Source: Oerskovia jenensis (GTDB taxonomy: Bacteria > Actinomycetota > Actinomycetes > Actinomycetales > Cellulomonadaceae). Taken from it: a DNA stretch of 64,000 bases. A program made the translations under genes and the position numbers. This document shows, one piece after another, positions 1-64,000 of the stretch. Location: assembly GCF_016907235.1 (NCBI RefSeq), contig NZ_JAFBBO010000001.1:2852001-2916000 (forward strand), written 5' to 3'. A model generated the notes under the pieces. That model had not been told where the DNA came from and did not search any database. It saw only the letters and a list, made by a program, of their open reading frames with translations. Numbering within the stretch: the stretch's first letter is position 1; every line of letters starts with the position of its first letter.

Positions 1-326
1 ATCGACCAGAACGCTTCGAGCTCCTCGACCGGCCCGCAGGGCCAGCCCGTGTAGGAGGAGAAGGCCGCGTCGCCCGGTTCGGCAGGGATCGCTCCGGGCG
101 GGAGGGAGGCCGCGTCCAGCCAGCCCTGGGCGCGCTCGCGTGCTGCCGCGTCGACGGGGCCGGACGTGCCGCCCGAGTCGTCCGTGCCGGGCGTGCCGGT
201 CGTCGGTTCGCCGCTCGACCGGGGACCGGCCGAGCCGGGGGCTGTCACCCCGTCGCCGGCGGTCGCACAGCCGGTCAGGGAGAGCGCGACGAGTACGGCG
301 CCGATCACCAGTGGGGCGGTTCGCAT
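1..326 (-). CDS. Putative lipoprotein, cut by the window edge
   Basis: The gene starts at the ATG ending at 326 and runs off the left edge, so only about 108 N-terminal codons are visible. It opens with a lipoprotein signal: a short basic start, a hydrophobic stretch and a lipobox reading LSLTGC. A Ser/Gly/Thr/Pro-rich spacer follows, then a segment AARERAQGWLDAA...PPGAI and a YTGWPCGPVEELEAFW block. The same order and nearly the same words occur in the complete lipoprotein at 6536-7162, so the two are paralogues. The protein should be anchored to the outer face of the membrane. Function is unknown; I recognise no named domain. The reading frame and lipobox are directly visible; the location is inferred from the lipobox. 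Confidence 0.8.
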   Translation of the reverse strand, partial: MRTAPLVIGAVLVALSLTGCATAGDGVTAPGSAGPRSSGEPTTGTPGTDDSGGTSGPVDAAARERAQGWLDAASLPPGAIPAEPGDAAFSSYTGWPCGPVEELEAFWS

Positions 327-393
327 GCACGCACCCTAGCGGCGCCGCGGGGACGTGCAGAAGCCCCCGGCCCCCGATTCCGGCCCTCGCGCG

Positions 394-783
394 TCAGACG
401 CGTGACTTGGGCGCGACGACCGCGGAGATGAGGAAGTTCAGCACGCCGATGATGAGCGCGGCGAGCAGCGCCCACCAGAACCCGCCCTCGATGCGGATGC
501 CCCAGTCGGTCTGCTCGGTGATCCACGCCGTGAGCATCAGCATGAGGGCGTTCACGACGAGCGTGAACAGGCCCAGCGTGAGGATGTACAGCGGGATCGA
601 GATGATCGCCACGATCGGCTTGATGATCGCGTTGACCAGCGAGTAGATCAGGGCCACGGCCAGGACGATCACGATCTGGCCACCGACGGTGTCGGAGCCG
701 ACGATCGAGAAGTGGTCGTCGATGAACAGGCTCGTGAGCCAGATCGCGATGCCGGTGACGATGACGCGGATGACGAAGCTCAT
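394..783 (-). CDS. Phage holin family (4-TM) membrane protein
   Basis: This 129-residue protein is almost entirely hydrophobic, with about four membrane-spanning stretches: near residues 4-23, 38-57, 63-90 and 105-125. A KP pair after the second segment and a short C-terminal APKSRV tail are also visible. Length and layout match the actinobacterial phage-holin-family / PF04020-type membrane proteins, which are widespread chromosomal genes of unknown role and not evidence of a prophage. I chose the ATG at 783 because an AGGATGG-like ribosome site lies about 7 nt upstream; the ATG at 792 is a possible alternative. It is a single gene, divergent from the aminotransferase at 957. Confidence 0.8.
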   Translation of the reverse strand: MSFVIRVIVTGIAIWLTSLFIDDHFSIVGSDTVGGQIVIVLAVALIYSLVNAIIKPIVAIISIPLYILTLGLFTLVVNALMLMLTAWITEQTDWGIRIEGGFWWALLAALIIGVLNFLISAVVAPKSRV

Positions 784-956
784 GCGTGCCATCCTGCCAT
801 CCCCGTCCGTCAGGGCGCCGGGCCACGCCGGGAACGGGTGGATGGTGCGCGGGCAGCCCGCGAGATGTCCGCCCACGGCGCTCCGGCCGGCGGGGCGACG
901 GCCCGCGAGGTGAGCGACGCCGTCGGGCGGCGGGGGACGGTGGCATCCTGGAGGGC

Positions 957-2039
957 GTGACCGACCTCGCCCCCCAGGCCCCCTCCGTCCCGCTGCGCCC
1001 CGCCGTCGCCGCCCTGCCGGCCTACGTGCCGGGCGCGCGTCTCGCACCCGGGTCGAGCGCGTTCAAGCTGTCGTCCAACGAGAACCCGTACCCGCCGCCC
1101 GCGGCGGTCGTCGCGGCGATCGTCGACGCGGCCGCGGACACCAACCGGTACCCGGACATGTACGCGACGGATCTGACCGAGGCCCTCGCGACCGACCTGG
1201 GCGTGGACGCGGCGCAGGTCGTCGTGGGCAACGGCTCGGTGGCCGTGCTCGCGCACATCCTGTCGGCCGTCGTGGACGCGGGGGACGAGGTCGTCTACCC
1301 GTGGCGCTCGTTCGAGGCGTACCCGATCGCGGTCGCGGTCGCGGGCGGCACCTCGGTGCGTGTCCCGGTGACCCGGGACGGTCGCCTCGACCTGCCCGCG
1401 ATGGCCGCCGCGATCAGCGACCGCACCCGTGTCGTCCTGGTCTGCACGCCCAACAACCCGACGGGCCCCGTGGTGCACGCGGGCGAGCTCGACGCGTTCC
1501 TCGCGGCGGTCCCGACCGACGTCCTGGTGGTCCTCGACGAGGCCTACCTGGAGTTCGTGCGCGACCCGCAGGCGCCCGACGGTCTCGCGGTCCTCGCGGC
1601 GCACCGCAACGTGGTGCTGCTGCGCACGCTGTCCAAGGCGTACGGCCTGGCCGGGCTGCGGGTCGGCTACGCGGTCGCCGAGCCCGCGCTCGCGGCGGGC
1701 ATCCGTGCGGTCTCGACGCCGTTCGGCGTCTCGCACGTGGCCCAGCGCGCGGCGCTCGCGGCCCTGTCGGTCAAGGACGAGCTGCTCGAGCGCGTCGAGC
1801 ACCTGGTCTCGCGGCGCGAGCGGCTGGTCGAGGGGCTGCGCGACCAGGGCTGGGAGCTGCCGGAGACGCAGGCGAACTTCGTGTGGTTCCCGCTCGGCGG
1901 CCCGACGGCGGAGCTCGCCGCGGGCGCGTCGGCGGCGGGTCTGCTCGTGCGTCCGTTCGCGGGCGAGGGCATCCGGGTGAGCGTGGGCGAGGAGGAGGCG
2001 ACCGAGTCGTTCCTGCGGGTCGCGGCCGGCTGGCGGTAG
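957..2039 (+). CDS. pat: Aromatic amino acid / histidinol-phosphate aminotransferase (Pat type)
   Basis: A 360-residue fold-type I PLP aminotransferase. Visible signatures are the substrate-arm KLSSNENPY near residue 37, WRSFEAYP near 116, CTPNNPTG near 163, DEAYLEF near 194, the PLP-lysine motif TLSKAYGLAGLRVGY (Lys about 227), QANFVWFPLG, and the C-terminal VRPF...GIRVSVG. These match the actinobacterial Pat group, which transaminates aromatic keto acids, more closely than operon HisC; no other his gene is nearby. A HisC role cannot be excluded from sequence alone. The GTG at 957 is chosen because GGAGG lies just upstream; upstream in-frame sequence is low-complexity and overlaps the divergent holin-like gene. 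Cytosolic. Confidence 0.85.
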   Translation: MTDLAPQAPSVPLRPAVAALPAYVPGARLAPGSSAFKLSSNENPYPPPAAVVAAIVDAAADTNRYPDMYATDLTEALATDLGVDAAQVVVGNGSVAVLAHILSAVVDAGDEVVYPWRSFEAYPIAVAVAGGTSVRVPVTRDGRLDLPAMAAAISDRTRVVLVCTPNNPTGPVVHAGELDAFLAAVPTDVLVVLDEAYLEFVRDPQAPDGLAVLAAHRNVVLLRTLSKAYGLAGLRVGYAVAEPALAAGIRAVSTPFGVSHVAQRAALAALSVKDELLERVEHLVSRRERLVEGLRDQGWELPETQANFVWFPLGGPTAELAAGASAAGLLVRPFAGEGIRVSVGEEEATESFLRVAAGWR

Positions 2040-2069
2040 GGCCGCCGGTACCTGTTGCCGGAGGGGGCC

Positions 2070-2089
2070 ACCGGGAGAAGACTCCCGGT
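2070..2089. promoter_or_regulatory. Hairpin abutting a start codon
   Basis: An 8-bp perfect inverted repeat (ACCGGGAG, loop AAGA, CTCCCGGT) ends one base before the ATG at 2090 and contains the only Shine-Dalgarno-like GGGAG. As RNA it could occlude the ribosome site of the small membrane protein gene; as DNA it could be an operator. Which applies is inference. Confidence 0.45.
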
Positions 2090-2356
2090 ATGGACACTCC
2101 TTCGTACGACCAGCTCCAGGACGACTACGGCTGGCTCTTCGGCACGGCGGCGCTGATCGTCTGGGCGGCCGTCGCGATCATCTTCCTGATCGCCTACATC
2201 CAGATCATCCGCAAGGCCGGGTACTCGGGGTGGTGGGTCCTGGTGGGGATCGTGCCGTTGCTCAACGTCGTGATGTTCCTGGTGTTCGCGTTCTCGACGT
2301 GGCCCGTGACCCGGGAGCGGGACGCCCTGCGTGTGCGTGGGGGGTATACCGGCTAG
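2090..2356 (+). CDS. Small two-TM membrane protein
   Basis: An 88-residue protein with a polar N-terminus (about 15 residues), a long hydrophobic helix near residues 16-37, the motif IIRKAGYSGWW, a second helix near residues 45-63 ending in a proline-containing turn, and a short charged tail (TRERDAL). The KAGYSGWW...PLLN pattern is typical of small bacterial membrane proteins of the DUF805-like kind, with no known function. The ATG at 2090 directly follows a hairpin that includes the likely ribosome site. It lies 50 bp after pat and may be expressed with it. Confidence 0.65.
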   Translation: MDTPSYDQLQDDYGWLFGTAALIVWAAVAIIFLIAYIQIIRKAGYSGWWVLVGIVPLLNVVMFLVFAFSTWPVTRERDALRVRGGYTG

Positions 2357-2362
2357 AGCTCG

Positions 2363-2377
2363 CCGGGGGACCCCCGG
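2363..2377 (+). terminator. Possible weak terminator
   Basis: Perfect 7-bp arms (CCGGGGG / CCCCCGG) around one base, seven bases after the stop of the small membrane protein gene. There is no T-run, as is usual in such GC-rich genomes. Support is positional only. Confidence 0.35.
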
Positions 2378-2490
2378 GTCTCGCGGTGCGGAGGGGCGCG
2401 GGGGGCCTGAGTCGGTGCGCACGTTCTGACGGGTTGCGCCAACCGTTCTGCCCCTGACGCCCTGGTTCGTGGCGGGACGTGGACGCCCTG

Positions 2491-2507
2491 TTGGAGGGAA
2501 CCTCCAA
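2491..2507. promoter_or_regulatory. Inverted repeat upstream of the dehydrogenase operon
   Basis: TTGGAGG-GAA-CCTCCAA, perfect 7-bp arms, lies in the 310-bp gap before the E1 alpha gene. A related CCTCC...GGAGG pair follows at about 2530-2547. It could be an operator or a leader hairpin; the position supports a regulatory role but no factor can be named. Confidence 0.4.
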
Positions 2508-2557
2508 AGACGGGCGGGAAAGGTTTGTCCTCCAATGGCGCAGGAGGCTGCGTGCTC

Positions 2558-2591
2558 GTAGCCTACGCTTGCGTAAGCTACGGTGTCGTAG
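2558..2591. promoter_or_regulatory. Tandem TACG-N4-CGTA palindromes, candidate operator of the 2-oxoacid dehydrogenase operon
   Basis: A 24-bp near-palindrome at 2558-2581 (10 of 12 positions pair) contains TACG-CTTG-CGTA. A second TACG-GTGT-CGTA starts 15 bp later at 2579. Twin phased 12-bp palindromes 76 bp before the first gene of a catabolic operon suggest a dimer-of-dimers regulator site, as many TetR-family repressors use. The regulator is not identified here. Confidence 0.5.
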
Positions 2592-2666
2592 GTTCGGTCG
2601 GGAACGGCCGAGGACCGCCCCCGAGCGACCCGGGCTCACGCCTCGGGCCGCACCGAAGGAGAACGC

Positions 2667-3923
2667 GTGAACCAGCAGCACACGGCCCCCGCGGCCGACC
2701 TCGCAGCCGAGCCTGCCGGCGGTCCCCTGGCGGCCTCGACGGACTCCGGCACGACGGACACCGGGGCGACGCTCCCCGTCGACGCGGACCTCCTCCAGCT
2801 CCTGACCCCGGCCGGGGTGCGGGTCGAGACCCCGGAGAACGCGGCCTACCGCGAGCGCGTGGCCCACCTCGACGCGGACGCCCTGCGCGGCCTGTACCGC
2901 GACATGGTGCTGACCCGCCGCTTCGACGACGAGTCCACGTCGCTGCAGCGGCAGGGCGAGCTGGGACTCTTCCCCCAGGCGCTCGGCCAGGAGGCGGCGC
3001 AGATCGGCTCGGGCCGCGCGCTGGCCCCGCAGGACTACGTCTTCCCGTCCTACCGTGAGCACGGCGTCGCCTGGACGCGCGGTGTCGACGTCGCCGACAT
3101 CCTGCGCCAGTTCCGCGGCATCGACCACGGCGGCTGGGACCCGGACGCGCACAACTTCCACCTCTACACGCTCGTGATCGGCTCGCACACCCTGCACGCG
3201 ACGGGCTACGCGATGGGCGTCCAGCGCGACGGGCTCGTCGGCACGGGGGACCCGGCCAAGGACACCGCGGTCGTGACGTACTTCGGCGACGGTGCCACGT
3301 CCCAGGGCGACGTGAGCGAGGCCCTCGTCTTCGCCGCGGTCAACGAGTCCCCGGTCGTGTTCTTCTGCCAGAACAACCAGTGGGCCATCTCCGAGCCCAC
3401 GACCAAGCAGTCGCGCATCCCCATCCACCAGCGAGCGCACGGCTTCGGCATCCCGAGCCTGCGGGTCGACGGCAACGACGTCCTCGCGTGCTACGCCGCG
3501 ACGGCCGAGGCGCTCGAGCGCGCGCACGCGGGGGGCGGCCCCACGTTCATCGAGGCGTACACGTACCGCATGGGCGCCCACACCACCTCGGACGACCCCA
3601 CGCGCTACCGCACCTCCGAGCAGGAGGAGCTGTGGCGCCGTCGGGACCCGATCGACCGCCTGCGCCTCCTGCTGGAGGCCGAGGGGGCGTGGGACGAGCA
3701 GTGGGCCGCGGACCTCGAGGCCGAGGGCGACGCGCTCGGCGAGCGTCTGCGGACGTTCGTCCGTGGGCTGGGCCGTCCGTCGACCGAGTCGATGTTCGAG
3801 CACGTCTACGCGACCGAGCACGCGGTCGTCACGGCCGAGCGCCGGTGGTTCGAGGAGTACGAGGCGTCCTTCACGGACGAGGGAGCCTCGAGGACGCACG
3901 ACCAGCACGGAGGAGCACGATGA
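2667..3923 (+). CDS. pdhA: 2-oxoacid (pyruvate / branched-chain) dehydrogenase E1 component, alpha subunit
   Basis: A 418-residue thiamine-diphosphate E1 alpha subunit. Conserved parts are the RRFDDESTSLQRQGELGLFPQALGQEAAQ region around residue 90-120, FPSYREHG near 130, the ThDP/Mg motif GDGATSQGDVSEA near 210, and YRMGAHTTSDDPTRYR near 300 (phosphorylation-loop region of the family). With the E1 beta and E2 genes directly downstream it decarboxylates a 2-oxoacid and passes the acyl group to E2-lipoate. Substrate (pyruvate or branched-chain) is not decided by sequence; heterotetrameric E1 of this kind in actinobacteria often serves branched-chain acids. The first 45 residues are an Ala/Thr/Gly-rich extension. 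GTG start at 2667 follows AAGGAG. Its stop overlaps the next start by 4 bp. Confidence 0.88.
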   Translation: MNQQHTAPAADLAAEPAGGPLAASTDSGTTDTGATLPVDADLLQLLTPAGVRVETPENAAYRERVAHLDADALRGLYRDMVLTRRFDDESTSLQRQGELGLFPQALGQEAAQIGSGRALAPQDYVFPSYREHGVAWTRGVDVADILRQFRGIDHGGWDPDAHNFHLYTLVIGSHTLHATGYAMGVQRDGLVGTGDPAKDTAVVTYFGDGATSQGDVSEALVFAAVNESPVVFFCQNNQWAISEPTTKQSRIPIHQRAHGFGIPSLRVDGNDVLACYAATAEALERAHAGGGPTFIEAYTYRMGAHTTSDDPTRYRTSEQEELWRRRDPIDRLRLLLEAEGAWDEQWAADLEAEGDALGERLRTFVRGLGRPSTESMFEHVYATEHAVVTAERRWFEEYEASFTDEGASRTHDQHGGAR

Positions 3924-4942
3924 GCGCGCCGACCACCACCGCACCGGCCACGGCGACCGGCACGGCCCGCCTCACGCTGGGCAAGGCCATCAACGAGGGC
4001 ATGCGCGCCTCGCTCGCGGGCGACCCGAAGGTTCTGCTCATGGGTGAGGACATCGGCAAGCTGGGCGGCGTCTTCCGCGTGACCGACGGGCTCCAGGCGA
4101 GCTTCGGCGAGGACCGCGTGGTGGACACGCCGCTCGCCGAGTCCGGCATCGTGGGGACCGCGATCGGCCTGGCGCTGCGCGGCTACCGGCCCGTGTGCGA
4201 GATCCAGTTCGACGGGTTCATCTTCCCGGCCTACGACCAGATCACGACGCAGCTCGCCAAGATGCACTACCGCTCGCGCGGTCGCCTGAACCTGCCCGTG
4301 GTCATCCGCGTGCCGTTCGGCGGCGGGATCGGCGCGGTCGAGCACCACAGCGAGAGCCCCGAGGCCCTGTTCGCGCACACCCCCGGGCTGCGCGTCGTCT
4401 CGCCGTCGACGCCGCAGGACGCGTACACCATGATCCGCGAGGCCATCGCGTCCCCGGACCCCGTGCTGTTCTTCGAGCCCAAGGGCCGCTACTGGGACAA
4501 GGGCGACGTCGTGCTCGACGCTCCCGTCGGCGACTCGACCCTCAACTCCGCGGTCGTGGTGCGCGAGGGCACGGACCTCACGCTCGTGGCGTACGGCCCC
4601 ACGGTGCCGACCGCGCTCAAGGTCGCCGCCGCGGCAGCGGCCGAGGGCCGGTCGATCGAGGTCGTGGACCTGCGCACCATCTCCCCGCTCGACACCGCGA
4701 CCGTCGTCGCGTCGGTGCGCAAGACCGGGCGCTGCGTCGTCGTGCACGAGGCCGCGACGTTCCTCGGCTCGGGCGCCGAGATCGCGGCCCGCGTGACCGA
4801 GGAGTGCTTCTACGAGCTCGAGTCGCCCGTGCTGCGCGTGGGCGGGTTCCACACGCCGTACCCCGTCGCGAAGCTCGAGCACGAGTACCTGCCGAGCCTC
4901 GACCGGGTGCTCGACGCCGTCGACCGCGCCCTGGCGTTCTGA
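3920..4942 (+). CDS. pdhB: 2-oxoacid dehydrogenase E1 component, beta subunit
   Basis: A 340-residue E1 beta subunit. Family marks are LGKAINEGMRASL near the start, LLMGEDIGKLGGVFRVTDGL, DTPLAESGIVGTAIGLALRGYRPVCEIQF, the GGGIGAVEHHSESPEA loop (substrate and phosphorylation region), SPSTPQDAY, and EVVDLRTISPLD in the C-terminal transketolase domain. It pairs with the alpha subunit to form the ThDP site. The ATG at 3920 overlaps the alpha stop as ATGA and has GGAGGAG just upstream, so translation is coupled. An 18-residue Thr/Ala-rich leader precedes the fold. Confidence 0.9.
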   Translation: MSAPTTTAPATATGTARLTLGKAINEGMRASLAGDPKVLLMGEDIGKLGGVFRVTDGLQASFGEDRVVDTPLAESGIVGTAIGLALRGYRPVCEIQFDGFIFPAYDQITTQLAKMHYRSRGRLNLPVVIRVPFGGGIGAVEHHSESPEALFAHTPGLRVVSPSTPQDAYTMIREAIASPDPVLFFEPKGRYWDKGDVVLDAPVGDSTLNSAVVVREGTDLTLVAYGPTVPTALKVAAAAAAEGRSIEVVDLRTISPLDTATVVASVRKTGRCVVVHEAATFLGSGAEIAARVTEECFYELESPVLRVGGFHTPYPVAKLEHEYLPSLDRVLDAVDRALAF

Positions 4943-5000
4943 CGGCCCCGCGCCGCACCCGATCTTCCGACCCGTAGACCAGTTCACACGAGGAGCAGCA

Positions 5001-6437
5001 GTGCCCACCTTCGAGCAGTTCAAGCTCCCCGACGCCGGCGAGGGACTCACCGAGGCGGAGATCGTGCAGTGGCACGTCTCCGTGGGTGACGAGGTCACGG
5101 TCAACCAGACGATCGTCGAGATCGAGACGGCCAAGTCGCTCGTCGAGCTCCCCTCGCCGTACACGGGCGTGGTGACCGAGCTCCTCGCGGCCGAGGGGGA
5201 CACGGTCGAGGTGGGTGTGCCGATCATCGTGGTCGACACCGACCCGACGGGCGAGCCGTCGGCCCCTGCCGCCCCCGCGGCGGAAGCCCCCGCTGCCGAG
5301 GGCAGCGGCGCGGTCCTGGTCGGCTACGGCGTCGCCGAGCAGGCGAGCGCGCGTCGCCCGCGCCGCGGCACGTCTGCTCCCGGCCCGACGGCGGAGCGTC
5401 CCGCTCCCGTCGCCGCGCCCCCCGCTCGGGTGACCCCGGCCGCCGCCGCACCCGCGCAGCCGGCGCGACCGGCGCCGTCGGGACCCATCCGTGCCCTGGT
5501 CTCCGCCGCGACCGCCGGACGGACCGTCCTCGCCAAGCCCCCCGTGCGCAAGCTCGCGCGCGACCTGGGGGTCGAGCTCGCGTCCGTGCCCGCGACCGGG
5601 CCCGGCGGGATCATCACGCGCGAGGACGTGCTCGCCTACAACGCGCGCTCCGAGCCGCGCACGCTCGCGACCTACGCGGGCGACGACTCGCCCTGGCTCA
5701 ACGACGCGGGCACCGGCTCGTCCGTGACCCCCGACGGACGCCAGACCCGCGTGCCCGTGAAGTCCGTGCGCAAGCGCACGGCCGAGGCCATGGTGCAGAG
5801 CGCGTTCACGGCCCCGCACGTGACCGAGTTCCACACGGTCGACGTCACCAAGACCATGAAGCTCGTCGCGAGGCTCCGCGAGGACCGCGAGTTCAAGGAC
5901 GTGCGCGTCACACCCCTGCTCATCACGGCCCGCGCGCTGCTGCTCGCGGTGCGCCGCCACCCCGACATCAACGCGAGCTGGGACGAGGCCGCGCAGGAGA
6001 TCGTCTACAAGCACTACGTGAACCTGGGGATCGCGGCCGCGACGCCCCGCGGGCTCGTCGTGCCGAACATCAAGGACGCGCACCGCCTCGACCTCAAGGG
6101 TCTCGCCCAAGGGCTCTCCGACCTCACGGCCACGGCCCGCGCGGGCCGCACGTCGCCCGCCGACATGTCGGACGGGACCATCACGATCACCAACGTGGGC
6201 GTGTTCGGGATCGACACGGGCACCCCGATCCTCAACCCGGGAGAGGCCGCGATCCTCGCGTTCGGCGCGATCCGCGAGCAGCCCTGGGTCCACAAGGGCA
6301 AGATCAAGAAGCGCTGGGTCACGCAGCTCGCGCTGAGCTTCGACCACCGCCTGGTCGACGGCGCGCTGGGCGCCTACGTGCTCAGCGACGTCGCGAAGAT
6401 CCTCGAGGACCCGGCCCAGGCGCTCGTCTGGGGCTGA
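5001..6437 (+). CDS. pdhC: 2-oxoacid dehydrogenase E2 component (dihydrolipoamide acyltransferase)
   Basis: A 478-residue E2 core protein with the domains in standard order. One lipoyl domain lies at residues 1-80, with the lipoylated lysine in ETAKS (Lys45). A long Ala/Pro linker follows, then a peripheral-subunit-binding domain near residues 170-205 (KPPVRKLARDLGV...GGIITREDVLAY), a second linker, and a catalytic domain with the C-terminal SFDHRLVDGA motif (catalytic His near 448). It accepts the acyl group from E1 and passes it to CoA. Only one lipoyl domain is present. The E3 dihydrolipoamide dehydrogenase is not in this window. GTG start at 5001 follows GAGGAG; the 58-bp gap after E1 beta shows no terminator. 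Confidence 0.9.
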   Translation: MPTFEQFKLPDAGEGLTEAEIVQWHVSVGDEVTVNQTIVEIETAKSLVELPSPYTGVVTELLAAEGDTVEVGVPIIVVDTDPTGEPSAPAAPAAEAPAAEGSGAVLVGYGVAEQASARRPRRGTSAPGPTAERPAPVAAPPARVTPAAAAPAQPARPAPSGPIRALVSAATAGRTVLAKPPVRKLARDLGVELASVPATGPGGIITREDVLAYNARSEPRTLATYAGDDSPWLNDAGTGSSVTPDGRQTRVPVKSVRKRTAEAMVQSAFTAPHVTEFHTVDVTKTMKLVARLREDREFKDVRVTPLLITARALLLAVRRHPDINASWDEAAQEIVYKHYVNLGIAAATPRGLVVPNIKDAHRLDLKGLAQGLSDLTATARAGRTSPADMSDGTITITNVGVFGIDTGTPILNPGEAAILAFGAIREQPWVHKGKIKKRWVTQLALSFDHRLVDGALGAYVLSDVAKILEDPAQALVWG

Positions 6438-6535
6438 CGGCCCCGCCGGGCGCTGCGGAGAGACCGCCGACGCCTCAGCGGATGCACGATGATCGGTGTG
6501 CGATCGGGCAGTCCCCTCGCCGCTAGGGTGTGCGC

Positions 6536-7162
6536 ATGCGAAGTCGCTCAGGCCTGGTGATCGGTGCGTTGTTCGTGACCCTCTCGGTGACCGGCTGTGC
6601 CGCCCCCGCCTCCGCCCCCGCCCCCGTCTCCGTCCCCGCCGCCGGTGACGACGGCGACGGCGGGCCGGCGACCCCGGGCCCCGTCGCCGTCACGTCGAGC
6701 GGTGAGGCGACCTCCGCACCGGGGGCCAACGGTGCAGCAGCACGCGAGCGGGCCCAGGCCTGGCTGGACGCGGCGGTCGTGCCGCCCGGAGCGATCCGAT
6801 CCGACTCCAGCGTCGCCACCTTCACCTCCTTCACCGGCTGGTCCTGCGGGCCGGTCGAAGAGCTCGAGGCGTTCTGGAAGATCCCTGGTGCGACCGTCAG
6901 CGAGACGGCCAACTGGCTGAGGGAGAACCCGACCGCGGACCTCGTCACGACAGCCTGGGCGCCCGTGCCCGACGATCCGCCGGTCGACTCCGCGATGGTC
7001 GGCAACGCGCCTGCGTCGAGCTCGCACGAAGGAGTCGTCTACACCGTCATGAGGACAGGCGACGGCGTGGCGGTGCGGGCCGAGATCGCGGCGCTCGTCG
7101 CCCCCGGCCCCTGTGCCCCGCCCCCTGGCGGAGGGACGTGGGGAGCACCCGGCCAGGGGTAG
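6536..7162 (+). CDS. Putative lipoprotein, paralogue of the gene at the window start
   Basis: A 208-residue secreted lipoprotein. The N-terminus has a basic start, a hydrophobic helix and a lipobox LSVTGC near residue 20, followed by a Pro/Ala/Ser-rich spacer to about residue 65. The folded part begins AARERAQAWLDAAVVPPGAI and continues with FTGWSCGPVEELEAFWKIPGATVSETANWL. The same blocks are in the partial gene at 1-326. There are few cysteines: one lipidated, one in WSCGP, and one near the C-terminus (GPCAPPP) that could pair with it. Function unknown. The ATG at 6536 is preferred; a GTG six bases upstream is also in frame. Not an operon member: it follows the E2 gene by 98 bp. Confidence 0.75.
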   Translation: MRSRSGLVIGALFVTLSVTGCAAPASAPAPVSVPAAGDDGDGGPATPGPVAVTSSGEATSAPGANGAAARERAQAWLDAAVVPPGAIRSDSSVATFTSFTGWSCGPVEELEAFWKIPGATVSETANWLRENPTADLVTTAWAPVPDDPPVDSAMVGNAPASSSHEGVVYTVMRTGDGVAVRAEIAALVAPGPCAPPPGGGTWGAPGQG

Positions 7163-7214
7163 GACCTCACGGCGGCCGGGAGCGGCCGGGCGTGGCAGGT
7201 GGTGCGGGGAGACG

Positions 7215-7583
7215 TCAGTGACGCGCGGCGCTCCAGCGGTCCTGCGTGTCCGACGGCAGGCCGTCGTCGTAGGACCAGCCCGCGGGCCGGCGCGTCGGGT
7301 CGAACCAGACGTGGCCGCCGCGGGTCCAGCGGCGGCGGTAGGCGATGATGCGCTCGGGGGTCGTGTCGTCGATACCGCTCTCGGACCCGCAGCAGTCGCA
7401 GATCGTGTGGGTGGGACCGTCGAGCGTCCAGCCCGGCTCGTCGAGGTACCAGGCGCACACCCGGCACAGGGCCGCGCTGTGGTCGACGTCCTTCGGTGCG
7501 GACGCACTCGTCAGACGGACGAGCGCGGCGAGCGCGCGCAGCGGGTTGACCGCTCCGGATGCAGCGGTGCTCTGTCGCGGCAT
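7215..7583 (-). CDS. Hypothetical protein with two cysteine pairs
   Basis: A 122-residue soluble protein. After an Ala-rich N-terminus come LCRVCAWYLDEPG and then TICDCCGSESGI: a CxxC, then CxCC, spaced about 25 residues apart, which could bind zinc as a ribbon. The rest carries tryptophan-rich motifs (RRRWTRGGHVWFDP, WSYDDGLP). The pattern recurs in actinobacterial hypothetical proteins, but I cannot assign a function. The ATG ending at 7583 has AAAGGA about 8 nt upstream. It is transcribed away from narK. Confidence 0.65.
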   Translation of the reverse strand: MPRQSTAASGAVNPLRALAALVRLTSASAPKDVDHSAALCRVCAWYLDEPGWTLDGPTHTICDCCGSESGIDDTTPERIIAYRRRWTRGGHVWFDPTRRPAGWSYDDGLPSDTQDRWSAARH

Positions 7584-7835
7584 GCGTGGATCCTTTTCTC
7601 GAATCTCAACCCCTGGACGTGGGTCCAGCGGTTCGCCCCGTCGTGCAGCGGTCGGAGCGCGCCCAGCCCGGCCGCCGTCGAAGGGACTGGCGCGAGTCTA
7701 AACCGGGTCGGTCGGGCTCGGGCAGGATGAAACGCCGGACGGCCCGGATATCACCTGACGGTTCGGTCACTGCGCTCCGCACGGGCGATGCAGGGGCGGC
7801 TCTCACAGCGGGGCCGGCCGCGGTGTGCGCAAACC

Positions 7836-7873
7836 CTTACGGACGGGAAACGGACCTCACGCCCGGTAGAAAC
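7836..7873 (+). promoter_or_regulatory. Candidate GlnR box before narK
   Basis: CTTAC-N6-GAAAC-N6-CACGC-N6-GAAAC, with the two GAAAC half-sites exactly 22 bp apart. This matches the GlnR pattern gTnAC-n6-GaAAC repeated twice, with the third half-site degenerate. It lies about 95 bp before the narK start. The rest of the 385-bp gap 7584-7968 shows no gene or other clear signal. Confidence 0.6.
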
Positions 7874-7968
7874 ACGTTCTTCCTACGGTCGCTGGTACCG
7901 GTCGGGCGTCGCTCGACGTGCCGGTTCACCCGGTCCCAGGTCCCACCCCGGTCCCACCAGGAGGCGAC

Positions 7969-9414
7969 ATGTCCGTCCCCGCAGGTCCCACCCCGCAGGT
8001 CACGACCACCACGCTCGCGCCGTCGTCGGGGTCACCGCAGGCCCCGGCGGCCTCGTCCGGAGGGGCACCCGCCGCGGTCCGGTCCCGTCGCCGTGGCCGC
8101 TGGATCGAGCACTGGGACCCCGAGGACCCCACGTTCTGGCGCGACGGTGGCCGCCAGGTCGCCACCCGCAACCTGTGGATCTCGGTGTTCGCCGAGTTCC
8201 TCGGGTTCGCGGTGTGGGCCCTGTGGTCGATCGTCGTGCCGCAGCTCGGCGCGGCGGGCTTCGCCTACACCGTGGACCAGCAGTTCTGGCTCATCGCCGT
8301 CCCGAGCCTCGTGGGCGCGACCCTGCGCATCCCGTACACGTTCGCGGTGCCGCTGTTCGGCGGACGCAACTGGACGATCGTGTCCGCGCTCCTGCTCCTG
8401 GTGCCCACCGTCTCGCTCGCGGTCGTGGTGCAGGACCCGGAGAAGCCCTTCGGCGTGATGCTGCTCGTCGCGGCGCTCGCCGGGGTCGGCGGCGGCAACT
8501 TCGCGTCCTCCATGGCCAACATCTCGTTCTTCTACCCCGAGAAGGAGAAGGGCAAGGCGCTCGGGCTCAATGCCGCGGGCGGCAACCTCGGGACCGCAGC
8601 GGTCCAGCTCGCGGTGCCGCTCGTGATCGTGACGCGGGCGGGCATCGCCCTGGAGCGAGCGGGGCTCATGATGATCCCGTTCGTGCTGCTCGCGGCGTTC
8701 CTCGCGTGGCGCTTCATGGACAACCTGTCGCACGCCACGGCCGACGTGCGGTCGTTCGCCGCGGCTGCCCGCAACCGGCACACGTGGATCATCTCGTTCC
8801 TCTACATCGGGACGTTCGGGTCGTTCATCGGCTACTCGGGCGCCTTCCCGACGCTGCTCAAGAACCAGTTCCCCGAGGTCACGCTCTCGATCGCGTTCCT
8901 CGGGGCGCTCGTGGGGTCGGTGTCCCGACCGCTCGGCGGGATCGTCGCCGACAGGGTCGGCGGGGCGCGTGTGACGATCGCGGCGTTCGTCGTCATGGCC
9001 GTCGGCGCGTTCGGCGCGATCCAGGCGCTCGGGTCGCACTCGTTCGGGCCGTTCTTCGGCTCGTTCCTGCTGCTGTTCGTCGCGACGGGCATCGGCAACG
9101 GTGCGACCTACCGCATGATCCCCGCGGTCTTCGCGGCGTCGGGGGAGGCAACGGCGAAGGGCCTGCCCGACGACGAGCGCGCCGCCCACCGCCTCCGGGT
9201 CCGCAAGGCGGCTGCAGGGTGCATCGGGATCGCGGGGGCCGTGGGGGCGTTCGGCGGGTTCCTCATCCCCCGCGGCTTCGCGGTCTCGAACGATCTCGCG
9301 GGGTCGCTCGTCCCGGCGCTGTGGATCTTCATCGGCGTGTACGCCGTCATGGCCGTCGTGACGTGGGCCGTCTACCAGCGCCGAGGTGCGTCGCTGGCCT
9401 CGGCGGGGGTCTGA
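7969..9414 (+). CDS. narK: Nitrate/nitrite MFS transporter NarK
   Basis: A 481-residue major facilitator with about 12 membrane helices after a roughly 55-residue polar N-terminus. The start of the core, WDPEDPTFWRDGG, and the nitrate-signature region GVGGGNFASSMANISFFYP followed by EKEKGKALGLNAAGGNLG are characteristic of the NarK/NasA family; a second glycine-rich signature is GTGIGNGATYRMIP (read here as ATGIGNGATYRM) near residue 375. It imports nitrate for the assimilation enzymes encoded next. ATG at 7969 follows AGGAGGCGAC. An in-frame GTG at 7918 is less likely. A GlnR-like box upstream suggests nitrogen control. The nasC start is 3 bp after the stop. Confidence 0.92.
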   Translation: MSVPAGPTPQVTTTTLAPSSGSPQAPAASSGGAPAAVRSRRRGRWIEHWDPEDPTFWRDGGRQVATRNLWISVFAEFLGFAVWALWSIVVPQLGAAGFAYTVDQQFWLIAVPSLVGATLRIPYTFAVPLFGGRNWTIVSALLLLVPTVSLAVVVQDPEKPFGVMLLVAALAGVGGGNFASSMANISFFYPEKEKGKALGLNAAGGNLGTAAVQLAVPLVIVTRAGIALERAGLMMIPFVLLAAFLAWRFMDNLSHATADVRSFAAAARNRHTWIISFLYIGTFGSFIGYSGAFPTLLKNQFPEVTLSIAFLGALVGSVSRPLGGIVADRVGGARVTIAAFVVMAVGAFGAIQALGSHSFGPFFGSFLLLFVATGIGNGATYRMIPAVFAASGEATAKGLPDDERAAHRLRVRKAAAGCIGIAGAVGAFGGFLIPRGFAVSNDLAGSLVPALWIFIGVYAVMAVVTWAVYQRRGASLASAGV

Positions 9415-9416
9415 GC

Positions 9417-11804
9417 GTGGCCGCCGCCGCCCGGCCGGCCCACGCCCAGGGCGTGCCCGACCGCGCCGGGCGAGCGGCGCCGTCGGGCAGGGACACGCAC
9501 TGCCCCTACTGCGCGCTGCAGTGCGGCATGACGCTCACGCCCGCGCAGGACCGTGGGCCCGACGGCGGAGCCTCACCTCGCGTGGTCGTCGCACCGCGCG
9601 AGTTCCCCACCAACAAGGGCGGGCTGTGCCAGAAGGGCTGGACCAGCGCGAGCCTGCTCACGGCGAGCGACCGGCTCACGGTCCCGCTCGTGCGCGACCG
9701 CACGGTCGACGCGTCGGGCGTCGTGACGCGCGGCGAGCTGCGGCCCGCGACGTGGGACGAGGCGCTCGGCCGGGTCGCCGACGCGATCACGGCGATCCAG
9801 GCCGAATCGGGGCGCGACGCGGTCGCGATCTTCGGCGGCGGGGGGCTCACCAACGAGAAGGCGTACGCGCTGGGCAAGCTCGCCCGGACCGTGCTGCGCA
9901 CCGCGAACATCGACTACAACGGGCGCTTCTGCATGGCGAGCGCTGCTGCCGGGGCGAACCGGGCGTTCGGCGCGGACCGCGGTCTGCCGTTCCCGCTCGC
10001 CGACCTCGCCGGGGCCGGCGCCGTGCTGCTGCTCGGCTCGAACCTTGCCGAGACCATGCCGCCCTCGGTCCAGCACCTCGCGGGCGTGCGTGAGCGCGGC
10101 GGTCTCGTGGTCGTGGACCCTCGGCGCACGGCGACCGCCGCGCTCACGGGACCGCGCGAGGGTCCGCCGCAGGGCATCCAACTGCAGCCCGTGCCGGGCA
10201 CCGACCTCGTGGTGCTGCTCGCGCTCCTGCACGTCGTGTGGGCCGAGGGCCTCGCCGACGACGAGTACCTCGCAGCGCGCGTGTCCGGGGTCGAGGACGT
10301 GCGGCGAGCGGTCGCGGCCTGGTGGCCCGAGCGGGCCGAGACCGTGTGCGGCGTCCCGGCCGACGACCTCCGCCGGGTCGCTCGGCTGCTCGCCGCGGCC
10401 TCACCCGTGCGCGGCGGGCGCGGGGCGTTCGTCCTCACGGGCCGGGGCGTCGAGCAGTCGACCCAGGGGACCGCGACCGTCACCGCGGCGATCAACCTCG
10501 CGCTCGCGCTGGGCCTGCCCGGCCGGACCGGGTCCGGGTACGGCGCGATCACCGGGCAGGGCAACGGGCAGGGCGGGCGTGAGCACGGGCAGAAGGCCGA
10601 CCAGCTCCCCGGCTACCGCAAGATCGACGACCCGGCCGCGCGCGCCCACGTCGCTGCGGTGTGGGGTGTGGACCCGGACTCGCTGCCCGGCCCGGGCAGG
10701 CCCGCGGTCGAGCTGCTGCGCTCGCTCGGGACGCCGGGCGGGCCGCGGGCACTGCTCGTGCACGGGTCGAACGTGCTGGTCAGCGCCCCGGACGCGACGC
10801 GCGTCGCGGAGCGGCTCGACGCGCTCGACCTGCTCGTGGTGTGCGACCTGGTGCCGTCCGAGACCGCGCTGCGCGCCGACGTCGTGCTGCCCGTGACGCA
10901 GTGGGCCGAGGAGGAGGGGACCATGACGTCGCTCGAGGGGCGCGTGATCCGCCGACGGCAGGCCGTGACGCCGCCGGGAGACGTGCGGTCCGAGCTGTGG
11001 GTCTTCGCCGAGCTCGCGCGCAGACTGGGCTCGGCCGTGCCCTTCCCGCTCGACCCGGCCGAGGTGTTCGACGAGCTGGCCCGGGCCTCGGCGGGCGGCG
11101 TCGCGGACTACTCGGGGCTCAGTCACGCGCGGCTCGACACCGACGAGGCCGCGGGCGGTCCGGGGCTCTACTGGCCCGTGCCGGCGGTGCCCGCTGGCTT
11201 GTCAGAACCAGCGAGTGCCATGGCCCACGCTGGTTCTGACAACCCGGGCGGGGGAGAGGCGCACCCCGGCACCCCGCGACTGTTCCTCGAGCGCTTCCAC
11301 ACCTCTGACGGGCGCGCGCGCATGGTCGCGGTCGACCACGTCGGCCCCAGCGACGACCTGCGGCCCGACGCCCCGGTCTACCTCGTGACGGGTCGCGTCC
11401 TGCAGCACTACCAGTCGGGCGCGCAGACGCGCCGCGTCGCCGACCTCGACCGGATCGTGCCCGGTCCGTTCGTCGAGATGCACCCGATCCTCGGGTTCCG
11501 TCTGGGAATCCGCGACGGCGACCCGGTGCGGCTCACGTCGGCTCGGGGCGACGTCCGGGCGCCCGCGCGGTGGAGCGACGACATCCGCACCGACACGGTG
11601 TTCATGCCCTTCCACTGGAGCGGCGCGGGCAGCGTCAACCGCATCACGACCGACGCGACCGACCCGATCTCCGGGATGCCCGAGTTCAAGGTCTGCGCGG
11701 TCGCGGTCGAGCCGGACCTGGACGGCGGCGCGGGCGCGGGCGCGGATGGCGATGGCGCGGGCGCCGGCCGGGCGCTCGAGCGCTCCGAGGAGGTGGTCGC
11801 GTGA
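9417..11804 (+). CDS. nasC: Assimilatory nitrate reductase, catalytic (molybdopterin) subunit
   Basis: A 795-residue molybdopterin oxidoreductase. The N-terminal 4Fe-4S site is CPYCALQC plus GGLC (Cys 29, 32, 36 and about 71). The Mo-bisMGD body follows with AIFGGGGLTNEKAY, LGSNLAETMPP, and TGQGNGQGGREHGQKADQLPG-type motifs. The C-terminal dinucleotide-binding domain begins near residue 610 (VYLVTGRVLQHYQSG...PFVEMHP). It reduces nitrate to nitrite in the cytosol using electrons from the NasB-like partner. At residue about 595, between the catalytic body and the C-terminal domain, a PAL-A palindrome is read in frame. A Gly/Ala-rich tail precedes the stop. GTG start at 9417, 3 bp after narK; its stop overlaps the next GTG. 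Confidence 0.9.
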   Translation: MAAAARPAHAQGVPDRAGRAAPSGRDTHCPYCALQCGMTLTPAQDRGPDGGASPRVVVAPREFPTNKGGLCQKGWTSASLLTASDRLTVPLVRDRTVDASGVVTRGELRPATWDEALGRVADAITAIQAESGRDAVAIFGGGGLTNEKAYALGKLARTVLRTANIDYNGRFCMASAAAGANRAFGADRGLPFPLADLAGAGAVLLLGSNLAETMPPSVQHLAGVRERGGLVVVDPRRTATAALTGPREGPPQGIQLQPVPGTDLVVLLALLHVVWAEGLADDEYLAARVSGVEDVRRAVAAWWPERAETVCGVPADDLRRVARLLAAASPVRGGRGAFVLTGRGVEQSTQGTATVTAAINLALALGLPGRTGSGYGAITGQGNGQGGREHGQKADQLPGYRKIDDPAARAHVAAVWGVDPDSLPGPGRPAVELLRSLGTPGGPRALLVHGSNVLVSAPDATRVAERLDALDLLVVCDLVPSETALRADVVLPVTQWAEEEGTMTSLEGRVIRRRQAVTPPGDVRSELWVFAELARRLGSAVPFPLDPAEVFDELARASAGGVADYSGLSHARLDTDEAAGGPGLYWPVPAVPAGLSEPASAMAHAGSDNPGGGEAHPGTPRLFLERFHTSDGRARMVAVDHVGPSDDLRPDAPVYLVTGRVLQHYQSGAQTRRVADLDRIVPGPFVEMHPILGFRLGIRDGDPVRLTSARGDVRAPARWSDDIRTDTVFMPFHWSGAGSVNRITTDATDPISGMPEFKVCAVAVEPDLDGGAGAGADGDGAGAGRALERSEEVVA
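11199..11242. repeat. PAL-A palindrome, copy 1 (inside nasC)
   Basis: A 44-bp palindrome with arms TGTCAGAACCAGCG / CGCTGGTTCTGACA and a mostly paired centre around CCATGG (19 of 21 positions pair in the 42-bp core). It is read in frame as LSEPASAMAHAGSDN within nasC, at the boundary of two domains. Confidence 0.9.
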
Positions 11805-13768
11805 CCGACACCGCCGAGATGTCAGAACCAGCGTGGGCCATGGGTCACGCTGGTTCTGACACCTTGTTCCGGGTCGTCGTCGTGGGCGACGGGATGGTCG
11901 GGTCGCGGTTCGTGGCTGACCTGCTCGCGAGCGTCGGACCGGGCCGGGAGCACCGCGCCCGGGCCCTGCGCGTCACCGTGCTCGGCGACGAGGGGTACGA
12001 GCCGTACAACCGTGTCCTGCTGAGCGAGGTCGTCGCGGGCCGGGCCGACATCGGTGCGCTGACCCTGCCCTCGGCCGACGACGAGCGCGTCGAGGTCCAC
12101 CGCGGTGCGCCCGCGATCGCGATCGACCGCGCCTCGCGCACCGTGCTCACGAGCGACGGGGCCTTCCCGTACGACGCCGTGGTGCTCGCGACCGGCTCGG
12201 CCGCGCGCATCCCGGACGTCCCGGGCCTGCGCGCGGGGCCCGGTGGGTCGCTGCCGGCCGGGGTGCACGCCCTGCGCACGTTCGACGACGCGCGCGAGAT
12301 CGTCGCCGCGACCGCCAACGCGCGCTCCGCCGTCGTGATCGGTGCGGGGGTCCTGGGGCTCGAGGTCGCGTGCGGCCTGGCCCGGCGCGGGCTCGCGGTG
12401 ACCGTGGTGCACGGTGGCGCGAGCCCCATGGACCGGCAGCTCGGCCCGGACGCGGGCCTCGCCGCCCTGCGCACGCTCGCCGAGCTCGGGATCACGGTGC
12501 GCACCGGGACGCGCACGCGCGAGGTCGTGGTGCGCGGCGTCGGCGGCGGGGGTGCGGTGGTTGCGGGCCTCGTCCTCGTGCCCGACGGCGGACGCTCACC
12601 TCGTGCGACCGGCGCACCCGGGGCGGGCGGCACGGGAGGGCCACCTGCCGCGGACCCGTCCGGACCGGCCGACGAGATCCCGGCCGACCTGCTCGTGCTC
12701 GCGTGCGGGACGGTGCCCGAGGCGACCCTCGCCCGGACCGCGGGCCTGACGGTGGACCGGGGAGTCGTCGTCGGGCAGGGACTGGCGAGCCCCGACGACC
12801 CGGACGTCCACGCGATCGGTGACTGCGCGCAGCCGCCCGAGGGAGGGACGGGGCTGATCGCGCAGGGGTGGGAGCAGTCGCGGCGGCTCGCGGCGCGGCT
12901 CGCCCTGCGGATATCCGCGAGGGGACCGGGGGGCGCGTCGGGGCGTTCTGGGCCCGACCCCGAGGGGGCCAGGACGCGCCCCCGCGTCCGGTTCGTCGAC
13001 GAGGACCGGCCCAGCATGGCGCTGCGGATCGCGCTCGGCGTCGAACGGAGCGCGTGGGGTCCACCGAGCCGTGGCCCCCGCGAGATACGGCCAGCTGGGG
13101 TCCACGGCGCCGCAGGACCCCCGCTGGCCGCATCTCGGGACCACCCGCGTGTCGGTGCGGCGAGGTCGTCGTCCGGAGTCGTACCGACCGAGGCGCCGCC
13201 CGCGCCGAACCCCGCACCCACGGACGTCGTGCGTCTCAAGGCCGCGGGCCTGGACGTCGTCGCGATGGGGGTCTGCGGGTCGCGGCGTCCCCACGACCCC
13301 ACCCACCGCACGCTCCGCCTGACCGACCCCGACGCGGGACGCCACGTCGAGGTCGTGGTCGCGGGAGGGTTCCTCGTCGGGGCGACCGTCGTCGGAGCCG
13401 CGCAGGTGGGCGCCGACCTCGCCGCGACCTACACGCGCCGCGTCCCCGTGCCCGCGGACCCGGCCCACCTCCTGCTGCGACCCGTCGCGCAGGCCGCGGC
13501 TCCGGCGTCGGACCCCACGCACATGCCCGACCGGACCACGGTCTGCAGCTGCAACGGCGTGACCAAGGGCGACATCGTCGCGAGCTGGCGAGAAGGTGCC
13601 CGCAGCACCACGGACATCGCACGCGCGACGCGTGCGACGACCGGGTGCGGCGGGTGCAAGGACGTCGTGTGCGGGATCGCCGACTGGTTGCGGCGAGCAG
13701 ACCCGGAGCAGGAGGGCCCCGCGCCCGCGCATCCCACGGCCCCCGAACCCGCCGGCGTGCCCCGCTGA
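11801..13768 (+). CDS. nasB: Assimilatory nitrate reductase electron-transfer subunit (FAD/NAD(P)H plus BFD [2Fe-2S])
   Basis: A 655-residue flavoprotein. An FAD Rossmann motif VVVVGDGMVGSRF is near residue 25 and an NAD(P)H motif VVIGAGVLGLEVACGL near 180. A second FAD contact is HAIGDCAQP near 331. The C-terminal BFD-type 2Fe-2S domain has CSCNGV and CGGCKDVVC near 585-625. The siroheme domain of NirB is absent, so it resembles NasB-type subunits that feed NasC. Two oddities: a PAL-A palindrome forms residues 7-20, immediately after the start, and residues about 377-446 are a Pro/Gly/Arg-rich insert built from three successive palindromes. GTG start overlaps the nasC stop (GTGA). Confidence 0.82.
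   Translation: MTDTAEMSEPAWAMGHAGSDTLFRVVVVGDGMVGSRFVADLLASVGPGREHRARALRVTVLGDEGYEPYNRVLLSEVVAGRADIGALTLPSADDERVEVHRGAPAIAIDRASRTVLTSDGAFPYDAVVLATGSAARIPDVPGLRAGPGGSLPAGVHALRTFDDAREIVAATANARSAVVIGAGVLGLEVACGLARRGLAVTVVHGGASPMDRQLGPDAGLAALRTLAELGITVRTGTRTREVVVRGVGGGGAVVAGLVLVPDGGRSPRATGAPGAGGTGGPPAADPSGPADEIPADLLVLACGTVPEATLARTAGLTVDRGVVVGQGLASPDDPDVHAIGDCAQPPEGGTGLIAQGWEQSRRLAARLALRISARGPGGASGRSGPDPEGARTRPRVRFVDEDRPSMALRIALGVERSAWGPPSRGPREIRPAGVHGAAGPPLAASRDHPRVGAARSSSGVVPTEAPPAPNPAPTDVVRLKAAGLDVVAMGVCGSRRPHDPTHRTLRLTDPDAGRHVEVVVAGGFLVGATVVGAAQVGADLAATYTRRVPVPADPAHLLLRPVAQAAAPASDPTHMPDRTTVCSCNGVTKGDIVASWREGARSTTDIARATRATTGCGGCKDVVCGIADWLRRADPEQEGPAPAHPTAPEPAGVPR
11820..11861. repeat. PAL-A palindrome, copy 2 (N-terminus of nasB)
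   Basis: 42-bp palindrome (19 of 21 positions pair), arms TGTCAGAACCAGCGTG / CACGCTGGTTCTGACA, translated in frame as MSEPAWAMGHAGSDT just before the FAD-binding strand of NasB. Confidence 0.9.
12929..13137. repeat. Cluster of three different palindromes forming a linker inside nasB
   Basis: Three inverted repeats sit in a row within one open frame: 12929-12983 (11-bp arms GGGGGCGCGTC), 13056-13079 (9-bp arms, one mismatch) and 13081-13137 (23-bp arms CGAGATACGGCCAGC..., two to three mismatches, 11-base loop). They code for a Pro/Gly/Arg-rich stretch with no recognisable fold, between the NAD(P)H/FAD body and the C-terminal part of NasB. Confidence 0.75.
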
Positions 13769-13842
13769 CAGGGCTCCCGGGGCGGCGCCGGCAGGCCGCG
13801 CGCGCGTTCTCACGCGCCGCCCCCGGCGCGCGTGAGAAGAAC

Positions 13843-13880
13843 GTTACGGCCGGGCAAAGGGGCGGGAGCGGCGCGGAAAC
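13843..13880 (+). promoter_or_regulatory. Candidate GlnR box before nirB
   Basis: GTTAC-N6-GCAAA-N6-GGAGC-N6-GAAAC, four half-sites with exact 6-bp spacers, first and last fully matching the GlnR pattern. It lies about 70 bp before the nirB start in the 181-bp gap after nasB, so nirB probably has its own nitrogen-controlled promoter. Confidence 0.6.
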
Positions 13881-13949
13881 GGCGCGTCCCTAGTGTCCGG
13901 AGCAGCAGCCGCTTCCCGGACACCCGGACCGCACCCCCCAGGAGCCCCC

Positions 13950-16652
13950 GTGACCGCATCATCGAGCTCTCCCCGTCACCTCGTGGTCGTCGGCGGCGGC
14001 ATGGTCGCCCAGCGTCTCGTCGAGGCGTTGCGCGCCCGTGACACCGCCGGCGGGTGGCGGGTCACCGTCTTCGCCGAGGAACCCCGCTACCCGTACGACC
14101 GCGTCGCGCTCACCTCCTACTTCTCGGCGCGCGACCCCGAGGAGCTCACCCTCGGCGACCCGGCGCTGTGGGACGACCCGCTCGTGCGCCTGGTCCGCGA
14201 CTGCCGCGTCGACTCGATCGACCGCGAGGCCCGCCAGGTCACCGACCGCCTGGGCCGGGTCCACGACTACGACGAGCTCGTGCTCGCGACGGGCTCGGAC
14301 GCCGCGCGCCCCCCGATCCCGGGCAACGATCTGCCGGGCGTCTTCGTGTACCGCACGATCGACGACGTCGCGGCCCTGCGCGGGTGGGTCGAGGCCAAGC
14401 GCGAGGAGCGGGCCGGGACCTCGTACGACCGCCCGGTGCGCGGCGCCGTCATCGGCGGCGGGCTCCTGGGGCTCGAGGCCGCGGGAGCGCTCACGGCGCT
14501 CGGCGCCCAGGCGACCGTCGTCCAGTTCGGGACGCACCTCATGGACGCGCAGATCGACCTGGGCGGTGGGCAGGCGCTCGGTCGCCTCATCAACGACAGG
14601 GGCATCGCGGTGCGCGTGAGCACCGCGACCCAGCAGATGCGGCCCGCGCGCGCCACGGGTCACGTGGGCCGCCTCGACTTCGTGGACGGCGGGCGGCTCG
14701 ACGTCGACGTGGTCGTCCTGGCGACGGGCGTCCGGCCCCGCGACGAGCTGGCCCGGGCGGCGGGCCTCCCGGTCGGCGAGCGCGGGGGAGCGGTCGTCGA
14801 CCTGTCGTGCCGCACGCCGGACCCGCACGTGTGGGCGGTCGGCGAGGTCGCGTGCATCGAGGGCAGGTGCCTGGGGCTCGTGGCCCCGGGGTACGCGATG
14901 GCCGAGGTCGTCGTGGACCGGTTGCTGGGGGGCGAGGCGACGTTCCCCGGTGCGGACACCGCGACCAGGCTCAAGCTGCGCGGCGTGGACGTCGCGAGCT
15001 TCGGCGACGCGTTCGCGCGCACCGAGGGCGCCATGGAGCTCGTCTGGGCGGACCCCGTCGCGGGCGTCTACAAGAAGCTCGTCCTGTCCGACGACGCGCG
15101 CACGCTCCTGGGTGGCGTGTTCGTGGGCGACGCGACGCCGTACGCGGCCCTGCGGCCCATGCTGGGGCGCGAGCTGCCGGGCGACCCCGGGGCGTTCCTC
15201 CTGCCCGAGGGCGCCGCGGGCGGCGGCGCGGCGGGGCTCGAGCTGCCCGACGACGCCACGGTCTGCTCGTGCAACAACGTCACCGCGGGGACGGTCCGCG
15301 GTGCCGTGACCGAGCACGCGTGCACAGACGTCGCCGCGGTCAAGTCGTGCACCAAGGCCGGCACGAGCTGCGGTTCGTGCCTCCCGCTCGTCAAGAAGCT
15401 CACGACGACCGAGCTCGAGAAGGCCGGCATCGAGGTCTCGAACGCGCTGTGCGAGCACTTCGAGCTCTCGCGGTCGCAGCTCTTCGACGCGGTCCGCGTC
15501 GCGGACCTGCACACGTTCAGCGAGATCATCGCGCGGTTCGGTCGAGTCCCGGAGGTCGTCCCCGACGGGACGCCCGGCGCGCCCGCCCTGCCCGACGGCG
15601 TCGCCCCGGCCGGGCTCCCGGCCGCAGGTCCCGGTCGTGGGTGCGACATCTGCAAGCCGGTCGTGGCGTCGATCCTGGCCTCGTTGGGCAACGGTCACAT
15701 CCTGACGGGCGAGCAGGCCGCGCTCCAGGACACCAACGACCACGTCATGGCGAACATGCAGAAGGACGGCACCTACTCGGTGGTCCCGCGCATCCCGGGC
15801 GGGGAGATCACGCCCGAGGGGTTGCTCGTGATCGGGCAGGTCGCGAAGGACTTCGGGCTCTACACCAAGATCACGGGCGGCCAGCGGATCGACATGTTCG
15901 GGGCGCGGATCGAGCAGCTCCCGCTGATCTGGCGCCGCCTGGTCGACGCGGGCATGGAGTCGGGGCAGGCGTACGGGAAGTCGCTGCGGACCGTGAAGTC
16001 GTGCGTCGGGTCGACGTGGTGCCGGTTCGGGGTGCAGGACTCGGTGGGCATGGCCGTGCGTCTCGAGCTGCGGTACCGCGGCCTGCGGTCGCCGCACAAG
16101 ATCAAGCTCGGCGTCTCGGGCTGCGCGCGCGAGTGCGCCGAGGCGCGCGGCAAGGACGTCGGGGTCATCGCGACCGACAAGGGCTGGAACGTGTACGTGG
16201 GTGGCAACGGCGGCTTCACTCCCCGGCACGCGCGGCTCCTCGCGGAGGACCTCGACGACGAGGCGCTGATCAGGACGATCGACCGCTTCCTCCTGTACTA
16301 CGTCCGCACCGCCGACCGGCTCCAGCGCACGTCGGTGTGGGTCGACGAGGTCGAGGGCGGCCTCGACGGGATCCGCGCGGTGATCCTCGACGACTCGCTG
16401 GGCATCGCGGCGGACCTCGACGCCGCGATGGCGCTCCACGTGGACGCGTACGAGGACGAGTGGCGTGCGGTCCTGGAGGACCCCGAGAAGCTCAGGCGGT
16501 TCGGGTCGTTCGTCAACGCGCCCACGACGGCGGACCCGGACCTCGCGTACGTGGCCGAGCGCGGGCAGCCCCGCCCGGCGACGACCGCGGAGCGTGCGGG
16601 CGCCGCGGGCGCGGTACTGATCGCCGGGACGACGCTGGAGGTACGGGCATGA
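13950..16652 (+). CDS. nirB: Assimilatory nitrite reductase [NAD(P)H], large subunit
   Basis: A 900-residue NirB. Domains in order: FAD-binding (VVVGGGMVAQRL near residue 12), NAD(P)H-binding (AVIGGGLLGLEAAGAL near 170), a BFD-like 2Fe-2S domain (CSCNNV ... KSCTKAGTSCGSC near 438-475), nitrite/sulfite reductase ferredoxin-like half domain near 590-650, and the 4Fe-4S/siroheme domain with SCVGSTWCRFG near 685 and GVSGCARECAEARGKD near 720. It reduces nitrite to ammonium in the cytosol with NirD. GTG start at 13950 follows AGGAG; an upstream in-frame ATG/GTG region lacks a ribosome site. Stop overlaps nirD (ATGA). Confidence 0.94.
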   Translation: MTASSSSPRHLVVVGGGMVAQRLVEALRARDTAGGWRVTVFAEEPRYPYDRVALTSYFSARDPEELTLGDPALWDDPLVRLVRDCRVDSIDREARQVTDRLGRVHDYDELVLATGSDAARPPIPGNDLPGVFVYRTIDDVAALRGWVEAKREERAGTSYDRPVRGAVIGGGLLGLEAAGALTALGAQATVVQFGTHLMDAQIDLGGGQALGRLINDRGIAVRVSTATQQMRPARATGHVGRLDFVDGGRLDVDVVVLATGVRPRDELARAAGLPVGERGGAVVDLSCRTPDPHVWAVGEVACIEGRCLGLVAPGYAMAEVVVDRLLGGEATFPGADTATRLKLRGVDVASFGDAFARTEGAMELVWADPVAGVYKKLVLSDDARTLLGGVFVGDATPYAALRPMLGRELPGDPGAFLLPEGAAGGGAAGLELPDDATVCSCNNVTAGTVRGAVTEHACTDVAAVKSCTKAGTSCGSCLPLVKKLTTTELEKAGIEVSNALCEHFELSRSQLFDAVRVADLHTFSEIIARFGRVPEVVPDGTPGAPALPDGVAPAGLPAAGPGRGCDICKPVVASILASLGNGHILTGEQAALQDTNDHVMANMQKDGTYSVVPRIPGGEITPEGLLVIGQVAKDFGLYTKITGGQRIDMFGARIEQLPLIWRRLVDAGMESGQAYGKSLRTVKSCVGSTWCRFGVQDSVGMAVRLELRYRGLRSPHKIKLGVSGCARECAEARGKDVGVIATDKGWNVYVGGNGGFTPRHARLLAEDLDDEALIRTIDRFLLYYVRTADRLQRTSVWVDEVEGGLDGIRAVILDDSLGIAADLDAAMALHVDAYEDEWRAVLEDPEKLRRFGSFVNAPTTADPDLAYVAERGQPRPATTAERAGAAGAVLIAGTTLEVRA

Positions 16653-17119
16653 GCGCGCAGATGACGGGCACGACGGGTACGACGGCCGCACCGGGCCTGA
16701 CGGCTGCGCCGGCTGGCGCGGTGGTGGACGCACAGGCCGTCCCGGTGTGGCAGCCCGTGTGCGGGGTCGCGGACCTCACGGTCGAGCGCGGGGCCGCGGC
16801 GCTCGTCGACGGGAACCAGGTCGCGCTCTTCCGCCTGACCGACGACCGCGTGCTCGCGGTCCAGCAGCTCGACCCGTTCAGCGGCGCGAACGTCATGTCG
16901 CGCGGCATCGTCGGAACGCGCCGTGGGGTGCCGACCGTCGCCTCCCCGATGTACAAGCAGGTCTTCGCGCTCGAGACGGGAGAGTGCCTCGACCCCGTCG
17001 GGTTCCTCCCCGTGCTCGTGGCGGGCCCGGACCTGGCGACGTGGCCGGTCGAGGTGCGCGACGGCGTCGTGCACGTCGCGGTGCCGACCGGCCCCACCCC
17101 GACCGGCCCCACCCCGTGA
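16649..17119 (+). CDS. nirD: Nitrite reductase small subunit NirD
   Basis: A 156-residue NirD with a Rieske-like fold lacking the cluster ligands. The family core runs from WQPVCGVADL near residue 31 through VALFRL, DPFSGANVMSRGIVG, SPMYKQVFALETGECLD to the VEVRDGVVHVAVP end. The N-terminal 30 residues (Thr/Gly/Ala-rich) extend beyond usual NirD length. The C-terminus [11 protein letters not shown] is encoded by a perfect 15-bp tandem duplication at 17086-17115. The ATG overlaps the nirB stop, and the stop overlaps the next GTG. Confidence 0.88.
   Translation: MSAQMTGTTGTTAAPGLTAAPAGAVVDAQAVPVWQPVCGVADLTVERGAAALVDGNQVALFRLTDDRVLAVQQLDPFSGANVMSRGIVGTRRGVPTVASPMYKQVFALETGECLDPVGFLPVLVAGPDLATWPVEVRDGVVHVAVPTGPTPTGPTP
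17086..17115 (+). repeat. 15-bp tandem duplication at the end of nirD
   Basis: Two identical copies of GACCGGCCCCACCCC, in frame, giving the terminal TGPTP repeats of NirD and ending exactly at the GTG of the next gene. Confidence 0.85.
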
Positions 17120-18078
17120 CGGCCGCCTCGGGGCCGAGCATGCGGTCGTCGTCGGGATCCGTCCCGGATCGGACGCCCACCGCATGCTCGGCGGACGGCA
17201 ACCGCATGCTCGGCACCGGCAGCACCGGCAGCACCGGCAGCACCGGCAGCACCGGCAGCACCGGCAGCACCGGCAGCACCGGCGGCACCGGCGGGACCGT
17301 GCCCGGCGGCTCGGTGGTGCTCGTGGGCGGCGGACCCGGCGCCGCCGACCTCCTCACGCTGCGCGCCTGGCGAGCGCTCGCGGGCGCCGACGTCGTCGTG
17401 ACCGACCGCCTGGGACCCGTCGAGGTCCTCGCCGACCTGCCCGCGGGCGTCGAGATCATCGACGTCGGCAAGACCCCGGGCCACCACCCCGTCCCGCAGC
17501 ACGAGATCAACGCGATCCTCGTCGAGCAGGCCCGCCGCGGACGACGGGTCGTGCGCCTCAAGGGCGGCGACCCGTTCGTCTACGGGCGGGGCGGCGAGGA
17601 GGTCCTCGCGTGCCGGGCCGCGGGCGTCCCGGTCGAAGTCGTGCCCGGCGTGAGCAGCGCCCTGTCCGTCCCGGCGCTCGCGGGCATCCCGCTCACGCAT
17701 CGCGGGACGGTCGGCGCGTTCCTGGTCGTGAACGGTCACGAGCCCCTGGGCGTGGTCGCGCTGGCCGCGGTGCGCGACCGCACGGCTACCCTGGTGATCC
17801 TCATGGGAGTGTCGATGCTGAGCGAGATCACGGACCAGGCGGTCACCGCCGGGGCCGACGCCGCCACGCCCGTCGCCGTGGTCGAGTCCGGTTCCACGCA
17901 GCACCAACGGGTCACGCGCGCCACGCTCGGGACGCTCGTCCGTCGTGCGGCCGAGGTCGGGGTCCGGGCGCCCGCGGTCGTCGTCGTGGGGGACGTCGCG
18001 GCCGAGGGCCTGCTCGTCCCGGACACCTTGGTATCGCTGCCCGTCCTGTCCGCCCTCGTGCCGGAGCCCGCCCTGTGA
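17116..18078 (+). CDS. cobA: Uroporphyrinogen-III C-methyltransferase
   Basis: A 320-residue SAM-dependent methyltransferase of the SUMT/CobA family, making precorrin-2 for siroheme, the NirB cofactor. The conserved core starts near residue 65: [19 protein letters not shown], then [13 protein letters not shown]-like strand, [16 protein letters not shown] near 149, [24 protein letters not shown] near 175, and [10 protein letters not shown] near 228. The first 60 residues are not SUMT-like: they are encoded by a PAL-C palindrome and a run of GST codon triplets. The GTG at 17116 overlaps the nirD stop; a later GTG at 17299 near the core could be the real start, but it lacks a clear ribosome site. 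Confidence 0.88.
17133..17192. repeat. PAL-C palindrome, copy 1 (N-terminal coding region of cobA)
   Basis: A 60-bp palindrome with arms GCCGAGCATGCGGTCGTCG / CGACGCCCACCGCATGC-TCGGC. The outer 22 bases of each arm are identical to those of the copy at 40529-40588. An extra right arm (ACCGCATGCTCGGC) follows at about 17200-17213. Confidence 0.88.
17215..17277 (+). repeat. 9-bp tandem repeat (ACCGGCAGC x7) in cobA
   Basis: Seven perfect 9-bp units encode a Thr-Gly-Ser repeat between the PAL-C element and the methyltransferase core, followed by two degenerate Thr-Gly-Gly units. The unit length keeps the frame whatever the copy number. Confidence 0.9.
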
Positions 18079-19256
18079 CGGATCAGGTCACGGACGTCAC
18101 GGACGTCACGGGCGAGCCCACCGGCGGACACCGTCCCGCGCTGGGCCAGGTCATGGCCGGCTGCACGGTCCTCGTCACGGCCGACCGCCGGTCGGCCGAG
18201 CTCGCCGCGGCGCTGTCCCGCCGGGGCGCCGAGGTGCGGCACGCGCCGGCCCTGAGCATGGTGCCCAACGAGGACGACGAGGCTCTGCTCGCGGGTACGC
18301 GGGATCTGATCGCGCACCCGCCCGACGTCGTGGTCGTCACGACGGGCATCGGGTTCCGGGGCTGGATCGAGGCCGCCGACGCGCACGGCCTGGCCGACGA
18401 GCTGCTGGACGTCATGAGCCGGGCCCGCCTGGTCGCGCGCGGCCCCAAGGCGCGCGGCGCGATCCAGGCCGCGGGCCTCCAGGCCGACTGGGTCGCCGAG
18501 TCCGAGACGTCGGGCGAGATCGCGGACGTCCTGCTCGGCGAGGGGGTCGACGGGCTGCGGATCGCAGTTCAGCACCACGGTGCAGGGGCCGACGGTCTCG
18601 ACGTGGTCTTCGCGCAGGCGGGGGCCGACGTCGCGAGCCTCATCGTGTACCGCTGGGGGCCGCCGCCCGACGAGGCGGCGCTGCGCGCGTCGGTCCACGC
18701 CGCCGCGGCCGGCGAGATCGACGCGGTCGTCTTCACGTCGGCCCCGGGCGCCGAGGCCTGGCTCGCGGCGGCCGAGTCCGAGGGGGTCGGGGACGCCGTC
18801 GTCGCGCGCTTCGCGAGCGGTGCCATGATCGCCGCGGCGGTCGGCCCCATCACGGCCCGACCGCTCGCGCACCGCGGCGTCCCGACGCTCCAGCCGGACC
18901 GCGGCCGCCTCGGCGCGCTGGTCCGCACGCTCGTCGGGCACTACGAGCACGCCGAGACGCTCGCGCTCGTGACCGTCGCGGGCAACCTGCAGATCCGCTC
19001 GCGCGTCGCGGTGCTCGACGGCCGCGTCCTGCCGCTCTCGCCCTCGGGCCTCGAGGTCCTGCGGCTGCTGGCCGCGCGCGCCGGGAACCGGGCGGGGGAC
19101 GTCGTGACGCGGGACCAGGTCCTCGCGGCGCTGCCCGGCGACTCGCGCGACCCGCACGCCGCCGAGGTCGCGGTCGCCCGTCTGCGCGAGGCGGTCGGCG
19201 ACCGCACCCTCGTCAAGACCGTCGTCAAACGTGGCTATCGACTGGAGCTGGCATGA
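18075..19256 (+). CDS. hemD: Uroporphyrinogen-III synthase fused to a winged-helix DNA-binding domain
   Basis: A 393-residue fusion. Residues about 28-275 are a HemD-type two-lobe domain (VLVTADRRSAELAAALSRRG, VVVTTGIGFRGW, AVQHHGAGADGL, VVFTSAPGAEAWL, AVGPITA). Residues about 300-393 are an OmpR/PhoB-type effector domain with SPSGLEVLRLLAA...DVVTRDQVLAAL and the wing KTVVKRGYRL. Such fusions are known in actinobacteria next to nitrite assimilation genes; the HemD part cyclises hydroxymethylbilane, and the DNA-binding part may act as a regulator. No receiver domain is present. GTG start overlaps the cobA stop. Confidence 0.85.
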   Translation: MTDQVTDVTDVTGEPTGGHRPALGQVMAGCTVLVTADRRSAELAAALSRRGAEVRHAPALSMVPNEDDEALLAGTRDLIAHPPDVVVVTTGIGFRGWIEAADAHGLADELLDVMSRARLVARGPKARGAIQAAGLQADWVAESETSGEIADVLLGEGVDGLRIAVQHHGAGADGLDVVFAQAGADVASLIVYRWGPPPDEAALRASVHAAAAGEIDAVVFTSAPGAEAWLAAAESEGVGDAVVARFASGAMIAAAVGPITARPLAHRGVPTLQPDRGRLGALVRTLVGHYEHAETLALVTVAGNLQIRSRVAVLDGRVLPLSPSGLEVLRLLAARAGNRAGDVVTRDQVLAALPGDSRDPHAAEVAVARLREAVGDRTLVKTVVKRGYRLELA

Positions 19257-20197
19257 GCACGGAGATCCTGGGGTTTCCCTCCGACGCGACCGAGGGGAGC
19301 GCGCCGACCGTCGACGCCGCGGGCAGCGGCGCGAGGGATGTCGGCCGACCCGTGCTCGTCGGCTGCTCGCACGGCACCAACAACGCGGACGGCCAGGCCG
19401 CGATCCGCGCGATCCTCGACGACGTCCGCGCGACCCGTCCCGACCTCGACGTGCGCGAGGCGTTCGTCGACGTCCAGCAGCCCGAGGTCGCGGACGTCGT
19501 CACGCAGGCCGTCGCGCCGCCCGCCGCGGGCGAGCGCCCGGGCGGGGCGGCCGTCGTCGTGCCGCTGCTGCTGTCCACGGGATTCCACGTGAACGTCGAC
19601 ATCACCGAGGCCGTCTCGCCCGAGCACGAGGGCCGCGGCCCCGAGCACGGACCCGCGACCGCGGCCCGCGCGCTCGGCCCCGACCCGCGCCTCGCCGAGA
19701 TCCTCGCCGACCGACTGACCGAGGCCGGGGTCCGTCCGCACGACGCCGTGGTCCTGGCCGCGGCCGGGTCGAGCAAGGCGGGCGCCGCTCGCGACGTCGA
19801 GGCCGTCGCCGAGTTCCTGCGCGCGCACCACGACGGCCCCGTCACGGTCGGGTTCGGCGCGATGGCGACCCCGACGGTGCGCGACGCCGTCGCGGCCGCC
19901 CGCGAGACGCTCGCCGCGAGCGCGGCCACGGGCGAGGCGACCACCGCGGACGGCGAACCCCTCGGTGAGACCCACGCGGCGCCGTCGGGCAGCGACGACG
20001 AACCGGCACGAGCGAGGGTCCCGCGCGTGGTCGTCGCCGCCTACCTGCTCGCCCCCGGGTTCTTCCACGACCGTCTCCTCGAGACCGGCGCCGATCTCGT
20101 CACCGCGCCGCTCGCCCCCGACGCACGGCTGACCGCGATCGTGCTGGACCGCTACGCCGAGGGCGCCGAGGCCCTCGCGGCGCAGGGCCCCGCCTAG
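19253..20197 (+). CDS. Sirohydrochlorin chelatase (CbiX/SirB-like)
   Basis: A 314-residue protein with the chelatase signature VLVGCSHGTNNADGQAAI near residue 35 (metal-binding His in CSHG) and a second lobe with VVVPLLLSTGFHVNVDI near 103 (second His in GFHVN). The C-terminal half repeats the pattern (VVLAAAGSSKAGA, VVVAAYLLAPGFFHDRL), indicating a duplicated fold as in long-form chelatases. It should insert ferrous iron into sirohydrochlorin to complete siroheme for NirB. An Asp/Glu-rich insert lies near residues 225-262. ATG overlaps the hemD stop and has GGAG upstream. Last gene of the nitrate block; it converges with the protease gene at 20240. Confidence 0.85.
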   Translation: MSTEILGFPSDATEGSAPTVDAAGSGARDVGRPVLVGCSHGTNNADGQAAIRAILDDVRATRPDLDVREAFVDVQQPEVADVVTQAVAPPAAGERPGGAAVVVPLLLSTGFHVNVDITEAVSPEHEGRGPEHGPATAARALGPDPRLAEILADRLTEAGVRPHDAVVLAAAGSSKAGAARDVEAVAEFLRAHHDGPVTVGFGAMATPTVRDAVAAARETLAASAATGEATTADGEPLGETHAAPSGSDDEPARARVPRVVVAAYLLAPGFFHDRLLETGADLVTAPLAPDARLTAIVLDRYAEGAEALAAQGPA

Positions 20198-20239
20198 CCG
20201 CACGGCGCGACCGACGGGACCCCGGTGCCCCGGCCGACG

Positions 20240-21871
20240 TCAGACCCGGCGCGCCGCGGTGGTCAGGGACGAGGGGGCGTCGACGACGGGTGCGCCGTCG
20301 GGCGGTGACGGAAGGACCCCCCGCTGGTCCCCCGATGCCTCGAACTCGCAGCCGCGGGCATCGAGGTCGAGCTCGGACTCCTCGGTGAGGCAGGCGTTCA
20401 GCCCGACGACCTGCTGCCCGTAGGGCTGGTTCGTCACGACCGTGGTCGTCCCGTCGGGGCCGACCTCGCAGGGGTTGTCGATCTCGCACAGGAGGCCGTC
20501 GCGGTTGGTGGTGCTGTTGACGCCGACGACGGTGACGCCGTCGGCCGCGACGAGCGCGGCCCCCGAGTCGCCGGGGTACGTCTCGCAGTCGGGGCCGGCC
20601 GCCATGCGCAGGGCGTCGTGCTGCTCGTAGCCGCCCTCGCGCAAGACCGGGACGACCGCCTCGATCGTGCACCCGCGGGGGTCGGTGGTCTTGAGGGTCA
20701 CCGTGTCGCCGACCTGCGGCCGGGACTCGGCGAGGGTCAGGACCGTGACCCCCTCGGACTCGAGCTCCTCGAAGGACTCGTCGAGGCGGTACAGCGCGAC
20801 GTCGGTCCCCGTGATGGTGCCGAGCAGCAGACGCTCGATCTCGGCGGTCGTCAGACCGTAGCCCTGCGCGTCGGTGAACGCGACGGACGCGTCCACGGGC
20901 TGGTCGACGATCGTCGCCCCGACCCCCGGGATGCCGAACGTCTCGTCCACGACGGGGAGGCAGTGCCCGTTGGTGAGGAGCATGGCCGGGTCGTCGCCCG
21001 CCGACGTCGACGTCCGCACGATCGAGGACTCGCAGCCCGACAGCGCGGGGAAGCCGCCCATACCCATGTCGAAGACGTCGTCGGGGATCGACTCGTGGGT
21101 CTCCATCACGGTGCGGATCCAGTCGCCGTGGCGCGTGACGTCGGTGTAGAGGCCGGCGACCGCGTCGTTGTGCTCCTCAGGGCCCGTGAGCAGCCCGGCG
21201 ATCGCCCACGCGTCGCCCTCGCGGACCAGCAGGGGACCGCCCGAGTCGGCGTTTCCGGCCTTGCCCCGGGTGCTGCCGTCGCCCGTGCCGACGCACAGCT
21301 CGCCCACGTCGAGGGTCGGGCACGCGTCGCTCGCGAGAAGGCTGACGTCGGCCTCCTGGAGCATCTGCGGGTAGGAGGGCGGGCCGTCCTCGACGGTGTT
21401 TCCCCAGCCGAGGATGCGCCCGGACGTCCCGGGGGAGGGAGCCGCCGCAGCGACGTCGATCGGGGTCGCGGAGACGGGCTCCGCGAGCCGCAGGAGCATT
21501 AGGTCCTTCCCCCACCAGGCCTCGCCCATGGCGGGGAGCCGGAAGAAGCGGTCCACCGTGGCGACGTCGCCCCCCTCGGTGACGTCGGGCGACCCGACCT
21601 GCACGGTCCAGCCGACCGGGGACCCGTTCTGCGCCCGGTTGTTCTTCAGGCAGTGGGCTGCGGTCAGGGCCCACTGCGGATCGATCAAGGTGACGCCGCA
21701 CCCGTTGCCACCAGCGCCGGGGGGCACCGGGTGGCCGGGCTTGTAGGCGCCCATGAACGGGTAGTCCTGGGTGGCCTCCGTACCGCCGCTGATCGCGGAC
21801 GACGGCCCGGCGCCGACGACCATGAGCGCCGCGGTCAGGAGGGCGAGAAGGGACAGCTCGTAGCGTTTCAT
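20240..21871 (-). CDS. Secreted tandem double-domain trypsin-like serine protease
   Basis: A 543-residue secreted protein with a clear signal peptide (MKRYELSLLALL..., cleavage after SSA near 26). The first S1 domain starts ISGGTEATQDYPF and has a full triad: LTAAHC (His73), KDLMLLRL (Asp123), GNADSGGP (Ser210). A second chymotrypsin-like domain begins near residue 270 and also has a full triad: LLTNGHC (His303), TDVALYRL (Asp357), YPGDSGAAL (Ser436). Cysteines flank both sites. Two complete catalytic domains in one chain are unusual. The C-terminal Cys-containing tail (LNACLTEES...GCEFEASG) may close a disulfide. The ATG at 21871 is chosen for the signal peptide; no strong ribosome site is seen. 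Confidence 0.85.
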   Translation of the reverse strand: MKRYELSLLALLTAALMVVGAGPSSAISGGTEATQDYPFMGAYKPGHPVPPGAGGNGCGVTLIDPQWALTAAHCLKNNRAQNGSPVGWTVQVGSPDVTEGGDVATVDRFFRLPAMGEAWWGKDLMLLRLAEPVSATPIDVAAAAPSPGTSGRILGWGNTVEDGPPSYPQMLQEADVSLLASDACPTLDVGELCVGTGDGSTRGKAGNADSGGPLLVREGDAWAIAGLLTGPEEHNDAVAGLYTDVTRHGDWIRTVMETHESIPDDVFDMGMGGFPALSGCESSIVRTSTSAGDDPAMLLTNGHCLPVVDETFGIPGVGATIVDQPVDASVAFTDAQGYGLTTAEIERLLLGTITGTDVALYRLDESFEELESEGVTVLTLAESRPQVGDTVTLKTTDPRGCTIEAVVPVLREGGYEQHDALRMAAGPDCETYPGDSGAALVAADGVTVVGVNSTTNRDGLLCEIDNPCEVGPDGTTTVVTNQPYGQQVVGLNACLTEESELDLDARGCEFEASGDQRGVLPSPPDGAPVVDAPSSLTTAARRV

Positions 21872-21936
21872 GCGCTCGAACGTACGAAGCCCGATGTTGC
21901 GAGAGCATATGGACACCGGGCAACCCGGACACGGAT

Positions 21937-22028
21937 CGAGGGCGGGGCCGAGCCGGCGATCCCGGGCCGACCCGTCCCGGCCCGGCCCCGCCGGCGGTCC
22001 CCACCCCGCCGTCCCGGCCCCGCCCTCG
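21937..22028. terminator. Large compound palindrome between the MFS and protease genes
   Basis: Perfect 14-bp arms (CGAGGGCGGGGCCG / CGGCCCCGCCCTCG) enclose 64 bp that is itself rich in small GC inverted repeats. It lies directly after the MFS gene (minus strand) and before the protease start, a terminator-like position. Confidence 0.5.
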
Positions 22029-22039
22029 GGACGTGCGCC

Positions 22040-23536
22040 TCAGGCCTGGACGCGGGTCCGCGGCGAGACGAACGCCGCGAGCAGCGCGATCGCGACCATG
22101 ACCCCGAAGCACACGACGTACGCCAGGAGCCCGAGGGGTTCGCGCAGCACCACGAGCATCGACCCCGTCACGGCGAGCGCGATGGCTGCGGACAGGGCGT
22201 CGGAGACCTGGAGCGCCGAGCTGTTCGCGCCCTGCTGGTCCTCGGGGGACAGGGCGAGCGTGAGGACCGAGAGCGTCGGGTGGACCATGCCCATGCCCAG
22301 GCCCGCGAACGTCCAGGCGAGCATGCCGACGAGGGGCGGCACCGCTGACCAGGCGAGCAGCACGGTGCCCGCGATCCCGCCTGCGACGAAGAGCGAACCG
22401 ACGAGGACGAACCGCGCGTGCGACCAGCCCCAGTGCGCCTTGCCGCGCAGCCACGCACCGACCGACCAGCCGATCGCCCCGAAGGTGAGGATCCCGCCGG
22501 CCTGGGTCGGGGACAGGGCTCTCTCGGACTGGAGGAGCAGGGGCAGCAGGACCTCGGTCCCGGTGAACGCCGCGGCGACGAGGCCACGGATCGCGATGAC
22601 GGACGGGAGCCCGCGGGCCGCGCGGGCAGTGCCGCGCGGCAGCAGCCGGGGCACGGAGACCACGACGAGGGCGAGCGCCGCGACGAGCGGCACGTACAGG
22701 CGGGCGCCTTCCTGCTGCCCTGCGAAGTGCAGCAGGCCGATCCCGGCGGCTGCGGCCACGGCCCACCACAGTGCCGCGCTCCCGGTCGCGCCGGCCGTGA
22801 CCGCGCGGCGGTCCTGGCCGACGGCCCGCAGGCCCGGGCGCATCATGAGCACGGCGGGGACGGCGAGCACGGGCACGGCGAGGAAGACCCACCGCCACCC
22901 GAGGTGCTGGACCATGAGCCCCGAGATGACGGGGCCGACGAGCGAGGGCACGACCCAGGCCGCCGCGAAGGCCGCGAACACGGCGGGCCGGCGTTCCTCG
23001 GGGAAGACGCGGGCGACGAGCACGTACAGCGCCACGATGTACATCCCGGTGCCGAGTCCCTGCACCACGCGCCCCGCGACGAAGAGCTCCATGCTCGGGG
23101 CCAGCCCCGAGACGACCAGGCCCGCGAGGAACAGGCCCACGCCGCCCCACAGCGACGGGCCCGGCCCGAAGCGGTCGCACCACCGACCTGCGGCGACCAT
23201 GCCGACGACGCTCGCCGCGATCGAGCCCGCGAACGCGACGGCGTAGAGCGACATGCCGTCGAGTGCGGTCGCGACGGTGTGCATCGCGGTCGCGACCGCG
23301 AGGGCCTCGAACGCCCCGAGCAGCACCAGGGCCACCATGCCGACGAGCACGGTGCGCTGGGTCGCGGGGGACAGGCCCGCGCCGACGGCGACGGGTGCGT
23401 CGGCGGGCGGCTCGAGCGCGGTGGTCGTGGTGGCCGCGGCGGAAGCGGGGACCGGGAGCGAGGGGTCGGGCGTGTGGGCGTCGCCGATCGCGGCGGCGAC
23501 CTCGGCCTGGGGCGCCTCGGGGCGTGGTGGTTCCAT
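22040..23536 (-). CDS. MFS transporter, probable drug efflux
   Basis: A 498-residue major facilitator. A polar Ala/Pro/Thr-rich N-terminus of about 65 residues is followed by 12-14 hydrophobic helices. Motif A-like GRWCDRFGPGPSLW near 128, motif C-like region AAWVVPSLVGPVISGLMVQHLGWRW near 200 and LGTGMYIVALYVLVAR near 170 fit drug:H+ antiporters. The divergent SoxR-type regulator and the 19-bp-spaced promoter between them suggest induction by redox-active compounds, so the substrate may be such a compound; this is inference. ATG ending at 23536 is preceded by GAGGAATC. Confidence 0.8.
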   Translation of the reverse strand: MEPPRPEAPQAEVAAAIGDAHTPDPSLPVPASAAATTTTALEPPADAPVAVGAGLSPATQRTVLVGMVALVLLGAFEALAVATAMHTVATALDGMSLYAVAFAGSIAASVVGMVAAGRWCDRFGPGPSLWGGVGLFLAGLVVSGLAPSMELFVAGRVVQGLGTGMYIVALYVLVARVFPEERRPAVFAAFAAAWVVPSLVGPVISGLMVQHLGWRWVFLAVPVLAVPAVLMMRPGLRAVGQDRRAVTAGATGSAALWWAVAAAAGIGLLHFAGQQEGARLYVPLVAALALVVVSVPRLLPRGTARAARGLPSVIAIRGLVAAAFTGTEVLLPLLLQSERALSPTQAGGILTFGAIGWSVGAWLRGKAHWGWSHARFVLVGSLFVAGGIAGTVLLAWSAVPPLVGMLAWTFAGLGMGMVHPTLSVLTLALSPEDQQGANSSALQVSDALSAAIALAVTGSMLVVLREPLGLLAYVVCFGVMVAIALLAAFVSPRTRVQA

Positions 23537-23609
23537 GATTCCTCGCAGGGGTGGGCGCGGACCGGTGGGGGTTGCGCGGCAGGAGTGAGCTCGATCGAGC
23601 GCTTCGACT

Positions 23610-23640
23610 AGTCTCGAACCTCAACCATTGTCGAGGTCAA
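23610..23640 (-). promoter_or_regulatory. SoxR/MerR-type promoter-operator of the MFS gene
   Basis: On the minus strand, TTGACC (23640-23635) and GAGACT (23615-23610) are separated by 19 bp, the over-long spacer typical of MerR-family targets. A 20-bp imperfect palindrome ACCTCAACCA/TTGTCGAGGT (23618-23637, 8 of 10 pairs) overlaps it; its CCTCAA half resembles known SoxR sites. Confidence 0.6.
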
Positions 23641-23688
23641 GGGGATTCGTCTCGACGATGGACGGAGCGACGAATGCCTGGAGCAATC

Positions 23689-24159
23689 ATGCCTGACGAC
23701 GGACCTCACCCCGACGACGAGCTCACGGTCGGCGAGCTCGCGCGCCGCAGCGGCGTCGCGGTGTCGGCCCTGCACTTCTACGAACGCGAAGGTCTGCTCT
23801 CGTCCCGCCGTACGCCCGGCAACCAGCGCCGCTACCCCCGCGAGACCTTGCGCCGCGTCTCGTTCATCCGCGTCTCGCAGCGCGTCGGGATCCCGCTCGC
23901 CCTGGTCCGTGAGGCTCTCGGCACGCTCCCGCAGAACCGCACGCCGACCGCCAAGGACTGGCGGCGCCTGTCGCGCATGTGGCACGCAGACCTCGACGCC
24001 CGGATCGAGCAGCTCGTGCGCCTGCGTGACCACCTCACGGACTGCATCGGGTGCGGCTGCCTGTCGCTGCGCAAGTGCGTCCTGGCCAACCCGCACGACG
24101 TGCTCGCGGAGGAGGGCCCCGGTCCGCGCACCTGGCTCGTCGAGGGCCTCGACGACTGA
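23689..24159 (+). CDS. soxR: Redox-sensitive transcriptional activator SoxR
   Basis: A 156-residue MerR-family regulator. The winged helix (LTVGELARRSGVAVSALHFYEREGLL near residues 10-37, then RRYPRETLRRVSFIRVSQRVGIPLALV) is followed by a dimer helix and the SoxR 2Fe-2S site CIGCGCLSLRKC near residue 122, with all four cysteines (CxxCxCx5C). The cluster senses redox-active compounds, superoxide or NO. It is divergent from the MFS gene with a shared operator. ATG at 23689 has GGAG upstream; the ATG at 23674 is also in frame. Confidence 0.93.
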   Translation: MPDDGPHPDDELTVGELARRSGVAVSALHFYEREGLLSSRRTPGNQRRYPRETLRRVSFIRVSQRVGIPLALVREALGTLPQNRTPTAKDWRRLSRMWHADLDARIEQLVRLRDHLTDCIGCGCLSLRKCVLANPHDVLAEEGPGPRTWLVEGLDD

Positions 24160-24175
24160 GGGCTCGTGCAGGGTC

Positions 24176-24194
24176 GTCAGAACCGACGTGCGCC
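24176..24194. repeat. Possible half copy of PAL-A
   Basis: GTCAGAACCGACGTGCGCC, in the gap after soxR, matches one PAL-A arm (GTCAGAACCAGCGTGGGCC) at most positions. No partner arm is seen, so it may be a decayed remnant. Confidence 0.4.
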
Positions 24195-24250
24195 GGAGAC
24201 CACGCACCGTCCGACACACCTGGCCACGGGGGAGCGAGGGTGCGAGCACC

Positions 24251-25306
24251 TCACCAGTTCTTGGCGGACCCGCCGCCCTCGCCCGACCCGTCCGCGGGGT
24301 CCTCGCCGCCGAAGTACTCCTGGTACTCCTGCCGGCTCTGGTCCTCGTCGCCGCGAGCCTCGGAGTTCTGCTGCTGGAGCTTCTCCTGACGCTCGGCCTC
24401 GGCCCGCTCCTGCTCGCTCTGGTCGGCTTCCGGAGGGGGTTCCTCGCCCTGGTCGCCGCTCTGCGGGTCCTGCGGCTCTGGCGGCTGGGCGTCCTTCGCC
24501 TGCTGCTGCTTGTCCCGCAGACGCTGGACCGACGCCTCGTTCTGCTCCTTCGCCTCGGGCGGCTGCGCCTCGCACCCGGGCCACCCGCGGACCTGCTCGG
24601 CCGTCGCGTAGGACCGCTCGGCGAACGAGAACCACTCGGTGGCCTGGTCCTGGAGGTCCTCGGGGACGAGCTCGTCGCCGGTACCGAAGGGGTCGATGAG
24701 GAACGAGTCGTAGTCCCGCCCCGCCTCGCGCGCAGCGAGGGCCTCCTCGAGCGCGCTCTTCTGCGACAGGAAGTCCTCGCCCATGGACGCCTCGAAGTCG
24801 CCCGCGGTCTCGTAGGAGATCGACAGGTTGACCTGGATCTCGCAACGGACCAGAGGCTCCTCGTCCTCGGCCAGGTCGTAGGCACGGTGGAGGTCGGAGA
24901 TGGCGGTCGTGTCGTCGCCCGCGCGGTGGTGGGCGGTCCCGGTGTTGAACCACGCCTTCCACGGGTCGACGATGTTCATCGTCTTCTGGAGGTCGAAGTT
25001 CGTGGCGGCCTCCGAGTAGTCGCTCGCCTCGTAGCGCCCGGACGCGTAGGACGCGATCACCGGGAGGAAGACCAGCTTGGTGCCGAGCACCAGCGCGACG
25101 ATCAGCAGGGGACAGGGCAGCAGGAGCAGCAGCGTCCGACGGCGCAGCCGCCTCGTGCGCATCGCCGCGCCCTGGGGGGAACGCGTGCCGGGCCGGGGGG
25201 CCGGGAACGGCGAGCCGCCGTGCGGCGCCGCCGGCCGCTTCGGGCCGGGGGCGCCGGGGGCTCCCCACACCGGCGGGGGCTGCGGGGGTCGGCCGTCGCC
25301 GCTCAT
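24251..25306 (-). CDS. Membrane-anchored tetratricopeptide-like protein of the MoxR/VWA operon
   Basis: A 351-residue protein. A Pro/Gly-rich N-terminus (about 48 residues) and a basic cluster RTRRLRRR precede one transmembrane helix near 56-80. The outer part reads like TPR helices: ASDYSEAATNFDLQKTMNIVDPWKAWFNTGTAHHRAGD...AISDLHRAYDLAEDEEPLVRCEIQVNLSISYETAGDF. The C-terminal 110 residues are highly charged and Gln/Glu-rich, ending in a Gly-rich stretch and AKNW. Position after two VWA genes matches the TPR partner (BatC-like) of bacterial MoxR-Bat operons, which act at the cell envelope. The ATG overlaps the preceding stop (ATGA). Function beyond this is unknown. Confidence 0.65.
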   Translation of the reverse strand: MSGDGRPPQPPPVWGAPGAPGPKRPAAPHGGSPFPAPRPGTRSPQGAAMRTRRLRRRTLLLLLPCPLLIVALVLGTKLVFLPVIASYASGRYEASDYSEAATNFDLQKTMNIVDPWKAWFNTGTAHHRAGDDTTAISDLHRAYDLAEDEEPLVRCEIQVNLSISYETAGDFEASMGEDFLSQKSALEEALAAREAGRDYDSFLIDPFGTGDELVPEDLQDQATEWFSFAERSYATAEQVRGWPGCEAQPPEAKEQNEASVQRLRDKQQQAKDAQPPEPQDPQSGDQGEEPPPEADQSEQERAEAERQEKLQQQNSEARGDEDQSRQEYQEYFGGEDPADGSGEGGGSAKNW

Positions 25307-26352
25307 GCGCGGACCCCCACCCGACGCGAGGCCGACCGGCCGGCGGCCCACGCCTCGAACCCGAGCAGGACGGCGCCCACGAGCGCGAACGGCCACACGA
25401 CCGGACGGTACGCCGTCACCAGGCGCCTGCCGTCGGCCGCGACCTGCTGGGCGTCGACCCCCGCGACGAGCTCGGCGGTCGGGCCGGTGGTCTCGCGGTG
25501 CGCGTACGGCACCCCGAGCTGGGTGGCGACCGCACGCAGGTTGTCCTCGTCGATCAGCGACAGCGCATCGGGCGACTCGGCCTCGTCGAGGGTCGCGCGC
25601 GACGGGTCCCGCAGGTACCCGGCCGTGGCCGGGTCCTCGCCCGGCATGTACTCCTTCATGCGACCCCCCTCCGAGGTGCCGTAGCCGAGGACGGCGCCGC
25701 CGTCGACGAGGGGCGCGAGGTCCTCGTACGAGCGGGGCTCGCCGTCGGCGGTCTGCTCGCCGTCGGACAGGAAGAACACCAGGCGCACGTTGGCCGGTCG
25801 GTCCGTCGCGGCACCCTGGAGCGCGGCGCCGAGCGCGTCGAGCGGCCGGTCCGTGAGCGACCCCTTGGAGTAGAGCGTGATCTCGCGCTGGAAGGTCTCG
25901 GCCCAGGACGTGATGGCCCGGGCGTCGGTCGTGAGCGGGACCTGGCGGCTCGCCTGGGAGTCGAACGAGATGATCGAGTAGCGGGCGCCCGGGATGTCCG
26001 CCGTGAGGCTCGCGATGTCGTGGCGCACGCCGTCGAGGCGCTCGTTGGTGCCGTCGAAGTCCTCGGCCGCCATGGACCCCGTGCGGTCGACCACGAAGAA
26101 CATGTCCACGTTCGCGACCGACGTGTCGCGGTCCGTCACGGGGACCGAGGGGCCGAGCCCGATCACGGCGAGCAGGGCGACGAGCGCGGTCCGGCGGGCC
26201 CACGCACCACGGGGTCCCGCGACCCGGCCCTGCCCGACGGGACCGCGTGCCGCGGCACGGAGAGCGACGGCGAGCTGCCACCCGGCGAGACCGAGCAGCG
26301 GGACGAACACGACGGCCCACGCCCACAGGGGCACCAACGGCTGGAAGGTCAT
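25303..26352 (-). CDS. VWA-domain membrane protein (BatB-like)
   Basis: A 349-residue protein with a hydrophobic helix near residues 8-30, another near 55-68, a von Willebrand A domain from about 80 to 280 and a C-terminal transmembrane helix near 320-336. The metal-ion-dependent adhesion site is visible as VVDRTGSM (DxTGS rather than the usual DxSGS), a Thr in SLTDRP, and LSDGEQT. This is the layout of Bat/aerotolerance VWA proteins encoded with MoxR. It overlaps both neighbours by 4 bp. It may act with the MoxR ATPase as a chaperone or metal-dependent scaffold at the membrane; the target is unknown. Confidence 0.78.
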   Translation of the reverse strand: MTFQPLVPLWAWAVVFVPLLGLAGWQLAVALRAAARGPVGQGRVAGPRGAWARRTALVALLAVIGLGPSVPVTDRDTSVANVDMFFVVDRTGSMAAEDFDGTNERLDGVRHDIASLTADIPGARYSIISFDSQASRQVPLTTDARAITSWAETFQREITLYSKGSLTDRPLDALGAALQGAATDRPANVRLVFFLSDGEQTADGEPRSYEDLAPLVDGGAVLGYGTSEGGRMKEYMPGEDPATAGYLRDPSRATLDEAESPDALSLIDEDNLRAVATQLGVPYAHRETTGPTAELVAGVDAQQVAADGRRLVTAYRPVVWPFALVGAVLLGFEAWAAGRSASRRVGVRA

Positions 26353-27419
26353 TCGCGCAGCCTCCAGGCGACGACGACGAGCAGGGCGGTACCGGCGGTC
26401 GCCACGAGGAACCAGGTCGTGGGCAGGTCGGTCACGACGACCTCGGGGCTCGCGTCGAGCTCGACGGCCTGCTGCGCGACCACGTCCTCGACCATGCCCT
26501 CGACGGCCTGCGGGTCGCCCGCGAGGAAGTACAGCCCGCCACCGTCCTGGACGACCTCGCGGTACTGCGTCTCCTCGGGGGTGCCCTCGTAGAGCTCGGA
26601 GCCGCCGTAGATCCCGTGCAGGGTGATGTCGCGCGAGGTGACGAGCGCTGCGGCCTCCTCGAGCGTGTAGATGGGCTCGCCCGCGACGTAGTTGTCGGTC
26701 GCGAGGATGATCGAGCGCGACCGGTCCGTGGTCTCCTCGTCGAACTGGAGCGCGCAGTTCGCCAGCCCGTCGCCGATCAGGCTCGCCGCGGACTCGTTCG
26801 CCAGGGTCCCCGCGGTGTAGGTGAGGAACTCCAGGACGTCCTTCCGGTCACGCTCGCTGCTGAAGTCGAGCGTGCTGGGGTCCTTGTCGAACGCCGCGAC
26901 CCCCGCAGCGAGCTCCTCCTGGACCAGCGTGTAGTCGTCGGTCAGAGGGAACACGGTCCGCGACGTCGAGTTGAAGATCGACAGCGCGATGCGCTCGCCC
27001 TCGAAGTTGTCGACGAGCTCCGAGTAGACCTTGAGGATCTCGCCGTCGTAGGCCGTCATGGAGCCGGACACGTCGAGGCACAGCACGATGTCGCGGGTCC
27101 CCATGCGGTCCACGACCAGGTCCGTCTCGACCGGACGAGCGGCCACCGCGCCGACGCCCACGAGCGCGACGAGCAGGCCTCCGAGCCCCGCGACCTGGAG
27201 CGTCCGGTAGCGGCGCACCCACGCCGCGAACGCGGGGACCTGCGCGAGGTACGCCGAGTTCGCGACCCACGTGACGTCGTCGGACCGCGCCTTCTCCGCC
27301 CGTGCCCGACGGCGGCGCGCGAGCCACCATGCCGACGCGCCCGCGGCCAGCACCAGGACCACGACCGCGGCGAGCAGCCACGGCCACAGGATCGAGGCGC
27401 CCTGGGGCCCGGGCGTCAC
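26349..27419 (-). CDS. VWA-domain membrane protein (BatA-like)
   Basis: A 356-residue protein with an N-terminal membrane helix near 10-32, a basic stretch (RRRRARAEK), a second helix near 74-92, a VWA domain from about 108 to 310 with an intact MIDAS start (CLDVSGSM), and a final helix near 335-350. It differs from its neighbour by having the canonical DxSGS. The GTG ending at 27419 overlaps the upstream stop as GTGA, so translation is coupled; no ATG lies near the natural N-terminus. Confidence 0.78.
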   Translation of the reverse strand: MTPGPQGASILWPWLLAAVVVLVLAAGASAWWLARRRRARAEKARSDDVTWVANSAYLAQVPAFAAWVRRYRTLQVAGLGGLLVALVGVGAVAARPVETDLVVDRMGTRDIVLCLDVSGSMTAYDGEILKVYSELVDNFEGERIALSIFNSTSRTVFPLTDDYTLVQEELAAGVAAFDKDPSTLDFSSERDRKDVLEFLTYTAGTLANESAASLIGDGLANCALQFDEETTDRSRSIILATDNYVAGEPIYTLEEAAALVTSRDITLHGIYGGSELYEGTPEETQYREVVQDGGGLYFLAGDPQAVEGMVEDVVAQQAVELDASPEVVVTDLPTTWFLVATAGTALLVVVAWRLRE

Positions 27420-27934
27420 CACGTCCTCACCACCGAACGAGCGCGGTCGATCGACTCCCGACCGTCGGGCGAGCCACCCTGCTCCGGCGGCGTGGGCAGG
27501 TCGAGGGCCTCGTCCTCCGCGAACGACGGGTGGTAGTACCGCGCGATGAGGCGGGTCAGGTGCGCCGTGCCCGTCATGCTCTCGATCTCCGAGAGCGTCA
27601 GCACCGAGGCGTCCACGCCCAGGCGGCCCGAGGCGAAGCCGCGGACCTCCTTCGACAGCGCCAGGTGCAGCCCACGCTCGTCGAGCCCGCCCGCGAGATA
27701 GGCCGCCTCGACCGCGTCCAGGTGCGCCTCGAACTCGGCCCGCAGGCCCGCGTACGGGTCGGGCGTGCCCGGGGCCCAGGGCCCCGGGAACCGCGCGGCC
27801 TTCTCCTGCGCCGACGCGCGCGTGGACAGGAACGCGAACACGACCCAACCGACGACGAGCAGCAGCAGGGCCACCCCCAGGGCCGCCCACCAGCCGCTGT
27901 AGAGGACCGGGGCGTAGAGCTCATCGTCCGGCAC
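27416..27934 (-). CDS. Hypothetical single-TM protein of the MoxR operon
   Basis: A 172-residue protein with one N-terminal transmembrane helix (LYSGWWAALGVALLLLVVGW region, residues 11-33) and a cytosolic helical part (FEAHLDAVEAAYLAGGLDERGLHLALSKEVRGFAS). Its position between the DUF58 and VWA genes is where other MoxR operons carry DUF4381-like proteins, but I cannot see enough similarity to name it. It overlaps the DUF58 gene stop by 14 bp and the VWA gene by 4 bp, so it is translated as part of the unit. Confidence 0.65.
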   Translation of the reverse strand: MPDDELYAPVLYSGWWAALGVALLLLVVGWVVFAFLSTRASAQEKAARFPGPWAPGTPDPYAGLRAEFEAHLDAVEAAYLAGGLDERGLHLALSKEVRGFASGRLGVDASVLTLSEIESMTGTAHLTRLIARYYHPSFAEDEALDLPTPPEQGGSPDGRESIDRARSVVRTW

Positions 27935-28829
27935 GCTTGGCCCTCCCCAGCAGCTCGACGAAACGGGGCACGACGTCGCCGGTCCCGGTCACGCTCACGG
28001 CCTCCACCTGGAGGGTGCGCAACAGGTCCACGACCGCCCCGCGCCGGGAGCGCGCCGCCTGCGCAGCCCCTGCGGCGATGTCCGCACGACCCCGCAGGAA
28101 CGGCGGCAGGTCGAGCGTGCCGTCGACGTCGGCGACCTGGCCCGTCGTCCGCGCCGAGGGGTCGGCGGGCGCACCGACCGGCGACAGGTCCGCGACCGCG
28201 ACGACCATGACCTCGTGGCGCACGCGCAGGCGCCGCAGCAGGCGCTCGTGCTCGGGACCCGGTCGGGCCTCGTCCGTCAGGACGACCATGAGCGAGCGGC
28301 GGCGGAAGGCGTTGAGAGCCCGGTCGAGCGCGCGGTTCAGGTCGCTCGGCGGCGCGTCGACCCGGAGCTGCTTCTCGACCGTACGGAGCAGGAGCTCGAG
28401 GTCCTGCGTGCTGGCCCGGGGCGGAAGCTGGACGATGCGCTCCGCGTCGCCCGCGACGAGCGCGACCCGGTCCCCGCGGTCGCGCGCCAGGTAGGCCACG
28501 AGCGCGCAGCAGAAGCTCACGACGTCGGCCTTGGGCTCGCCGCTCGCGGCCGTGGCCCCCATGTTGCGGCCAGTGTCCACGACGAGGACCAGGTTGACGT
28601 TGGACTCGCGCACGAATCGGCGTACCACGGGGATGCCCGCGCGGGCGCTCGACTTCCAGTCGATGTCCCCCACGTCCTCACCCGGCGCGTACAGGTGGAG
28701 GTCGTCGAAGTCCTGCCCGTGTCCCTTGAGGATCGAGCGGTGCCGCCCCTCGAGCAGCCCCGAGGCCCGCCGGGCCAGCGGGAGCTCGAGCCTGGCCCGC
28801 ACCTGGGCCAGTCGCGACACGTCTGTCAT
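27921..28829 (-). CDS. DUF58 domain protein
   Basis: A 302-residue soluble protein of the DUF58 family. Hallmarks are GRHRSILKGHGQDFDDLHLYAPGEDVGDIDWKSSAR-type N-terminal motif near residues 27-64 and RRFVRESNVNLVLVVDTGRNMG near 70-92, the start of a VWA-like fold with DTGRN in place of a full MIDAS. It follows moxR by 10 bp. In MoxR operons the DUF58 protein is a cytosolic or membrane-edge partner of the ATPase. ATG ending at 28829; no strong ribosome site, so coupling to moxR is likely. Confidence 0.85.
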   Translation of the reverse strand: MTDVSRLAQVRARLELPLARRASGLLEGRHRSILKGHGQDFDDLHLYAPGEDVGDIDWKSSARAGIPVVRRFVRESNVNLVLVVDTGRNMGATAASGEPKADVVSFCCALVAYLARDRGDRVALVAGDAERIVQLPPRASTQDLELLLRTVEKQLRVDAPPSDLNRALDRALNAFRRRSLMVVLTDEARPGPEHERLLRRLRVRHEVMVVAVADLSPVGAPADPSARTTGQVADVDGTLDLPPFLRGRADIAAGAAQAARSRRGAVVDLLRTLQVEAVSVTGTGDVVPRFVELLGRAKRAGR

Positions 28830-28839
28830 GGACCGCGCC

Positions 28840-29838
28840 CTACGGGGTCGGGACCGCGTCGAACACAGCGTCGATGAGCTGCTCGGGCTGCACGTTCGTG
28901 GCGAGCGCGTCGAACGTGCGCACCAGGCGGTGGCGCAGGACCGAGTAGCGGACCGCCTTGATGTCGTCCGGGACGACGTACGCACGGCCGGCCTGGATCG
29001 CGAGGGCCTGGCCCACGCGCATGAGCGCGATCCCGCCGCGCGGGCTCGCGCCGACGCGCACGTGCTGGTCGAGCCCGGGGACGGGCCGCGGGCCCGACAG
29101 CCGTGTCGTGTTGATGAGGTCGACGATGTACCGCTTGATCGACTCGTCCACGTACACGTCGTCGACCAGGCGCTGGAGGAAGACCACGTCGTCGATGCTG
29201 ATCGGCTCGGCCGTGATGGGTGCCGTCATGCGGCCCGTCGAGATGCGGTCGAGGATCTCGAGCTCCTGCGCCGGGGCCGGGTACGTCAGCACCTCCTTCA
29301 TGAGGAAGCGGTCCATCTGGGCCTCGGGCAGCACGTACGTGCCCTCCTCCTCGATGGGGTTCTGCGTCGCGAGGACCATGAAGGGCGAGGGCAGCGGGAA
29401 GTTCTCGCCGCTGATCGACGTCTGCTTCTCCTGCATGGCCTCGAGCATCGCCGACTGCGTCTTGGCGCTCGACCGGTTGATCTCGTCGAGCAGGACCAGG
29501 TTCGCGTGCACGGGACCGAGCTGCGTCGTGAAGGACCCGGTCGCGTAGTTGTAGATCTGCGTGCCCACGATGTCGTTCGGCATGAGGTCCGGCGTGCACT
29601 GGATGCGGCGGAACGAGCCGTTGATCGCGGCGGCCAGCGTCTGTGCGGCCGTGGTCTTGGCGAGGCCGGGGACCGACTCCAGCAGGATGTGGCCACCCGC
29701 GAGGAGCGAGCTGATCAGGGCCGTGCGCAGGGCCTCCTGCCCGACCACGCGCTGGTCGAACACCTGCTCGACCCGCTTGAGCAGGTGACCCGCGCGGTCC
29801 AGGTCCGTCGTGGAGATGCTGCCGTGACCTGTGGCCAT
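28840..29838 (-). CDS. moxR: MoxR-family AAA+ ATPase
   Basis: A 332-residue AAA+ protein. Walker A is read in LLESVPGLAKTT near residue 53, Walker B in LVLLDEINR near 115, sensor 1 in LATQNPIEEEGTY near 157, and sensor 2/arginine region in VGASPRGGIAL near 266. It powers assembly or maturation of client proteins with the DUF58 and VWA proteins encoded downstream. First gene of the minus-strand operon reaching to 24251. AAGGAC lies upstream of the ATG ending at 29838. Confidence 0.9.
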   Translation of the reverse strand: MATGHGSISTTDLDRAGHLLKRVEQVFDQRVVGQEALRTALISSLLAGGHILLESVPGLAKTTAAQTLAAAINGSFRRIQCTPDLMPNDIVGTQIYNYATGSFTTQLGPVHANLVLLDEINRSSAKTQSAMLEAMQEKQTSISGENFPLPSPFMVLATQNPIEEEGTYVLPEAQMDRFLMKEVLTYPAPAQELEILDRISTGRMTAPITAEPISIDDVVFLQRLVDDVYVDESIKRYIVDLINTTRLSGPRPVPGLDQHVRVGASPRGGIALMRVGQALAIQAGRAYVVPDDIKAVRYSVLRHRLVRTFDALATNVQPEQLIDAVFDAVPTP

Positions 29839-30001
29839 GGTGAGGTCCTTCGCGTGTGCTCGGGTCGTGCCGGGGATCTGGGCACGGCCGTCCCTCACGA
29901 GGGGGACGCCGTGCGAACCCGGCCCAGTATGCCAGCGGTGCCTCGGAGCGCCGCGTCTCATCCACAGGCGAGGCATGGGGAGAACTCCCCCCGGCAGGCC
30001 G

Positions 30002-30050
30002 CCCGACGGCGGAGCGCGCCCAGGCGGGCGAGGCGCGCTCCGCCGTCGGG
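30002..30050. repeat. Perfect 19-bp inverted repeat in the moxR / ctaG divergent gap
   Basis: CCCGACGGCGGAGCGCGCC and its exact complement flank an 11-base loop. It lies in the 339-bp gap between divergent genes, where no terminator is expected. The gap otherwise holds a smaller GGGGAG-AA-CTCCCC palindrome at 29977-29990 and the likely moxR -10 (CATACT near 29930). Confidence 0.7.
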
Positions 30051-30177
30051 GTGGCAGGGGACCTGCCGTCACGCCGGGCCGGGGGCGGGTCCGGGCGTGG
30101 CGGCGACGACTCCTCGACAGGAGACGGCGGCACGAGGGGAATACCGCGATGCACCCCATCCCGCCTACCCTGGTCGG

Positions 30178-32415
30178 GTGACCGCCACCGCCCCCCGCAG
30201 CACCCCCGGAACCGCGCCCGACCGCGTCGCGCAGCCCGCCACCCGGGATGCCGACCTCGCCCCGCGCAACCCCTGGTGGCTCGTCCTCGCGGGGCCCGCG
30301 GCCGTCGTCGTCGCGATCCTCTCGGTCGTCGCCGCGGGCGCCTTCTCCGGGGCGTTCCAGGCCCTCGCAGGGTTCGCCGACCCGGGAACGGCCGCGCGGT
30401 GGGGACTGCCGATCTCGACGACCCTGACCGAGCTCGCGATCGCCCTGACCATCGGCTCGCTCGTCCTCGCGGCCTGCGTGCTGCCCGCCGGACCGCCGCT
30501 GCGCAAGGCGCTCGGGGTCGCCGGCGCCGCCGCGGCCGTGTGGGCCGTGCTCACCGTCGTCCAGACGATCCTGCGCTACTCGGTCCTGTCGAGCATGCCC
30601 GTCACGAGCGTGGGCTTCGGCGACCAGCTCGCGGCGTTCGTCACCCAGATCTCGCTGGGCCGCAGCCTCCTCGGCGTGATCGTCGTCGCGGCGCTGACCT
30701 CGGCGTGCGCGTTCGCGGTCCGCACCGCGACCGGTGCCCTGTGGACGGCCCTGCTCGCGATCTCGGCCCTCGCGTTCCAGGCCAACACGGGCCACACCGC
30801 GGGCGCCGCGAGCCACGAGCTCGCGATCTCCTCGATGTTCCTCCACCTCGGCGGGGCGGCCCTGTGGATCGGGGGGCTCGGGGTGCTCGCGATCGTGCGG
30901 CTGCGCGGCGGCCTCGACCGCACGGCCTTCGCGTCCTCGGTCTCGCGCTACTCCTCGATCGCGGGGTGGTCGTTCGTCGCCGTCGCCGTCTCGGGCGTCG
31001 CGAACGCCTGGATCCGCCTCGGCGGCGTCGCCGGGCTGAGCACCGACTACGGCGTGCTCATCCTCACCAAGGTCGGCCTCATCGTGGTGCTCGGCGCGAT
31101 CGGGTTCGCGCACCGTGAGCTCGTCGTGCGCCGGCTCCAGGGCGTGGGCGGTCCCGCCCGCGGCCCGCGCACGACCAGCACGTCCGCCGGGACGGCCACC
31201 GCGACGGGCGAGCAGGGAGCGGCGGCGGGCTCCGCCGTCGGGCCGGGGAAGAACGCCGGCCCGGGGGCCACCGGTCAGCGCGGCCCGGCCGCCGCCGGGA
31301 AGGGTCGACCGCAGGCCGCGGCCGAGAAGGCCGCGACCTGGCTGTTCTGGCGGCTCGTCGCGGTCGAGCTGCTCGTCATGGGTGCGGTGTCGGGCGTGGC
31401 CGTCGCGCTCGGTTCCACCGCACCCCCCGTACCGGACGAGCCCATCGCGCTGCCGACGCCCGCCGAGCTCGTGACCGGTCACCCGCTGCCTCCCGAGCCG
31501 GACCTCGGACGCTGGTTCACCGAGTGGCGCTGGGACCTGCTGCCCGCGTTCGCGTGCGTCGCGGCCCTCGTCGTGTACCTGCGCTGGGTGCGCCGGCTCG
31601 CGAAGCGGGGCGACAGGTGGCCGATCGGGCGGACGATCTCGTGGACGCTCGGCATCGTCGTCCTGTTCTGGGTCACCAACGGTGGGCCCGCGGTCTACGG
31701 GCACGTGCTGTTCAGCGCGCACATGGTCCAGCACATGGTGCTCGCGATGGTCGTGCCCATCTTCCTGGTGCTCGCCGCGCCCGTGACCCTGCTGCTGCGG
31801 GCCGTGCCCGTGCGCAAGGACGGCTCGCGCGGCCCCCGCGAGTGGGTGCTCGCGCTCGTCACGTCGAGGTGGGGGCAGTTCTTCGCCAACCCGATCGTCG
31901 CGGCGATCAACTTCGCCGGGTCGATGATCGTCTTCTACTACACGCCCGCGTTCGAGCTCGCGATGACGACGTACGTCGGGCACCTCGCGATGATCCTGCA
32001 CTTCACGCTCGCCGGGTACCTGTTCGCGAACGCCCTCGTCGGGATCGACCCCGGACCGCAGCGGCCCGGCTGGCCCCAACGGCTGCTGCTCCTGCTCGTG
32101 ACCATGGCGTTCCACGCGTTCTTCGGGGTGTCGCTCACGACCGGGACGCAGCTCCTCGTGCCCGAGTGGTTCGGGCTCATGGGCCACGACTGGGGGATCA
32201 CCGCGATCGCCGACCAGCAGCGCGGTGGCGGCGTCGCGTGGGGCATCGGGGAGCTGCCGACGCTGTCGCTCGCGATCGTCGTCGCGGTCATGTGGGCGAA
32301 GTCCGACGAGAAGGACGCCAGGCGCCGCGACCGCCGGGTCGACAAGGACGGCGACGTCGAGATGGACGAGTACAACCAGATGCTCGCGAAGATGGCGGAG
32401 CAGGACAAGGACTGA
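30178..32415 (+). CDS. CopD-CtaG fusion membrane protein (copper / cytochrome oxidase assembly)
   Basis: A 745-residue polytopic membrane protein. Residues about 30-320 hold eight or so helices with CopD-like features (GHTAGAASHELAISSMFLHLGGAALWIGGL; VSGVANAWIRLGG). A Gly/Ala/Thr-rich loop of about 60 residues follows. Residues about 440-720 match the CtaG / DUF1404-type cytochrome c oxidase assembly family (FSAHMVQHMVLAMVVPIFLVLAAPVTLLLR; HFTLAGYLFANALVGIDP; MAFHAFFGVSL). Fused CopD-CtaG proteins are common in actinobacteria and are linked to copper delivery. GTG start; TACCCT seven bases upstream suggests a leaderless transcript. The C-terminal 45 residues are charged. Confidence 0.85.
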   Translation: MTATAPRSTPGTAPDRVAQPATRDADLAPRNPWWLVLAGPAAVVVAILSVVAAGAFSGAFQALAGFADPGTAARWGLPISTTLTELAIALTIGSLVLAACVLPAGPPLRKALGVAGAAAAVWAVLTVVQTILRYSVLSSMPVTSVGFGDQLAAFVTQISLGRSLLGVIVVAALTSACAFAVRTATGALWTALLAISALAFQANTGHTAGAASHELAISSMFLHLGGAALWIGGLGVLAIVRLRGGLDRTAFASSVSRYSSIAGWSFVAVAVSGVANAWIRLGGVAGLSTDYGVLILTKVGLIVVLGAIGFAHRELVVRRLQGVGGPARGPRTTSTSAGTATATGEQGAAAGSAVGPGKNAGPGATGQRGPAAAGKGRPQAAAEKAATWLFWRLVAVELLVMGAVSGVAVALGSTAPPVPDEPIALPTPAELVTGHPLPPEPDLGRWFTEWRWDLLPAFACVAALVVYLRWVRRLAKRGDRWPIGRTISWTLGIVVLFWVTNGGPAVYGHVLFSAHMVQHMVLAMVVPIFLVLAAPVTLLLRAVPVRKDGSRGPREWVLALVTSRWGQFFANPIVAAINFAGSMIVFYYTPAFELAMTTYVGHLAMILHFTLAGYLFANALVGIDPGPQRPGWPQRLLLLLVTMAFHAFFGVSLTTGTQLLVPEWFGLMGHDWGITAIADQQRGGGVAWGIGELPTLSLAIVVAVMWAKSDEKDARRRDRRVDKDGDVEMDEYNQMLAKMAEQDKD

Positions 32416-32436
32416 GCTGGTGCCGTCCAGGTGCCG

Positions 32437-32487
32437 AGAACGGGGTTGAGGTCGTCATCCGCCGGATGACGACCTCAACCCCGTTCT
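32437..32487. repeat. PAL-B palindrome, copy 1 (after the CopD-CtaG gene)
   Basis: Perfect 24-bp arms beginning AGAACGGGGTTGAGGTCGTC around GCC. Position 20 bp after the stop suggests a terminator. Confidence 0.85.
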
Positions 32488-32603
32488 GGACCGCATGGTT
32501 TCCCGTTGTCGACGGTGTCCACAGGGACCCCAGCCACGAGGGTCGTCCCCAGGGCGTCGTCGGGCGGCGGCGGGTGGTCGGCGTCACCTGCTGGGATGCC
32601 CCG

Positions 32604-33608
32604 ATGCGCCACCTGTCGCGGGTACCCGAAGAGCTCCTCGTCGTCGCGCGCCGCCAGGAGGGACTGGTGTCGGCGGCGCAGTGCGACGAGCACGGACTGC
32701 GTTCGCACCGCCGTTCCCGGCTCGTCGAGCAACGGCGATGGACGCAGGTGACCCGTGGTGTCTACGACACCGACCCGGTGCCGCCGGACCGCCGGGAAGG
32801 GCCGGGGGTCCCGGACCATCGCCGTCGACGCGCCGCCTGGGCAGGTCTTCTCGCCTTCGGGCCGGACGCGATCGCCGTCGGCCCCTGCGCACTGGCACTG
32901 CTCGGCATCCAGGGGCTCCCGCTCCGGATCACCGCGCAGGCGGCGCTCCCCGGTGGGCGCGCGACGGGTTCACGGGACGGCATCCTGCTGAGGCAGTTCG
33001 ACGACGGGATGACCGTCACACGAGTCGGCGACCGGTACGTCGCCACGCCGGACTGGGCGCTCGCCCAGACCGTACCGGAGGTCGGTCGCCGCGCCGCGGT
33101 CGCCCTGATGGACAGTGCGCAGCACCGCGGCCTGCTCGACGTCCGTGGACTCGACCGTGCGCACGACATGGCGCGGGGCCGACGCGGGGTCGCCAGGACG
33201 CACTCGTGGTGGGAGCTCAGCGACCGGCGCGCCGAGTCCCCGCTCGAGACCTTCGCCCGGCTCGACTGTCTCGACGCCGGTGTCCCGCCCGACGATCTCC
33301 AGGTCGTGATCTCGGGCGACCAGGGTCAGTTCCTGGCCCGGGGCGACCTGGGTTGGCGCCTCCCGGACGAGAGCTGGCTGATCGCCGAGGTCGACGGGAC
33401 CGAGATTCACGGAGCACCCGAGGCGCTGTTCGCCGACCGGCGACGGCAGAACCTGCTCGTCGCGTCCCGAGGCGTCGCGCTGCTCCGCTTCACGGCCCGG
33501 GACCTTGCAGGTGTGGGACGAGTCGGAGCGGAGATCCGGAGCTTCCTAGGTCGAGCACGAGGTTCCGCGCGGCCGAGAACGGGATCGAGGCCGCCATCCC
33601 TCGGATAG
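32604..33608 (+). CDS. AbiEi-like N-terminal / DUF559-like C-terminal protein
   Basis: A 334-residue soluble protein. The N-terminal 60 residues (VARRQEGLVSAAQCDEHGLRS region, then RRWTQVTRGVYDTD) resemble the winged-helix antitoxin domain of AbiEi-type proteins. The C-terminal part has LIAEVDGTEIHG ... RQNLLVASRGVALLRFTARDL, resembling the DUF559 / restriction-like fold seen in a widespread actinobacterial family. No partner toxin gene is adjacent, so a toxin-antitoxin role is doubtful. The last 12 codons lie in the left arm of a PAL-B palindrome, which supplies the C-terminus. ATG at 32604 is the likely start; no clear ribosome site. Confidence 0.65.
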   Translation: MRHLSRVPEELLVVARRQEGLVSAAQCDEHGLRSHRRSRLVEQRRWTQVTRGVYDTDPVPPDRREGPGVPDHRRRRAAWAGLLAFGPDAIAVGPCALALLGIQGLPLRITAQAALPGGRATGSRDGILLRQFDDGMTVTRVGDRYVATPDWALAQTVPEVGRRAAVALMDSAQHRGLLDVRGLDRAHDMARGRRGVARTHSWWELSDRRAESPLETFARLDCLDAGVPPDDLQVVISGDQGQFLARGDLGWRLPDESWLIAEVDGTEIHGAPEALFADRRRQNLLVASRGVALLRFTARDLAGVGRVGAEIRSFLGRARGSARPRTGSRPPSLG

Positions 33609-33630
33609 CGACCTCAACCCCGTTCTCGGC
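33572..33630. repeat. PAL-B palindrome, copy 2 (overlaps a gene end)
   Basis: 59-bp palindrome, 24 of 28 arm positions pair, arms GCCGAGAACGGG... / ...CCCGTTCTCGGC. It covers the stop codon at 33606-33608 and lies between convergent genes. Confidence 0.88.
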
Positions 33631-33647
33631 ACCGACGGGCCGAGATC

Positions 33648-34538
33648 TCAGATCGCGATCCTTGCCCTTGCCCATGACGAGAAGCGGTCCACTACCCACA
33701 CCAGCACGAGGACCATGAGGATGTAGGTCAGCATCTCGTCGAACCGGAACAGCTTGATCGACTTGTTGATGAGGAACCCGATCCCGCCCGCGCCCACGAG
33801 CCCGAGCACGAGCGAGGACCGCACGTTGACGTCGAACCGGTAGAGCAGCAGCCCCAGGAACTGCGGCACGACCGCGGGCAGCACGGCGTGCGTGACGACC
33901 TGGGTGCGGCCCGCGCCGTTGGTGCGCAGCGCGTCGGCCGGCCCCGGGTCGATCTCCTCCATGGCCTCGGCCCAGAGCTTGCCCATGACGCCCGTGTTGT
34001 GGACGACGAGCGCGAGCACCCCCGCGAACGGTCCGAGCCCCACGGCGGTCACGAAGATCAGGGCGAACACGACGTCGGGCACGGCGCGGAAGAACGACAG
34101 GATCGCGCGCGACCCCTGGTACCAGACCGACCCCGGCGTGCTGCCCCGCGCGGCGAGCACCGCGAGCAGGAGCGAGAGCGGGATCGACAGCGTGGTCCCG
34201 AGCAGCCCGATCCACAGCGTCACGAGCGTGGCCTGCAGCCCGGGGGCCACGACGGTCGACCAGTCGAGGTCGGGCGGGAACGCCTCGCCGACGAACCGGG
34301 CCATGCCCTCCCAGCCGCCCACGAGCGCGCTGATCGAGAAGCCCGTGCCCTGCCAGGCGAGGACGTGCAGACCGAGCAGCACCGCGCCCGCGGTGACCCA
34401 GGTCGTGACCTGCCGGCCCGAGCGGTGGGCCGTGGGCACGACGACGTGCGCGAGCCTCTCGGGCGACGGCCCCTCGGCCCGGGCGGGGGAGCCGCCGCGC
34501 GGGGAGCGGGGCGAGCGGGTGGGGGCGGTGGCGGTCAT
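33648..34538 (-). CDS. phnE: Phosphonate ABC transporter, permease
   Basis: A 296-residue inner-membrane permease with about six helices. The family loop EIDPGPADALRTNGAGRTQVVTHAVLPAVVPQFL near 195-230 matches the EAA motif region of PhnE, and the end ...GFLINKSIKLFRFDEMLTYILMVLVLVWVVDRFSS is typical. A 45-residue polar N-terminus precedes helix 1. The ATG overlaps the phnC stop (ATGA). Last gene of the phn transport operon on this strand. Confidence 0.88.
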   Translation of the reverse strand: MTATAPTRSPRSPRGGSPARAEGPSPERLAHVVVPTAHRSGRQVTTWVTAGAVLLGLHVLAWQGTGFSISALVGGWEGMARFVGEAFPPDLDWSTVVAPGLQATLVTLWIGLLGTTLSIPLSLLLAVLAARGSTPGSVWYQGSRAILSFFRAVPDVVFALIFVTAVGLGPFAGVLALVVHNTGVMGKLWAEAMEEIDPGPADALRTNGAGRTQVVTHAVLPAVVPQFLGLLLYRFDVNVRSSLVLGLVGAGGIGFLINKSIKLFRFDEMLTYILMVLVLVWVVDRFSSWARARIAI

Positions 34539-35482
34539 GCGGGGATCCTCGTTCCGGTGGTCGTCCGGGTGACGGTCGCGGTCGCCGTCTCGGCCGAGTA
34601 CAGGTGCTCGACGGCGTCGCGCGTCACCGCGTCCGGCGCACCGTTGAGGCGCTCGCGGCCCGCGACCATCCCGACGAGGCGGTCGGCGTGCTCGCGCGCG
34701 AGCTCGGGGTCGTGGAGGACGGCGACGACCGCGAGACCCTCGTCGTGCGCGAGGGTCGCGAGCAGCTCCATGACCTGGGTCGAGGCCGCGGGGTCGAGCG
34801 CCGACGTGGGCTCGTCGGCCAGCAGGATGCTCGCCCGCTGGCACAGGGCCCGGGCGACGGCCACGCGTTGCTGCTGACCGCCCGAGAGCTGGCCGACCCG
34901 GTCGAGCGCGCGGTCGGCGAGGCCGACGCGGTCGAGGCACAGCATGGCCTCGGCGCGCAGGTCGCGGGGGAAGAGCGACGCGACGAGGGACCGGCGCAGC
35001 GGCAGCCGCCCGAGCGCGCCGGCGCACACGTTGTCGAGCACCGTGCGTCGCCGCACGAGGTTGACCTGCTGGAAGATCATCGCGACCCGGCGCCTGGCCT
35101 CGTGCTGCTCCGCCGCCGAGGTCCGGTGGTGGGGGAGAACCTGCTCACCGTCGACCCACACCTCGCCCGACGTCACGGGCGCGAGCCCGATCACCGACTT
35201 GAGCGTCGTCGACTTGCCGCACCCGTTCGCGCCGAGGATCGCCACGAGCTCGCCCGCCGCGACGTCGAGGTCCATGCCGTCGACCGCGCTGCGCAGCACG
35301 TTCTCGCCCGCTTCGGAGCGGGTGTTGAACTGGACCCGCAGGTCCCGGAGGTGCAGGCCGGGCGAGCGGACGCCGTCGGGCAGGTGCAGGACGCCCTCGG
35401 CCGTGACGGGGCCGGCCGAGCCGCCCGGCCCGCCGGGCAGCCCCGGCGAGCCCGGCGCGAGCGCGCCGTGGTGTGAAGCCAT
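34535..35482 (-). CDS. phnC: Phosphonate ABC transporter, ATP-binding protein
   Basis: A 315-residue ATPase. Walker A GANGCGKSTT near residue 85, Q-loop FQQVNLVRRRTVLDNV near 135, signature LSGGQQQRVAVARAL near 197, Walker B ILLADEPTSALDP near 219 and switch His in VLHDPELA near 252. The Q-loop region VRRRTVLDNVCAGALGRLP is typical of PhnC. A 35-residue Gly/Pro-rich leader precedes the fold. ATG ending at 35482 follows AGGAG. Confidence 0.9.
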   Translation of the reverse strand: MASHHGALAPGSPGLPGGPGGSAGPVTAEGVLHLPDGVRSPGLHLRDLRVQFNTRSEAGENVLRSAVDGMDLDVAAGELVAILGANGCGKSTTLKSVIGLAPVTSGEVWVDGEQVLPHHRTSAAEQHEARRRVAMIFQQVNLVRRRTVLDNVCAGALGRLPLRRSLVASLFPRDLRAEAMLCLDRVGLADRALDRVGQLSGGQQQRVAVARALCQRASILLADEPTSALDPAASTQVMELLATLAHDEGLAVVAVLHDPELAREHADRLVGMVAGRERLNGAPDAVTRDAVEHLYSAETATATVTRTTTGTRIPA

Positions 35483-35581
35483 CTGGAACTACTCCTTGCT
35501 GGAACGGGACGCGAGCCCGCGGGGGAGAGAGGGCGGTCGACCGGGAGCGTGGTCGACCGGACGGGACGAGCGGGGTGGCCG

Positions 35582-35600
35582 CCGGGTCTGGTCGACCCGG
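35582..35600 (-). promoter_or_regulatory. Intercistronic hairpin between phnD and phnC
   Basis: CCGGGTC-TGGTC-GACCCGG, with two further GGTCGACC palindromes at 35535 and 35551 in the same 145-bp gap. A stem after a binding-protein gene often limits expression of the ABC genes behind it; that role is inferred here. Confidence 0.4.
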
Positions 35601-35627
35601 CGACGACCCCGCGCACGTCCGTGGGGG

Positions 35628-36563
35628 TCAGACGTCGTCGGACGTGAGCCCGAGCGTCGTGGCGAGGTCGAACAGCGGCTTGTACGTGTCGACGTCGACC
35701 TCGACGAGCGGACCCGCCGGGTCGACGTCGAGGAACGCGCCGATGGCCTCGACGTCGGCCGTGTCGAGCGTGAGGAGGGCCTCGCGCACGGCGTCCTTGA
35801 ACTCCTGGCTCTGCGAGCCGGCGACCGTGATGGGGTCGTTCGGGATGGGGTCGGACTCCCAGACCTGGCGGAACGTCGAGGAGTCGAACGTGCCCTCGCG
35901 CTCGGCGGTCGCGAGCGTCTGGGAGTTGATCTGCGCGGCGTCGACCTGGCCGTTGGTCAGGGCGAGCAGCGCCTCGGGGTGGCCGCCCGCGTAGGTGATC
36001 TCGACGTCGGACTCGGTGAGACCCGCGTCGAGGATCGCGAAGCGAGGCAGGGCGTCGCCCGACGTCGAGCCGGTCGAGCCGAGCGCGAGCGAGTGACCCG
36101 GCAGGTCCTCGATGCTCTGGATCGGGGAGTCGACCGGCACCCAGATGCCCGCGGTGTAGCTCGAGAGCGAGCCGTCGGCGAGGCCGAACGAGGCGAGGGG
36201 CTCGGCGTCGGCGCGCTCGCTCGCGAACACGAAGCCGAGCGGGCCGAACTGGGCGAGCTCGAGCTTGCCGTTCTCCATGGCGAGGACCTCGGCCGAGTAG
36301 TCCTCGACGATCGTGAGCTCGACGGGGCAGTCGAGCTTCTCGGACAGCGCGTCGGCGAGGTGCTGGTAGGCGGGCTCGAGCTTGGCGGGGTCCTCGTAGG
36401 GCTCGATGCCGAAGCGGATCGCGCCGTTCGGGCACGTCGTGGACTCGGCACCGTCGGTGCTGGTCCCCGCGTCGGCGGTGCCGGTCGAGCAGGCGCTGAG
36501 CGTGCCGAGGAGCAGTGCGGCGGCGAGGACGGAGGTGGCCTGGCCGGTGCGGCTGCGGTGCAT
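35628..36563 (-). CDS. phnD: Phosphonate ABC transporter, substrate-binding lipoprotein
   Basis: A 311-residue lipoprotein (signal helix, lipobox LLGTLSAC near residue 24). The mature part is a PhnD-type periplasmic-binding fold: IRFGIEPYEDPAKLEPAYQHLADALSEKLDCPVEL near 50, ELAQFGPLGFVFASE near 100, GHSLALGSTGSTSGDALPRFAIL near 157 and LTNGQVDAAQINSQTL near 205. It captures phosphonates or related phosphorus compounds outside the membrane for PhnEC. GAGAAGAC precedes the ATG ending at 36563. Confidence 0.9.
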   Translation of the reverse strand: MHRSRTGQATSVLAAALLLGTLSACSTGTADAGTSTDGAESTTCPNGAIRFGIEPYEDPAKLEPAYQHLADALSEKLDCPVELTIVEDYSAEVLAMENGKLELAQFGPLGFVFASERADAEPLASFGLADGSLSSYTAGIWVPVDSPIQSIEDLPGHSLALGSTGSTSGDALPRFAILDAGLTESDVEITYAGGHPEALLALTNGQVDAAQINSQTLATAEREGTFDSSTFRQVWESDPIPNDPITVAGSQSQEFKDAVREALLTLDTADVEAIGAFLDVDPAGPLVEVDVDTYKPLFDLATTLGLTSDDV

Positions 36564-36605
36564 GTCTTCTCCTGGGGTGGGGGTTTCGCGAGAGAGGCTG
36601 GTCTG

Positions 36606-37922
36606 TCAGAGGAAGCTGTCGAGCACGCGCGGGGCGAGCCCGAGCGCGGTGGTCATGCCGATGCCGGACGTGACCGACACGGCGCGCACGCCCGGCATGG
36701 GCGTGACGTCGAGGAACGGCGCGGGCGCGGAGGCGTAGACGCCCTGCCAGCGCTCGCGGACCGTGAGGGGGCCCGCGCCGAAGAGCCGCGCGGCCTCGGT
36801 GAGCAGGAGCTCGTCGAGGGACTCGGGGTGGAACGGCCCGGGCGTCGTCGCGTAGGCGTGCGTGTCGCCGAGCGTGAGCGTCCCGTCGGGGCGCTGGGTG
36901 ACCATGAGGTTCACCGCGGCGTCGATCAGGGCGGGGTGCTGGGCCGTGAGGCGCTCGCGGACGGCGGCGGTCGCAGGGGAGTGACGGAAGCCGTCGTAGC
37001 GGAGCAGCGAGGTGCCCGTGAAGATCGCGGGGTCGATCTCGCGGGGACCGCCGGCTGCGCCCCCGGGAGCGTCGACGCGCAGCATCTGGAGCGTGCAGCG
37101 CTGGAGGCCCGCGGCGGCGGCGGTGTCGGGGAAGAACCGGTCCACGTCGTGCCCGACGGCGAGGATCACCTTGGTCGCCACGACGTCGCCCCGGGAGGTG
37201 CGTACGAGGGTCACGCCGCTGCCGGCCTCGAAGCCCTGGACCGTGGTGGACCAGGCGAGGTGCGCGCCGCGCTGCTCGGCGTACCAGCGGGCGATCGCGG
37301 GGACGGCCTCCCGGGGGTCGACCCGGATGTCCTGGGACAGGAACGCGCCGCCGACGACCTCGGCGGGGTCGCCCGGGACGCGGTCGAGGACCTGGTCGCG
37401 GTCGAGCAGCCGGACGTGGCCGTCGCGGCCGTGGGCGAAGTCCTCGAGGACCTGCCGCTCGTCGTCGGCGCGGGCCACGACGACGGTCCCGGACTCGCGC
37501 AGCCAGAAGTCGGCCTCCTTGGCGAGCTGGATCCAGCGTTCGCGGGCCGTGAAGGCGTAGGTGAGGGCCGTGCCGTCCTGCGCGGTGAAGCACCCGTGCC
37601 CGAAGTTGCGCACCGAGGCGCCGACCGCGCGGTCGTCACGCTCGACCACGAGGACGGACAGGCCCCGCCCGACGGCCTCGACGGCGTGCGCGAGGCCGAC
37701 GATGCCGGCGCCGACGACGACGAGGTCGACGCGGGCGGGGAGGTCGTTCCCGGTGGACGGACTGCGCGTGCCGGGGTGGCTCGTCGGCCGCGTGGACGAC
37801 GCGACGGACGGGCTGCCCCCGGCGCGGGGGGCGGCGCTGGGGCCTGCGGGACGAGGGCCGGCGGTACGGGGGCCGGCGGTGCCGGTCGAGGTGGCCCGGG
37901 ACGGCGATGGTGTGCTGCTCAC
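36606..37922 (-). CDS. FAD-dependent oxidoreductase of phosphonate catabolism (TIGR03364-like)
   Basis: A 438-residue DAO-family flavoenzyme. The FAD motif VDLVVVGAGIVGLAHAVEAVGRG starts near residue 64, followed by VLVVERDDRAVGASVRNFGHGC. Near the C-terminus are YASAPAPFLDVTPMPG and VTSGIGMTTALGLAPRVLDSFL. The ASVRNFGH pattern and the neighbours (PhnCDE, GntR, phosphonatase-like HAD) fit the oxidoreductases recurrently found with phosphonate genes. Such enzymes may oxidise aminoethylphosphonate-type amines to phosphonoacetaldehyde; this substrate is inference. The first 60 residues are low-complexity Pro/Ser/Thr. The GTG at 37922 is the only plausible start found; no ribosome site is obvious. 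Confidence 0.78.
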   Translation of the reverse strand: MSSTPSPSRATSTGTAGPRTAGPRPAGPSAAPRAGGSPSVASSTRPTSHPGTRSPSTGNDLPARVDLVVVGAGIVGLAHAVEAVGRGLSVLVVERDDRAVGASVRNFGHGCFTAQDGTALTYAFTARERWIQLAKEADFWLRESGTVVVARADDERQVLEDFAHGRDGHVRLLDRDQVLDRVPGDPAEVVGGAFLSQDIRVDPREAVPAIARWYAEQRGAHLAWSTTVQGFEAGSGVTLVRTSRGDVVATKVILAVGHDVDRFFPDTAAAAGLQRCTLQMLRVDAPGGAAGGPREIDPAIFTGTSLLRYDGFRHSPATAAVRERLTAQHPALIDAAVNLMVTQRPDGTLTLGDTHAYATTPGPFHPESLDELLLTEAARLFGAGPLTVRERWQGVYASAPAPFLDVTPMPGVRAVSVTSGIGMTTALGLAPRVLDSFL

Positions 37923-37970
37923 GACACGGACACTGCCGTGCCGTTCGAGTCGTGATCAAGCGATTCCGAG

Positions 37971-37986
37971 ACTTGTTCAGACAAGT
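37971..37986. promoter_or_regulatory. Candidate GntR (HutC-type) operator
   Basis: ACTTGT-TCAG-ACAAGT, perfect 6-bp arms, in the divergent gap between the FAD oxidoreductase and gntR genes. It resembles HutC/PhnF-type sites. Confidence 0.5.
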
Positions 37987-38017
37987 TTCCAGAGTGTTCA
38001 TCTGCGGTTGGCGCGAT
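37985..38017 (+). promoter_or_regulatory. Possible PHO box (PhoP site)
   Basis: Three successive 11-bp units each beginning GTT; the middle one, GTTCATCTGCG (37996-38006), fits the actinobacterial PHO-box unit G(G/T)TCAYYYR(G/C)G fully, the outer two only weakly. Phosphate control of a phosphonate locus would be logical. Confidence 0.35.
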
Positions 38018-38088
38018 GTGTGCAGGGTTCATACGACCGTCACCCGTTGCGCGGTCGACCCCTCAACGAGCGCCTGTATGGTCAAGTC

Positions 38089-39057
38089 ATGGCACCGTCC
38101 TCGTCGTCCCCGCACGCCGCCCCGCAGCCCGGGGCGGGCGTCCCGTCCCGTCCGCCGCACGCGGCCCGGTCGGCCCCCGCTGCCCCCGCCGCCCACCCGC
38201 CTCACGGCCCGCTGCACCAGCACGTGCTGGGTGAGCTGCGCCGTCGGATCGTGTCCGGCACCTACGCGATCGGAGACTCCCTGCCGTCCGAGTCCGCGCT
38301 GTGCGCCGAGTTCTCGATCTCGCGCGGCACGGTCCGCCAGGCGCTCGGGACCCTGCGCAGCGAGGGGCTCATCGGCGGGGGGCAGGGGCGCCCGCCGGTC
38401 GTGCGCTCGCGCGCGGTCCCGCAGCCCTTCGAGACGTTCCTGTCGTTCAGCCGGTGGGCCGCCGGGGTGGGTCGCGTGCCCGGTCAGCGGACCGTCGAGG
38501 TCGCGCGCCGCGGCGTGCACGGCGTCGCGGCCGACGCACTGGGGCTCGAGGAGGGCACGCCCGTGGTCGAGGTCCTGCGCCTGCGGCTGCTCGACGGCGT
38601 CCCCGCGATGGTCGAGCGCGACACGTTCATCGAGCCCGTGGGGCGCCTCATCTTCGAGTTCGACCCGGACACGGGGTCGATCTACGACCACCTCATCTCG
38701 CGCGGCGCGGACCTGCACGCCGCCCGCCACGTGATCGACGCGGTCGCGGCCGACGAGACCGACGCCGACCTGCTCGAGGTCGCCGTGGGCGCCCCTCTGC
38801 TGCGCGAGCGCCGCACCACGCGCAACGCCGCGGGCGTCCCGGTCGAGTACGCCGACGACCGCTACCTGCCCGAGCTCGCGGCCTTCACGATCGACAACAC
38901 CCAGGACACGTCGCTCTCGATGGTCCGCTTCCCGACGGCGTCGGCCGCAGCGGCGTCGCTCGTGTCGCCCCCGGCCGGTGGGGCAGACACGGCTCCCTCC
39001 GCCGACAACACTGCCGGCACCGCCGACACCGACCCGAACCAGGAGCCCTCCGCATGA
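38089..39057 (+). CDS. GntR-family (HutC subfamily) regulator of the phosphonate locus
   Basis: A 322-residue regulator. After a 40-residue Pro/Ala-rich N-terminus comes the winged helix (HQHVLGELRRRIVSGTYAIGDSLPSESALCAEFSISRGTVRQAL, residues about 43-85). The C-terminal UTRA ligand domain runs from about 110 to 270 (ALGLEEGTPVVEVLRLRLLDGVPAMVERDTF). A low-complexity Ala/Thr/Asp tail ends the protein. TATGGT six bases before the ATG suggests a leaderless transcript. Divergent from the FAD oxidoreductase and overlapping the HAD gene, it probably controls both transcripts. Confidence 0.85.
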   Translation: MAPSSSSPHAAPQPGAGVPSRPPHAARSAPAAPAAHPPHGPLHQHVLGELRRRIVSGTYAIGDSLPSESALCAEFSISRGTVRQALGTLRSEGLIGGGQGRPPVVRSRAVPQPFETFLSFSRWAAGVGRVPGQRTVEVARRGVHGVAADALGLEEGTPVVEVLRLRLLDGVPAMVERDTFIEPVGRLIFEFDPDTGSIYDHLISRGADLHAARHVIDAVAADETDADLLEVAVGAPLLRERRTTRNAAGVPVEYADDRYLPELAAFTIDNTQDTSLSMVRFPTASAAAASLVSPPAGGADTAPSADNTAGTADTDPNQEPSA

Positions 39058-39884
39058 CCAGCACGACCAGCACGGCCAGCACGTCCACGACCACCGCCCG
39101 CCCGCCCCTCGCGATCGAGCTCGTCGCGCTCGACATCGCGGGCACGACCGTCGAGGAGGGCGGCGCGGTCTACGACGCGCTGCACACGGCGGTCCTCGAG
39201 CACGGGAGCGGTGCGACGTCGTCGGACATCCAGCACTGGATGGGGGCCGAGAAGCGCGCGGCGATCACCGCCCTGCTCGCGATCGGCGTGTCAGAACCAG
39301 CGAGTGCCCTGGCCCACGCTGGTTCTGACAGGAGATCCGGTGCGCCCGGCGCACCCGGGCCCGGCGAGGCGACGGTCGACGCCGCGTTCGCGCGCTTCAC
39401 CGCGCTCCTCCGCGAGGCGTACCTCCTGAACCCCCCGACCCCGATCCCGGGCGCGCCCGAGGCCTTCGCGGCCCTGCGCGCCGCGGGCGTCAAGGTCGCG
39501 CTGACCACGGGCTTCACGCGCGAGGTGACCCGGGGGATCCTCGACGTGCTCGGCTGGACCGTCGCGTCCGGCCCCGAGCAGTGGCTCTCGCCCGAGGTCA
39601 CGCTCGACGCCGTGACGTGTGCCGACGAGGTGCCGCTGGGGCGCCCGGCGCCCTACATGGTCCACCGGGACATGGAGCGCACGGGCGTGCTCGACGTCGC
39701 GCGCGTCCTCGTCGCGGGCGACACCGTGCTCGACCTGCGGTCGGGGGTCAACGCGCGCGCCGGGGCGGTCGTCGGGGTGCTCACGGGCAAGCTGGGCGCG
39801 AGGGACCTGGGCCGCGAGCGCCACGACTTCCTGCTCGACTCGGTAGCGGACCTGCCGGAGCTCGTGGCGAGCCTCAACGCCTGA
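39054..39884 (+). CDS. Phosphonatase-like HAD hydrolase
   Basis: A 276-residue HAD-superfamily enzyme. Motif I is ALDIAGTTVEEGG (nucleophile Asp27), with the Ala-Gly-Thr seen in phosphonatases. Motif II is LTTGFTR near 151, then EVPLGRPAPYMVHRDME near 195 and motif IV VLVAGDTVLDLRSGVNA near 220. It probably cleaves the C-P bond of phosphonoacetaldehyde or a similar compound after the FAD enzyme acts. A PAL-A palindrome is read in frame at residues about 79-93, within the cap domain, followed by a Gly/Pro spacer. The first 18 residues are almost all Ser/Thr. ATG overlaps the gntR stop. Confidence 0.8.
   Translation: MTSTTSTASTSTTTARPPLAIELVALDIAGTTVEEGGAVYDALHTAVLEHGSGATSSDIQHWMGAEKRAAITALLAIGVSEPASALAHAGSDRRSGAPGAPGPGEATVDAAFARFTALLREAYLLNPPTPIPGAPEAFAALRAAGVKVALTTGFTREVTRGILDVLGWTVASGPEQWLSPEVTLDAVTCADEVPLGRPAPYMVHRDMERTGVLDVARVLVAGDTVLDLRSGVNARAGAVVGVLTGKLGARDLGRERHDFLLDSVADLPELVASLNA
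39289..39330. repeat. PAL-A palindrome, copy 3 (inside the HAD gene)
   Basis: 42 bp, 18 of 21 positions pair; read in frame as VSEPASALAHAGSDR. It differs from copy 1 at only one core base (CCCTGG for CCATGG at the centre). Confidence 0.9.
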
Positions 39885-39903
39885 CCCCCACCCGGAACCC
39901 TCC

Positions 39904-39968
39904 GGTGCCGAGAACGAGGTCTCGGTCGTCATCGGCGTCAGGACGACCACAACCCCGTGCTCGGCACC
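39904..39968. repeat. PAL-B palindrome, copy 3 (convergent gene ends)
   Basis: 65 bp, 22 of 27 arm positions pair; arms GGTGCCGAGAACGAGG... / ...CGTGCTCGGCACC. Between the HAD gene and the lipoprotein gene, both ending here; likely a bidirectional terminator. Confidence 0.85.
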
Positions 39969-39993
39969 CCGGCCACACCCCGAGTGCGGCGGC

Positions 39994-40452
39994 TCAGTCC
40001 CGGGTGACGACCCAGCCGTCGCCCGTGCCGCGGGCTACGTGCAGGCTCGCGCCCGGGCTCAGGACCCGGTTGGTGAGCGCGAGGTCCTCGGAGCACAGGT
40101 CGGCCTGGGCGAGCCGCAGGTCCGCGACCTGCACGACCTCGTCGTCGTTGACGAACACGAGGTAGCCCGTGCCGACGTCGACCGTGCTCGGGAGCTCGCC
40201 CTGCACGGGGCCGTCGGTCCCGGCTGCCTCCGCGACGTCGGCCGGGTCGTCGCCGGGGCACACGATCACGGCCTTCTGCCAGTCGAAGTGGGTCGTGGAG
40301 ATGAGGTCGAGGTCGCCGTCCGCGCGTCCGGCAGCGTCGATCCCGGCGAGCACGGTGTCGTCGAGATCCTGTGCGGGCTCGGACCCGCACCCGGTCAGGA
40401 GCAGCCCGACGGCGGCGCTCACGGTCAGGACGAGGAAAGGGGCCTTGGGCAC
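39994..40452 (-). CDS. Putative lipoprotein
   Basis: A 152-residue protein with a hydrophobic signal and a lipobox GLLLTGC near residue 22. The mature part contains DWQKAVIVCPGDDPADVAEAAG and YLVFVNDDEVVQVADLRLAQADLCSED, with two cysteines that could pair outside the cell. Function unknown. GTG ending at 40452; CATACT about 7 nt upstream suggests a leaderless transcript. Confidence 0.7.
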   Translation of the reverse strand: MPKAPFLVLTVSAAVGLLLTGCGSEPAQDLDDTVLAGIDAAGRADGDLDLISTTHFDWQKAVIVCPGDDPADVAEAAGTDGPVQGELPSTVDVGTGYLVFVNDDEVVQVADLRLAQADLCSEDLALTNRVLSPGASLHVARGTGDGWVVTRD

Positions 40453-40494
40453 GGGTCCAGTATGCGCCGAACGAGCACGCGGCTGCCGAGCCTG

Positions 40495-40588
40495 CGGTGG
40501 TCAGGGGCCGAGCCTGCGGTGGTCGCGGGCCGAGCATGCGGTCGTCGTCGAGAATCGGGCCGGGAGCGACGCCCACCGCATGCTCGGC
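40495..40588. repeat. PAL-C palindrome, copy 2, with two extra left arms
   Basis: The 60-bp palindrome at 40529-40588 has the same 22-base arms as the copy in cobA. Two shorter arm copies (GCCGAGCCTGCGGTGGTC) precede it in direct orientation at 40495 and 40507. It lies in the gap between the lipoprotein and S9 peptidase genes, which are divergent. Confidence 0.88.
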
Positions 40589-40650
40589 ACCGAGAGGGCG
40601 CGGGCCGGGGGTGCGGCGCCGGGGGCCGGGCGTCGTGATAGGACGGTGCA

Positions 40651-42978
40651 GTGACCATCGACTCCGCAGACTCTGCCGCCACCGCGCCCGAGCCGTCCGG
40701 CCCCGCGGCCGCCGGGCCAACGCCGACCCCCTTCCACGACCTCGACCAGTACGTCGCGATCCCGCGCACGGGTGGGCTCGTGATGTCCCCCGACGGGCGT
40801 CGCCTGGTGACGAGCGTCTCGACGCTCGACGCCAAGCGCACGGCCTACGTCTCGGCGCTGTGGGAGGTCGACCCGACGGGTCAGGCGCCTGCCCGCCGCC
40901 TGACGCGCAGCACCAAGGGGGAGTCGGGTGCCGCGTTCACGGCCGAGGGGGACCTGCTCTTCACGTCCGCGCGCCCCGACAGCGACGCGTCGGCCTCGAC
41001 CGAGGGCGACCCGGTCTCGGCCCTGTGGCTCCTGCCCGCGACGGGCGGTGAGGCACGCATCGTCGCGTCGGCCCCCGCGGGCGTCTCGGCCCCGCTCGTC
41101 GCACGCAGCGCCCCCGTCCTGTCGCTCGCAGCCGACGTCCTGCCGAGCGCGCGCGACCTCGCGCACGACGCCGAGCTCCGCACGGCCCGCAAGGACAAGA
41201 AGGTCGCCGCGATCCTCCACACGGGCTACCCCGTGCGGTACTGGGACCACGACCTGGGCCCGTCCGAGCAGCACCGGTTCATCGCCGACCTGTCGCACCT
41301 GACCGACGAGCCGGCCCGCCCGCTCCCGGCGGCGCCGGCCAGCGAGACGGCGTCGGCCACGGGCGCCGCCGCGGCGCCCGTCGACCCCGACGCGACCGAC
41401 CCCGCCTCACCCGACCTCCCCGCGGGGCGCCTCGAGCTGCGGGACGTGACCTCCGCCGTCGGGCGTGGGCTGCGTGAGCACTCCGCGGACCTGTCCGCGG
41501 ACGGCACCACGCTCGTCACGACCTGGTCCGTCGCGGGACCGGGAGCCTCGGAGCGGTCGATCCTCGTCGCGATCGACACCGCGACCGGCGAGCGTCGCAC
41601 GCTCGTCGACGAGCCCGGCGCCGACGCGAACTCACCCGTGATCTCTCCCGACGGCGCGTGGGTCGTGTTCGTGCGCGACACGCTCACGACGCCGCAGGAC
41701 GCACCTGTGCAGAGCCTCGCGGTGGTCCCGCTGCGCGCGGGCGACGGGTCGGACGGCGACCCCGGCGACGGCGGCGCGAACCACGGTCTGCGCTCGCTCG
41801 CCGCGAGCTGGGACCGCTGGCCCACGTCGGTCGCGTGGCTGCCGGACGGCTCGGGCCTGCTCGTGACCGCCGACGACGACGGCCGCGGCCCGGTCTTCCA
41901 CGTCGCCTTCACGCCCGACGGGGCGGGCGACGACGGCACGGTGTCGCGCCTGACCTCGGACGACGCGACGTTCACCGACGTCCGCGTCGCGCCCGACGCC
42001 TCGGCCGCGTACGCCCAGCGCACGAGCTACCTCGAGCCCTCGCACCCCGTGCGGATCGAGCTCGCGGACTTCCTCGCGGCCCCTGCCGGTGAGCGCACGC
42101 CGCTCGCGGCGACCGCGCTGCGCGGCCCCGTCGAGAGCCCCGACCTGCCCGGCACGCTCACCGAGATCGAGACCGCGGCGTCGGACGACGTGCGCGTCCG
42201 CGGCTGGCTGGCCCTGCCGCACGGCGCGAGCGCGGAGAACCCCGCGCCGCTGCTGCTGTGGATCCACGGCGGGCCGCTCGGTTCGTGGAACGCGTGGAGC
42301 TGGCGCTGGAACCCGTGGATCCTCGTGGCCCAGGGCTACGCGGTGCTGCTGCCCGACCCCGCGCTGTCGACGGGCTACGGCCAGGACTTCGTGCAGCGCG
42401 GGTGGGGCTCGTGGGGCGCGGCCCCGTACACGGACCTGCTCGCGATCACCGACGCCGCGGAGGCCCTGCCGGAGATCGACGAGACCCGGACGGCCGCGAT
42501 GGGCGGCTCGTTCGGCGGGTACATGGCGAACTGGGTCGCGGGCCACACGGACCGGTTCAAGGCCATCGTGACGCACGCGAGCCTGTGGGCCCTGGACCAG
42601 TTCGGCCCCACGACCGACGCGTCCTACTACTGGCAGCGCGAGATGACGCCCGAGATGGCGGCCGAGCACTCCCCGCACCGCTACGTCGCGGACATCGTCA
42701 CGCCCATGCTCGTGATCCACGGCGACAAGGACTACCGCGTCCCGATCGGCGAGGGCCTGCGCCTCTGGTACGAGCTGCTCTCGGCGTCGGGCCTGCCCGC
42801 CGCGGCCGACGGCAGCACCGACCACCGCTTCCTGTACTTCCCCGACGAGAACCACTGGGTGCTCCAGCCGCAGCACTCGATCGTCTGGTACCAGGTCGTG
42901 CAGGCGTTCCTCGCGGAGCGTGTGCTGGGCGTCGCCCCGGGCGAGGGTGCGGCCCGGCTCCCGACGACGCTGGGCTGA
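40651..42978 (+). CDS. S9-family prolyl oligopeptidase
   Basis: A 775-residue peptidase. An N-terminal beta-propeller (residues about 30-520, with DGRRLVTSVST, SPDGAWVVFVRD, AWLPDGSGLLVTADD) is followed by an alpha/beta hydrolase domain. WIHGGPLGSWNAWSWRWNPW is near 535, the nucleophile motif GGSFGGYM places Ser620, HGDKDYRVP places Asp694 and DENHWV places His735. No signal peptide, so it is cytosolic and acts on oligopeptides. An Ala/Pro/Asp-rich insert lies near residues 228-255. TAGGAC about 7 nt before the GTG suggests a leaderless transcript. Confidence 0.9.
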   Translation: MTIDSADSAATAPEPSGPAAAGPTPTPFHDLDQYVAIPRTGGLVMSPDGRRLVTSVSTLDAKRTAYVSALWEVDPTGQAPARRLTRSTKGESGAAFTAEGDLLFTSARPDSDASASTEGDPVSALWLLPATGGEARIVASAPAGVSAPLVARSAPVLSLAADVLPSARDLAHDAELRTARKDKKVAAILHTGYPVRYWDHDLGPSEQHRFIADLSHLTDEPARPLPAAPASETASATGAAAAPVDPDATDPASPDLPAGRLELRDVTSAVGRGLREHSADLSADGTTLVTTWSVAGPGASERSILVAIDTATGERRTLVDEPGADANSPVISPDGAWVVFVRDTLTTPQDAPVQSLAVVPLRAGDGSDGDPGDGGANHGLRSLAASWDRWPTSVAWLPDGSGLLVTADDDGRGPVFHVAFTPDGAGDDGTVSRLTSDDATFTDVRVAPDASAAYAQRTSYLEPSHPVRIELADFLAAPAGERTPLAATALRGPVESPDLPGTLTEIETAASDDVRVRGWLALPHGASAENPAPLLLWIHGGPLGSWNAWSWRWNPWILVAQGYAVLLPDPALSTGYGQDFVQRGWGSWGAAPYTDLLAITDAAEALPEIDETRTAAMGGSFGGYMANWVAGHTDRFKAIVTHASLWALDQFGPTTDASYYWQREMTPEMAAEHSPHRYVADIVTPMLVIHGDKDYRVPIGEGLRLWYELLSASGLPAAADGSTDHRFLYFPDENHWVLQPQHSIVWYQVVQAFLAERVLGVAPGEGAARLPTTLG

Positions 42979-42986
42979 CCGTCGTG

Positions 42987-43031
42987 CGCGAGGTGGGACG
43001 GGCGTCGTCGTGCGCCGTGTCCCGCCTCGCG
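42987..43031 (+). terminator. Hairpin after the S9 peptidase gene
   Basis: Arms CGCGAGGTGGGAC / GTCCCGCCTCGCG, 12 of 13 positions pair, starting 9 bases after the stop. The loop is 19 bases. A terminator by position. Confidence 0.5.
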
Positions 43032-43111
43032 TAGCGGGTCCGGGTGCGTGAGGTGCGACGCCCGACGGCGGAGCGTGCCTCCGCGGGTCCGCGTGCCGGG
43101 GAGACTCCCGC

Positions 43112-43300
43112 CTAGTGGGACATGCGCCGGTGCGGCGGGAGGCGCCGGTCGTGCGCGGCACGGACCAGCTCGACGACCATGAACACGATGATCGACGCGA
43201 CGAGCAGGATCCCGAAGAGCAGGAACCAGTTCGCGGGGCCCGACCCCGTGGGCACGTACACCGCGGCATCGACGCTGCTGGCGAGCATGAGACCGGACAT
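43112..43300 (-). CDS. Small single-TM membrane protein
   Basis: A 62-residue protein with an N-terminal stretch (MSGLMLASSVDAAVYVP), one transmembrane helix (WFLLFGILLVASIIVFMVVELV, residues 24-45) and a basic His/Arg-rich tail (HDRRLPPHRRMSH). AGGAG lies 5 nt before the ATG ending at 43300. No known family. It stands alone between the S9 peptidase and GH1 genes. A GGGAG-A-CTCCC palindrome at 43099-43109 follows the stop. Confidence 0.65.
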   Translation of the reverse strand: MSGLMLASSVDAAVYVPTGSGPANWFLLFGILLVASIIVFMVVELVRAAHDRRLPPHRRMSH

Positions 43301-43398
43301 GTCGACTCCTCGTTGACCGGGAGATCCGGGGCGGAACCCCTCCCTCCCAGGATGCACCCGGACGCCGGGGTTGCACCCGCTGGCCGAGAACCGGGGGT

Positions 43399-43457
43399 GC
43401 CGAGAACGGGGTTGTGGACGTGATGGGCTCCATCACGTCCACAACCCCGTTCTCGGC
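43399..43457. repeat. PAL-B palindrome, copy 4 (after the GH1 gene)
   Basis: Perfect 28-bp arms beginning GCCGAGAACGGGGTTGTGG around GCT, the best copy of the family. It lies 22 bp after the GH1 stop (minus strand). A broken arm (GGCCGAGAACCGGGGG) precedes it at 43382. Confidence 0.9.
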
Positions 43458-43478
43458 CCCGGGTGGCCAGGTGGTTGG

Positions 43479-44648
43479 TCAGTCGTCGAGCGAGATCTCG
43501 CCGCGTGCGACCGACCCGAGCCAGCCGAGGCTCGGCTTGGGGGTGCGCTCGAAGGTCTCCGGGTCCCAGCCGATGAGCCCGAAGGTCGGTGCGAACGAGC
43601 CCCACTCGTAGTTGTCGAGCAGCGACCAGTGGAGGTAGCCGATGAGGGGCAGGCCCGCGTCGACCTCGGCCCGTAGGGCGCGCAGGGCGTCACGCGTGTA
43701 GTCGATGCGGCGCGCGTCGTCGGACGTCGCGATGCCGTTCTCCGAGACGAGCACGGGCAGGCCCGTGATCTCGTGGCCGAGCCGCGCCGCCTCCGCGATC
43801 GCTTGCGGGTAGTACTCCCAGCCGGTGAGGGTCTTCTCGGAGTCCTCCGGAGCGGGCAGGGGCCCGTCGACCGTGATGCGCGTGCGGGTGTACGCCTGGA
43901 CGCCGACGAAGTCGTCGCCGCGCGCGGCCTCGAGGAACACGGTCTCGCGCGGGTAGGCGTACTCCCGCAGGACCTCCTCGGCGCCAGGGTCCGCGAAGAA
44001 CTGCTGCGGGGCCACGGGCCAGCCCACGGGCACCCCGACGGTGCGCACGAGCTCGACCGCTCGGCGGTGCGCCGCGATGAGGTTCTCGGTCGCGACGGGG
44101 TCCGGCGCGTGCATGGTGCCTGCCTGGAGCTGCTCCTTGCCCTTGGCGGCGGTGATCATCATGGCGAGGATGTTGGGCTCGTTGATCGTGAAGACGTGCG
44201 AGGCCGAGTCCAGCAGCGGCAGCACGCGCTCGACGTAGCGGGCGAAGCGCTCGACCGAGCGCGGGTCGGTCCACCCGCCGTCCTCGGCGAACCACCGGGG
44301 CGACGTGAAGTGGTGCAACGTGATCAGCGGCGTGACGCCGTGGTCGAGGCAGCACTGGACCATGCGGCCGTAGTGGTCGAGCTCGGCCCGCGAGAACATG
44401 CCCTCGGCCGGCTCGATGCGCGCCCACTCGATCGAGAAGCGGTACGAGGTGAGCCCGGACTCGGCCAGGAGCCGGATGTCCTCGGCGTAGCGGTGGTAGC
44501 TGTCGGCGGCGTCGCCCGACGGCTCGGCGAGGGTCGAGTCGGTCGCGACCTCGCGTGCCCACCAGTCGCTGTTGACGTTGTTGCCCTCGATCTGGTGGGC
44601 GGCCGTCGAGGCGCCCCAGGCGAAGGGCTCGGGGAAGGTGAGAGGCAT
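43479..44648 (-). CDS. GH1 family beta-glucosidase
   Basis: A 389-residue glycoside hydrolase family 1 enzyme with an N-terminal FAWGASTAAHQIEG motif, acid/base Glu157 in FTINEPN and nucleophile Glu303 in LVSENGIA, and the late GYLHWSLLDNYEW motif near 344. No signal peptide: it acts on imported sugars in the cytosol. It is shorter than typical GH1 enzymes (about 450). Last gene of the ABC transporter operon; likely splits short beta-gluco-oligosaccharides. GGAGAA precedes the ATG ending at 44648. Confidence 0.92.
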   Translation of the reverse strand: MPLTFPEPFAWGASTAAHQIEGNNVNSDWWAREVATDSTLAEPSGDAADSYHRYAEDIRLLAESGLTSYRFSIEWARIEPAEGMFSRAELDHYGRMVQCCLDHGVTPLITLHHFTSPRWFAEDGGWTDPRSVERFARYVERVLPLLDSASHVFTINEPNILAMMITAAKGKEQLQAGTMHAPDPVATENLIAAHRRAVELVRTVGVPVGWPVAPQQFFADPGAEEVLREYAYPRETVFLEAARGDDFVGVQAYTRTRITVDGPLPAPEDSEKTLTGWEYYPQAIAEAARLGHEITGLPVLVSENGIATSDDARRIDYTRDALRALRAEVDAGLPLIGYLHWSLLDNYEWGSFAPTFGLIGWDPETFERTPKPSLGWLGSVARGEISLDD

Positions 44649-44658
44649 GGGGGTTCTC

Positions 44659-45549
44659 CTACTTGATGCCGGTCATGGCGATGCCCTGCACGAAGTAGCG
44701 CTGCAGGAACAGGAAGAGGATCAGGATCGGGGTCACGACGAGCACCGAGCCGGCCATCAGCAGGCCGTAGTAGGTGCCGTTGGAGCCGACCGAGTAGAGC
44801 GAGAGCGCGACCGGGAGCGTGTACATGTTCTCGGTCTGCGCGACGACGAGCGGCCACAGGAAGTTGTTCCACGAACCGAGGAACGTGAGGATGCTCAGCG
44901 TCGCGAGCGGCGGCCCGCACTGGGGCAGGACGATCCTGAAGAAGATGCGGAACTCGCCCGCGCCGTCGATCCGGGCGGCCTCGATGAGCGCGTCGGGGAT
45001 CCCGAGGATGAACTGGCGCATGAGGAACACGCCGAGCGGTCCCGCGAGGAACGGCAGGACGAGCGCCGGGTAGGTGTTGACCAGACCCATGTTCGACACG
45101 AGGACGAACATCGGGACGAGCGTCACGACGCCCGGGACCATGAGGGTCAGCATGACGAGCGCGAAGAGGATCTTCTTGCCCGGGAACCGCATCTTGGCCA
45201 GCGCGTACCCGACCATCGAGCAGAAGACGATGTTGCCGAGCACGACCGCGACGGCCACGACGATCGAGTTGGTGAAGAACTGCCCGTAGTTGAGCTGGGA
45301 CAGCCACTTCTCGTAGTTCTCGAGCGTGGGGTTCTCGGGCCACCACGTGATGGGGCGCTGGAGGAGCTCGCCCTGCGTCTTGAAGCTGCCGAGCAGCATC
45401 CAGATGAACGGCATGAGCGTCAGCAGGAGCCCGACGACGAGCGCGGTGTACGTGGCGCCGCGCGACCAGCGGATCGGACGGCGGGGTGGGCGCGGCGTCG
45501 GGCTCGTGCTGGTCGGCGCCGGGGCGACCTTCGAGGACGTGAGGGACAT
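44659..45549 (-). CDS. Carbohydrate ABC transporter permease (MalG type)
   Basis: A 296-residue permease with six membrane helices after a 30-residue Pro-rich N-terminus. The EAA loop reads PDALIEAARIDGAGEFRIFFRIVLPQCGP near 190-217, and the C-terminus QRYFVQGIAMTGIK is typical of CUT1 MalG-like permeases. Works with the MalF-like gene 2 bp upstream and the binding protein. No ATPase gene is in the operon, so a shared MsmK-type ATPase is likely. Confidence 0.9.
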   Translation of the reverse strand: MSLTSSKVAPAPTSTSPTPRPPRRPIRWSRGATYTALVVGLLLTLMPFIWMLLGSFKTQGELLQRPITWWPENPTLENYEKWLSQLNYGQFFTNSIVVAVAVVLGNIVFCSMVGYALAKMRFPGKKILFALVMLTLMVPGVVTLVPMFVLVSNMGLVNTYPALVLPFLAGPLGVFLMRQFILGIPDALIEAARIDGAGEFRIFFRIVLPQCGPPLATLSILTFLGSWNNFLWPLVVAQTENMYTLPVALSLYSVGSNGTYYGLLMAGSVLVVTPILILFLFLQRYFVQGIAMTGIK

Positions 45550-45550
45550 G

Positions 45551-46474
45551 TCAATCCTCCTTCGACCGCAGCAGGCGGAACTGGACTGCCGCGAGGGCCG
45601 CGATCAGCGCGAAGAGCACGTACGCCGCCGCGGAGGCGAACGCGTAGTTGCCGTAGCCGAACTGGTTGTAGACGTAGTAGCTGATCGTCAGCGTGGAGTT
45701 GACCGGCCCGCCCTTGGTCATGACGAACGGCTCCTCGAACACCTGGAGGAAGCCGACGGACAGCAGGACCGCGCCGAGCAGCAGCGTGGGGCGCATGAGG
45801 GGCACGGTCATGGAGCGGAAGCGGCGCCAGGCGCCGGCGCCGTCGACCTCGGCCGCCTCGTAGACGTCCCGCGGGATGGCCTGGAGGCCGGCGAGGAAGA
45901 TGATCATGAGCGTGCCCATGTTGCGCCAGGCGGCCATGACGATGATCGAGGGCATGGCCCACGTGCTGTCGTTGAGCCAGTCGGGGCCGTTGATGCCGAC
46001 CCAGCCGAGCACGGTGTTGACGAGGCCGGAGTCCTGGAGGATGAACCGCCAGACGACCGCCACGGCGACGATCGAGGTCACGACGGGGGTGTAGAACCCG
46101 ACGCGGAAGACGCTGCGGAACTTCTCGATGCCCGAGTTGAGGGCGACGGCCAGGGCGAGGCCCAGCGCCATCGTCAGCGGGATGCCGACGACCACGAAGA
46201 AGAACGTGTTGACGAGCGCCTTGCGGAAGAGCTCGTCCTGGAAGACCTGGGCGAAGTTGTCGAGTCCGACGAAGTTCACCGCGAAGGGGGTCTTGATGTC
46301 ACGGATCGTGAGATCCGAGAACGACATGCCGAACGACGCGAGCAACGGTCCCAGCATGAAGACCGAGAAGACTGCGACGAACGGCAGCGCGAACAGCCAG
46401 GCGACGACGGCTTGACGTCGCCGGTGGACGGCGCCGACCGAACGTCGGCGCCGCCCCTCGGTGGTCGTTGTCAT
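45551..46474 (-). CDS. Carbohydrate ABC transporter permease (MalF type)
   Basis: A 307-residue permease with six helices. The EAA loop reads PRDVYEAAEVDGAGAWRRFRSMTVPLMRP near 209-237. A basic N-terminus (RRRRSVGAVHRRRQ) precedes helix 1. CUT1 family partner of the MalG-type permease. ATG ending at 46474, 10 bp after the binding-protein gene. Confidence 0.9.
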   Translation of the reverse strand: MTTTTEGRRRRSVGAVHRRRQAVVAWLFALPFVAVFSVFMLGPLLASFGMSFSDLTIRDIKTPFAVNFVGLDNFAQVFQDELFRKALVNTFFFVVVGIPLTMALGLALAVALNSGIEKFRSVFRVGFYTPVVTSIVAVAVVWRFILQDSGLVNTVLGWVGINGPDWLNDSTWAMPSIIVMAAWRNMGTLMIIFLAGLQAIPRDVYEAAEVDGAGAWRRFRSMTVPLMRPTLLLGAVLLSVGFLQVFEEPFVMTKGGPVNSTLTISYYVYNQFGYGNYAFASAAAYVLFALIAALAAVQFRLLRSKED

Positions 46475-46483
46475 GGCGGGGAC

Positions 46484-47770
46484 TTACCAGCCGAGCCCGA
46501 GCGTGTCGGCCTTGGCCTGGATCGTCTTCGCCGCGTCCTCGGACGTGACCTGACCGTTCGCGACCTTCTCGGCCTCGGTCTCGATCGTGGCCGAGAGCTC
46601 GTCCCAGCTCGGGACGGTCGGCGGGGCGATCGTGTTCTTGAGCTGCTCCTGGAGGACCTGGGTGCGCGGGTTGGACGTCAGGGCCTCGTCGTCCCAGGCG
46701 CTGTTGACGGCCGGGAGGTCGTTCGTCGCGGCGTACCACTCCTGCTGCGTCTCGGGCTCGGCGAGCCAGCGGACGAGCTTCCAGGCGCCGTCGGCGTTCT
46801 TGGCCTCGTTGAAGACGCCGAGGTGCGCACCGCCGATGTACGAGTCGTTGTTCGTGGTCCCGGCGGGCACGGGCACCGTCGCGACGTTCTGCTCGACCCA
46901 GTCCTCGCCCTGCATGTCGGCGAGGACGTTGACCATCCACGGCCCGGAGACGAAGGCCGGGTCGGACCCGTCCACGAACGCGCTGTTCTGCGTGTCGCCG
47001 TAGCCTGCGAGGGGGGACAGGCCCTCGGTGAAGAACGAGGCGTAGTAGTCGAGCGCGTCGATCATCGCCTGGTTGTCCAGGTCGTAGGCGTCACCGGCCT
47101 CGTTGAAGATCGAGCCGCCCGCCTGCGAGTAGAACGGGAGGATGACCTGCGTCGAGTCCTCTGCGTCACCCATGGGGAGCTGGAGGCCGTACGTGGAACC
47201 GTTGGTCTTCATGGCCTGCGCGAAGGCGGTGAGCTCGTCCCAGGTCGTGGGAGCAGCCACACCGGCGGCCTGCGCGAGGTCCGAGCGGTAGTACATGACA
47301 CGGGTCTCGACGTACCACGGCACGCCGTACTCGACGCCGTCCGCGACGGTCGAGGCGGCGGCGCCCTCGACGAAGTCGGCGCTGTCGACGAGCCCGTCCG
47401 GGACGGGCGCGAGGCCCCCGGTGGAGACCATCGTCGGCATGAAGGACGTGCCGATCATGATCGCGTCGGGCACGGTGCCGGCGGCGACGGCCGTCTGGAA
47501 CTTCGTCATGACGTCGGCCCACGGGATGGTGGTGACCTGGACCTTCGCGTCGGGGTTCTCGTCGGTGAAGCCCTTGACGAAGTCAGGGAGCTTCTCGCCT
47601 TCCTCGCCCATCGCCCAGACGGAGATGTCGCCCTTCGCGGGCGAGTCGTCCACCGTCGTGCTGGACGAGGCGCCGGGCTTCTCTGCCGACCCTTCGTCCG
47701 CGCGCCCACAGGCGGTCAGGGCCAGGAGTCCGACGATGCCGACGGCGACCGCCTTGCGTCCGAGCTTCAT
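46484..47770 (-). CDS. Sugar ABC transporter substrate-binding lipoprotein
   Basis: A 428-residue extracellular binding protein (CUT1 type) with a signal helix and lipobox LLALTAC near residue 21. The mature part starts after an Ser/Thr/Asp spacer: ISVWAMGEEGEKLPDFVKGFTDENP near 50, TIPWADVMTKFQTAVAAGTVPDAIMIG near 80, and a C-terminal WDELSATIETEAEKVANGQVTSEDAAKTIQAKAD. Presumed ligand is a beta-gluco-oligosaccharide from the operon context. GAGGAGGA precedes the ATG ending at 47770. Confidence 0.92.
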   Translation of the reverse strand: MKLGRKAVAVGIVGLLALTACGRADEGSAEKPGASSSTTVDDSPAKGDISVWAMGEEGEKLPDFVKGFTDENPDAKVQVTTIPWADVMTKFQTAVAAGTVPDAIMIGTSFMPTMVSTGGLAPVPDGLVDSADFVEGAAASTVADGVEYGVPWYVETRVMYYRSDLAQAAGVAAPTTWDELTAFAQAMKTNGSTYGLQLPMGDAEDSTQVILPFYSQAGGSIFNEAGDAYDLDNQAMIDALDYYASFFTEGLSPLAGYGDTQNSAFVDGSDPAFVSGPWMVNVLADMQGEDWVEQNVATVPVPAGTTNNDSYIGGAHLGVFNEAKNADGAWKLVRWLAEPETQQEWYAATNDLPAVNSAWDDEALTSNPRTQVLQEQLKNTIAPPTVPSWDELSATIETEAEKVANGQVTSEDAAKTIQAKADTLGLGW

Positions 47771-47793
47771 GAGCAATCCTCCTCATCGAGTGT

Positions 47794-47814
47794 TCGGCTC
47801 GATCTCTGAGCCGA
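47794..47814. promoter_or_regulatory. Inverted repeat before the sugar-transport operon
   Basis: TCGGCTC-GATCTCT-GAGCCGA, perfect 7-bp arms, between the binding-protein start and a likely -10 (TATGGT near 47829 on the minus strand). A plausible operator for the divergent TetR regulator. Confidence 0.45.
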
Positions 47815-47909
47815 TGCGAAACTACCATAGCGTGCGCTCGGTTAGTCTTTTCCCAGGGATGTCCGGCCGCTACCGTGGATACCGACAAATCCTGACGAAG
47901 GAGACAGTG

Positions 47910-48731
47910 ATGATCGAGAACGGTCCTGGCACGCGCACCGCTGACCCTGCCGACACGGCAGCGACCCCGAAGACCGCGACGGAGAGCCCGGCGCGGACCG
48001 CGCCCACGAGCAAGAACCAGGGCAAGAACCAGGGCAAGGCCGAGGGCAAGAACCAGGGCAAGGCCGAGGGCAAGAACCAGGGCAAGGCCGAGGGCAAGCG
48101 GCCCGACGGCCGCCTCGTCCGGGGCGAGCAGCGCCGGCGCGAGATCCTGCGCACGGCCGTCGAGGTCTTCGGCGAGCAGGGCTTCCGCGGCAGCTCGCTG
48201 CGCGAGATCGCCGCGCGGGTCGGGATCTCCGAGGCCGGGCTGCTGCACCACTTCGGGAGCAAGGCCGGACTCCTGACGGCGACCATCGAGGAGCGCGACC
48301 GGCGCGACCTCGAGCGCCGCACGCAGGAGGAGACCGAGGGTGCGACCCTCCTGGCCACCATCCGGGACCAGGTCCGTCGCAACGCCGAGACGCCGGGGCT
48401 CGTCGGTCTGCACGTCGTCGTCGCGGCCGAGGCCACCGACCCCACCCACCCCGCGCACGCGGTCGTGCGGGACCGCTACCGAGCGCTGCGCCATCAGGAC
48501 GACACCCGGTTCCACGACGCGATCGATCGCGGTGAGCTGCGCCCCGAGGTCGACCCCCAGGCGATCGGGCAGCTCTTCTCCGCAGTCATGGACGGCCTGC
48601 AGCTCCAGTGGCTGCTCGACCCCGAGAACGTCGACATGGTCGCCCTCTTCGACCACTTCGTCGCGCTGCTCCAGCCGGAGCAGGGCGCGCCCCCCGCCCC
48701 CGCCCCCCTCATCGAGCAGGAGTCCACGTGA
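47910..48731 (+). CDS. TetR-family regulator with a lysine-rich tandem-repeat N-terminus
   Basis: A 273-residue regulator. The TetR helix-turn-helix lies at residues about 72-120 (RREILRTAVEVFGEQGFRGSSLREIAARVGISEAGLLHHFGSKAGLL), followed by an all-helical ligand/dimer domain. The first 65 residues are not TetR-like: residues 35-62 are GKNQGKAE-type repeats encoded by a 24-bp tandem repeat, giving a strong positive charge that may aid DNA binding. AAGGAG precedes the ATG at 47910. Divergent from the transport operon and overlapping the phosphorylase gene, it is the likely local repressor. Confidence 0.85.
   Translation: MIENGPGTRTADPADTAATPKTATESPARTAPTSKNQGKNQGKAEGKNQGKAEGKNQGKAEGKRPDGRLVRGEQRRREILRTAVEVFGEQGFRGSSLREIAARVGISEAGLLHHFGSKAGLLTATIEERDRRDLERRTQEETEGATLLATIRDQVRRNAETPGLVGLHVVVAAEATDPTHPAHAVVRDRYRALRHQDDTRFHDAIDRGELRPEVDPQAIGQLFSAVMDGLQLQWLLDPENVDMVALFDHFVALLQPEQGAPPAPAPLIEQEST
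48012..48095 (+). repeat. 24-bp tandem repeat in the TetR gene
   Basis: One 12-bp half unit (AAGAACCAGGGC) then three perfect 24-bp units (AAGAACCAGGGC + AAGGCCGAGGGC). Unit length is a multiple of three, so copy-number change would keep the frame. Confidence 0.9.
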
Positions 48732-51700
48732 CCAGCACCGCCACGACCACCGCCCTCGCCGGCGCGACGCTCACCTCGGCCGAGATGACCGTCGAGCTCA
48801 CGGAGGGCGGTGACGTGCGTGCCGTCCGGACCGGCGGGCTGCTCGTCAACCAGTACCTCCCCGGAGAGCACGACCGCATGCCCGGAGGTGTCCTCCTGCG
48901 CGCGACCCGCGCGGACGGCACGGTCGAGGTCGCCCACCTCACGGGCTCGGCTCCCGCGGTCACGGACGTCGAGACGGGCGTCGACCGCGTCGTGTGGTCC
49001 GGTCGAGCGCTCGGGCTGACCACGTGCGTCGAGCTGACCGTGGCGGACCGGACGCTCGTGTGGCGCGTCGACCTCACGGCCGGCCCGGACGTCGACGAGC
49101 GCATCGTGTACGACGTCGTGCACCTGCAGGACCTCGCCCTGGCGCCCCCCGCGGCAGCGCTGTCGAGCGAGGCGTACGTCTGCCAGTACCTGCTGCACCG
49201 GGCGCTCACGCACCCCACCGTGGGCAGCGTCCTCGTCAGCCGCCAGACCATGTCCGCGCTGCCGCGCCTGCCGCTCGCCGTCACCTTCCTCGTCGAGGGG
49301 GCCGCGTCCCACCTCACGGACTCGCTGCAGGTCTTCACCCCGCAGGCCCGTCACGACGGCGCCCCGCACGGGCTGCTCGGCCCCGTCACCTCGGGCGTGC
49401 TGCAGTACGAGTACGCGATGCAGACGCTCGTCTCGCGGCCGCTGGACCTCTCGAGCGGCGCGGCCCAGGTCCACGCGGTCACCGTCGTCGACCTCGACGC
49501 CCGCGGCCCGCTCGCGGCCCACGTCGACGAGGTGGACCGGTGGGCCGCGGCCGCCGTCGCCGTCGCCGCGCAGGAGCGCGACGCGCGGCCCCTGCCCACG
49601 ACCGGCTCGGTGCTCCGGGACGCCCCGCTGCTGGCCGGCGACGCGCTCGACGAGTCCGACCTGCTCGCGGCGCTCGACCTCGGCGTCGACGCGGTCCTGC
49701 TCCCGGAGCGCGACGCCGACGGCACGCTGCTCTCGTTCTTCACGCCCGGCGGGTCGCACGTCGTCGACGGGCGCAAGGAGACCCTGACGGAACGGTCGCA
49801 CGGGCACGTCCTCAAGGCCGGGGACGACGTCCTGCCCACCGACGAGGTCCTGTCCGTGACCGCGTTCGCTCCCGGGGTGTTCGCGTCGCACGTGGTCCTC
49901 GGCAACACCACCGCCAACCGCCTCACGACGGTCCACCGGCACCACCTCAACCTGCTGCGCAGCAGCGGGCTGCGCGTCCTCGTCGACGACGGCTCGGGCG
50001 CGCACCTGCTCGGGGTGCCCTCGGCCCTCGTGCTCGACGTCGGTGGCGTGCGCTGGGTGTACGAGACGCCCGTCGGCCGCATCGACGTGCGGACCGTGGC
50101 CCACCACCGTCTCGACCGCCTCGACGTGAGGGTGCGGTGCGAGCGCGCGCTGCGCGTCACGGCCACCCTCGAGCTCGACGACGAGGCCGGCGGCTGGGAA
50201 GCCGAGCGGGCGTCCGAGCGCGCGGTCCTGCTGCGTCCGGTCGCGGGCGGCGACGTCGACGGTCACTACCCGGACCTTCGCTACGCGCTCACCTCGACCG
50301 CGCCGGTCTCCCTCGACGGCGCCCCGACGGACCGGATGACCAGCACCACGGACACCGGCGTGCTGACCGTCGCGATCGCAGGCTCGCTGCACGGTGACGC
50401 CGGTGCCCTCGAGCTCCTCGCTCCCGAGCACGACCCCCTCGGCGACCTCGAGGCCACGCTCGCGGGACACCTGGAGACCGTGCGCGGCCTCGTCCGCGGT
50501 CTGCGGTTCCAGCCCCACGCCGAGGTCCAGACGCAGGAGCTCGACCTCCTCGTGCCGTGGTACGCGCACGACGCGCTGATCCACTTCCTGGTCCCGCACG
50601 GGCTCGAGCAGTACTCGGGCGCGGCGTGGGGGACCCGCGACGTGTGCCAGGGCCCGCTCGAGCTGGCGCTCGCGGGGGGCCGTGAGGACATCGCCCGGCA
50701 GATCGTCCTGCGGGTCCTCGCCCACCAGCACACCTGGGGCGGGTTCCCGCAGTGGTTCATGTTCGACGCGTACGCCGAGCGGTACAACGACTCGTCGCAC
50801 GGCGACATCGTCGTGTGGCCGCTCTTCGCGCTCGCCCAGTACCTCGAGGCGAGCGGCGACCTGGCGATCCTCGACGAGGCGGTTCCCTTCTGGGACCACG
50901 CGCACCGCCGACCCGCGGACGCCGGCCCGGACGCCGCCGCGACCGTGCTCGACCACGTCGTCCGGATCCTCGACCACCTCGAGACCGACCTCCTGCCGGG
51001 CACGTCGCTGCCCGCCTACGGCGAGGGCGACTGGGACGACACCCTCCAGCCGGCCGACCCCCGGATGCGCACCAACCTGGCCTCGACGTGGACGTCGGCG
51101 CTGCTGGTGCAGGCGGCCGCGCTCCTGGCCCGCACCACGACGGGCCGCGAGGACCTGGCTCCGCTCTCGGCCCGCGCCGCGACCCTCGCGTCCTCGGTGC
51201 GTGCCGATCTGCGCGAGCGTGCGCTCGTCGACGGCGTCATGGCGGGGTACGTGCGGCACGGCGACCAGGGCGACGAGCTCGTCATCCACCCGCGGGACAC
51301 CAGCACGGGGATGCGCTACCGGCTCATCCCGATGAACCAGTCGATCATCGCGGGCATCCTCACCCCCACCGAGGCAGAGGAGCACGAACGCCTCATCCTC
51401 GAGCACCTGCACTTCCCCGACGGGGTACGGCTCATGGACCACCCCGCCGCGTTCGACGAGGGGATCCCGCACACGTTCCAGCGGGCCGAGCAGGCGGCGA
51501 ACGTCGGGCGCGAGGTGGGCCTGATGTACGTCCACGCGCACATCCGCTACGCCGAGGCCCTCGCCGCGCTGGGTCGCGCGCGGACGCTCGACGAGCTGCT
51601 CCGCATCAGCCCGTTCGACCTCGGGGACCGCATCGCTCACGCCGCCCCGCGTCAGCGCAACGCCTACTTCTCGTCGAGCGACGCGGACTTCCCCGACCGG

Positions 51701-52108
51701 GCGAGCTTCGCGCGCGACTTCGACGGGCTCCGTGACGGGTCGGTCGGCGTGCGGGGTGGATGGCGCGTCTACTCGAGCGGGCCGGGGATCTACCTGCGCC
51801 AGCTCGTCCAGGGCGTCCTCGGTCTCACCGAGCAGGCGGGCGCGCTCGTCGTCGACCCCGTGCTGCCCGCGAGGGCCGACGGGCTCACGGTCGACCTCGA
51901 GCTCGGGGGCCGGGCGCGCACCGTCGTGTTCCGGATCGGTGCCGAGGGGACCGGTGTGCAGGTCCGTGCAGGCTCGGGTCCGGACCACCTCGTGATCGTG
52001 CCCGCCACCCCCCGGTCCGGTGACTACCGCGAGCGCGGTGTCGTCGTCGCGCCGGGTGACCTCGGCGACGCACCTCTGGTCGAGATCACGGTGCCCGCCG
52101 GCTCGTAG
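48728..52108 (+). CDS. GH94 family glycoside phosphorylase, probable 1,2-beta-oligoglucan phosphorylase
   Basis: A 1126-residue GH94-type enzyme. The N-terminal half is a beta-sandwich (GGLLVNQYLPGEHDRMPGGVLLR near 37). The catalytic (alpha/alpha)6 barrel holds QYSGAAWGTRDVCQGPLE near 637, TWGGFPQWFMFD near 669, and GEGDWDDTL near 765-772, matching the DWND acid motif of cellobiose phosphorylases. It is far longer than cellobiose phosphorylase (about 800) and close to the 1,100-residue 1,2-beta-oligoglucan phosphorylases, whose loci also carry an ABC importer and a beta-glucosidase. It would release glucose 1-phosphate in the cytosol. GTG overlaps the TetR stop. Confidence 0.75.
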   Translation: MTSTATTTALAGATLTSAEMTVELTEGGDVRAVRTGGLLVNQYLPGEHDRMPGGVLLRATRADGTVEVAHLTGSAPAVTDVETGVDRVVWSGRALGLTTCVELTVADRTLVWRVDLTAGPDVDERIVYDVVHLQDLALAPPAAALSSEAYVCQYLLHRALTHPTVGSVLVSRQTMSALPRLPLAVTFLVEGAASHLTDSLQVFTPQARHDGAPHGLLGPVTSGVLQYEYAMQTLVSRPLDLSSGAAQVHAVTVVDLDARGPLAAHVDEVDRWAAAAVAVAAQERDARPLPTTGSVLRDAPLLAGDALDESDLLAALDLGVDAVLLPERDADGTLLSFFTPGGSHVVDGRKETLTERSHGHVLKAGDDVLPTDEVLSVTAFAPGVFASHVVLGNTTANRLTTVHRHHLNLLRSSGLRVLVDDGSGAHLLGVPSALVLDVGGVRWVYETPVGRIDVRTVAHHRLDRLDVRVRCERALRVTATLELDDEAGGWEAERASERAVLLRPVAGGDVDGHYPDLRYALTSTAPVSLDGAPTDRMTSTTDTGVLTVAIAGSLHGDAGALELLAPEHDPLGDLEATLAGHLETVRGLVRGLRFQPHAEVQTQELDLLVPWYAHDALIHFLVPHGLEQYSGAAWGTRDVCQGPLELALAGGREDIARQIVLRVLAHQHTWGGFPQWFMFDAYAERYNDSSHGDIVVWPLFALAQYLEASGDLAILDEAVPFWDHAHRRPADAGPDAAATVLDHVVRILDHLETDLLPGTSLPAYGEGDWDDTLQPADPRMRTNLASTWTSALLVQAAALLARTTTGREDLAPLSARAATLASSVRADLRERALVDGVMAGYVRHGDQGDELVIHPRDTSTGMRYRLIPMNQSIIAGILTPTEAEEHERLILEHLHFPDGVRLMDHPAAFDEGIPHTFQRAEQAANVGREVGLMYVHAHIRYAEALAALGRARTLDELLRISPFDLGDRIAHAAPRQRNAYFSSSDADFPDRASFARDFDGLRDGSVGVRGGWRVYSSGPGIYLRQLVQGVLGLTEQAGALVVDPVLPARADGLTVDLELGGRARTVVFRIGAEGTGVQVRAGSGPDHLVIVPATPRSGDYRERGVVVAPGDLGDAPLVEITVPAGS

Positions 52109-52139
52109 CCCCGCCGCGCTGCGCCCGCGTGCCCGCTGT

Positions 52140-52194
52140 CGAGAACGAGGTCGAGGTCGTCCTGGGATCCAGGACGACCTCCACCTCGTTCTCG
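52140..52194. repeat. PAL-B palindrome, copy 5 (convergent gene ends)
   Basis: 25 of 26 arm positions pair, arms CGAGAACGAGGTCGAGGTCG..., loop GAT. Between the GH94 gene and the converging alpha/beta hydrolase gene; likely bidirectional terminator. Confidence 0.88.
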
Positions 52195-52214
52195 CCAGTC
52201 GCCAGCCGGGCCGC

Positions 52215-52955
52215 CTACGCCCGCGCCGCCCGCGCGATCTCGGCCGCGAGGTCGGCGGGCCGCGAGAACATGGGCCAGTGCCCCGTCGGCAGGTCGACGT
52301 ACGTGACGTCGAGCTCGCCGAGCTCGGTGTGCAGGGGCGGCCCGGGGTGCGCCATCGTCTTCAGCACCTCCGAGGGCAGGCTCGTGCAGATCGCGGTCGC
52401 GGGGACGTCGAGCCGCGCGGGGTCGCTCACGTGCACCCGGCCCCCGGCGACGCCGCCCGGGTGGGGCACGGCCCGTGCGCGGAACCGCGCGAGCCCGGCC
52501 TCGTCGATCCCGTCGAGGCTCGACCCCTGGGCCACGAGCTCGTCCCACGCGGGCAGCGGGATCTCGACCGTCCCCGCGGGCAGGTCGGGGGCGAGCGACG
52601 CACCGTCGACGAGCGGCCCCGTGTCGACGTGGACCGTGCGACGGATGCGCGCGGGGTCGCGGTCGACGACCTCGTGGATCACGGGGCCACCGCCGCTGTG
52701 CCCCACGAGCACGACGTCCCCGTCGAGGGGGGCGATCACGTCGCGGACCGCCTGGACGTGGTCCTCGCGGGTGAGGCGGCTGCGGTCGGTCGCGACGTCG
52801 TCGAGCCCGGGGAGCGTCACGGCGTGCGGGACGAGGCCCGCGGCTTCGAGATGAGGGACGACGTCGTCCCACGCCCACGCCCCGAGCCAGAAGCCCGGGA
52901 CGAGGACGACGTGGGTCTGCTGCTCTGTGCTGGTGTCCTGCGCTGAAGTGGTCAT
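52215..52955 (-). CDS. Alpha/beta hydrolase
   Basis: A 246-residue alpha/beta hydrolase. The oxyanion-side motif VVLVPGFWLGAWAWDDVVPHL is near residue 15, the nucleophile elbow GHSGGG near 86, and the catalytic His in PTGHWPMF near 225. This subgroup resembles esterases/methylketone-type hydrolases with the FWLGAWAW motif; the substrate is unknown. Divergent from the WYL regulator with an operator between, which suggests it is the regulator's target. ATG ending at 52955. Confidence 0.85.
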   Translation of the reverse strand: MTTSAQDTSTEQQTHVVLVPGFWLGAWAWDDVVPHLEAAGLVPHAVTLPGLDDVATDRSRLTREDHVQAVRDVIAPLDGDVVLVGHSGGGPVIHEVVDRDPARIRRTVHVDTGPLVDGASLAPDLPAGTVEIPLPAWDELVAQGSSLDGIDEAGLARFRARAVPHPGGVAGGRVHVSDPARLDVPATAICTSLPSEVLKTMAHPGPPLHTELGELDVTYVDLPTGHWPMFSRPADLAAEIARAARA

Positions 52956-52977
52956 GGGTCCACTCTCGCGCGGCCCT

Positions 52978-52997
52978 GGTGACACCTGTCTGTCACC
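52978..52997. promoter_or_regulatory. Palindromic operator between hydrolase and WYL regulator genes
   Basis: GGTGACA-CCTGTC-TGTCACC, perfect 7-bp arms, in the 82-bp divergent gap. It probably binds the WYL protein and controls both genes. Confidence 0.6.
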
Positions 52998-53037
52998 ATT
53001 GTTCGAGGGGTTCCGGGGATCTCGACGGAGGCGGCAC

Positions 53038-53937
53038 GTGAACAAGACCGAACGGCTCTACGCCGTGGCCGAGGAGCTGCGTCGCGCGGGGCCCGGCGGG
53101 ACCACCGGGCCGCGCCTCGCCCGGCTGCTCGAGGTCAGCGAGCGGACGATCAAGCGCGACGTCTCCGCGCTCCAGCAGGCGGGGCTGCCAATCTGGGCGC
53201 AGGCCGGGCCGGGCGGCGGCTACGTGCTCGATCCCTCCGCGTCGCTGCCCCCCGTGAACTTCACGCCGCAGCAGGCCGTCGCGGTCGCGGTCGCGCTCGC
53301 GGCGCTCCCGCCGGGCAGCCCGTTCGCGCTCGACGCCGCAGCCGCGCAGGGCAAGGTCTGGGACGCGCTCGGCCCGGAGGCGCGCGAGCGGGCGGCGGCG
53401 CTCGCGGGCAGGGTGTGGATCGACCGCGGCGGGCGCACCCCGGACGGCGCGTCCTCCCCGCCCGACGGCGCCGCTCACCGGCGCGCGCACGTCCCCCAGG
53501 GGCCCGGGTCGTCGCGGCCCGGGGGCGAGAACCTCGAGCCGGAACCCCGTGCCGCGGCCGGTCGGGGCGAGGCCGACGCGGCCGCACGCCAGGCGGGTCC
53601 GCCGGCTGCGGACGCGACGAGCGGCGGTCCCGTGCCGCGCGCCCGCGTGCACCTGCAGGTCCTGCGCGCGGTCGAGCAGTCCCTCGCCCGGTCCCTCGTG
53701 CTCGCGATCCGCTACCGCGACGCGGGCGGGAACGAGTCGGCCCGCCGGGTCGAGCCCGTGATCCTGGCCCACCGCGAGGACGCCTGGTACCTCATCGCGT
53801 GGTGCCGGTCCCGACAAGCCGTCCGGTGGTTCCGCCTCGATCGCGTCGAGCGGGCGGACCTCACGGGCGAGACCTACCTGCCGCGGCCGGTCGCGGAGGT
53901 GGGGACTCCGCCGTCGGGCGCGGTGCCTGTGGCCTGA
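53038..53937 (+). CDS. WYL-domain transcriptional regulator (DeoR/YafY type)
   Basis: A 299-residue regulator. The N-terminal HTH (RLYAVAEELRRAGPGGTTGPRLARLLEVSERTIKRDVSALQQAG, residues 5-50) is followed by GPGGGYVLD and a short WCX-like part. The WYL domain (LVLAIRYRDAGGNESARRVEPVILAHREDAWYLIAWC) lies near 223-262. Between them residues about 125-195 are a Pro/Gly/Ala-rich low-complexity insert. GTG at 53038 follows GGAGG. It likely responds to a small ligand or nucleic acid and represses the divergent hydrolase gene. Confidence 0.88.
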   Translation: MNKTERLYAVAEELRRAGPGGTTGPRLARLLEVSERTIKRDVSALQQAGLPIWAQAGPGGGYVLDPSASLPPVNFTPQQAVAVAVALAALPPGSPFALDAAAAQGKVWDALGPEARERAAALAGRVWIDRGGRTPDGASSPPDGAAHRRAHVPQGPGSSRPGGENLEPEPRAAAGRGEADAAARQAGPPAADATSGGPVPRARVHLQVLRAVEQSLARSLVLAIRYRDAGGNESARRVEPVILAHREDAWYLIAWCRSRQAVRWFRLDRVERADLTGETYLPRPVAEVGTPPSGAVPVA

Positions 53938-53965
53938 ACGCTCCACGAGAACGGCGCCCCGCCGC

Positions 53966-54024
53966 GTCGAGAACGACCTTGAGGTCGTCCCGGGGTCCAG
54001 GACGACCTCAACCTCGTTCTCGAC
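53966..54024. repeat. PAL-B palindrome, copy 6 (after the WYL gene)
   Basis: 23 of 25 arm positions pair, arms GTCGAGAACGACCTTGAGG..., 9-base loop. It lies 28 bp after the WYL stop and before a gene on the same strand; terminator position. Confidence 0.85.
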
Positions 54025-54101
54025 CCCGTGGAGCGGCCGGGTTTCGTCCTGGCTGGTCGCGCGCGATGATGGCTGCCTGCCGACCCCCGAGGAGACCTGC
54101 C

Positions 54102-54560
54102 GTGAGCACCGACCGCACCCGTGCCTTCTTCGACGCCCAGGCCCCGGACCTCACGGTCCTCGACACGGGCGAGGACACCGCGACGGTCCAGATGGCGGCC
54201 GCGACGCTGGGGGTCGAGCCGGGACAGATCGCGAAGACGCTCGCGCTGCGCGACGGCGAGCGCAGCTTCCTGCTCGTGACGCGCGGCGACGCGCGGGTCG
54301 ACAACGCGAAGTTCAGGGCGACGTTCGGGGCCAAGCCGCGCATGCTCGACGCCGAGGCCGCGACCGCGCTGACGGGGCAGCCGATCGGCGGGGTGGGGCC
54401 GTTCGGGCACAGCGGGCCCGTGACGGTGTACTGCGACGTGTCGTTGCAGGGCTTCGAGACGGTCTACCCGGCGGCGGGCAGCCCGACGAGCGCGTTCGCG
54501 ATCTCGCCCGGACGGCTCGCGGAGCTCGCGGGGGCGCAGTGGGTCGACGTCAGCCGGTAG
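54102..54560 (+). CDS. YbaK/ProX-type aminoacyl-tRNA deacylase
   Basis: A 152-residue YbaK-family protein. Typical parts are VQMAAATLGVEPGQIAKTLALRDG near 28-50, LLVTRGDARVDNAKFRATFG near 55-75 (Lys in the conserved DNAKF position) and PIGGVGPFGHSGPVTVYCDVSL near 91-112. It edits mischarged tRNAs in the cytosol. GTG at 54102 follows GAGGAG; in-frame ATGs 33-36 bases upstream lack a ribosome site. Confidence 0.88.
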   Translation: MSTDRTRAFFDAQAPDLTVLDTGEDTATVQMAAATLGVEPGQIAKTLALRDGERSFLLVTRGDARVDNAKFRATFGAKPRMLDAEAATALTGQPIGGVGPFGHSGPVTVYCDVSLQGFETVYPAAGSPTSAFAISPGRLAELAGAQWVDVSR

Positions 54561-54573
54561 GCGGTCGGGCTGG

Positions 54574-54948
54574 TCAGAGAACCTTGTCGCCCAGGAGCCG
54601 GTTCACGGTGTAGATGTCGACGCCGCGCCCGAACTCGAGCTTGACCTTGCCCAGGCCCGAGAACCACAGGACGAGCTCGGAGTCGAGGTCGATCGTCCCG
54701 GCGGTCTCGACCGAGTACGCCTGGATCTTGCTGTACGGCAGGGTCGTGAAGTCCTTCTTCTTGCCCGTCATGCCCTGGACGTTGAGCGCGAGGATGCGCT
54801 TGCTCGTGAACGTCACGGAGTCACGGATGCCCTTGAACGCCAGGTAGACCTGCTCGTCGGCGTGCAGGATCTGCTGAAGGTCCTTCTGGGCGCTCGCCAG
54901 GTCCCAGGGGTTGAGCTTGACGAACGAGGCGTTGGTGAAGTCGATCAC
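54574..54948 (-). CDS. PH-domain (bPH_1-like) protein
   Basis: A 124-residue protein matching the bacterial pleckstrin-homology domain family: LHADEQVYLAFKGIRDSVTFTSKRILALNVQG near 29-60, GKKKDFTTLPYSKIQAYSVETAGTIDLDSEL near 62-92, and KLEFGRGVDIYTVNRLLG near 102-120. It lacks membrane helices. Role unknown; such proteins form cytosolic or membrane-edge oligomers. The stop is 13 bp from the convergent YbaK gene end. Confidence 0.85.
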   Translation of the reverse strand: MIDFTNASFVKLNPWDLASAQKDLQQILHADEQVYLAFKGIRDSVTFTSKRILALNVQGMTGKKKDFTTLPYSKIQAYSVETAGTIDLDSELVLWFSGLGKVKLEFGRGVDIYTVNRLLGDKVL

Positions 54949-54952
54949 GGGG

Positions 54953-55177
54953 TCATGCTGCCATGGCCAGCGTGCCCGTCATGACGCAGGACACCGCCGA
55001 GGCCTCGAGCCAGCGGCGCACGAGACGGGCGTCCGCGGCACGCCGCACAGGGCTGCGCAGGTTGAGGTGCGCGAAGGCCCGGTGCTCGACGAGGGCGGCG
55101 CGGTCGTGGTCGAGGGCCCAGAGGATGGCGCTACGGATCTCGTCGGTCGAGGGCCGGAACGCGTGGTCGAGGTGCAT
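54953..55177 (-). CDS. Small hypothetical protein
   Basis: A 74-residue open frame starting MHLDHAFRPSTDEIRSAILWALDHDRAALVEHRAF and ending in a hydrophobic VSCVMTGTLAMAA. It is 4 bp from the PH-domain gene start and probably cotranscribed. The start is uncertain: a GAGAG-type site precedes the ATG ending at 55177, and a TTG at 55237 is also in frame. No family recognised; coding support is codon usage and position only. Confidence 0.5.
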   Translation of the reverse strand: MHLDHAFRPSTDEIRSAILWALDHDRAALVEHRAFAHLNLRSPVRRAADARLVRRWLEASAVSCVMTGTLAMAA

Positions 55178-55373
55178 GATCACTCTCAAGGTGAGGGCCG
55201 CGGGTCTCGCGGCGGAGAAACTGTGTACACCTCTCAAGAGGGGCGAACCCGGACTTCATGACGCGACTTCCCGGAAGAAGTTTTCCTGACAGTCTGTTTC
55301 GTGAAGCGAACAGCCCCAGCGACACGGTGACTCTCGTCACGTGCTTGTCGGTGGGCCGTGCCAACCTCGACGC

Positions 55374-56411
55374 ATGGACAGGGACGAGGCACGGGAGATC
55401 AAGGGGCAGCTCGCGGACTACGCGCGCGATCTCGCGGAGCGAGCGGGCCCCTACGTGACGGCGAGCACGGCCGACGGGCCCGGCGAGGTCGGGCACGTGA
55501 GGCAGGACCCTCGGACTCCCACGCTCGCGCTCGGCCTGGCCCCGCGCGAGGGCGGCGGGTACGGCATCGCGGTCCGCTACCGCCTGGGGGTCCCGGCCGT
55601 GCGCAGCATCGCTCGGCGCGTCGCGTCGCAGGCGGGACCGGTCGTGGACGTGCGCCGGACGGGTCGGATCCGGGCGCTCTCCCGGTCGAGCGGGACCGGC
55701 CCGCGTCCGCCCGTCGTGACCGCGCAGGCCACGGGCGAGACCGGCCGGGTGCGACCGTTGCGCCCCGGGGTCTCGATCGCGCACGTCGACGTCACGGCCG
55801 GCACGCTCGGCGCGTTCGTCCTGGTCGGGGACGCGCTGCACGCCCTGTCCAACTACCACGTGCTCGCGGGCTCGCCGCGCGCGCAGGTGGGCGACGCCGT
55901 CGTGCAGCCCGGGCCCGCCGACGGCGGACGCGCCCCCGCCGACCAGGTGGGGACGCTCGCCGCGACCGTGCCACTCGCCCCGGGGCGGACCGCGACGGTC
56001 GACGCCGCGATCGCCCTGCTCGACGACCCCGACGTGGACCTCGACTACCCCGTGGGGCACATCACGACGACGGCCGCCGCCCTCGGCGGCGAGACGGTCG
56101 CCAAGATCGGCCGGACCACCGGGGTCACAGCGGGGCGTGTCACCGCGATCGAGCTCGACGACGTCGTGGTCGGGTACGGCGAAGAGCTCGGCGTGCTGCG
56201 CTTCGACGACCAGATCGAGGTCGAGTCGACCGGGACCGGGCCGTTCTCCCGCGGCGGCGACTCGGGGTCGCTCGTGTACCGCGCGGACGGCGTCGCGCTC
56301 GGGCTGCTCTTTGCCGGGTCGGAGACCGGGGGAGAGAATGGGACCGGGCTGACGTACGTCAACCCGATCGACACCGTCCTCGCGGCCCTCGACGCCCGGC
56401 TCGCCCGCTGA
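55374..56411 (+). CDS. Trypsin-like serine protease without signal peptide
   Basis: A 345-residue protease. Residues 1-125 form an N-terminal domain (TLALGLAPREGGGYGIAVRYRLGVP near 50-75, the GIxVG/valid-fold pattern of pro-domains). The catalytic part has NYHVLAG (His162), ATVDAAIALL (Asp210) and GGDSGSLV (Ser297). No signal peptide or TM segment is visible, so it may be cytosolic or exported by an unknown route. ATG at 55374 has no clear ribosome site; an in-frame GTG at 55341 is a less likely start. The short gene downstream looks like a partner. Confidence 0.78.
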   Translation: MDRDEAREIKGQLADYARDLAERAGPYVTASTADGPGEVGHVRQDPRTPTLALGLAPREGGGYGIAVRYRLGVPAVRSIARRVASQAGPVVDVRRTGRIRALSRSSGTGPRPPVVTAQATGETGRVRPLRPGVSIAHVDVTAGTLGAFVLVGDALHALSNYHVLAGSPRAQVGDAVVQPGPADGGRAPADQVGTLAATVPLAPGRTATVDAAIALLDDPDVDLDYPVGHITTTAAALGGETVAKIGRTTGVTAGRVTAIELDDVVVGYGEELGVLRFDDQIEVESTGTGPFSRGGDSGSLVYRADGVALGLLFAGSETGGENGTGLTYVNPIDTVLAALDARLAR

Positions 56412-56452
56412 GCCCGCCTCGACCCGCGGTGGACGGCCGGAGGGTGGTACCG

Positions 56453-56743
56453 GTGGCGAGCATCGACCAGGCCCGGGACGCGAAGGCCGCGCTCAAGCGG
56501 GCCCTCGCGGGCCACGAGGGCGTGACGGGGATCGGGCTGACGCGCGGGCCCGCGGACGCGGCCGGTGACGCAGCGGGCGCTCGGACGGGGGCGCCGCAGG
56601 ATGCCGAGGCGCCCGCGCCCCTCGACGACACCTGGTGCCTCCAGGTCAACGTCGTCGACGCCGACGCCCGGCGCGAGGTGCCGCAGGAGGTCGACGGCGT
56701 CGCGGTCGTCGTGCGCGTCACGGGGCACGTCGGCGCGGGGTGA
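56453..56743 (+). CDS. Small protein resembling a serine-protease pro-domain
   Basis: A 96-residue protein: SIDQARDAKAALKRALAGHE, then GVTGIGLTRG, an Ala/Gly/Pro spacer, CLQVNVVDADARREV and VDGVAVVVRVTGHV. The order helix, GVxGIGxxRG, short beta strands, VDGVxVxVxxTG is the pattern of the small N-terminal domain that precedes many bacterial trypsin-like proteases. Here it is a separate gene 41 bp after a protease, so it could act as inhibitor or chaperone in trans. GTG at 56453 (GGAGGG upstream) is preferred; GTGs at 56429 and 56444 are in frame. Confidence 0.6.
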   Translation: MASIDQARDAKAALKRALAGHEGVTGIGLTRGPADAAGDAAGARTGAPQDAEAPAPLDDTWCLQVNVVDADARREVPQEVDGVAVVVRVTGHVGAG

Positions 56744-56766
56744 CGCCCGTCGTCCCACCGCACCCC

Positions 56767-56796
56767 TCGCTCTCACGCGACTCGCTCTCACGCGAC
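56767..56796 (+). repeat. 15-bp tandem duplication
   Basis: Two perfect copies of TCGCTCTCACGCGAC in the 157-bp gap before the NHLRC2-like gene. No role evident. Confidence 0.8.
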
Positions 56797-56900
56797 GAGG
56801 AATGCGGTCGACGGGAACCGCCGCGCCCCGGGCCCACCCAGGGAGTGAGGGTTCCGTCCCGGGGGTGACGGTGCGCCCCGGGGGAGGGGAGAATCCTCGG

Positions 56901-59072
56901 GTGAGCTCTACGACCCCCCACGCCCGCCTGCCCCGCGTCCGCGCCTCCGAGCTCGTCGGGCGCGGCTGGCTCAACACCGGCGGCCGCGACGTCACGCTCG
57001 CGGACCTGCGCGGCCGGGTCGTCGTCCTCGACTTCTGGACCTTCTGCTGCGTCAACTGCCTGCACGTCCTCGACGAGCTGCGCGAGCTCGAGGAGGCCCG
57101 CCGCGACGACCTCGTCATCATCGGCGTCCACTCGCCGAAGTTCGAGCACGAGGCAGACCCGGTCGCGCTCGCCGCCGCGGTCGAGCGCTACGAGGTGCGC
57201 CACCCCGTCCTCGACGACCCCGAGCTCGTCACCTGGTCCGCGTACACCGCGCGGGCCTGGCCGACGCTCGTCGTGATCGACCCCGAGGGCTACGTCGTCG
57301 CGCAGATGGCAGGCGAGGGGCACGCCTCGGCGCTCGCCGCGCTCGTCGACGAGCTCGTGACCGAGCACCGCGCCAAGGGCACGCTGCGGTCCCTCGCCGC
57401 GGGGAGCGACGACGTCTACGTGCCGCCCGCCCCGACGTCGGGCACGCTGCGCTTCCCCGCCAAGGCGATCGCGCTCCCGGGGGGCAACCTCCTGGTCGCG
57501 GACGCGGGGCACCACTCGCTCGCCGAGCTCGGGCCCGACGGCGAGACGCTCGTCCGGCGCATCGGGTCCGGCGAGCGCGGGCTCGTCGACGGAGGGCCGG
57601 ACGTGGCGCGGTTCAGCGAGCCCAACGGGCTGTGCCTGGTCCCGACCGAGCTGCGTGCCCACCTCGGCTACGACGTCCTGGTCGCGGACACGGTCAACCA
57701 CGCGCTGCGCGGCGTGCGCCTCGCGGACGGCCGGGTGACGACGGTGGCGGGGAACGGGCAGCAGTACATGGTGGGGGCGGTCGACAACGTGCTCGCGGCC
57801 GCTGACGGTGGTGCGCCGGTCGGTGAGACGCTCGCCGAGGTCGACGGGCCGTTCGGATCGCGACTCACGGTCCTCGTCGGCGCGGACACACCGGAGCAGC
57901 CCAGGCCCGCGGGCCTGCCCGCGACGATCGAGAACGCGGGCGGCGCCGTGCTGCAGAAGCTGTCGTCGCCCTGGGACGTGGCCTGGGTCGAGCAGGCGGG
58001 GGCCTTCCTCGTCGCGATGGCGGGCAACCACTCGCTGTGGGCCTTCGACGGCGAGCAGGGATCGATCGACCTCGTCGGCGGCACCATGAACGAAGGTCTG
58101 CTCGACGGGCCGCTCGTCGACGCCTGGTTCGCGCAGCCGTCCGGGCTGGCCGTCGGCCCGGACCAGCGCGTGTGGGTCGCGGACTCGGAGACGTCGGCGC
58201 TGCGTGTGGTGACCCCGGTCGCCGGGACGACGCAGGGAGAGGTGAGCACCGCCGTCGGGCAGGGGCTGTTCGACTTCGGGCACCGTGACGGCGCGGCCGA
58301 CCAGGCGCTGCTCCAGCATCCGCTCGGGGTCGCGGTGCTGCCCGATGGCAGCGTGGTCGTCGCCGACACCTACAACGGGGCGATCCGTCGCTACGTCCCG
58401 CCCGCCCCGCCCTCCCCGCCCGTCGTGTCAGAACGAGCGAGCACCCCAGGCCACGCTGGTTCTGACAAGAACGTGGGGGAGGTGACGACCCTGGCGACGG
58501 GCCTCGCGGAGCCGAGCGACGTCGTCGTGCTCGTGGCCGGGGAGCCGTGGGCTCCCGGTGAGGCCACCGCGGCGGGGGCGCGCGTCGACCTGCTCGTCGT
58601 GGAGTCCTCCTCGCACCGCATCACGCGCGTCACGCTCCCGGCGACGCTCGCGGGAGAGGTGCTCGACGGCGGCGCGCACCGCACGCAGCGGCCCGTCACC
58701 GACGTCGTGGCCGGGGAGCTGCGGCTCGACGTGCCGTTCTCGCCCGCGCCGGGGCAGAAGCTCGACGACCGCTACGGGCCCTCGACGCGCCTGACCGTGA
58801 GCGCGACACCGCCCGAGCTGCTGCTGGAGGGCGCCGGCACGGGGACCGAACTGTCCCGTGCGCTCGTCGTCAACCCCGAGGTGACCGAGGGCGTGCTGCA
58901 CGTGACCGCCCAGGCCGCGTCGTGCGACGTCGTGCCGCTGCTCGCCGACGGGACGCCCGACCCCGACGTGTTCCCCGCGTGCCACCTCGCCCAGCAGGAC
59001 TGGGGCGTGCCGGTGCGGATCGTGGGCGATTCCCCGGACGATCGGGTGCTGACGCTCCCGCTGCGGGGCTGA
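56901..59072 (+). CDS. NHLRC2-like thioredoxin-domain / NHL-repeat protein
   Basis: A 723-residue protein. The N-terminal thioredoxin-like domain (residues about 15-155) has DFWTFCCVNCLHVLDEL near 49 with a CCVNC redox motif. NHL-type beta-propeller blades follow (LLVADAGHHSLAELGPDG, VLVADTVNHALRGV, VWVADSETSALRVV, VVVADTYNGAIRRY) to about residue 500, then a C-terminal beta-sandwich. This matches the NHLRC2 family conserved from bacteria to humans. At residues about 509-523 a PAL-A palindrome is read in frame, just after a propeller blade. No signal peptide. GAGAAT about 7 nt before the GTG suggests a leaderless transcript. Confidence 0.88.
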   Translation: MSSTTPHARLPRVRASELVGRGWLNTGGRDVTLADLRGRVVVLDFWTFCCVNCLHVLDELRELEEARRDDLVIIGVHSPKFEHEADPVALAAAVERYEVRHPVLDDPELVTWSAYTARAWPTLVVIDPEGYVVAQMAGEGHASALAALVDELVTEHRAKGTLRSLAAGSDDVYVPPAPTSGTLRFPAKAIALPGGNLLVADAGHHSLAELGPDGETLVRRIGSGERGLVDGGPDVARFSEPNGLCLVPTELRAHLGYDVLVADTVNHALRGVRLADGRVTTVAGNGQQYMVGAVDNVLAAADGGAPVGETLAEVDGPFGSRLTVLVGADTPEQPRPAGLPATIENAGGAVLQKLSSPWDVAWVEQAGAFLVAMAGNHSLWAFDGEQGSIDLVGGTMNEGLLDGPLVDAWFAQPSGLAVGPDQRVWVADSETSALRVVTPVAGTTQGEVSTAVGQGLFDFGHRDGAADQALLQHPLGVAVLPDGSVVVADTYNGAIRRYVPPAPPSPPVVSERASTPGHAGSDKNVGEVTTLATGLAEPSDVVVLVAGEPWAPGEATAAGARVDLLVVESSSHRITRVTLPATLAGEVLDGGAHRTQRPVTDVVAGELRLDVPFSPAPGQKLDDRYGPSTRLTVSATPPELLLEGAGTGTELSRALVVNPEVTEGVLHVTAQAASCDVVPLLADGTPDPDVFPACHLAQQDWGVPVRIVGDSPDDRVLTLPLRG
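58426..58467. repeat. PAL-A palindrome, copy 4 (inside the NHLRC2-like gene)
   Basis: The most diverged copy: 15 of 21 positions pair. Left arm has the GAACGAGCG variant also seen in copy 5. Read in frame as VSERASTPGHAGSDK, the same frame as the other intragenic copies. Confidence 0.85.
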
Positions 59073-59113
59073 GGCCGCACCGGCGGACGGGCTGAGATCG
59101 GACGAGGACACGC

Positions 59114-59146
59114 CCAGGGCCGGGCTTCGACGAAGCCCGGCCCTGG
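59114..59146. terminator. Bidirectional terminator
   Basis: Perfect 16-bp arms (CCAGGGCCGGGCTTCG and complement) around one base, between the convergent NHLRC2-like and secreted-peptide genes. No T-run. Confidence 0.75.
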
Positions 59147-59154
59147 TGAGTACG

Positions 59155-59406
59155 TCAGCAGGCCGTCCAGCTGTGGCCCAGGATGTGACCCGCGGTGCTG
59201 AAGGTCTTGGACTGACCACCCAGCAGACGGTAGGGGGAGTTGAACGGGCCGCCACCTCCGGCGTTGACCCAGGTGACCACGAGGACGCGGCAGCTGCCGA
59301 ACGTGTTCGTGTACGTCTTGGTCTCGGCGGCGTTGGCGGCGGTGGGTGCTGCCAGCATCAGTGCGGCGGTCGTGGCGATGACGGCGATGGCCTTCTTGAA
59401 CTTCAT
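59155..59406 (-). CDS. Small secreted two-cysteine peptide
   Basis: An 83-residue precursor with a Sec signal peptide (MKFKKAIAVIATTAALMLAA..., cleavage after ANA near 26). The mature part is about 57 residues, begins AETKTYTNTF, has two cysteines (GSCRVLV near residue 40 and the last residue, WTAC), a Gly-rich middle (NAGGGGPFNSPYRLLGG) and ends HSWTAC. The cysteines could form one disulfide closing a loop of about 43 residues. It has a strong ribosome site (AAGGAG). I recognise no family; a secreted bacteriocin-like, structural or signalling peptide are all possible. Confidence 0.75.
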   Translation of the reverse strand: MKFKKAIAVIATTAALMLAAPTAANAAETKTYTNTFGSCRVLVVTWVNAGGGGPFNSPYRLLGGQSKTFSTAGHILGHSWTAC

Positions 59407-59562
59407 CGTTCTCCTTGAAGGGTCGTGATGCACGAGGCATCCGACACCAGGCTCGCCCCCTGTGGACGTGGTGTCGATCACAGAGCCTGGCATATGGAAG
59501 GACCGCGCACCATTTATAGGCGGACGGCCCTCCGCGTGCCTCCCCAGGCCACGGCCCCGGAC

Positions 59563-59606
59563 GTGTCAGAACGAGCGTGACCTCGAGGTCACGCTCGTTC
59601 TGACAC
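59563..59606. repeat. PAL-A palindrome, copy 5 (intergenic, fully perfect)
   Basis: A perfect 44-bp palindrome, 22 of 22 pairs, arms GTGTCAGAACGAGCGTGACC, centre TCGA. It is the only full PAL-A outside a gene, 6 bp after the EIIA stop. In this place it may act as a terminator. The rest of the gap 59407-59562 holds the leader of the secreted peptide gene and a TATAAA-like stretch near 59512-59517 (minus strand). Confidence 0.92.
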
Positions 59607-59612
59607 GGAGGG

Positions 59613-60080
59613 TCACTCCCAGATCAGCAGGTCCTCGCCGCGCGCGACCCAGGTCCCGACCGGGGCCAGCGGGGTCACGGCGTCGGGCTTGCCCTCGAGC
59701 GCGACGACGGGGCAGACGGCCGAGCGGCCACCCTTCTCGATCGCGGCGGGGTCCCAGGTGACCAGGGTCGCGCCCTGGTGGACCACGTCGCCCTGCGCGG
59801 CGTGCAGCGTGAAGCCCTCACCCGCGAGCTGGACCGTGTTGATGCCCAGGTGCACGAGCACGGCCTGGCCGCTGTCGTGCTTGATGACGAACGCGTGCGG
59901 GTGGACCTTGACGATCGTGCCGCTGATCGGCGCCGAGACGAGGCCGCCCTCGGCCGGGTCCGGCGCGATCGCTGTACCCGGACCGACGAGGCCCGCCGAG
60001 AACACCGGGTCGTCGACGTCCGACAGGGCGACGACGGTCCCGGTGACGGGCGAGAGGACGGTCAGGGGCGCAGTGCTCAA
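59613..60080 (-). CDS. PTS glucose/GlcNAc-type EIIA
   Basis: A 155-residue EIIA of the Glc superfamily. It has LSPVTGTVVALSDVDDPVFS at the start, GTIVKVHPHAFVIKHDSG near 54-71 and the phosphorylated His77 in AVLVHLGINTV. It receives phosphate from HPr and passes it to EIIB. The start is an unusual TTG overlapping the preceding EIIB stop (TTGA), with GAGGACC upstream. Last gene of the gntR-EIIB-EIIB-EIIA operon. Confidence 0.9.
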   Translation of the reverse strand: MSTAPLTVLSPVTGTVVALSDVDDPVFSAGLVGPGTAIAPDPAEGGLVSAPISGTIVKVHPHAFVIKHDSGQAVLVHLGINTVQLAGEGFTLHAAQGDVVHQGATLVTWDPAAIEKGGRSAVCPVVALEGKPDAVTPLAPVGTWVARGEDLLIWE

Positions 60081-60307
60081 CGGAGGTCCTCGATGTCCGA
60101 GGCGAGGTTGTCGGCCTCCGGGCCGACGATCACCTGGATCGCGTTGCCCGTCCGGACGACCGCGATGGCACCAGCATTGGTGAGGGTCTTGTCGTCGACG
60201 AGCGTGGGGTCCTCGACCTCCACGCGCAGACGCGTGATGCAGGGTTCGAGGTCGAGGATGTTGGCATCCCCGCCGAGGCCCTTGAGGATCTGCTCTGCCT
60301 TGCTCAT
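60077..60307 (-). CDS. PTS EIIB domain protein (first of two)
   Basis: A 76-residue EIIB of the glucose/GlcNAc family with the phosphorylated Cys23 in LEPCITRLRVEV, then DPTLVDDKTLTNAGAIAVVRTGNAIQVIVGPEADNLASDI. Standing alone, it links EIIA to the separate EIIC at 61747, as in Streptomyces GlcNAc systems. GAAGGAG precedes the ATG ending at 60307. Confidence 0.9.
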   Translation of the reverse strand: MSKAEQILKGLGGDANILDLEPCITRLRVEVEDPTLVDDKTLTNAGAIAVVRTGNAIQVIVGPEADNLASDIEDLR

Positions 60308-60371
60308 GTCGTGCTCCTTCGTGTGCTGGTGCGGGCGTGCGTCGTGGTGCCCGCCGAGGACGGGCACGGGG

Positions 60372-60617
60372 TCACATGAGGTCTGCGAGGTCCGAGGCGA
60401 TCGTGTCGACCTGGGGGCCGACGACGACCTGGACCACCCGGCCCGTCGTCATGACCCCGAAGGCGCCGGCGGCGCGCAGGGCGGCCACGTCGACGAGGCT
60501 GGGGTCCTTGACGAGCGACCGCAGTCGGGTGGTGCAGGGGTCGATCTCCTCGATGTTGCTCACCCCGCCGAGGCCGGCGAGTATCGCGGCGGCCCGTGCT
60601 GCATCGGCTGCAGTCAT
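60372..60617 (-). CDS. PTS EIIB domain protein (second of two)
   Basis: An 81-residue EIIB paralogue with Cys28 in IDPCTTRLRSLV and GAFGVMTTGRVVQVVVGPQVDTIASDL. It differs clearly from the neighbour, having a longer N-terminus and different residues around the Cys, so each may pair with a different EIIC. Only one EIIC is visible. GAGAGG precedes the ATG ending at 60617. Confidence 0.88.
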   Translation of the reverse strand: MTAADAARAAAILAGLGGVSNIEEIDPCTTRLRSLVKDPSLVDVAALRAAGAFGVMTTGRVVQVVVGPQVDTIASDLADLM

Positions 60618-60678
60618 CGTTGCATCCTCTCTGGTGCGTGGGTCGTGGGTAGGTCGTCGGTCGTGCCGGTCGTGGGGG

Positions 60679-61512
60679 TCATGCGGTCTCGGCCGCCTCT
60701 GCCGTGCCGGACCCGGGCACGGGCGCCGCCTCGGGCACTGCCTCGAGCTCCGGTGCGGGGGCGGGTCGGGGCACGATCGTCGGCCGCGCCTCGCGGAGCG
60801 GGACGACGACCGAGTACCGGTCGCCCCGGTAGCACATCTGGGAGTACATGCAGGCGCCGTCGTCGGAGTAGGTCTTGCGGTGCGCGCGCAGGACGGCCCG
60901 GACGCTCGTCATGGCGAGGATCGCCTGCTCGGCGGCGCTGGCCTCGGCGGCCATGATCGTGTCCTCGCCCCACGTCGGGGAGTGGCCGCGCTCGCGCAGC
61001 GCGCCGTACAGGCTGTCGGGGACACCGTTGTCGAGCAGGTCGGGGGCGAGCGCCACCGGCACCCATGCGCGCTCGACGGCCATGGGCGTGCCGTCCGCGA
61101 AGCGCAGCCGCTCGACGTAGTGCACGCGGTCCTCAGGAGCGATGCCGAGGGCCTCGGCGACGACCCGGCCCGCGGCGAGGGTGTCGCTGTCGATGACCTG
61201 GGTGCTCGGCACGAGGCCGAGCCGTCGCGCCTCCTCGCCGAACGTCGTCAGACGCATCTCGAAGTCGGTGTGCTGCGGAGCGACGAACGTGCCGCGGCCC
61301 TGCTCGCGCTGCAGCACGCCGTCGGCCACGAGGGCGTCGAGAGCCTGGCGGACCGTCATGCGCGAGACGCCGAACTTCTCGGTGAGCACGCGCTCCGAGG
61401 GAACGGCGTCCCCGACGGACAGCTCGTTCGCGATCAGGTCGCTCAGGTAGGCGCGCACGATCTGGTGCTTGTGCCCACCTTTAGGTGCTCTGGCCTGCGT
61501 CGTCGCTGCCAC
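60679..61512 (-). CDS. GntR-family (HutC) regulator, DasR-like
   Basis: A 277-residue regulator with the winged helix HQIVRAYLSDLIANELSVGDAVPSERVLTEKFGVSRMTVRQAL (residues about 15-58) and GRGTFVAPQ, then a UTRA ligand domain with DTLAAGRVVAEALGIAPEDRVHYVERLRFADGTPMAVERAWVP near 110-152. It clusters with a GlcNAc-type PTS and two dre-like operators, so it is probably the DasR/NagR-like repressor responding to GlcNAc phosphates. The last 30 residues are Pro/Ala/Glu-rich. GTG ending at 61512 has GAGGAA upstream. Confidence 0.85.
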   Translation of the reverse strand: MAATTQARAPKGGHKHQIVRAYLSDLIANELSVGDAVPSERVLTEKFGVSRMTVRQALDALVADGVLQREQGRGTFVAPQHTDFEMRLTTFGEEARRLGLVPSTQVIDSDTLAAGRVVAEALGIAPEDRVHYVERLRFADGTPMAVERAWVPVALAPDLLDNGVPDSLYGALRERGHSPTWGEDTIMAAEASAAEQAILAMTSVRAVLRAHRKTYSDDGACMYSQMCYRGDRYSVVVPLREARPTIVPRPAPAPELEAVPEAAPVPGSGTAEAAETA

Positions 61513-61550
61513 GTGTTCCTCGCTCTCGGTCGCCCCGGAGTTGCCGGGGC

Positions 61551-61602
61551 TTGACACATCATGATGTCTAGACCACTCTGTCCGCAAGTGGTCCAGACAA
61601 CT
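61551..61602. promoter_or_regulatory. Promoter with two dre-like (DasR) operators
   Basis: TTGACA (61551-61556) is followed 17 bp later by CACTCT, a plausible promoter for EIIC. A dre-like site TGATGTCTAGACCACT (61562-61577, 13 of 16 to the consensus) lies between them, and a second, AGTGGTCCAGACAACT (61587-61602, 14 of 16), follows. The gap 61513-61746 between the divergent regulator and EIIC genes shows nothing else clear. Confidence 0.7.
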
Positions 61603-61746
61603 ATCCCACCACAGACGGTGGCGATGGCTCGGGTTACAGCAACGACGCGCTCCAGGGTCCGGGCCGGCGTCGTGATCAAAGGCAGTTCCCAGTTCCAGCG
61701 GTGCGATCCGACGGCCTCGGTGGCACCCGATCAACGAGGAGTGAAC

Positions 61747-63219
61747 ATGACGTCCGTGGCCGAAACACCCAAGGTGAAGAAGGGGATTCCCGGCTTCGCC
61801 CAGCTGCAGAGGGTCGGTCGATCCCTCATGCTGCCCATCGCCTCCCTGCCCGCCGCAGCACTGCTGCTGCGCCTCGGTCAGGCCGACATGCTCGGTGCGG
61901 ACGGCGCCGCGGGCACCTTCCCCTGGCTGCAGCCCGTCGCCGACGTGTTCGCGTCCGCCGGCAACGCGCTGTTCGACAATCTGGCGCTGCTCTTCGCGGT
62001 CGGTGTCGCGGTCGGCTACGCCAAGAAGGCCGACGGCTCGACGGGCCTGGCCGCAGTCATCGGCTATCTGGTCTTCAGCGGCGTGAGCAAGGCCCTCTCG
62101 CCGTATGTGCTCGGCAAGCCCGACACCCCCGCAGAATGGCTGGCAGGCGCCAACCCGGACGCCGTTGCCGCGGCAGGGGACGGGAGCTTCCTCGACCTCG
62201 TCACAGCGGCCATCACCGGGCCACCCAAGCAAGACCTCATCAACTACGGCGTCCTCGGCGGCATCGTCATCGGTCTCACCGCCGCGATCATGTTCCAGAA
62301 GTACAGCCGCATCAAGCTGCCTCCCTACCTGGCCTTCTTCGGCGGCCGTCGCTTCGTGCCGATCGTCACCGCGGGGGCCGCGGTCCTCATCGCCGTGGTC
62401 GGCGCACTCATCTACCCCTGGTTCGACGCGGGCTTCACTGCAATCGGAGAGTGGGTCACCGGTTCGGCGATCCTTGGCGGGTTCGTGTACGGCACGGCCA
62501 ACCGACTGCTCGTCCCGATCGGCCTGCACCACCTGCTCAACTCGCTGCCCTGGTTCCAGTTCGGCGAGTACACCGATGCGAGCGGCGCTGTCTGGAACGG
62601 TGACATCCCGCGCTTCCTGCACGGCGACCCCACGGCCGGGCTGTTCCAGACCGGTTTCTTCCCGATCTTCATGTTCGCGCTCCCGGCGGCCGCGCTCGCG
62701 ATCATCCACACCGCGAAGCCCAAGAACCGCAAGCTCATCGGCGGCATCATGGGCTCGGCCGCGCTCGTCGCGTTCGTCACCGGCGTGACCGAGCCCCTCG
62801 AGTTCGCGTTCGTGTACGTCGCCTACCCGCTCTACGCGATCCACGCGGTCCTCACGGGTACCTCTATCGCCCTGGTCAACGCCCTGGGGATCAAGTCTGG
62901 CTTCGGGTTCTCGGCCGGCGCGATCGACTATCTCCTGAACTTCCGGATCGCGACGATGCCCCTGTGGATCATCGTGATCGGCCTCGGGTACGCGGTCATC
63001 TACTACTTCCTGTTCCGGTTCGTCATCACCAAGTGGAACCTGCGCACGCCGGGCCGCGAGGACGACGACGATGCCATCGCCGACCCGACCGCCGACCCGG
63101 TCCTGGTCGCCGAGGAGAAGAAGGCGGCCGAGGCCGACCTGTCTCCCGCGGAGCTCGATGCCCGAGGGGCAGATGCCCGAGGCTCCGGGGCGACGGCCGA
63201 CGGCGGAGGCGGCAGGTGA
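61747..63219 (+). CDS. PTS GlcNAc/glucose-family EIIC
   Basis: A 490-residue EIIC with 10 or so membrane helices. Family marks: GFAQLQRVGRSLMLPIASLPAAALLLRLGQ near 14-44, GYAKKADGSTGLAAVIGYLV near 95-115, a NRLLVPIGLHHLLNSLPWFQFGEY loop near 252-276, HGDPTAGLFQTGFFPIFMF near 293-312, and GVTEPLEFAFVYVAYPLY near 344-361 (substrate site). Closer to NagE-type GlcNAc permeases than to glucose PtsG by these motifs and by the dre sites. EIIA and EIIB are separate genes. The cytosolic C-terminus (about 60 residues) is acidic and low-complexity. GAGGAG precedes the ATG. Confidence 0.87.
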   Translation: MTSVAETPKVKKGIPGFAQLQRVGRSLMLPIASLPAAALLLRLGQADMLGADGAAGTFPWLQPVADVFASAGNALFDNLALLFAVGVAVGYAKKADGSTGLAAVIGYLVFSGVSKALSPYVLGKPDTPAEWLAGANPDAVAAAGDGSFLDLVTAAITGPPKQDLINYGVLGGIVIGLTAAIMFQKYSRIKLPPYLAFFGGRRFVPIVTAGAAVLIAVVGALIYPWFDAGFTAIGEWVTGSAILGGFVYGTANRLLVPIGLHHLLNSLPWFQFGEYTDASGAVWNGDIPRFLHGDPTAGLFQTGFFPIFMFALPAAALAIIHTAKPKNRKLIGGIMGSAALVAFVTGVTEPLEFAFVYVAYPLYAIHAVLTGTSIALVNALGIKSGFGFSAGAIDYLLNFRIATMPLWIIVIGLGYAVIYYFLFRFVITKWNLRTPGREDDDDAIADPTADPVLVAEEKKAAEADLSPAELDARGADARGSGATADGGGGR

Positions 63220-64000
63220 CCTCCGTCCTCGACGGTGTGGGCGTCAGCCCGGGACGGGGGGCCGGCGTCGTCGTGACGATGCCGGCCCCCGTGCCCGAGC
63301 CCGCCGCGGCGACGCTCGGGCCGGACGCGGACGTCGAGGCGGCGGTCGCCGCGATCGACGACGCGGTCCGCAGCGTCCAGGCTGACCTCGCGGCACGCGC
63401 CGCGAGGGCGACCGGTACCGCCGTCGAGGTCCTCACGGTCACGGCCGCCATGGCGGCCGACACCACGCTGTCCAAGGAGTCCGCGCGCAAGGTCCGCGAC
63501 GAGCGGACCACCCCCGAGCGTGCGGTGTGGGAGGCGGCCGGCGACCTCGCGGCCCGCCTCGAGTCGCTCGGCGGCATGATGGCCGAGCGTGCGCACGACG
63601 TCCGCGACGTGCGCGAGCGCATCGTCGCGGCCCTCACGGGCCGTCGGGCGCCGGGGGTCCCGGACCTCGATCACCCGTTCGTGCTCGTCGCGACCGACCT
63701 CGCGCCGGCCGACACCGCGACGCTCGACCCCGCGCGGGTCCTCGCGATCGTCACGAGCGGGGGAGGCCCGACGTCGCACACCGCGATCCTGGCCCGCTCG
63801 CTCGGGATCCCCGCGGTCGTCGCGACCCCCCGGGCCACCGAGCTCGCGGACGGCGAGACCGTCCTGGTCGACGGTTCGCAGGGCACGGTCGAGCGTGACC
63901 CGTCGCCCGAGGACGTCGCCCGTGTGCTCGACCGCCCGCGCGGTCCGCGCGCGTTCGACGGTCAGGGCAGGACGGCCGACGGCGTGCGGGTCCAGCTCCT
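63216..64000 (+). CDS. ptsI: PTS enzyme I (phosphoenolpyruvate-protein phosphotransferase), cut by the window edge
   Basis: The first 261 codons of enzyme I. It starts VTSVLDGVGVSPGRGAG, followed by the helical HPr-binding region and the phospho-His loop TSGGGPTSHTAILARSLGIPAVV (His188). The PEP-binding domain lies beyond the window. It is the general phosphate donor that starts the PTS relay to HPr, EIIA, EIIB and EIIC. The GTG overlaps the EIIC stop and has GGAGG upstream. HPr is not yet seen. Confidence 0.9.
   Translation, partial: MTSVLDGVGVSPGRGAGVVVTMPAPVPEPAAATLGPDADVEAAVAAIDDAVRSVQADLAARAARATGTAVEVLTVTAAMAADTTLSKESARKVRDERTTPERAVWEAAGDLAARLESLGGMMAERAHDVRDVRERIVAALTGRRAPGVPDLDHPFVLVATDLAPADTATLDPARVLAIVTSGGGPTSHTAILARSLGIPAVVATPRATELADGETVLVDGSQGTVERDPSPEDVARVLDRPRGPRAFDGQGRTADGVRVQL

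Follow-up and report, generated by a model that had tools for sequence, protein, structure and literature searches.

A TGTCAG family of palindromic elements in Oerskovia and related genera, read in a single frame within genes

The PAL-A palindromes dispersed through the genome of Oerskovia jenensis (G000) are the Oerskovia member of a wider TGTCAG family with lineage-specific inner arms, and within genes only copies open in one and the same frame were found. Conservation in one species pair showed, at the level of sequence, that the arms are under DNA-level selection while the middle of the element drifts. We lean slightly towards a REP- or RPE-like element with a mobile past, the arms of which would have been kept by selection as recognition sites of a putative factor. 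An earlier, sequence-only reading of the same DNA had proposed an RPE-like mobile insert; that interpretation as a whole was partly supported, and the wider family with its differing inner arms, the selection on the arms and the near independence of the two halves go beyond it.

Copies in the window, the genome and the family

The stretch of DNA analyzed (the window) comprised 64,000 nucleotides, positions 2852001-2916000 of the 4.45-Mb one-contig genome of O. jenensis. Gene boundaries were codon-model calls made for this analysis and not curated annotation. Five PAL-A copies were present in the window, with 11 arm matches, a number reached by none of 100 shuffles. All five had been described previously, with starts at 11199 and 59563 that include one extra paired base on each side, and the four genic copies indeed shared one frame (offset 2, as defined below). 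The copies were as follows.

11200..11241 (+), type A, in frame within nasC (gene 9528-11804), where it lies between the Molybdopterin domain and the Molydop_binding domain and encodes SEPASAMAHAGSD
11820..11861 (+), type A, close to the N-terminus of nasB, encoding SEPAWAMGHAGSD
39289..39330 (+), type A, in frame within a HAD hydrolase gene (39054-39884), encoding SEPASALAHAGSD
58426..58467 (+), type A, in frame within an NHLRC2-like thioredoxin/NHL gene (56901-59072), encoding SERASTPGHAGSD
59564..59605 (no strand assigned), type A and perfectly palindromic, between genes (gap 59407-59612), where an offset 2 reading would meet a TGA

Pfam assigned the four hosts as a molybdopterin oxidoreductase, a Pyr_redox_2/BFD reductase, a HAD hydrolase and a thioredoxin/NHL protein. 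Comparison with other Oerskovia genomes indicated that the nasC linker was exactly 54 nt longer in O. jenensis than in G004 and G005 and that the NHLRC2-like site was 48 nt shorter in G004. The nasB insert lies directly after the fourth codon when the start is taken as 11801 (the gene caller placed it at 11840), and G004, which has no insert, reads MTDTMFRVV at the same place. An apparent remnant of the left arm was detected at the HAD hydrolase site of G004, and all 42 bases of the intergenic copy at 59564..59605 were kept in O. turbata.

The exact pattern TGTCAGAAC[CG]AGCG-N14-CGCT[CG]GTTCTGACA occurred 60 times in O. jenensis and its reversed control not at all, in keeping with the prediction of a dispersed repeat with further genomic copies. 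With spacers of 10 to 20 permitted, all of the 50 exact copies listed were 42 bp in length. The same full pattern was found 52 times in O. turbata NRRL B-8019 (G006) and 5, 4, 1, 0 and 0 times in the other Oerskovia genomes. Relaxing the pattern to the outer 10 bases gave 68 copies in O. jenensis, and relaxing it to TGTCAG-N30-CTGACA gave 88. This last pattern matched 59 of 221 genomes of the family, in 16 of 25 genera and with a maximum of 200 copies per genome, and its reversed control matched 1 of the 221. At least 10 copies were present in 32 genomes from 10 genera, as counted from the family listing; genomes with a single match may owe it to chance, and the matches in G164 and G165 had interiors that were not palindromic. 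An order-wide draw of 396 genomes yielded 32 with matches, 9 inside the family and 23 outside it. Among the latter, G289 and G315, from one other family, had seven clear palindromes each and G248, from a third family, had one perfect palindrome; the remaining genomes had one or two matches, which is the chance level because the reversed control matched once in 19 genomes.

Among the copies listed, the inner arms varied by lineage. O. jenensis and O. turbata had type A, G002 and the greater part of G003 had type B (AASYRRRCCGG), and the single genome of G157 had two types; G013 and G022 looked alike. Carriage by phages was rejected, as no viral contigs with type A were detected. No description of a TGTCAG palindrome family appeared among the open-access titles listed.

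The window also contained other repeats. Six copies belonged to a second palindrome family, about 57 bp long (GCCGAGAACGGGGTT...AACCCCGTTCTCG); all were at, or shortly beyond, the 3' end of a called gene, and G004 had a relative (L134:4376).

32433-32489, 33572-33628, 39907-39963, 43399-43455, 52138-52194 and 53966-54022, copies of the second palindrome family

A third family of about 62 bp (GGGCCGAGCATGCGG...CCGCATGCTCGGC) was present at 17131-17192 and 40527-40588, with a relative in G004 (L135:2850). A palindrome of about 51 to 55 bp (CCCGACGGCGGAGC...GCTCCGCCGTCGGG) at 30001-30051 was found in two other Oerskovia genomes (L143:219 and, in a shorter form, L127:5422). Two tandem repeats were noted, one of 9 bp (GCACCGGCA) at 17195-17308, within the called gene 17140-18078, and one of 12 bp (GGCAAGAACCAG) at 47998-48110, outside called genes.

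Reading frame and host proteins

All 82 copies lying wholly within called genes, from eight genomes, were open in the frame designated offset 2 (xTG-TCA-G...GAC-A), and none of them used offset 0. Wholly genic copies made up 20 of the 77 examined in O. jenensis, 15 of 49 in G002 and 21 of 66 (of 79) in O. turbata; 3 of 21 (of 200), 1 of 12 (of 67) and 15 of 35 (of 98) in the partial samples of G192, G013 and G157; and 5 of 5 (of 13), 2 of 4 (of 23) and 0 of 3 (of 37) in the small samples of G116, G127 and G131, the regions from G157, G116, G127, G131 and G013 having been picked for element clusters. As the O. turbata copies are mostly orthologous to those of O. jenensis, 61 is a fairer count than 82, and several genic copies sit in one gene or in orthologous genes. 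Copies crossing a gene end were in offset 2 in 11 cases and in offset 1 in one. These in-frame genic copies, confined to one frame, bore out the RPE-like behavior that had been proposed.

The earlier observation of a TGA in another frame also held, as offset 1 contained a TGA in all five window copies and was closed by a stop in each of the intergenic copies tested. Offset 0 was open in all five window copies, yet the four genic ones use offset 2. For the 52 intergenic copies of O. jenensis (104 readings), offset 0 was open in 103 readings and offset 2 in 42, so that the frame used in genes is the one that the usual type-A sequence closes. The corresponding numbers of open readings for offsets 0 and 2 were 51 and 62 of 64 in G002, 17 and 28 of 36 in G192 and 39 and 38 of 40 in G157. 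A TGA at positions 15 to 17 was found in none of 20 upstream halves in O. jenensis genes and in 11 of 20 downstream halves, which are read differently, as compared to 33 of 52 upstream and 28 of 52 downstream halves between genes. Genic peptides had the form [LMV]-S-[EDGA]-...-D. The mean Kyte-Doolittle hydropathy of the offset 2 peptides was -1.22 for the 61 genic copies, versus 0.02 for offset 0 in the 56 of them open there. The more hydrophilic nature of the offset 2 peptide may account for the absence of offset 0 and is our best guess, short of proof; binding of the DNA by a factor leaves this absence unexplained.

Sixteen host proteins of O. jenensis were ordinary enzymes and transporters, unrelated to one another. 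By our own reading of Pfam envelopes, 16 of 21 copies lay outside domains, and the five inside were in the HAD hydrolase, an MFS transporter (near the middle), a P-type ATPase (two copies) and HemD. Placement of every insert at a domain boundary, the N-terminus or a loop had been suggested; this agreed with nasC, where the copy is between domains, and with nasB, where it is near the N-terminus, but not with the HAD copy, which spans about residues 79 to 92 within a PF00702 envelope of 21 to 234. An AlphaFold2 model of NasC was uninformative, with a mean pLDDT of 57 and values below 50 in the insert region. In G149 the nasC linker (L242) carried two elements 60 bp apart in the same frame. At nine genic sites for which G004 lacked all or part of the element, O. 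jenensis was longer by 63, 39, 54, 54, 73, 42, 48, 51 and 69 nt, the 73-nt difference additionally spanning the end of nasC. The clean 14-residue insertions expected from the 42-bp core were therefore not observed, and some of the flank belongs to the insertion. Relative to the 90% coding content of the window, the wholly genic share in O. jenensis (20/77) indicated a depletion in genes.

Half-sites, conserved arms and orthologous sites

The two halves of the element varied mostly independently of each other, which argues for a pair of inverted half-sites rather than a hairpin. At most variable positions in O. jenensis and G002, the left half matched the right about as often as expected, and compensatory changes between the arms were not apparent at most variable positions of these two genomes, where pairing was near expectation. 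Weak agreement was limited to a few positions, such as position 10 in intergenic copies of O. jenensis (35 of 52 versus 27.8 expected) and positions 9 to 11 in G192 (n = 21). A transcribed hairpin acting as a terminator or mRNA stabilizer could draw on this weak agreement and on the preference of intergenic copies for the 3' ends of genes, as 17 of 52 in O. jenensis were in convergent gaps and 6 of 52 in divergent gaps, while divergent gaps make up about half of the bases (3,011 of 6,195) in window gaps of at least 20. The general lack of covariation within copies, the many copies inside translated genes and the lower complementarity of the halves in genes (position 15 paired in 5 of 25 copies, 10.8 expected) make this explanation rather improbable.

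Conserved flanking bases extended the site in some lineages (AC[T] in G002, ACTC in type D of G157 and CGAG in G013), and the commonest outward 4-mers were CGTC or ACCC in O. jenensis, ACTC in G002 and CGTC or CGTG in G192. Among 47 spacings of less than 160 bp between neighboring copies, taken from the copies examined or listed, 33 were 60 to 64 bp. Helical phasing of the 14 others gave a Rayleigh p of about 0.18 at 10.5 bp (0.02 at 10.0 and 0.05 at 11.0), and no phasing is claimed. Clustering at the replication terminus was dropped as a candidate, the GC skew of the O. jenensis loci examined being too weak.

Traces of mobilization were sought in several ways. Abutting direct repeats of k = 5 to 9 were absent from O. 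jenensis, G002 and G157, and one of k = 6 was found in G192; small excesses were seen at k = 4 in O. jenensis (2 versus 0.36 expected) and at k = 2 in G157 (13 versus 5.6). The REP-associated tyrosine transposase that the earlier reading had pointed to (Y1/RAYT, PF01797) was detected in none of the seven Oerskovia genomes by a search that was positive in 5 of 14 control genomes, and RAYT was rejected as the mobilizer. Among the 25 Pfam families listed of 77, from 51 proteins that were nearly all neighbors or hosts of elements, there was neither a transposase nor a convincing family common to sites beside elements, and blastp across five genomes gave no convincing gene family common to element neighbors.

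The arms were compared between O. jenensis and O. turbata in 44 gapless pairs; of 68 sites, 14 had no O. turbata locus available for comparison, and gaps or truncation led to the exclusion of a further 10 from the rates. Differences in the arms amounted to 10 of 504 positions (2.0%) in 18 genic pairs and 10 of 728 (1.4%) in 26 intergenic pairs, as compared to 40 of 252 (16%) and 51 of 364 (14%) in the inner 14 bases and 250 of 2,070 (12%) and 321 of 2,511 (13%) in the near flanks. For site 3074788, which had two candidate O. turbata copies, the one on the right was used. As exact arms were the main means of retrieving the O. turbata loci, a count over all 68 sites was added: identical arms were present at the orthologous site in 33, and flank divergence predicts fewer than 2. 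Within O. jenensis, for loci selected around near-exact copies, arm mismatches numbered 0 in 60 copies, 1 in 15, 2 in two, 3 in two and 5, 7 and 8 in one each, with only chance matches beyond. The distribution in 400 kb of G004 chosen for synteny was broad (0 mismatches in one copy, 2 in three, 3 in one, 4 in three, 6 in one, 7 in one, 8 in two and 9 in one), and a shuffled control matched only at 9 mismatches; the spread represents decayed copies. In a nasC tree O. turbata grouped with O. jenensis and G005, with G004 outside, and this tree together with the 60, 52 and 5 exact copies suggests that two lines retained the constraint and that G005 and G004 lost it. Two further observations were made at single sites. 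At 3133487 of contig C1 the whole element appears inverted between O. jenensis and O. turbata (L060), and a G004 copy (L143:6219-6260) has mirrored changes in both arms (CGTCAGGACGGGCG...CGCCCGTCCTGACG), possibly the onset of another dialect.

A purely selfish REP- or MITE-like element, with the likeness of copies due to recent spread or homogenization and no host function, would fit the patchy copy number within genera, the differences in presence between sister species and the depletion in genes. Indeed, the patchy distribution (at least 10 copies in 32 of 221 genomes) and apparent rapid loss fit such an element as well as they do selected recognition sites, and this weakens our main explanation. 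The identity of so many arms at O. turbata sites is contrary to a selfish origin, as are the site-by-site differences in the middle 14 bases, which neither recency nor conversion would leave, and the lack of a Y1 transposase in the genus and of target duplications. We regard it as unlikely.

Homologous hosts with an element at the same residue were found in many pairs by unmasked blastp, which could align the element peptides themselves; the elements were therefore masked in a second comparison. By our own reading, elements were then at the same site in nasC (O. jenensis, G002 and G157) and in PutA, a helicase and biotin carboxylase (O. jenensis and G002), and these same-site elements carried different dialects. 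They were 1 to 4 residues apart in a CCG protein, in an E2 acyltransferase, in nasC of G116, in a G127 P-type ATPase and at a second nasC site (G157 and G116), and at different sites in a CoA-transferase, an ABC protein and the G002 P-type ATPase (O. jenensis/G002 at 589), the last two of which had coincided before masking. The element position also differed between nasB hosts. At the other P-type ATPase site G002 had a decayed copy of equal length, and in nasC and PutA lengths were equal on both sides between O. jenensis and G002. One half of the G002 PutA copy was B-like and the other A-like, a mixture that leans towards rewriting in place. The nasC linker was hypervariable, at 27 to 156 nt among the 22 genomes listed, with 96 nt common to three genomes with the insert and 42 nt common to two without it. 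Given this variability and the identical shortening of G004 and G005 by 54 nt, shared sites may stem either from rewriting in place or from elements that repeatedly entered a permissive linker; vertical inheritance of every shared site is likewise not proven, as the G002, G157, G116 and G127 loci were chosen for their elements.

Ordinary ancestral linker peptides with no element involved are a scarcely credible alternative. The same peptide at the same sites in distant orthologues had been named as what would refute an inserted element, and some orthologues from other genera did have an insert at or near the same residue. The peptides differed among orthologues, so that these are not simply ancestral protein sequence; sister species without the insert, identical DNA between genes and the 60 dispersed copies also contradict this alternative.

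A possible case of spread was seen at position 1848374, where O. jenensis has a copy and O. turbata and G004 share one empty site. Because a degenerate G002 copy occupies the same gap, this is either a gain in O. jenensis or a shared loss; the earlier view of a spreading element is thus plausible at this site, with shared loss as the other possibility. At 2935192 of contig C1 (L097:3001) O. jenensis has a whole element and O. turbata and G004 have only the end of the right arm, with an identical breakpoint, which would look like the extension of a half-site to a full one.

The explanation towards which we lean, that of a once-mobile element with selected arms, would involve several steps. The family would consist of elements of roughly 50 to 60 bp with two inverted half-sites, a constant outer TGTCAG, lineage-specific inner bases and short conserved flanks. 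Copies would have accumulated behind genes and in protein linkers through a mobile or copying process, of which one possible gain was seen. Genic copies are those open in offset 2, type A doing so with an upstream half free of the in-frame TGA, and in some lineages selection on the DNA appears to keep the arms while the middle drifts. Each half-site would be recognized in double-stranded DNA by a putative binding factor, lineage specific and losable, which may be a chromosome-binding protein or the enzyme responsible for the former spread of the element. Changes in its specificity would then yield dialects, and some orthologues would thereby carry different ones at the same codon. A more specific proposal is possible but doubtful: that 60 to 200 two-half-site elements, a quarter to a third of them within proteins in Oerskovia, are rewritten in place as a putative DNA-binding partner changes specificity, with different dialects at the same codon under both DNA and protein constraint. 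If our explanation is true, one short DNA sequence would serve under two codes, half-site recognition and a tolerated linker peptide in one frame, and it would become testable why conserved genes retain palindromic repeats of the RPE kind. The apparent losses in G004 and G005 and the presence of type A and type B within one genus would then mean that the putative partner could be found by gene content.

Comparison with known repeat systems

RPEs are described as palindromic repeats of about 150 bp found in frame in unrelated genes (MITE review, PMC10969869). The PAL-A family resembles them in its in-frame insertion into unrelated genes, with 82 of 82 copies open in one frame. Compared by description, it differs in that its 42-bp core is made of two half-sites, in that the inner arms vary and the arms are selected, and in that a single frame is used across genera. 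It also differs from MITEs in having no target-site duplication (k = 5 to 9; O. jenensis, G002 and G157).

GTAG and CGTC REPs are described as short palindromes near gene 3' ends, often species specific, with dimers and some intragenic copies, and as having a stem-loop with an unpaired tag at one end; Rickettsia conorii RPE-4 and RPE-6 have been classed as CGTC repeats (Di Nocera et al. 2013, PMC3733652). The main text of that paper never uses the word actinobacteria. PAL-A shares the short palindromes near gene 3' ends, the dimers, the occurrence of some copies in genes and the frequent species specificity. Unlike GTAG REPs, it ends in TGTCAG/CTGACA on both sides with no GTAG tag and is present in a genus without a Y1 transposase. 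CGTC REPs have an unpaired CGTC, TGTC or CCTC and a stem of 8 to 9 bp, whereas both PAL-A ends are alike and the TGTC is inside the palindrome. CGTC followed the element ends in 6 of 50 genic and 12 of 104 intergenic cases in O. jenensis and in 3 of 6 and 6 of 36 in G192, and was outside the eight commonest 4-mers in G002.

The DUS of Neisseriaceae are 10 to 12 bp in length. A species-recognition signal like their dialects, kept by biased uptake and recombination, would by analogy account for a constant core with lineage-specific variants, for two types within G157 and for dispersal in coding as well as intergenic DNA. Eight DUS dialects with a common core have been described; one genome has two of them, dyad-symmetric pairs occur, and all dialects but one have a UGA in one frame (PMC3630211). 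The TGTCAG family has 60 to 200 paired half-sites, as opposed to thousands of short signals (1,543 to 3,770 repeats per genome), and follows a one-frame rule, as opposed to the lack of a frame preference in the genome examined in that paper (PMC3630211). A DUS-like signal is accordingly quite improbable.

The recognition sites that our explanation proposes would have a parallel in those of chromosome-binding proteins. Noc, SlmA and MatP have palindromic binding sites throughout the chromosome, tens of them dispersed and some within genes, which are shorter than the TGTCAG elements and stable within a clade. The TGTCAG elements, by comparison, are longer and switch their inner arms within one genus.
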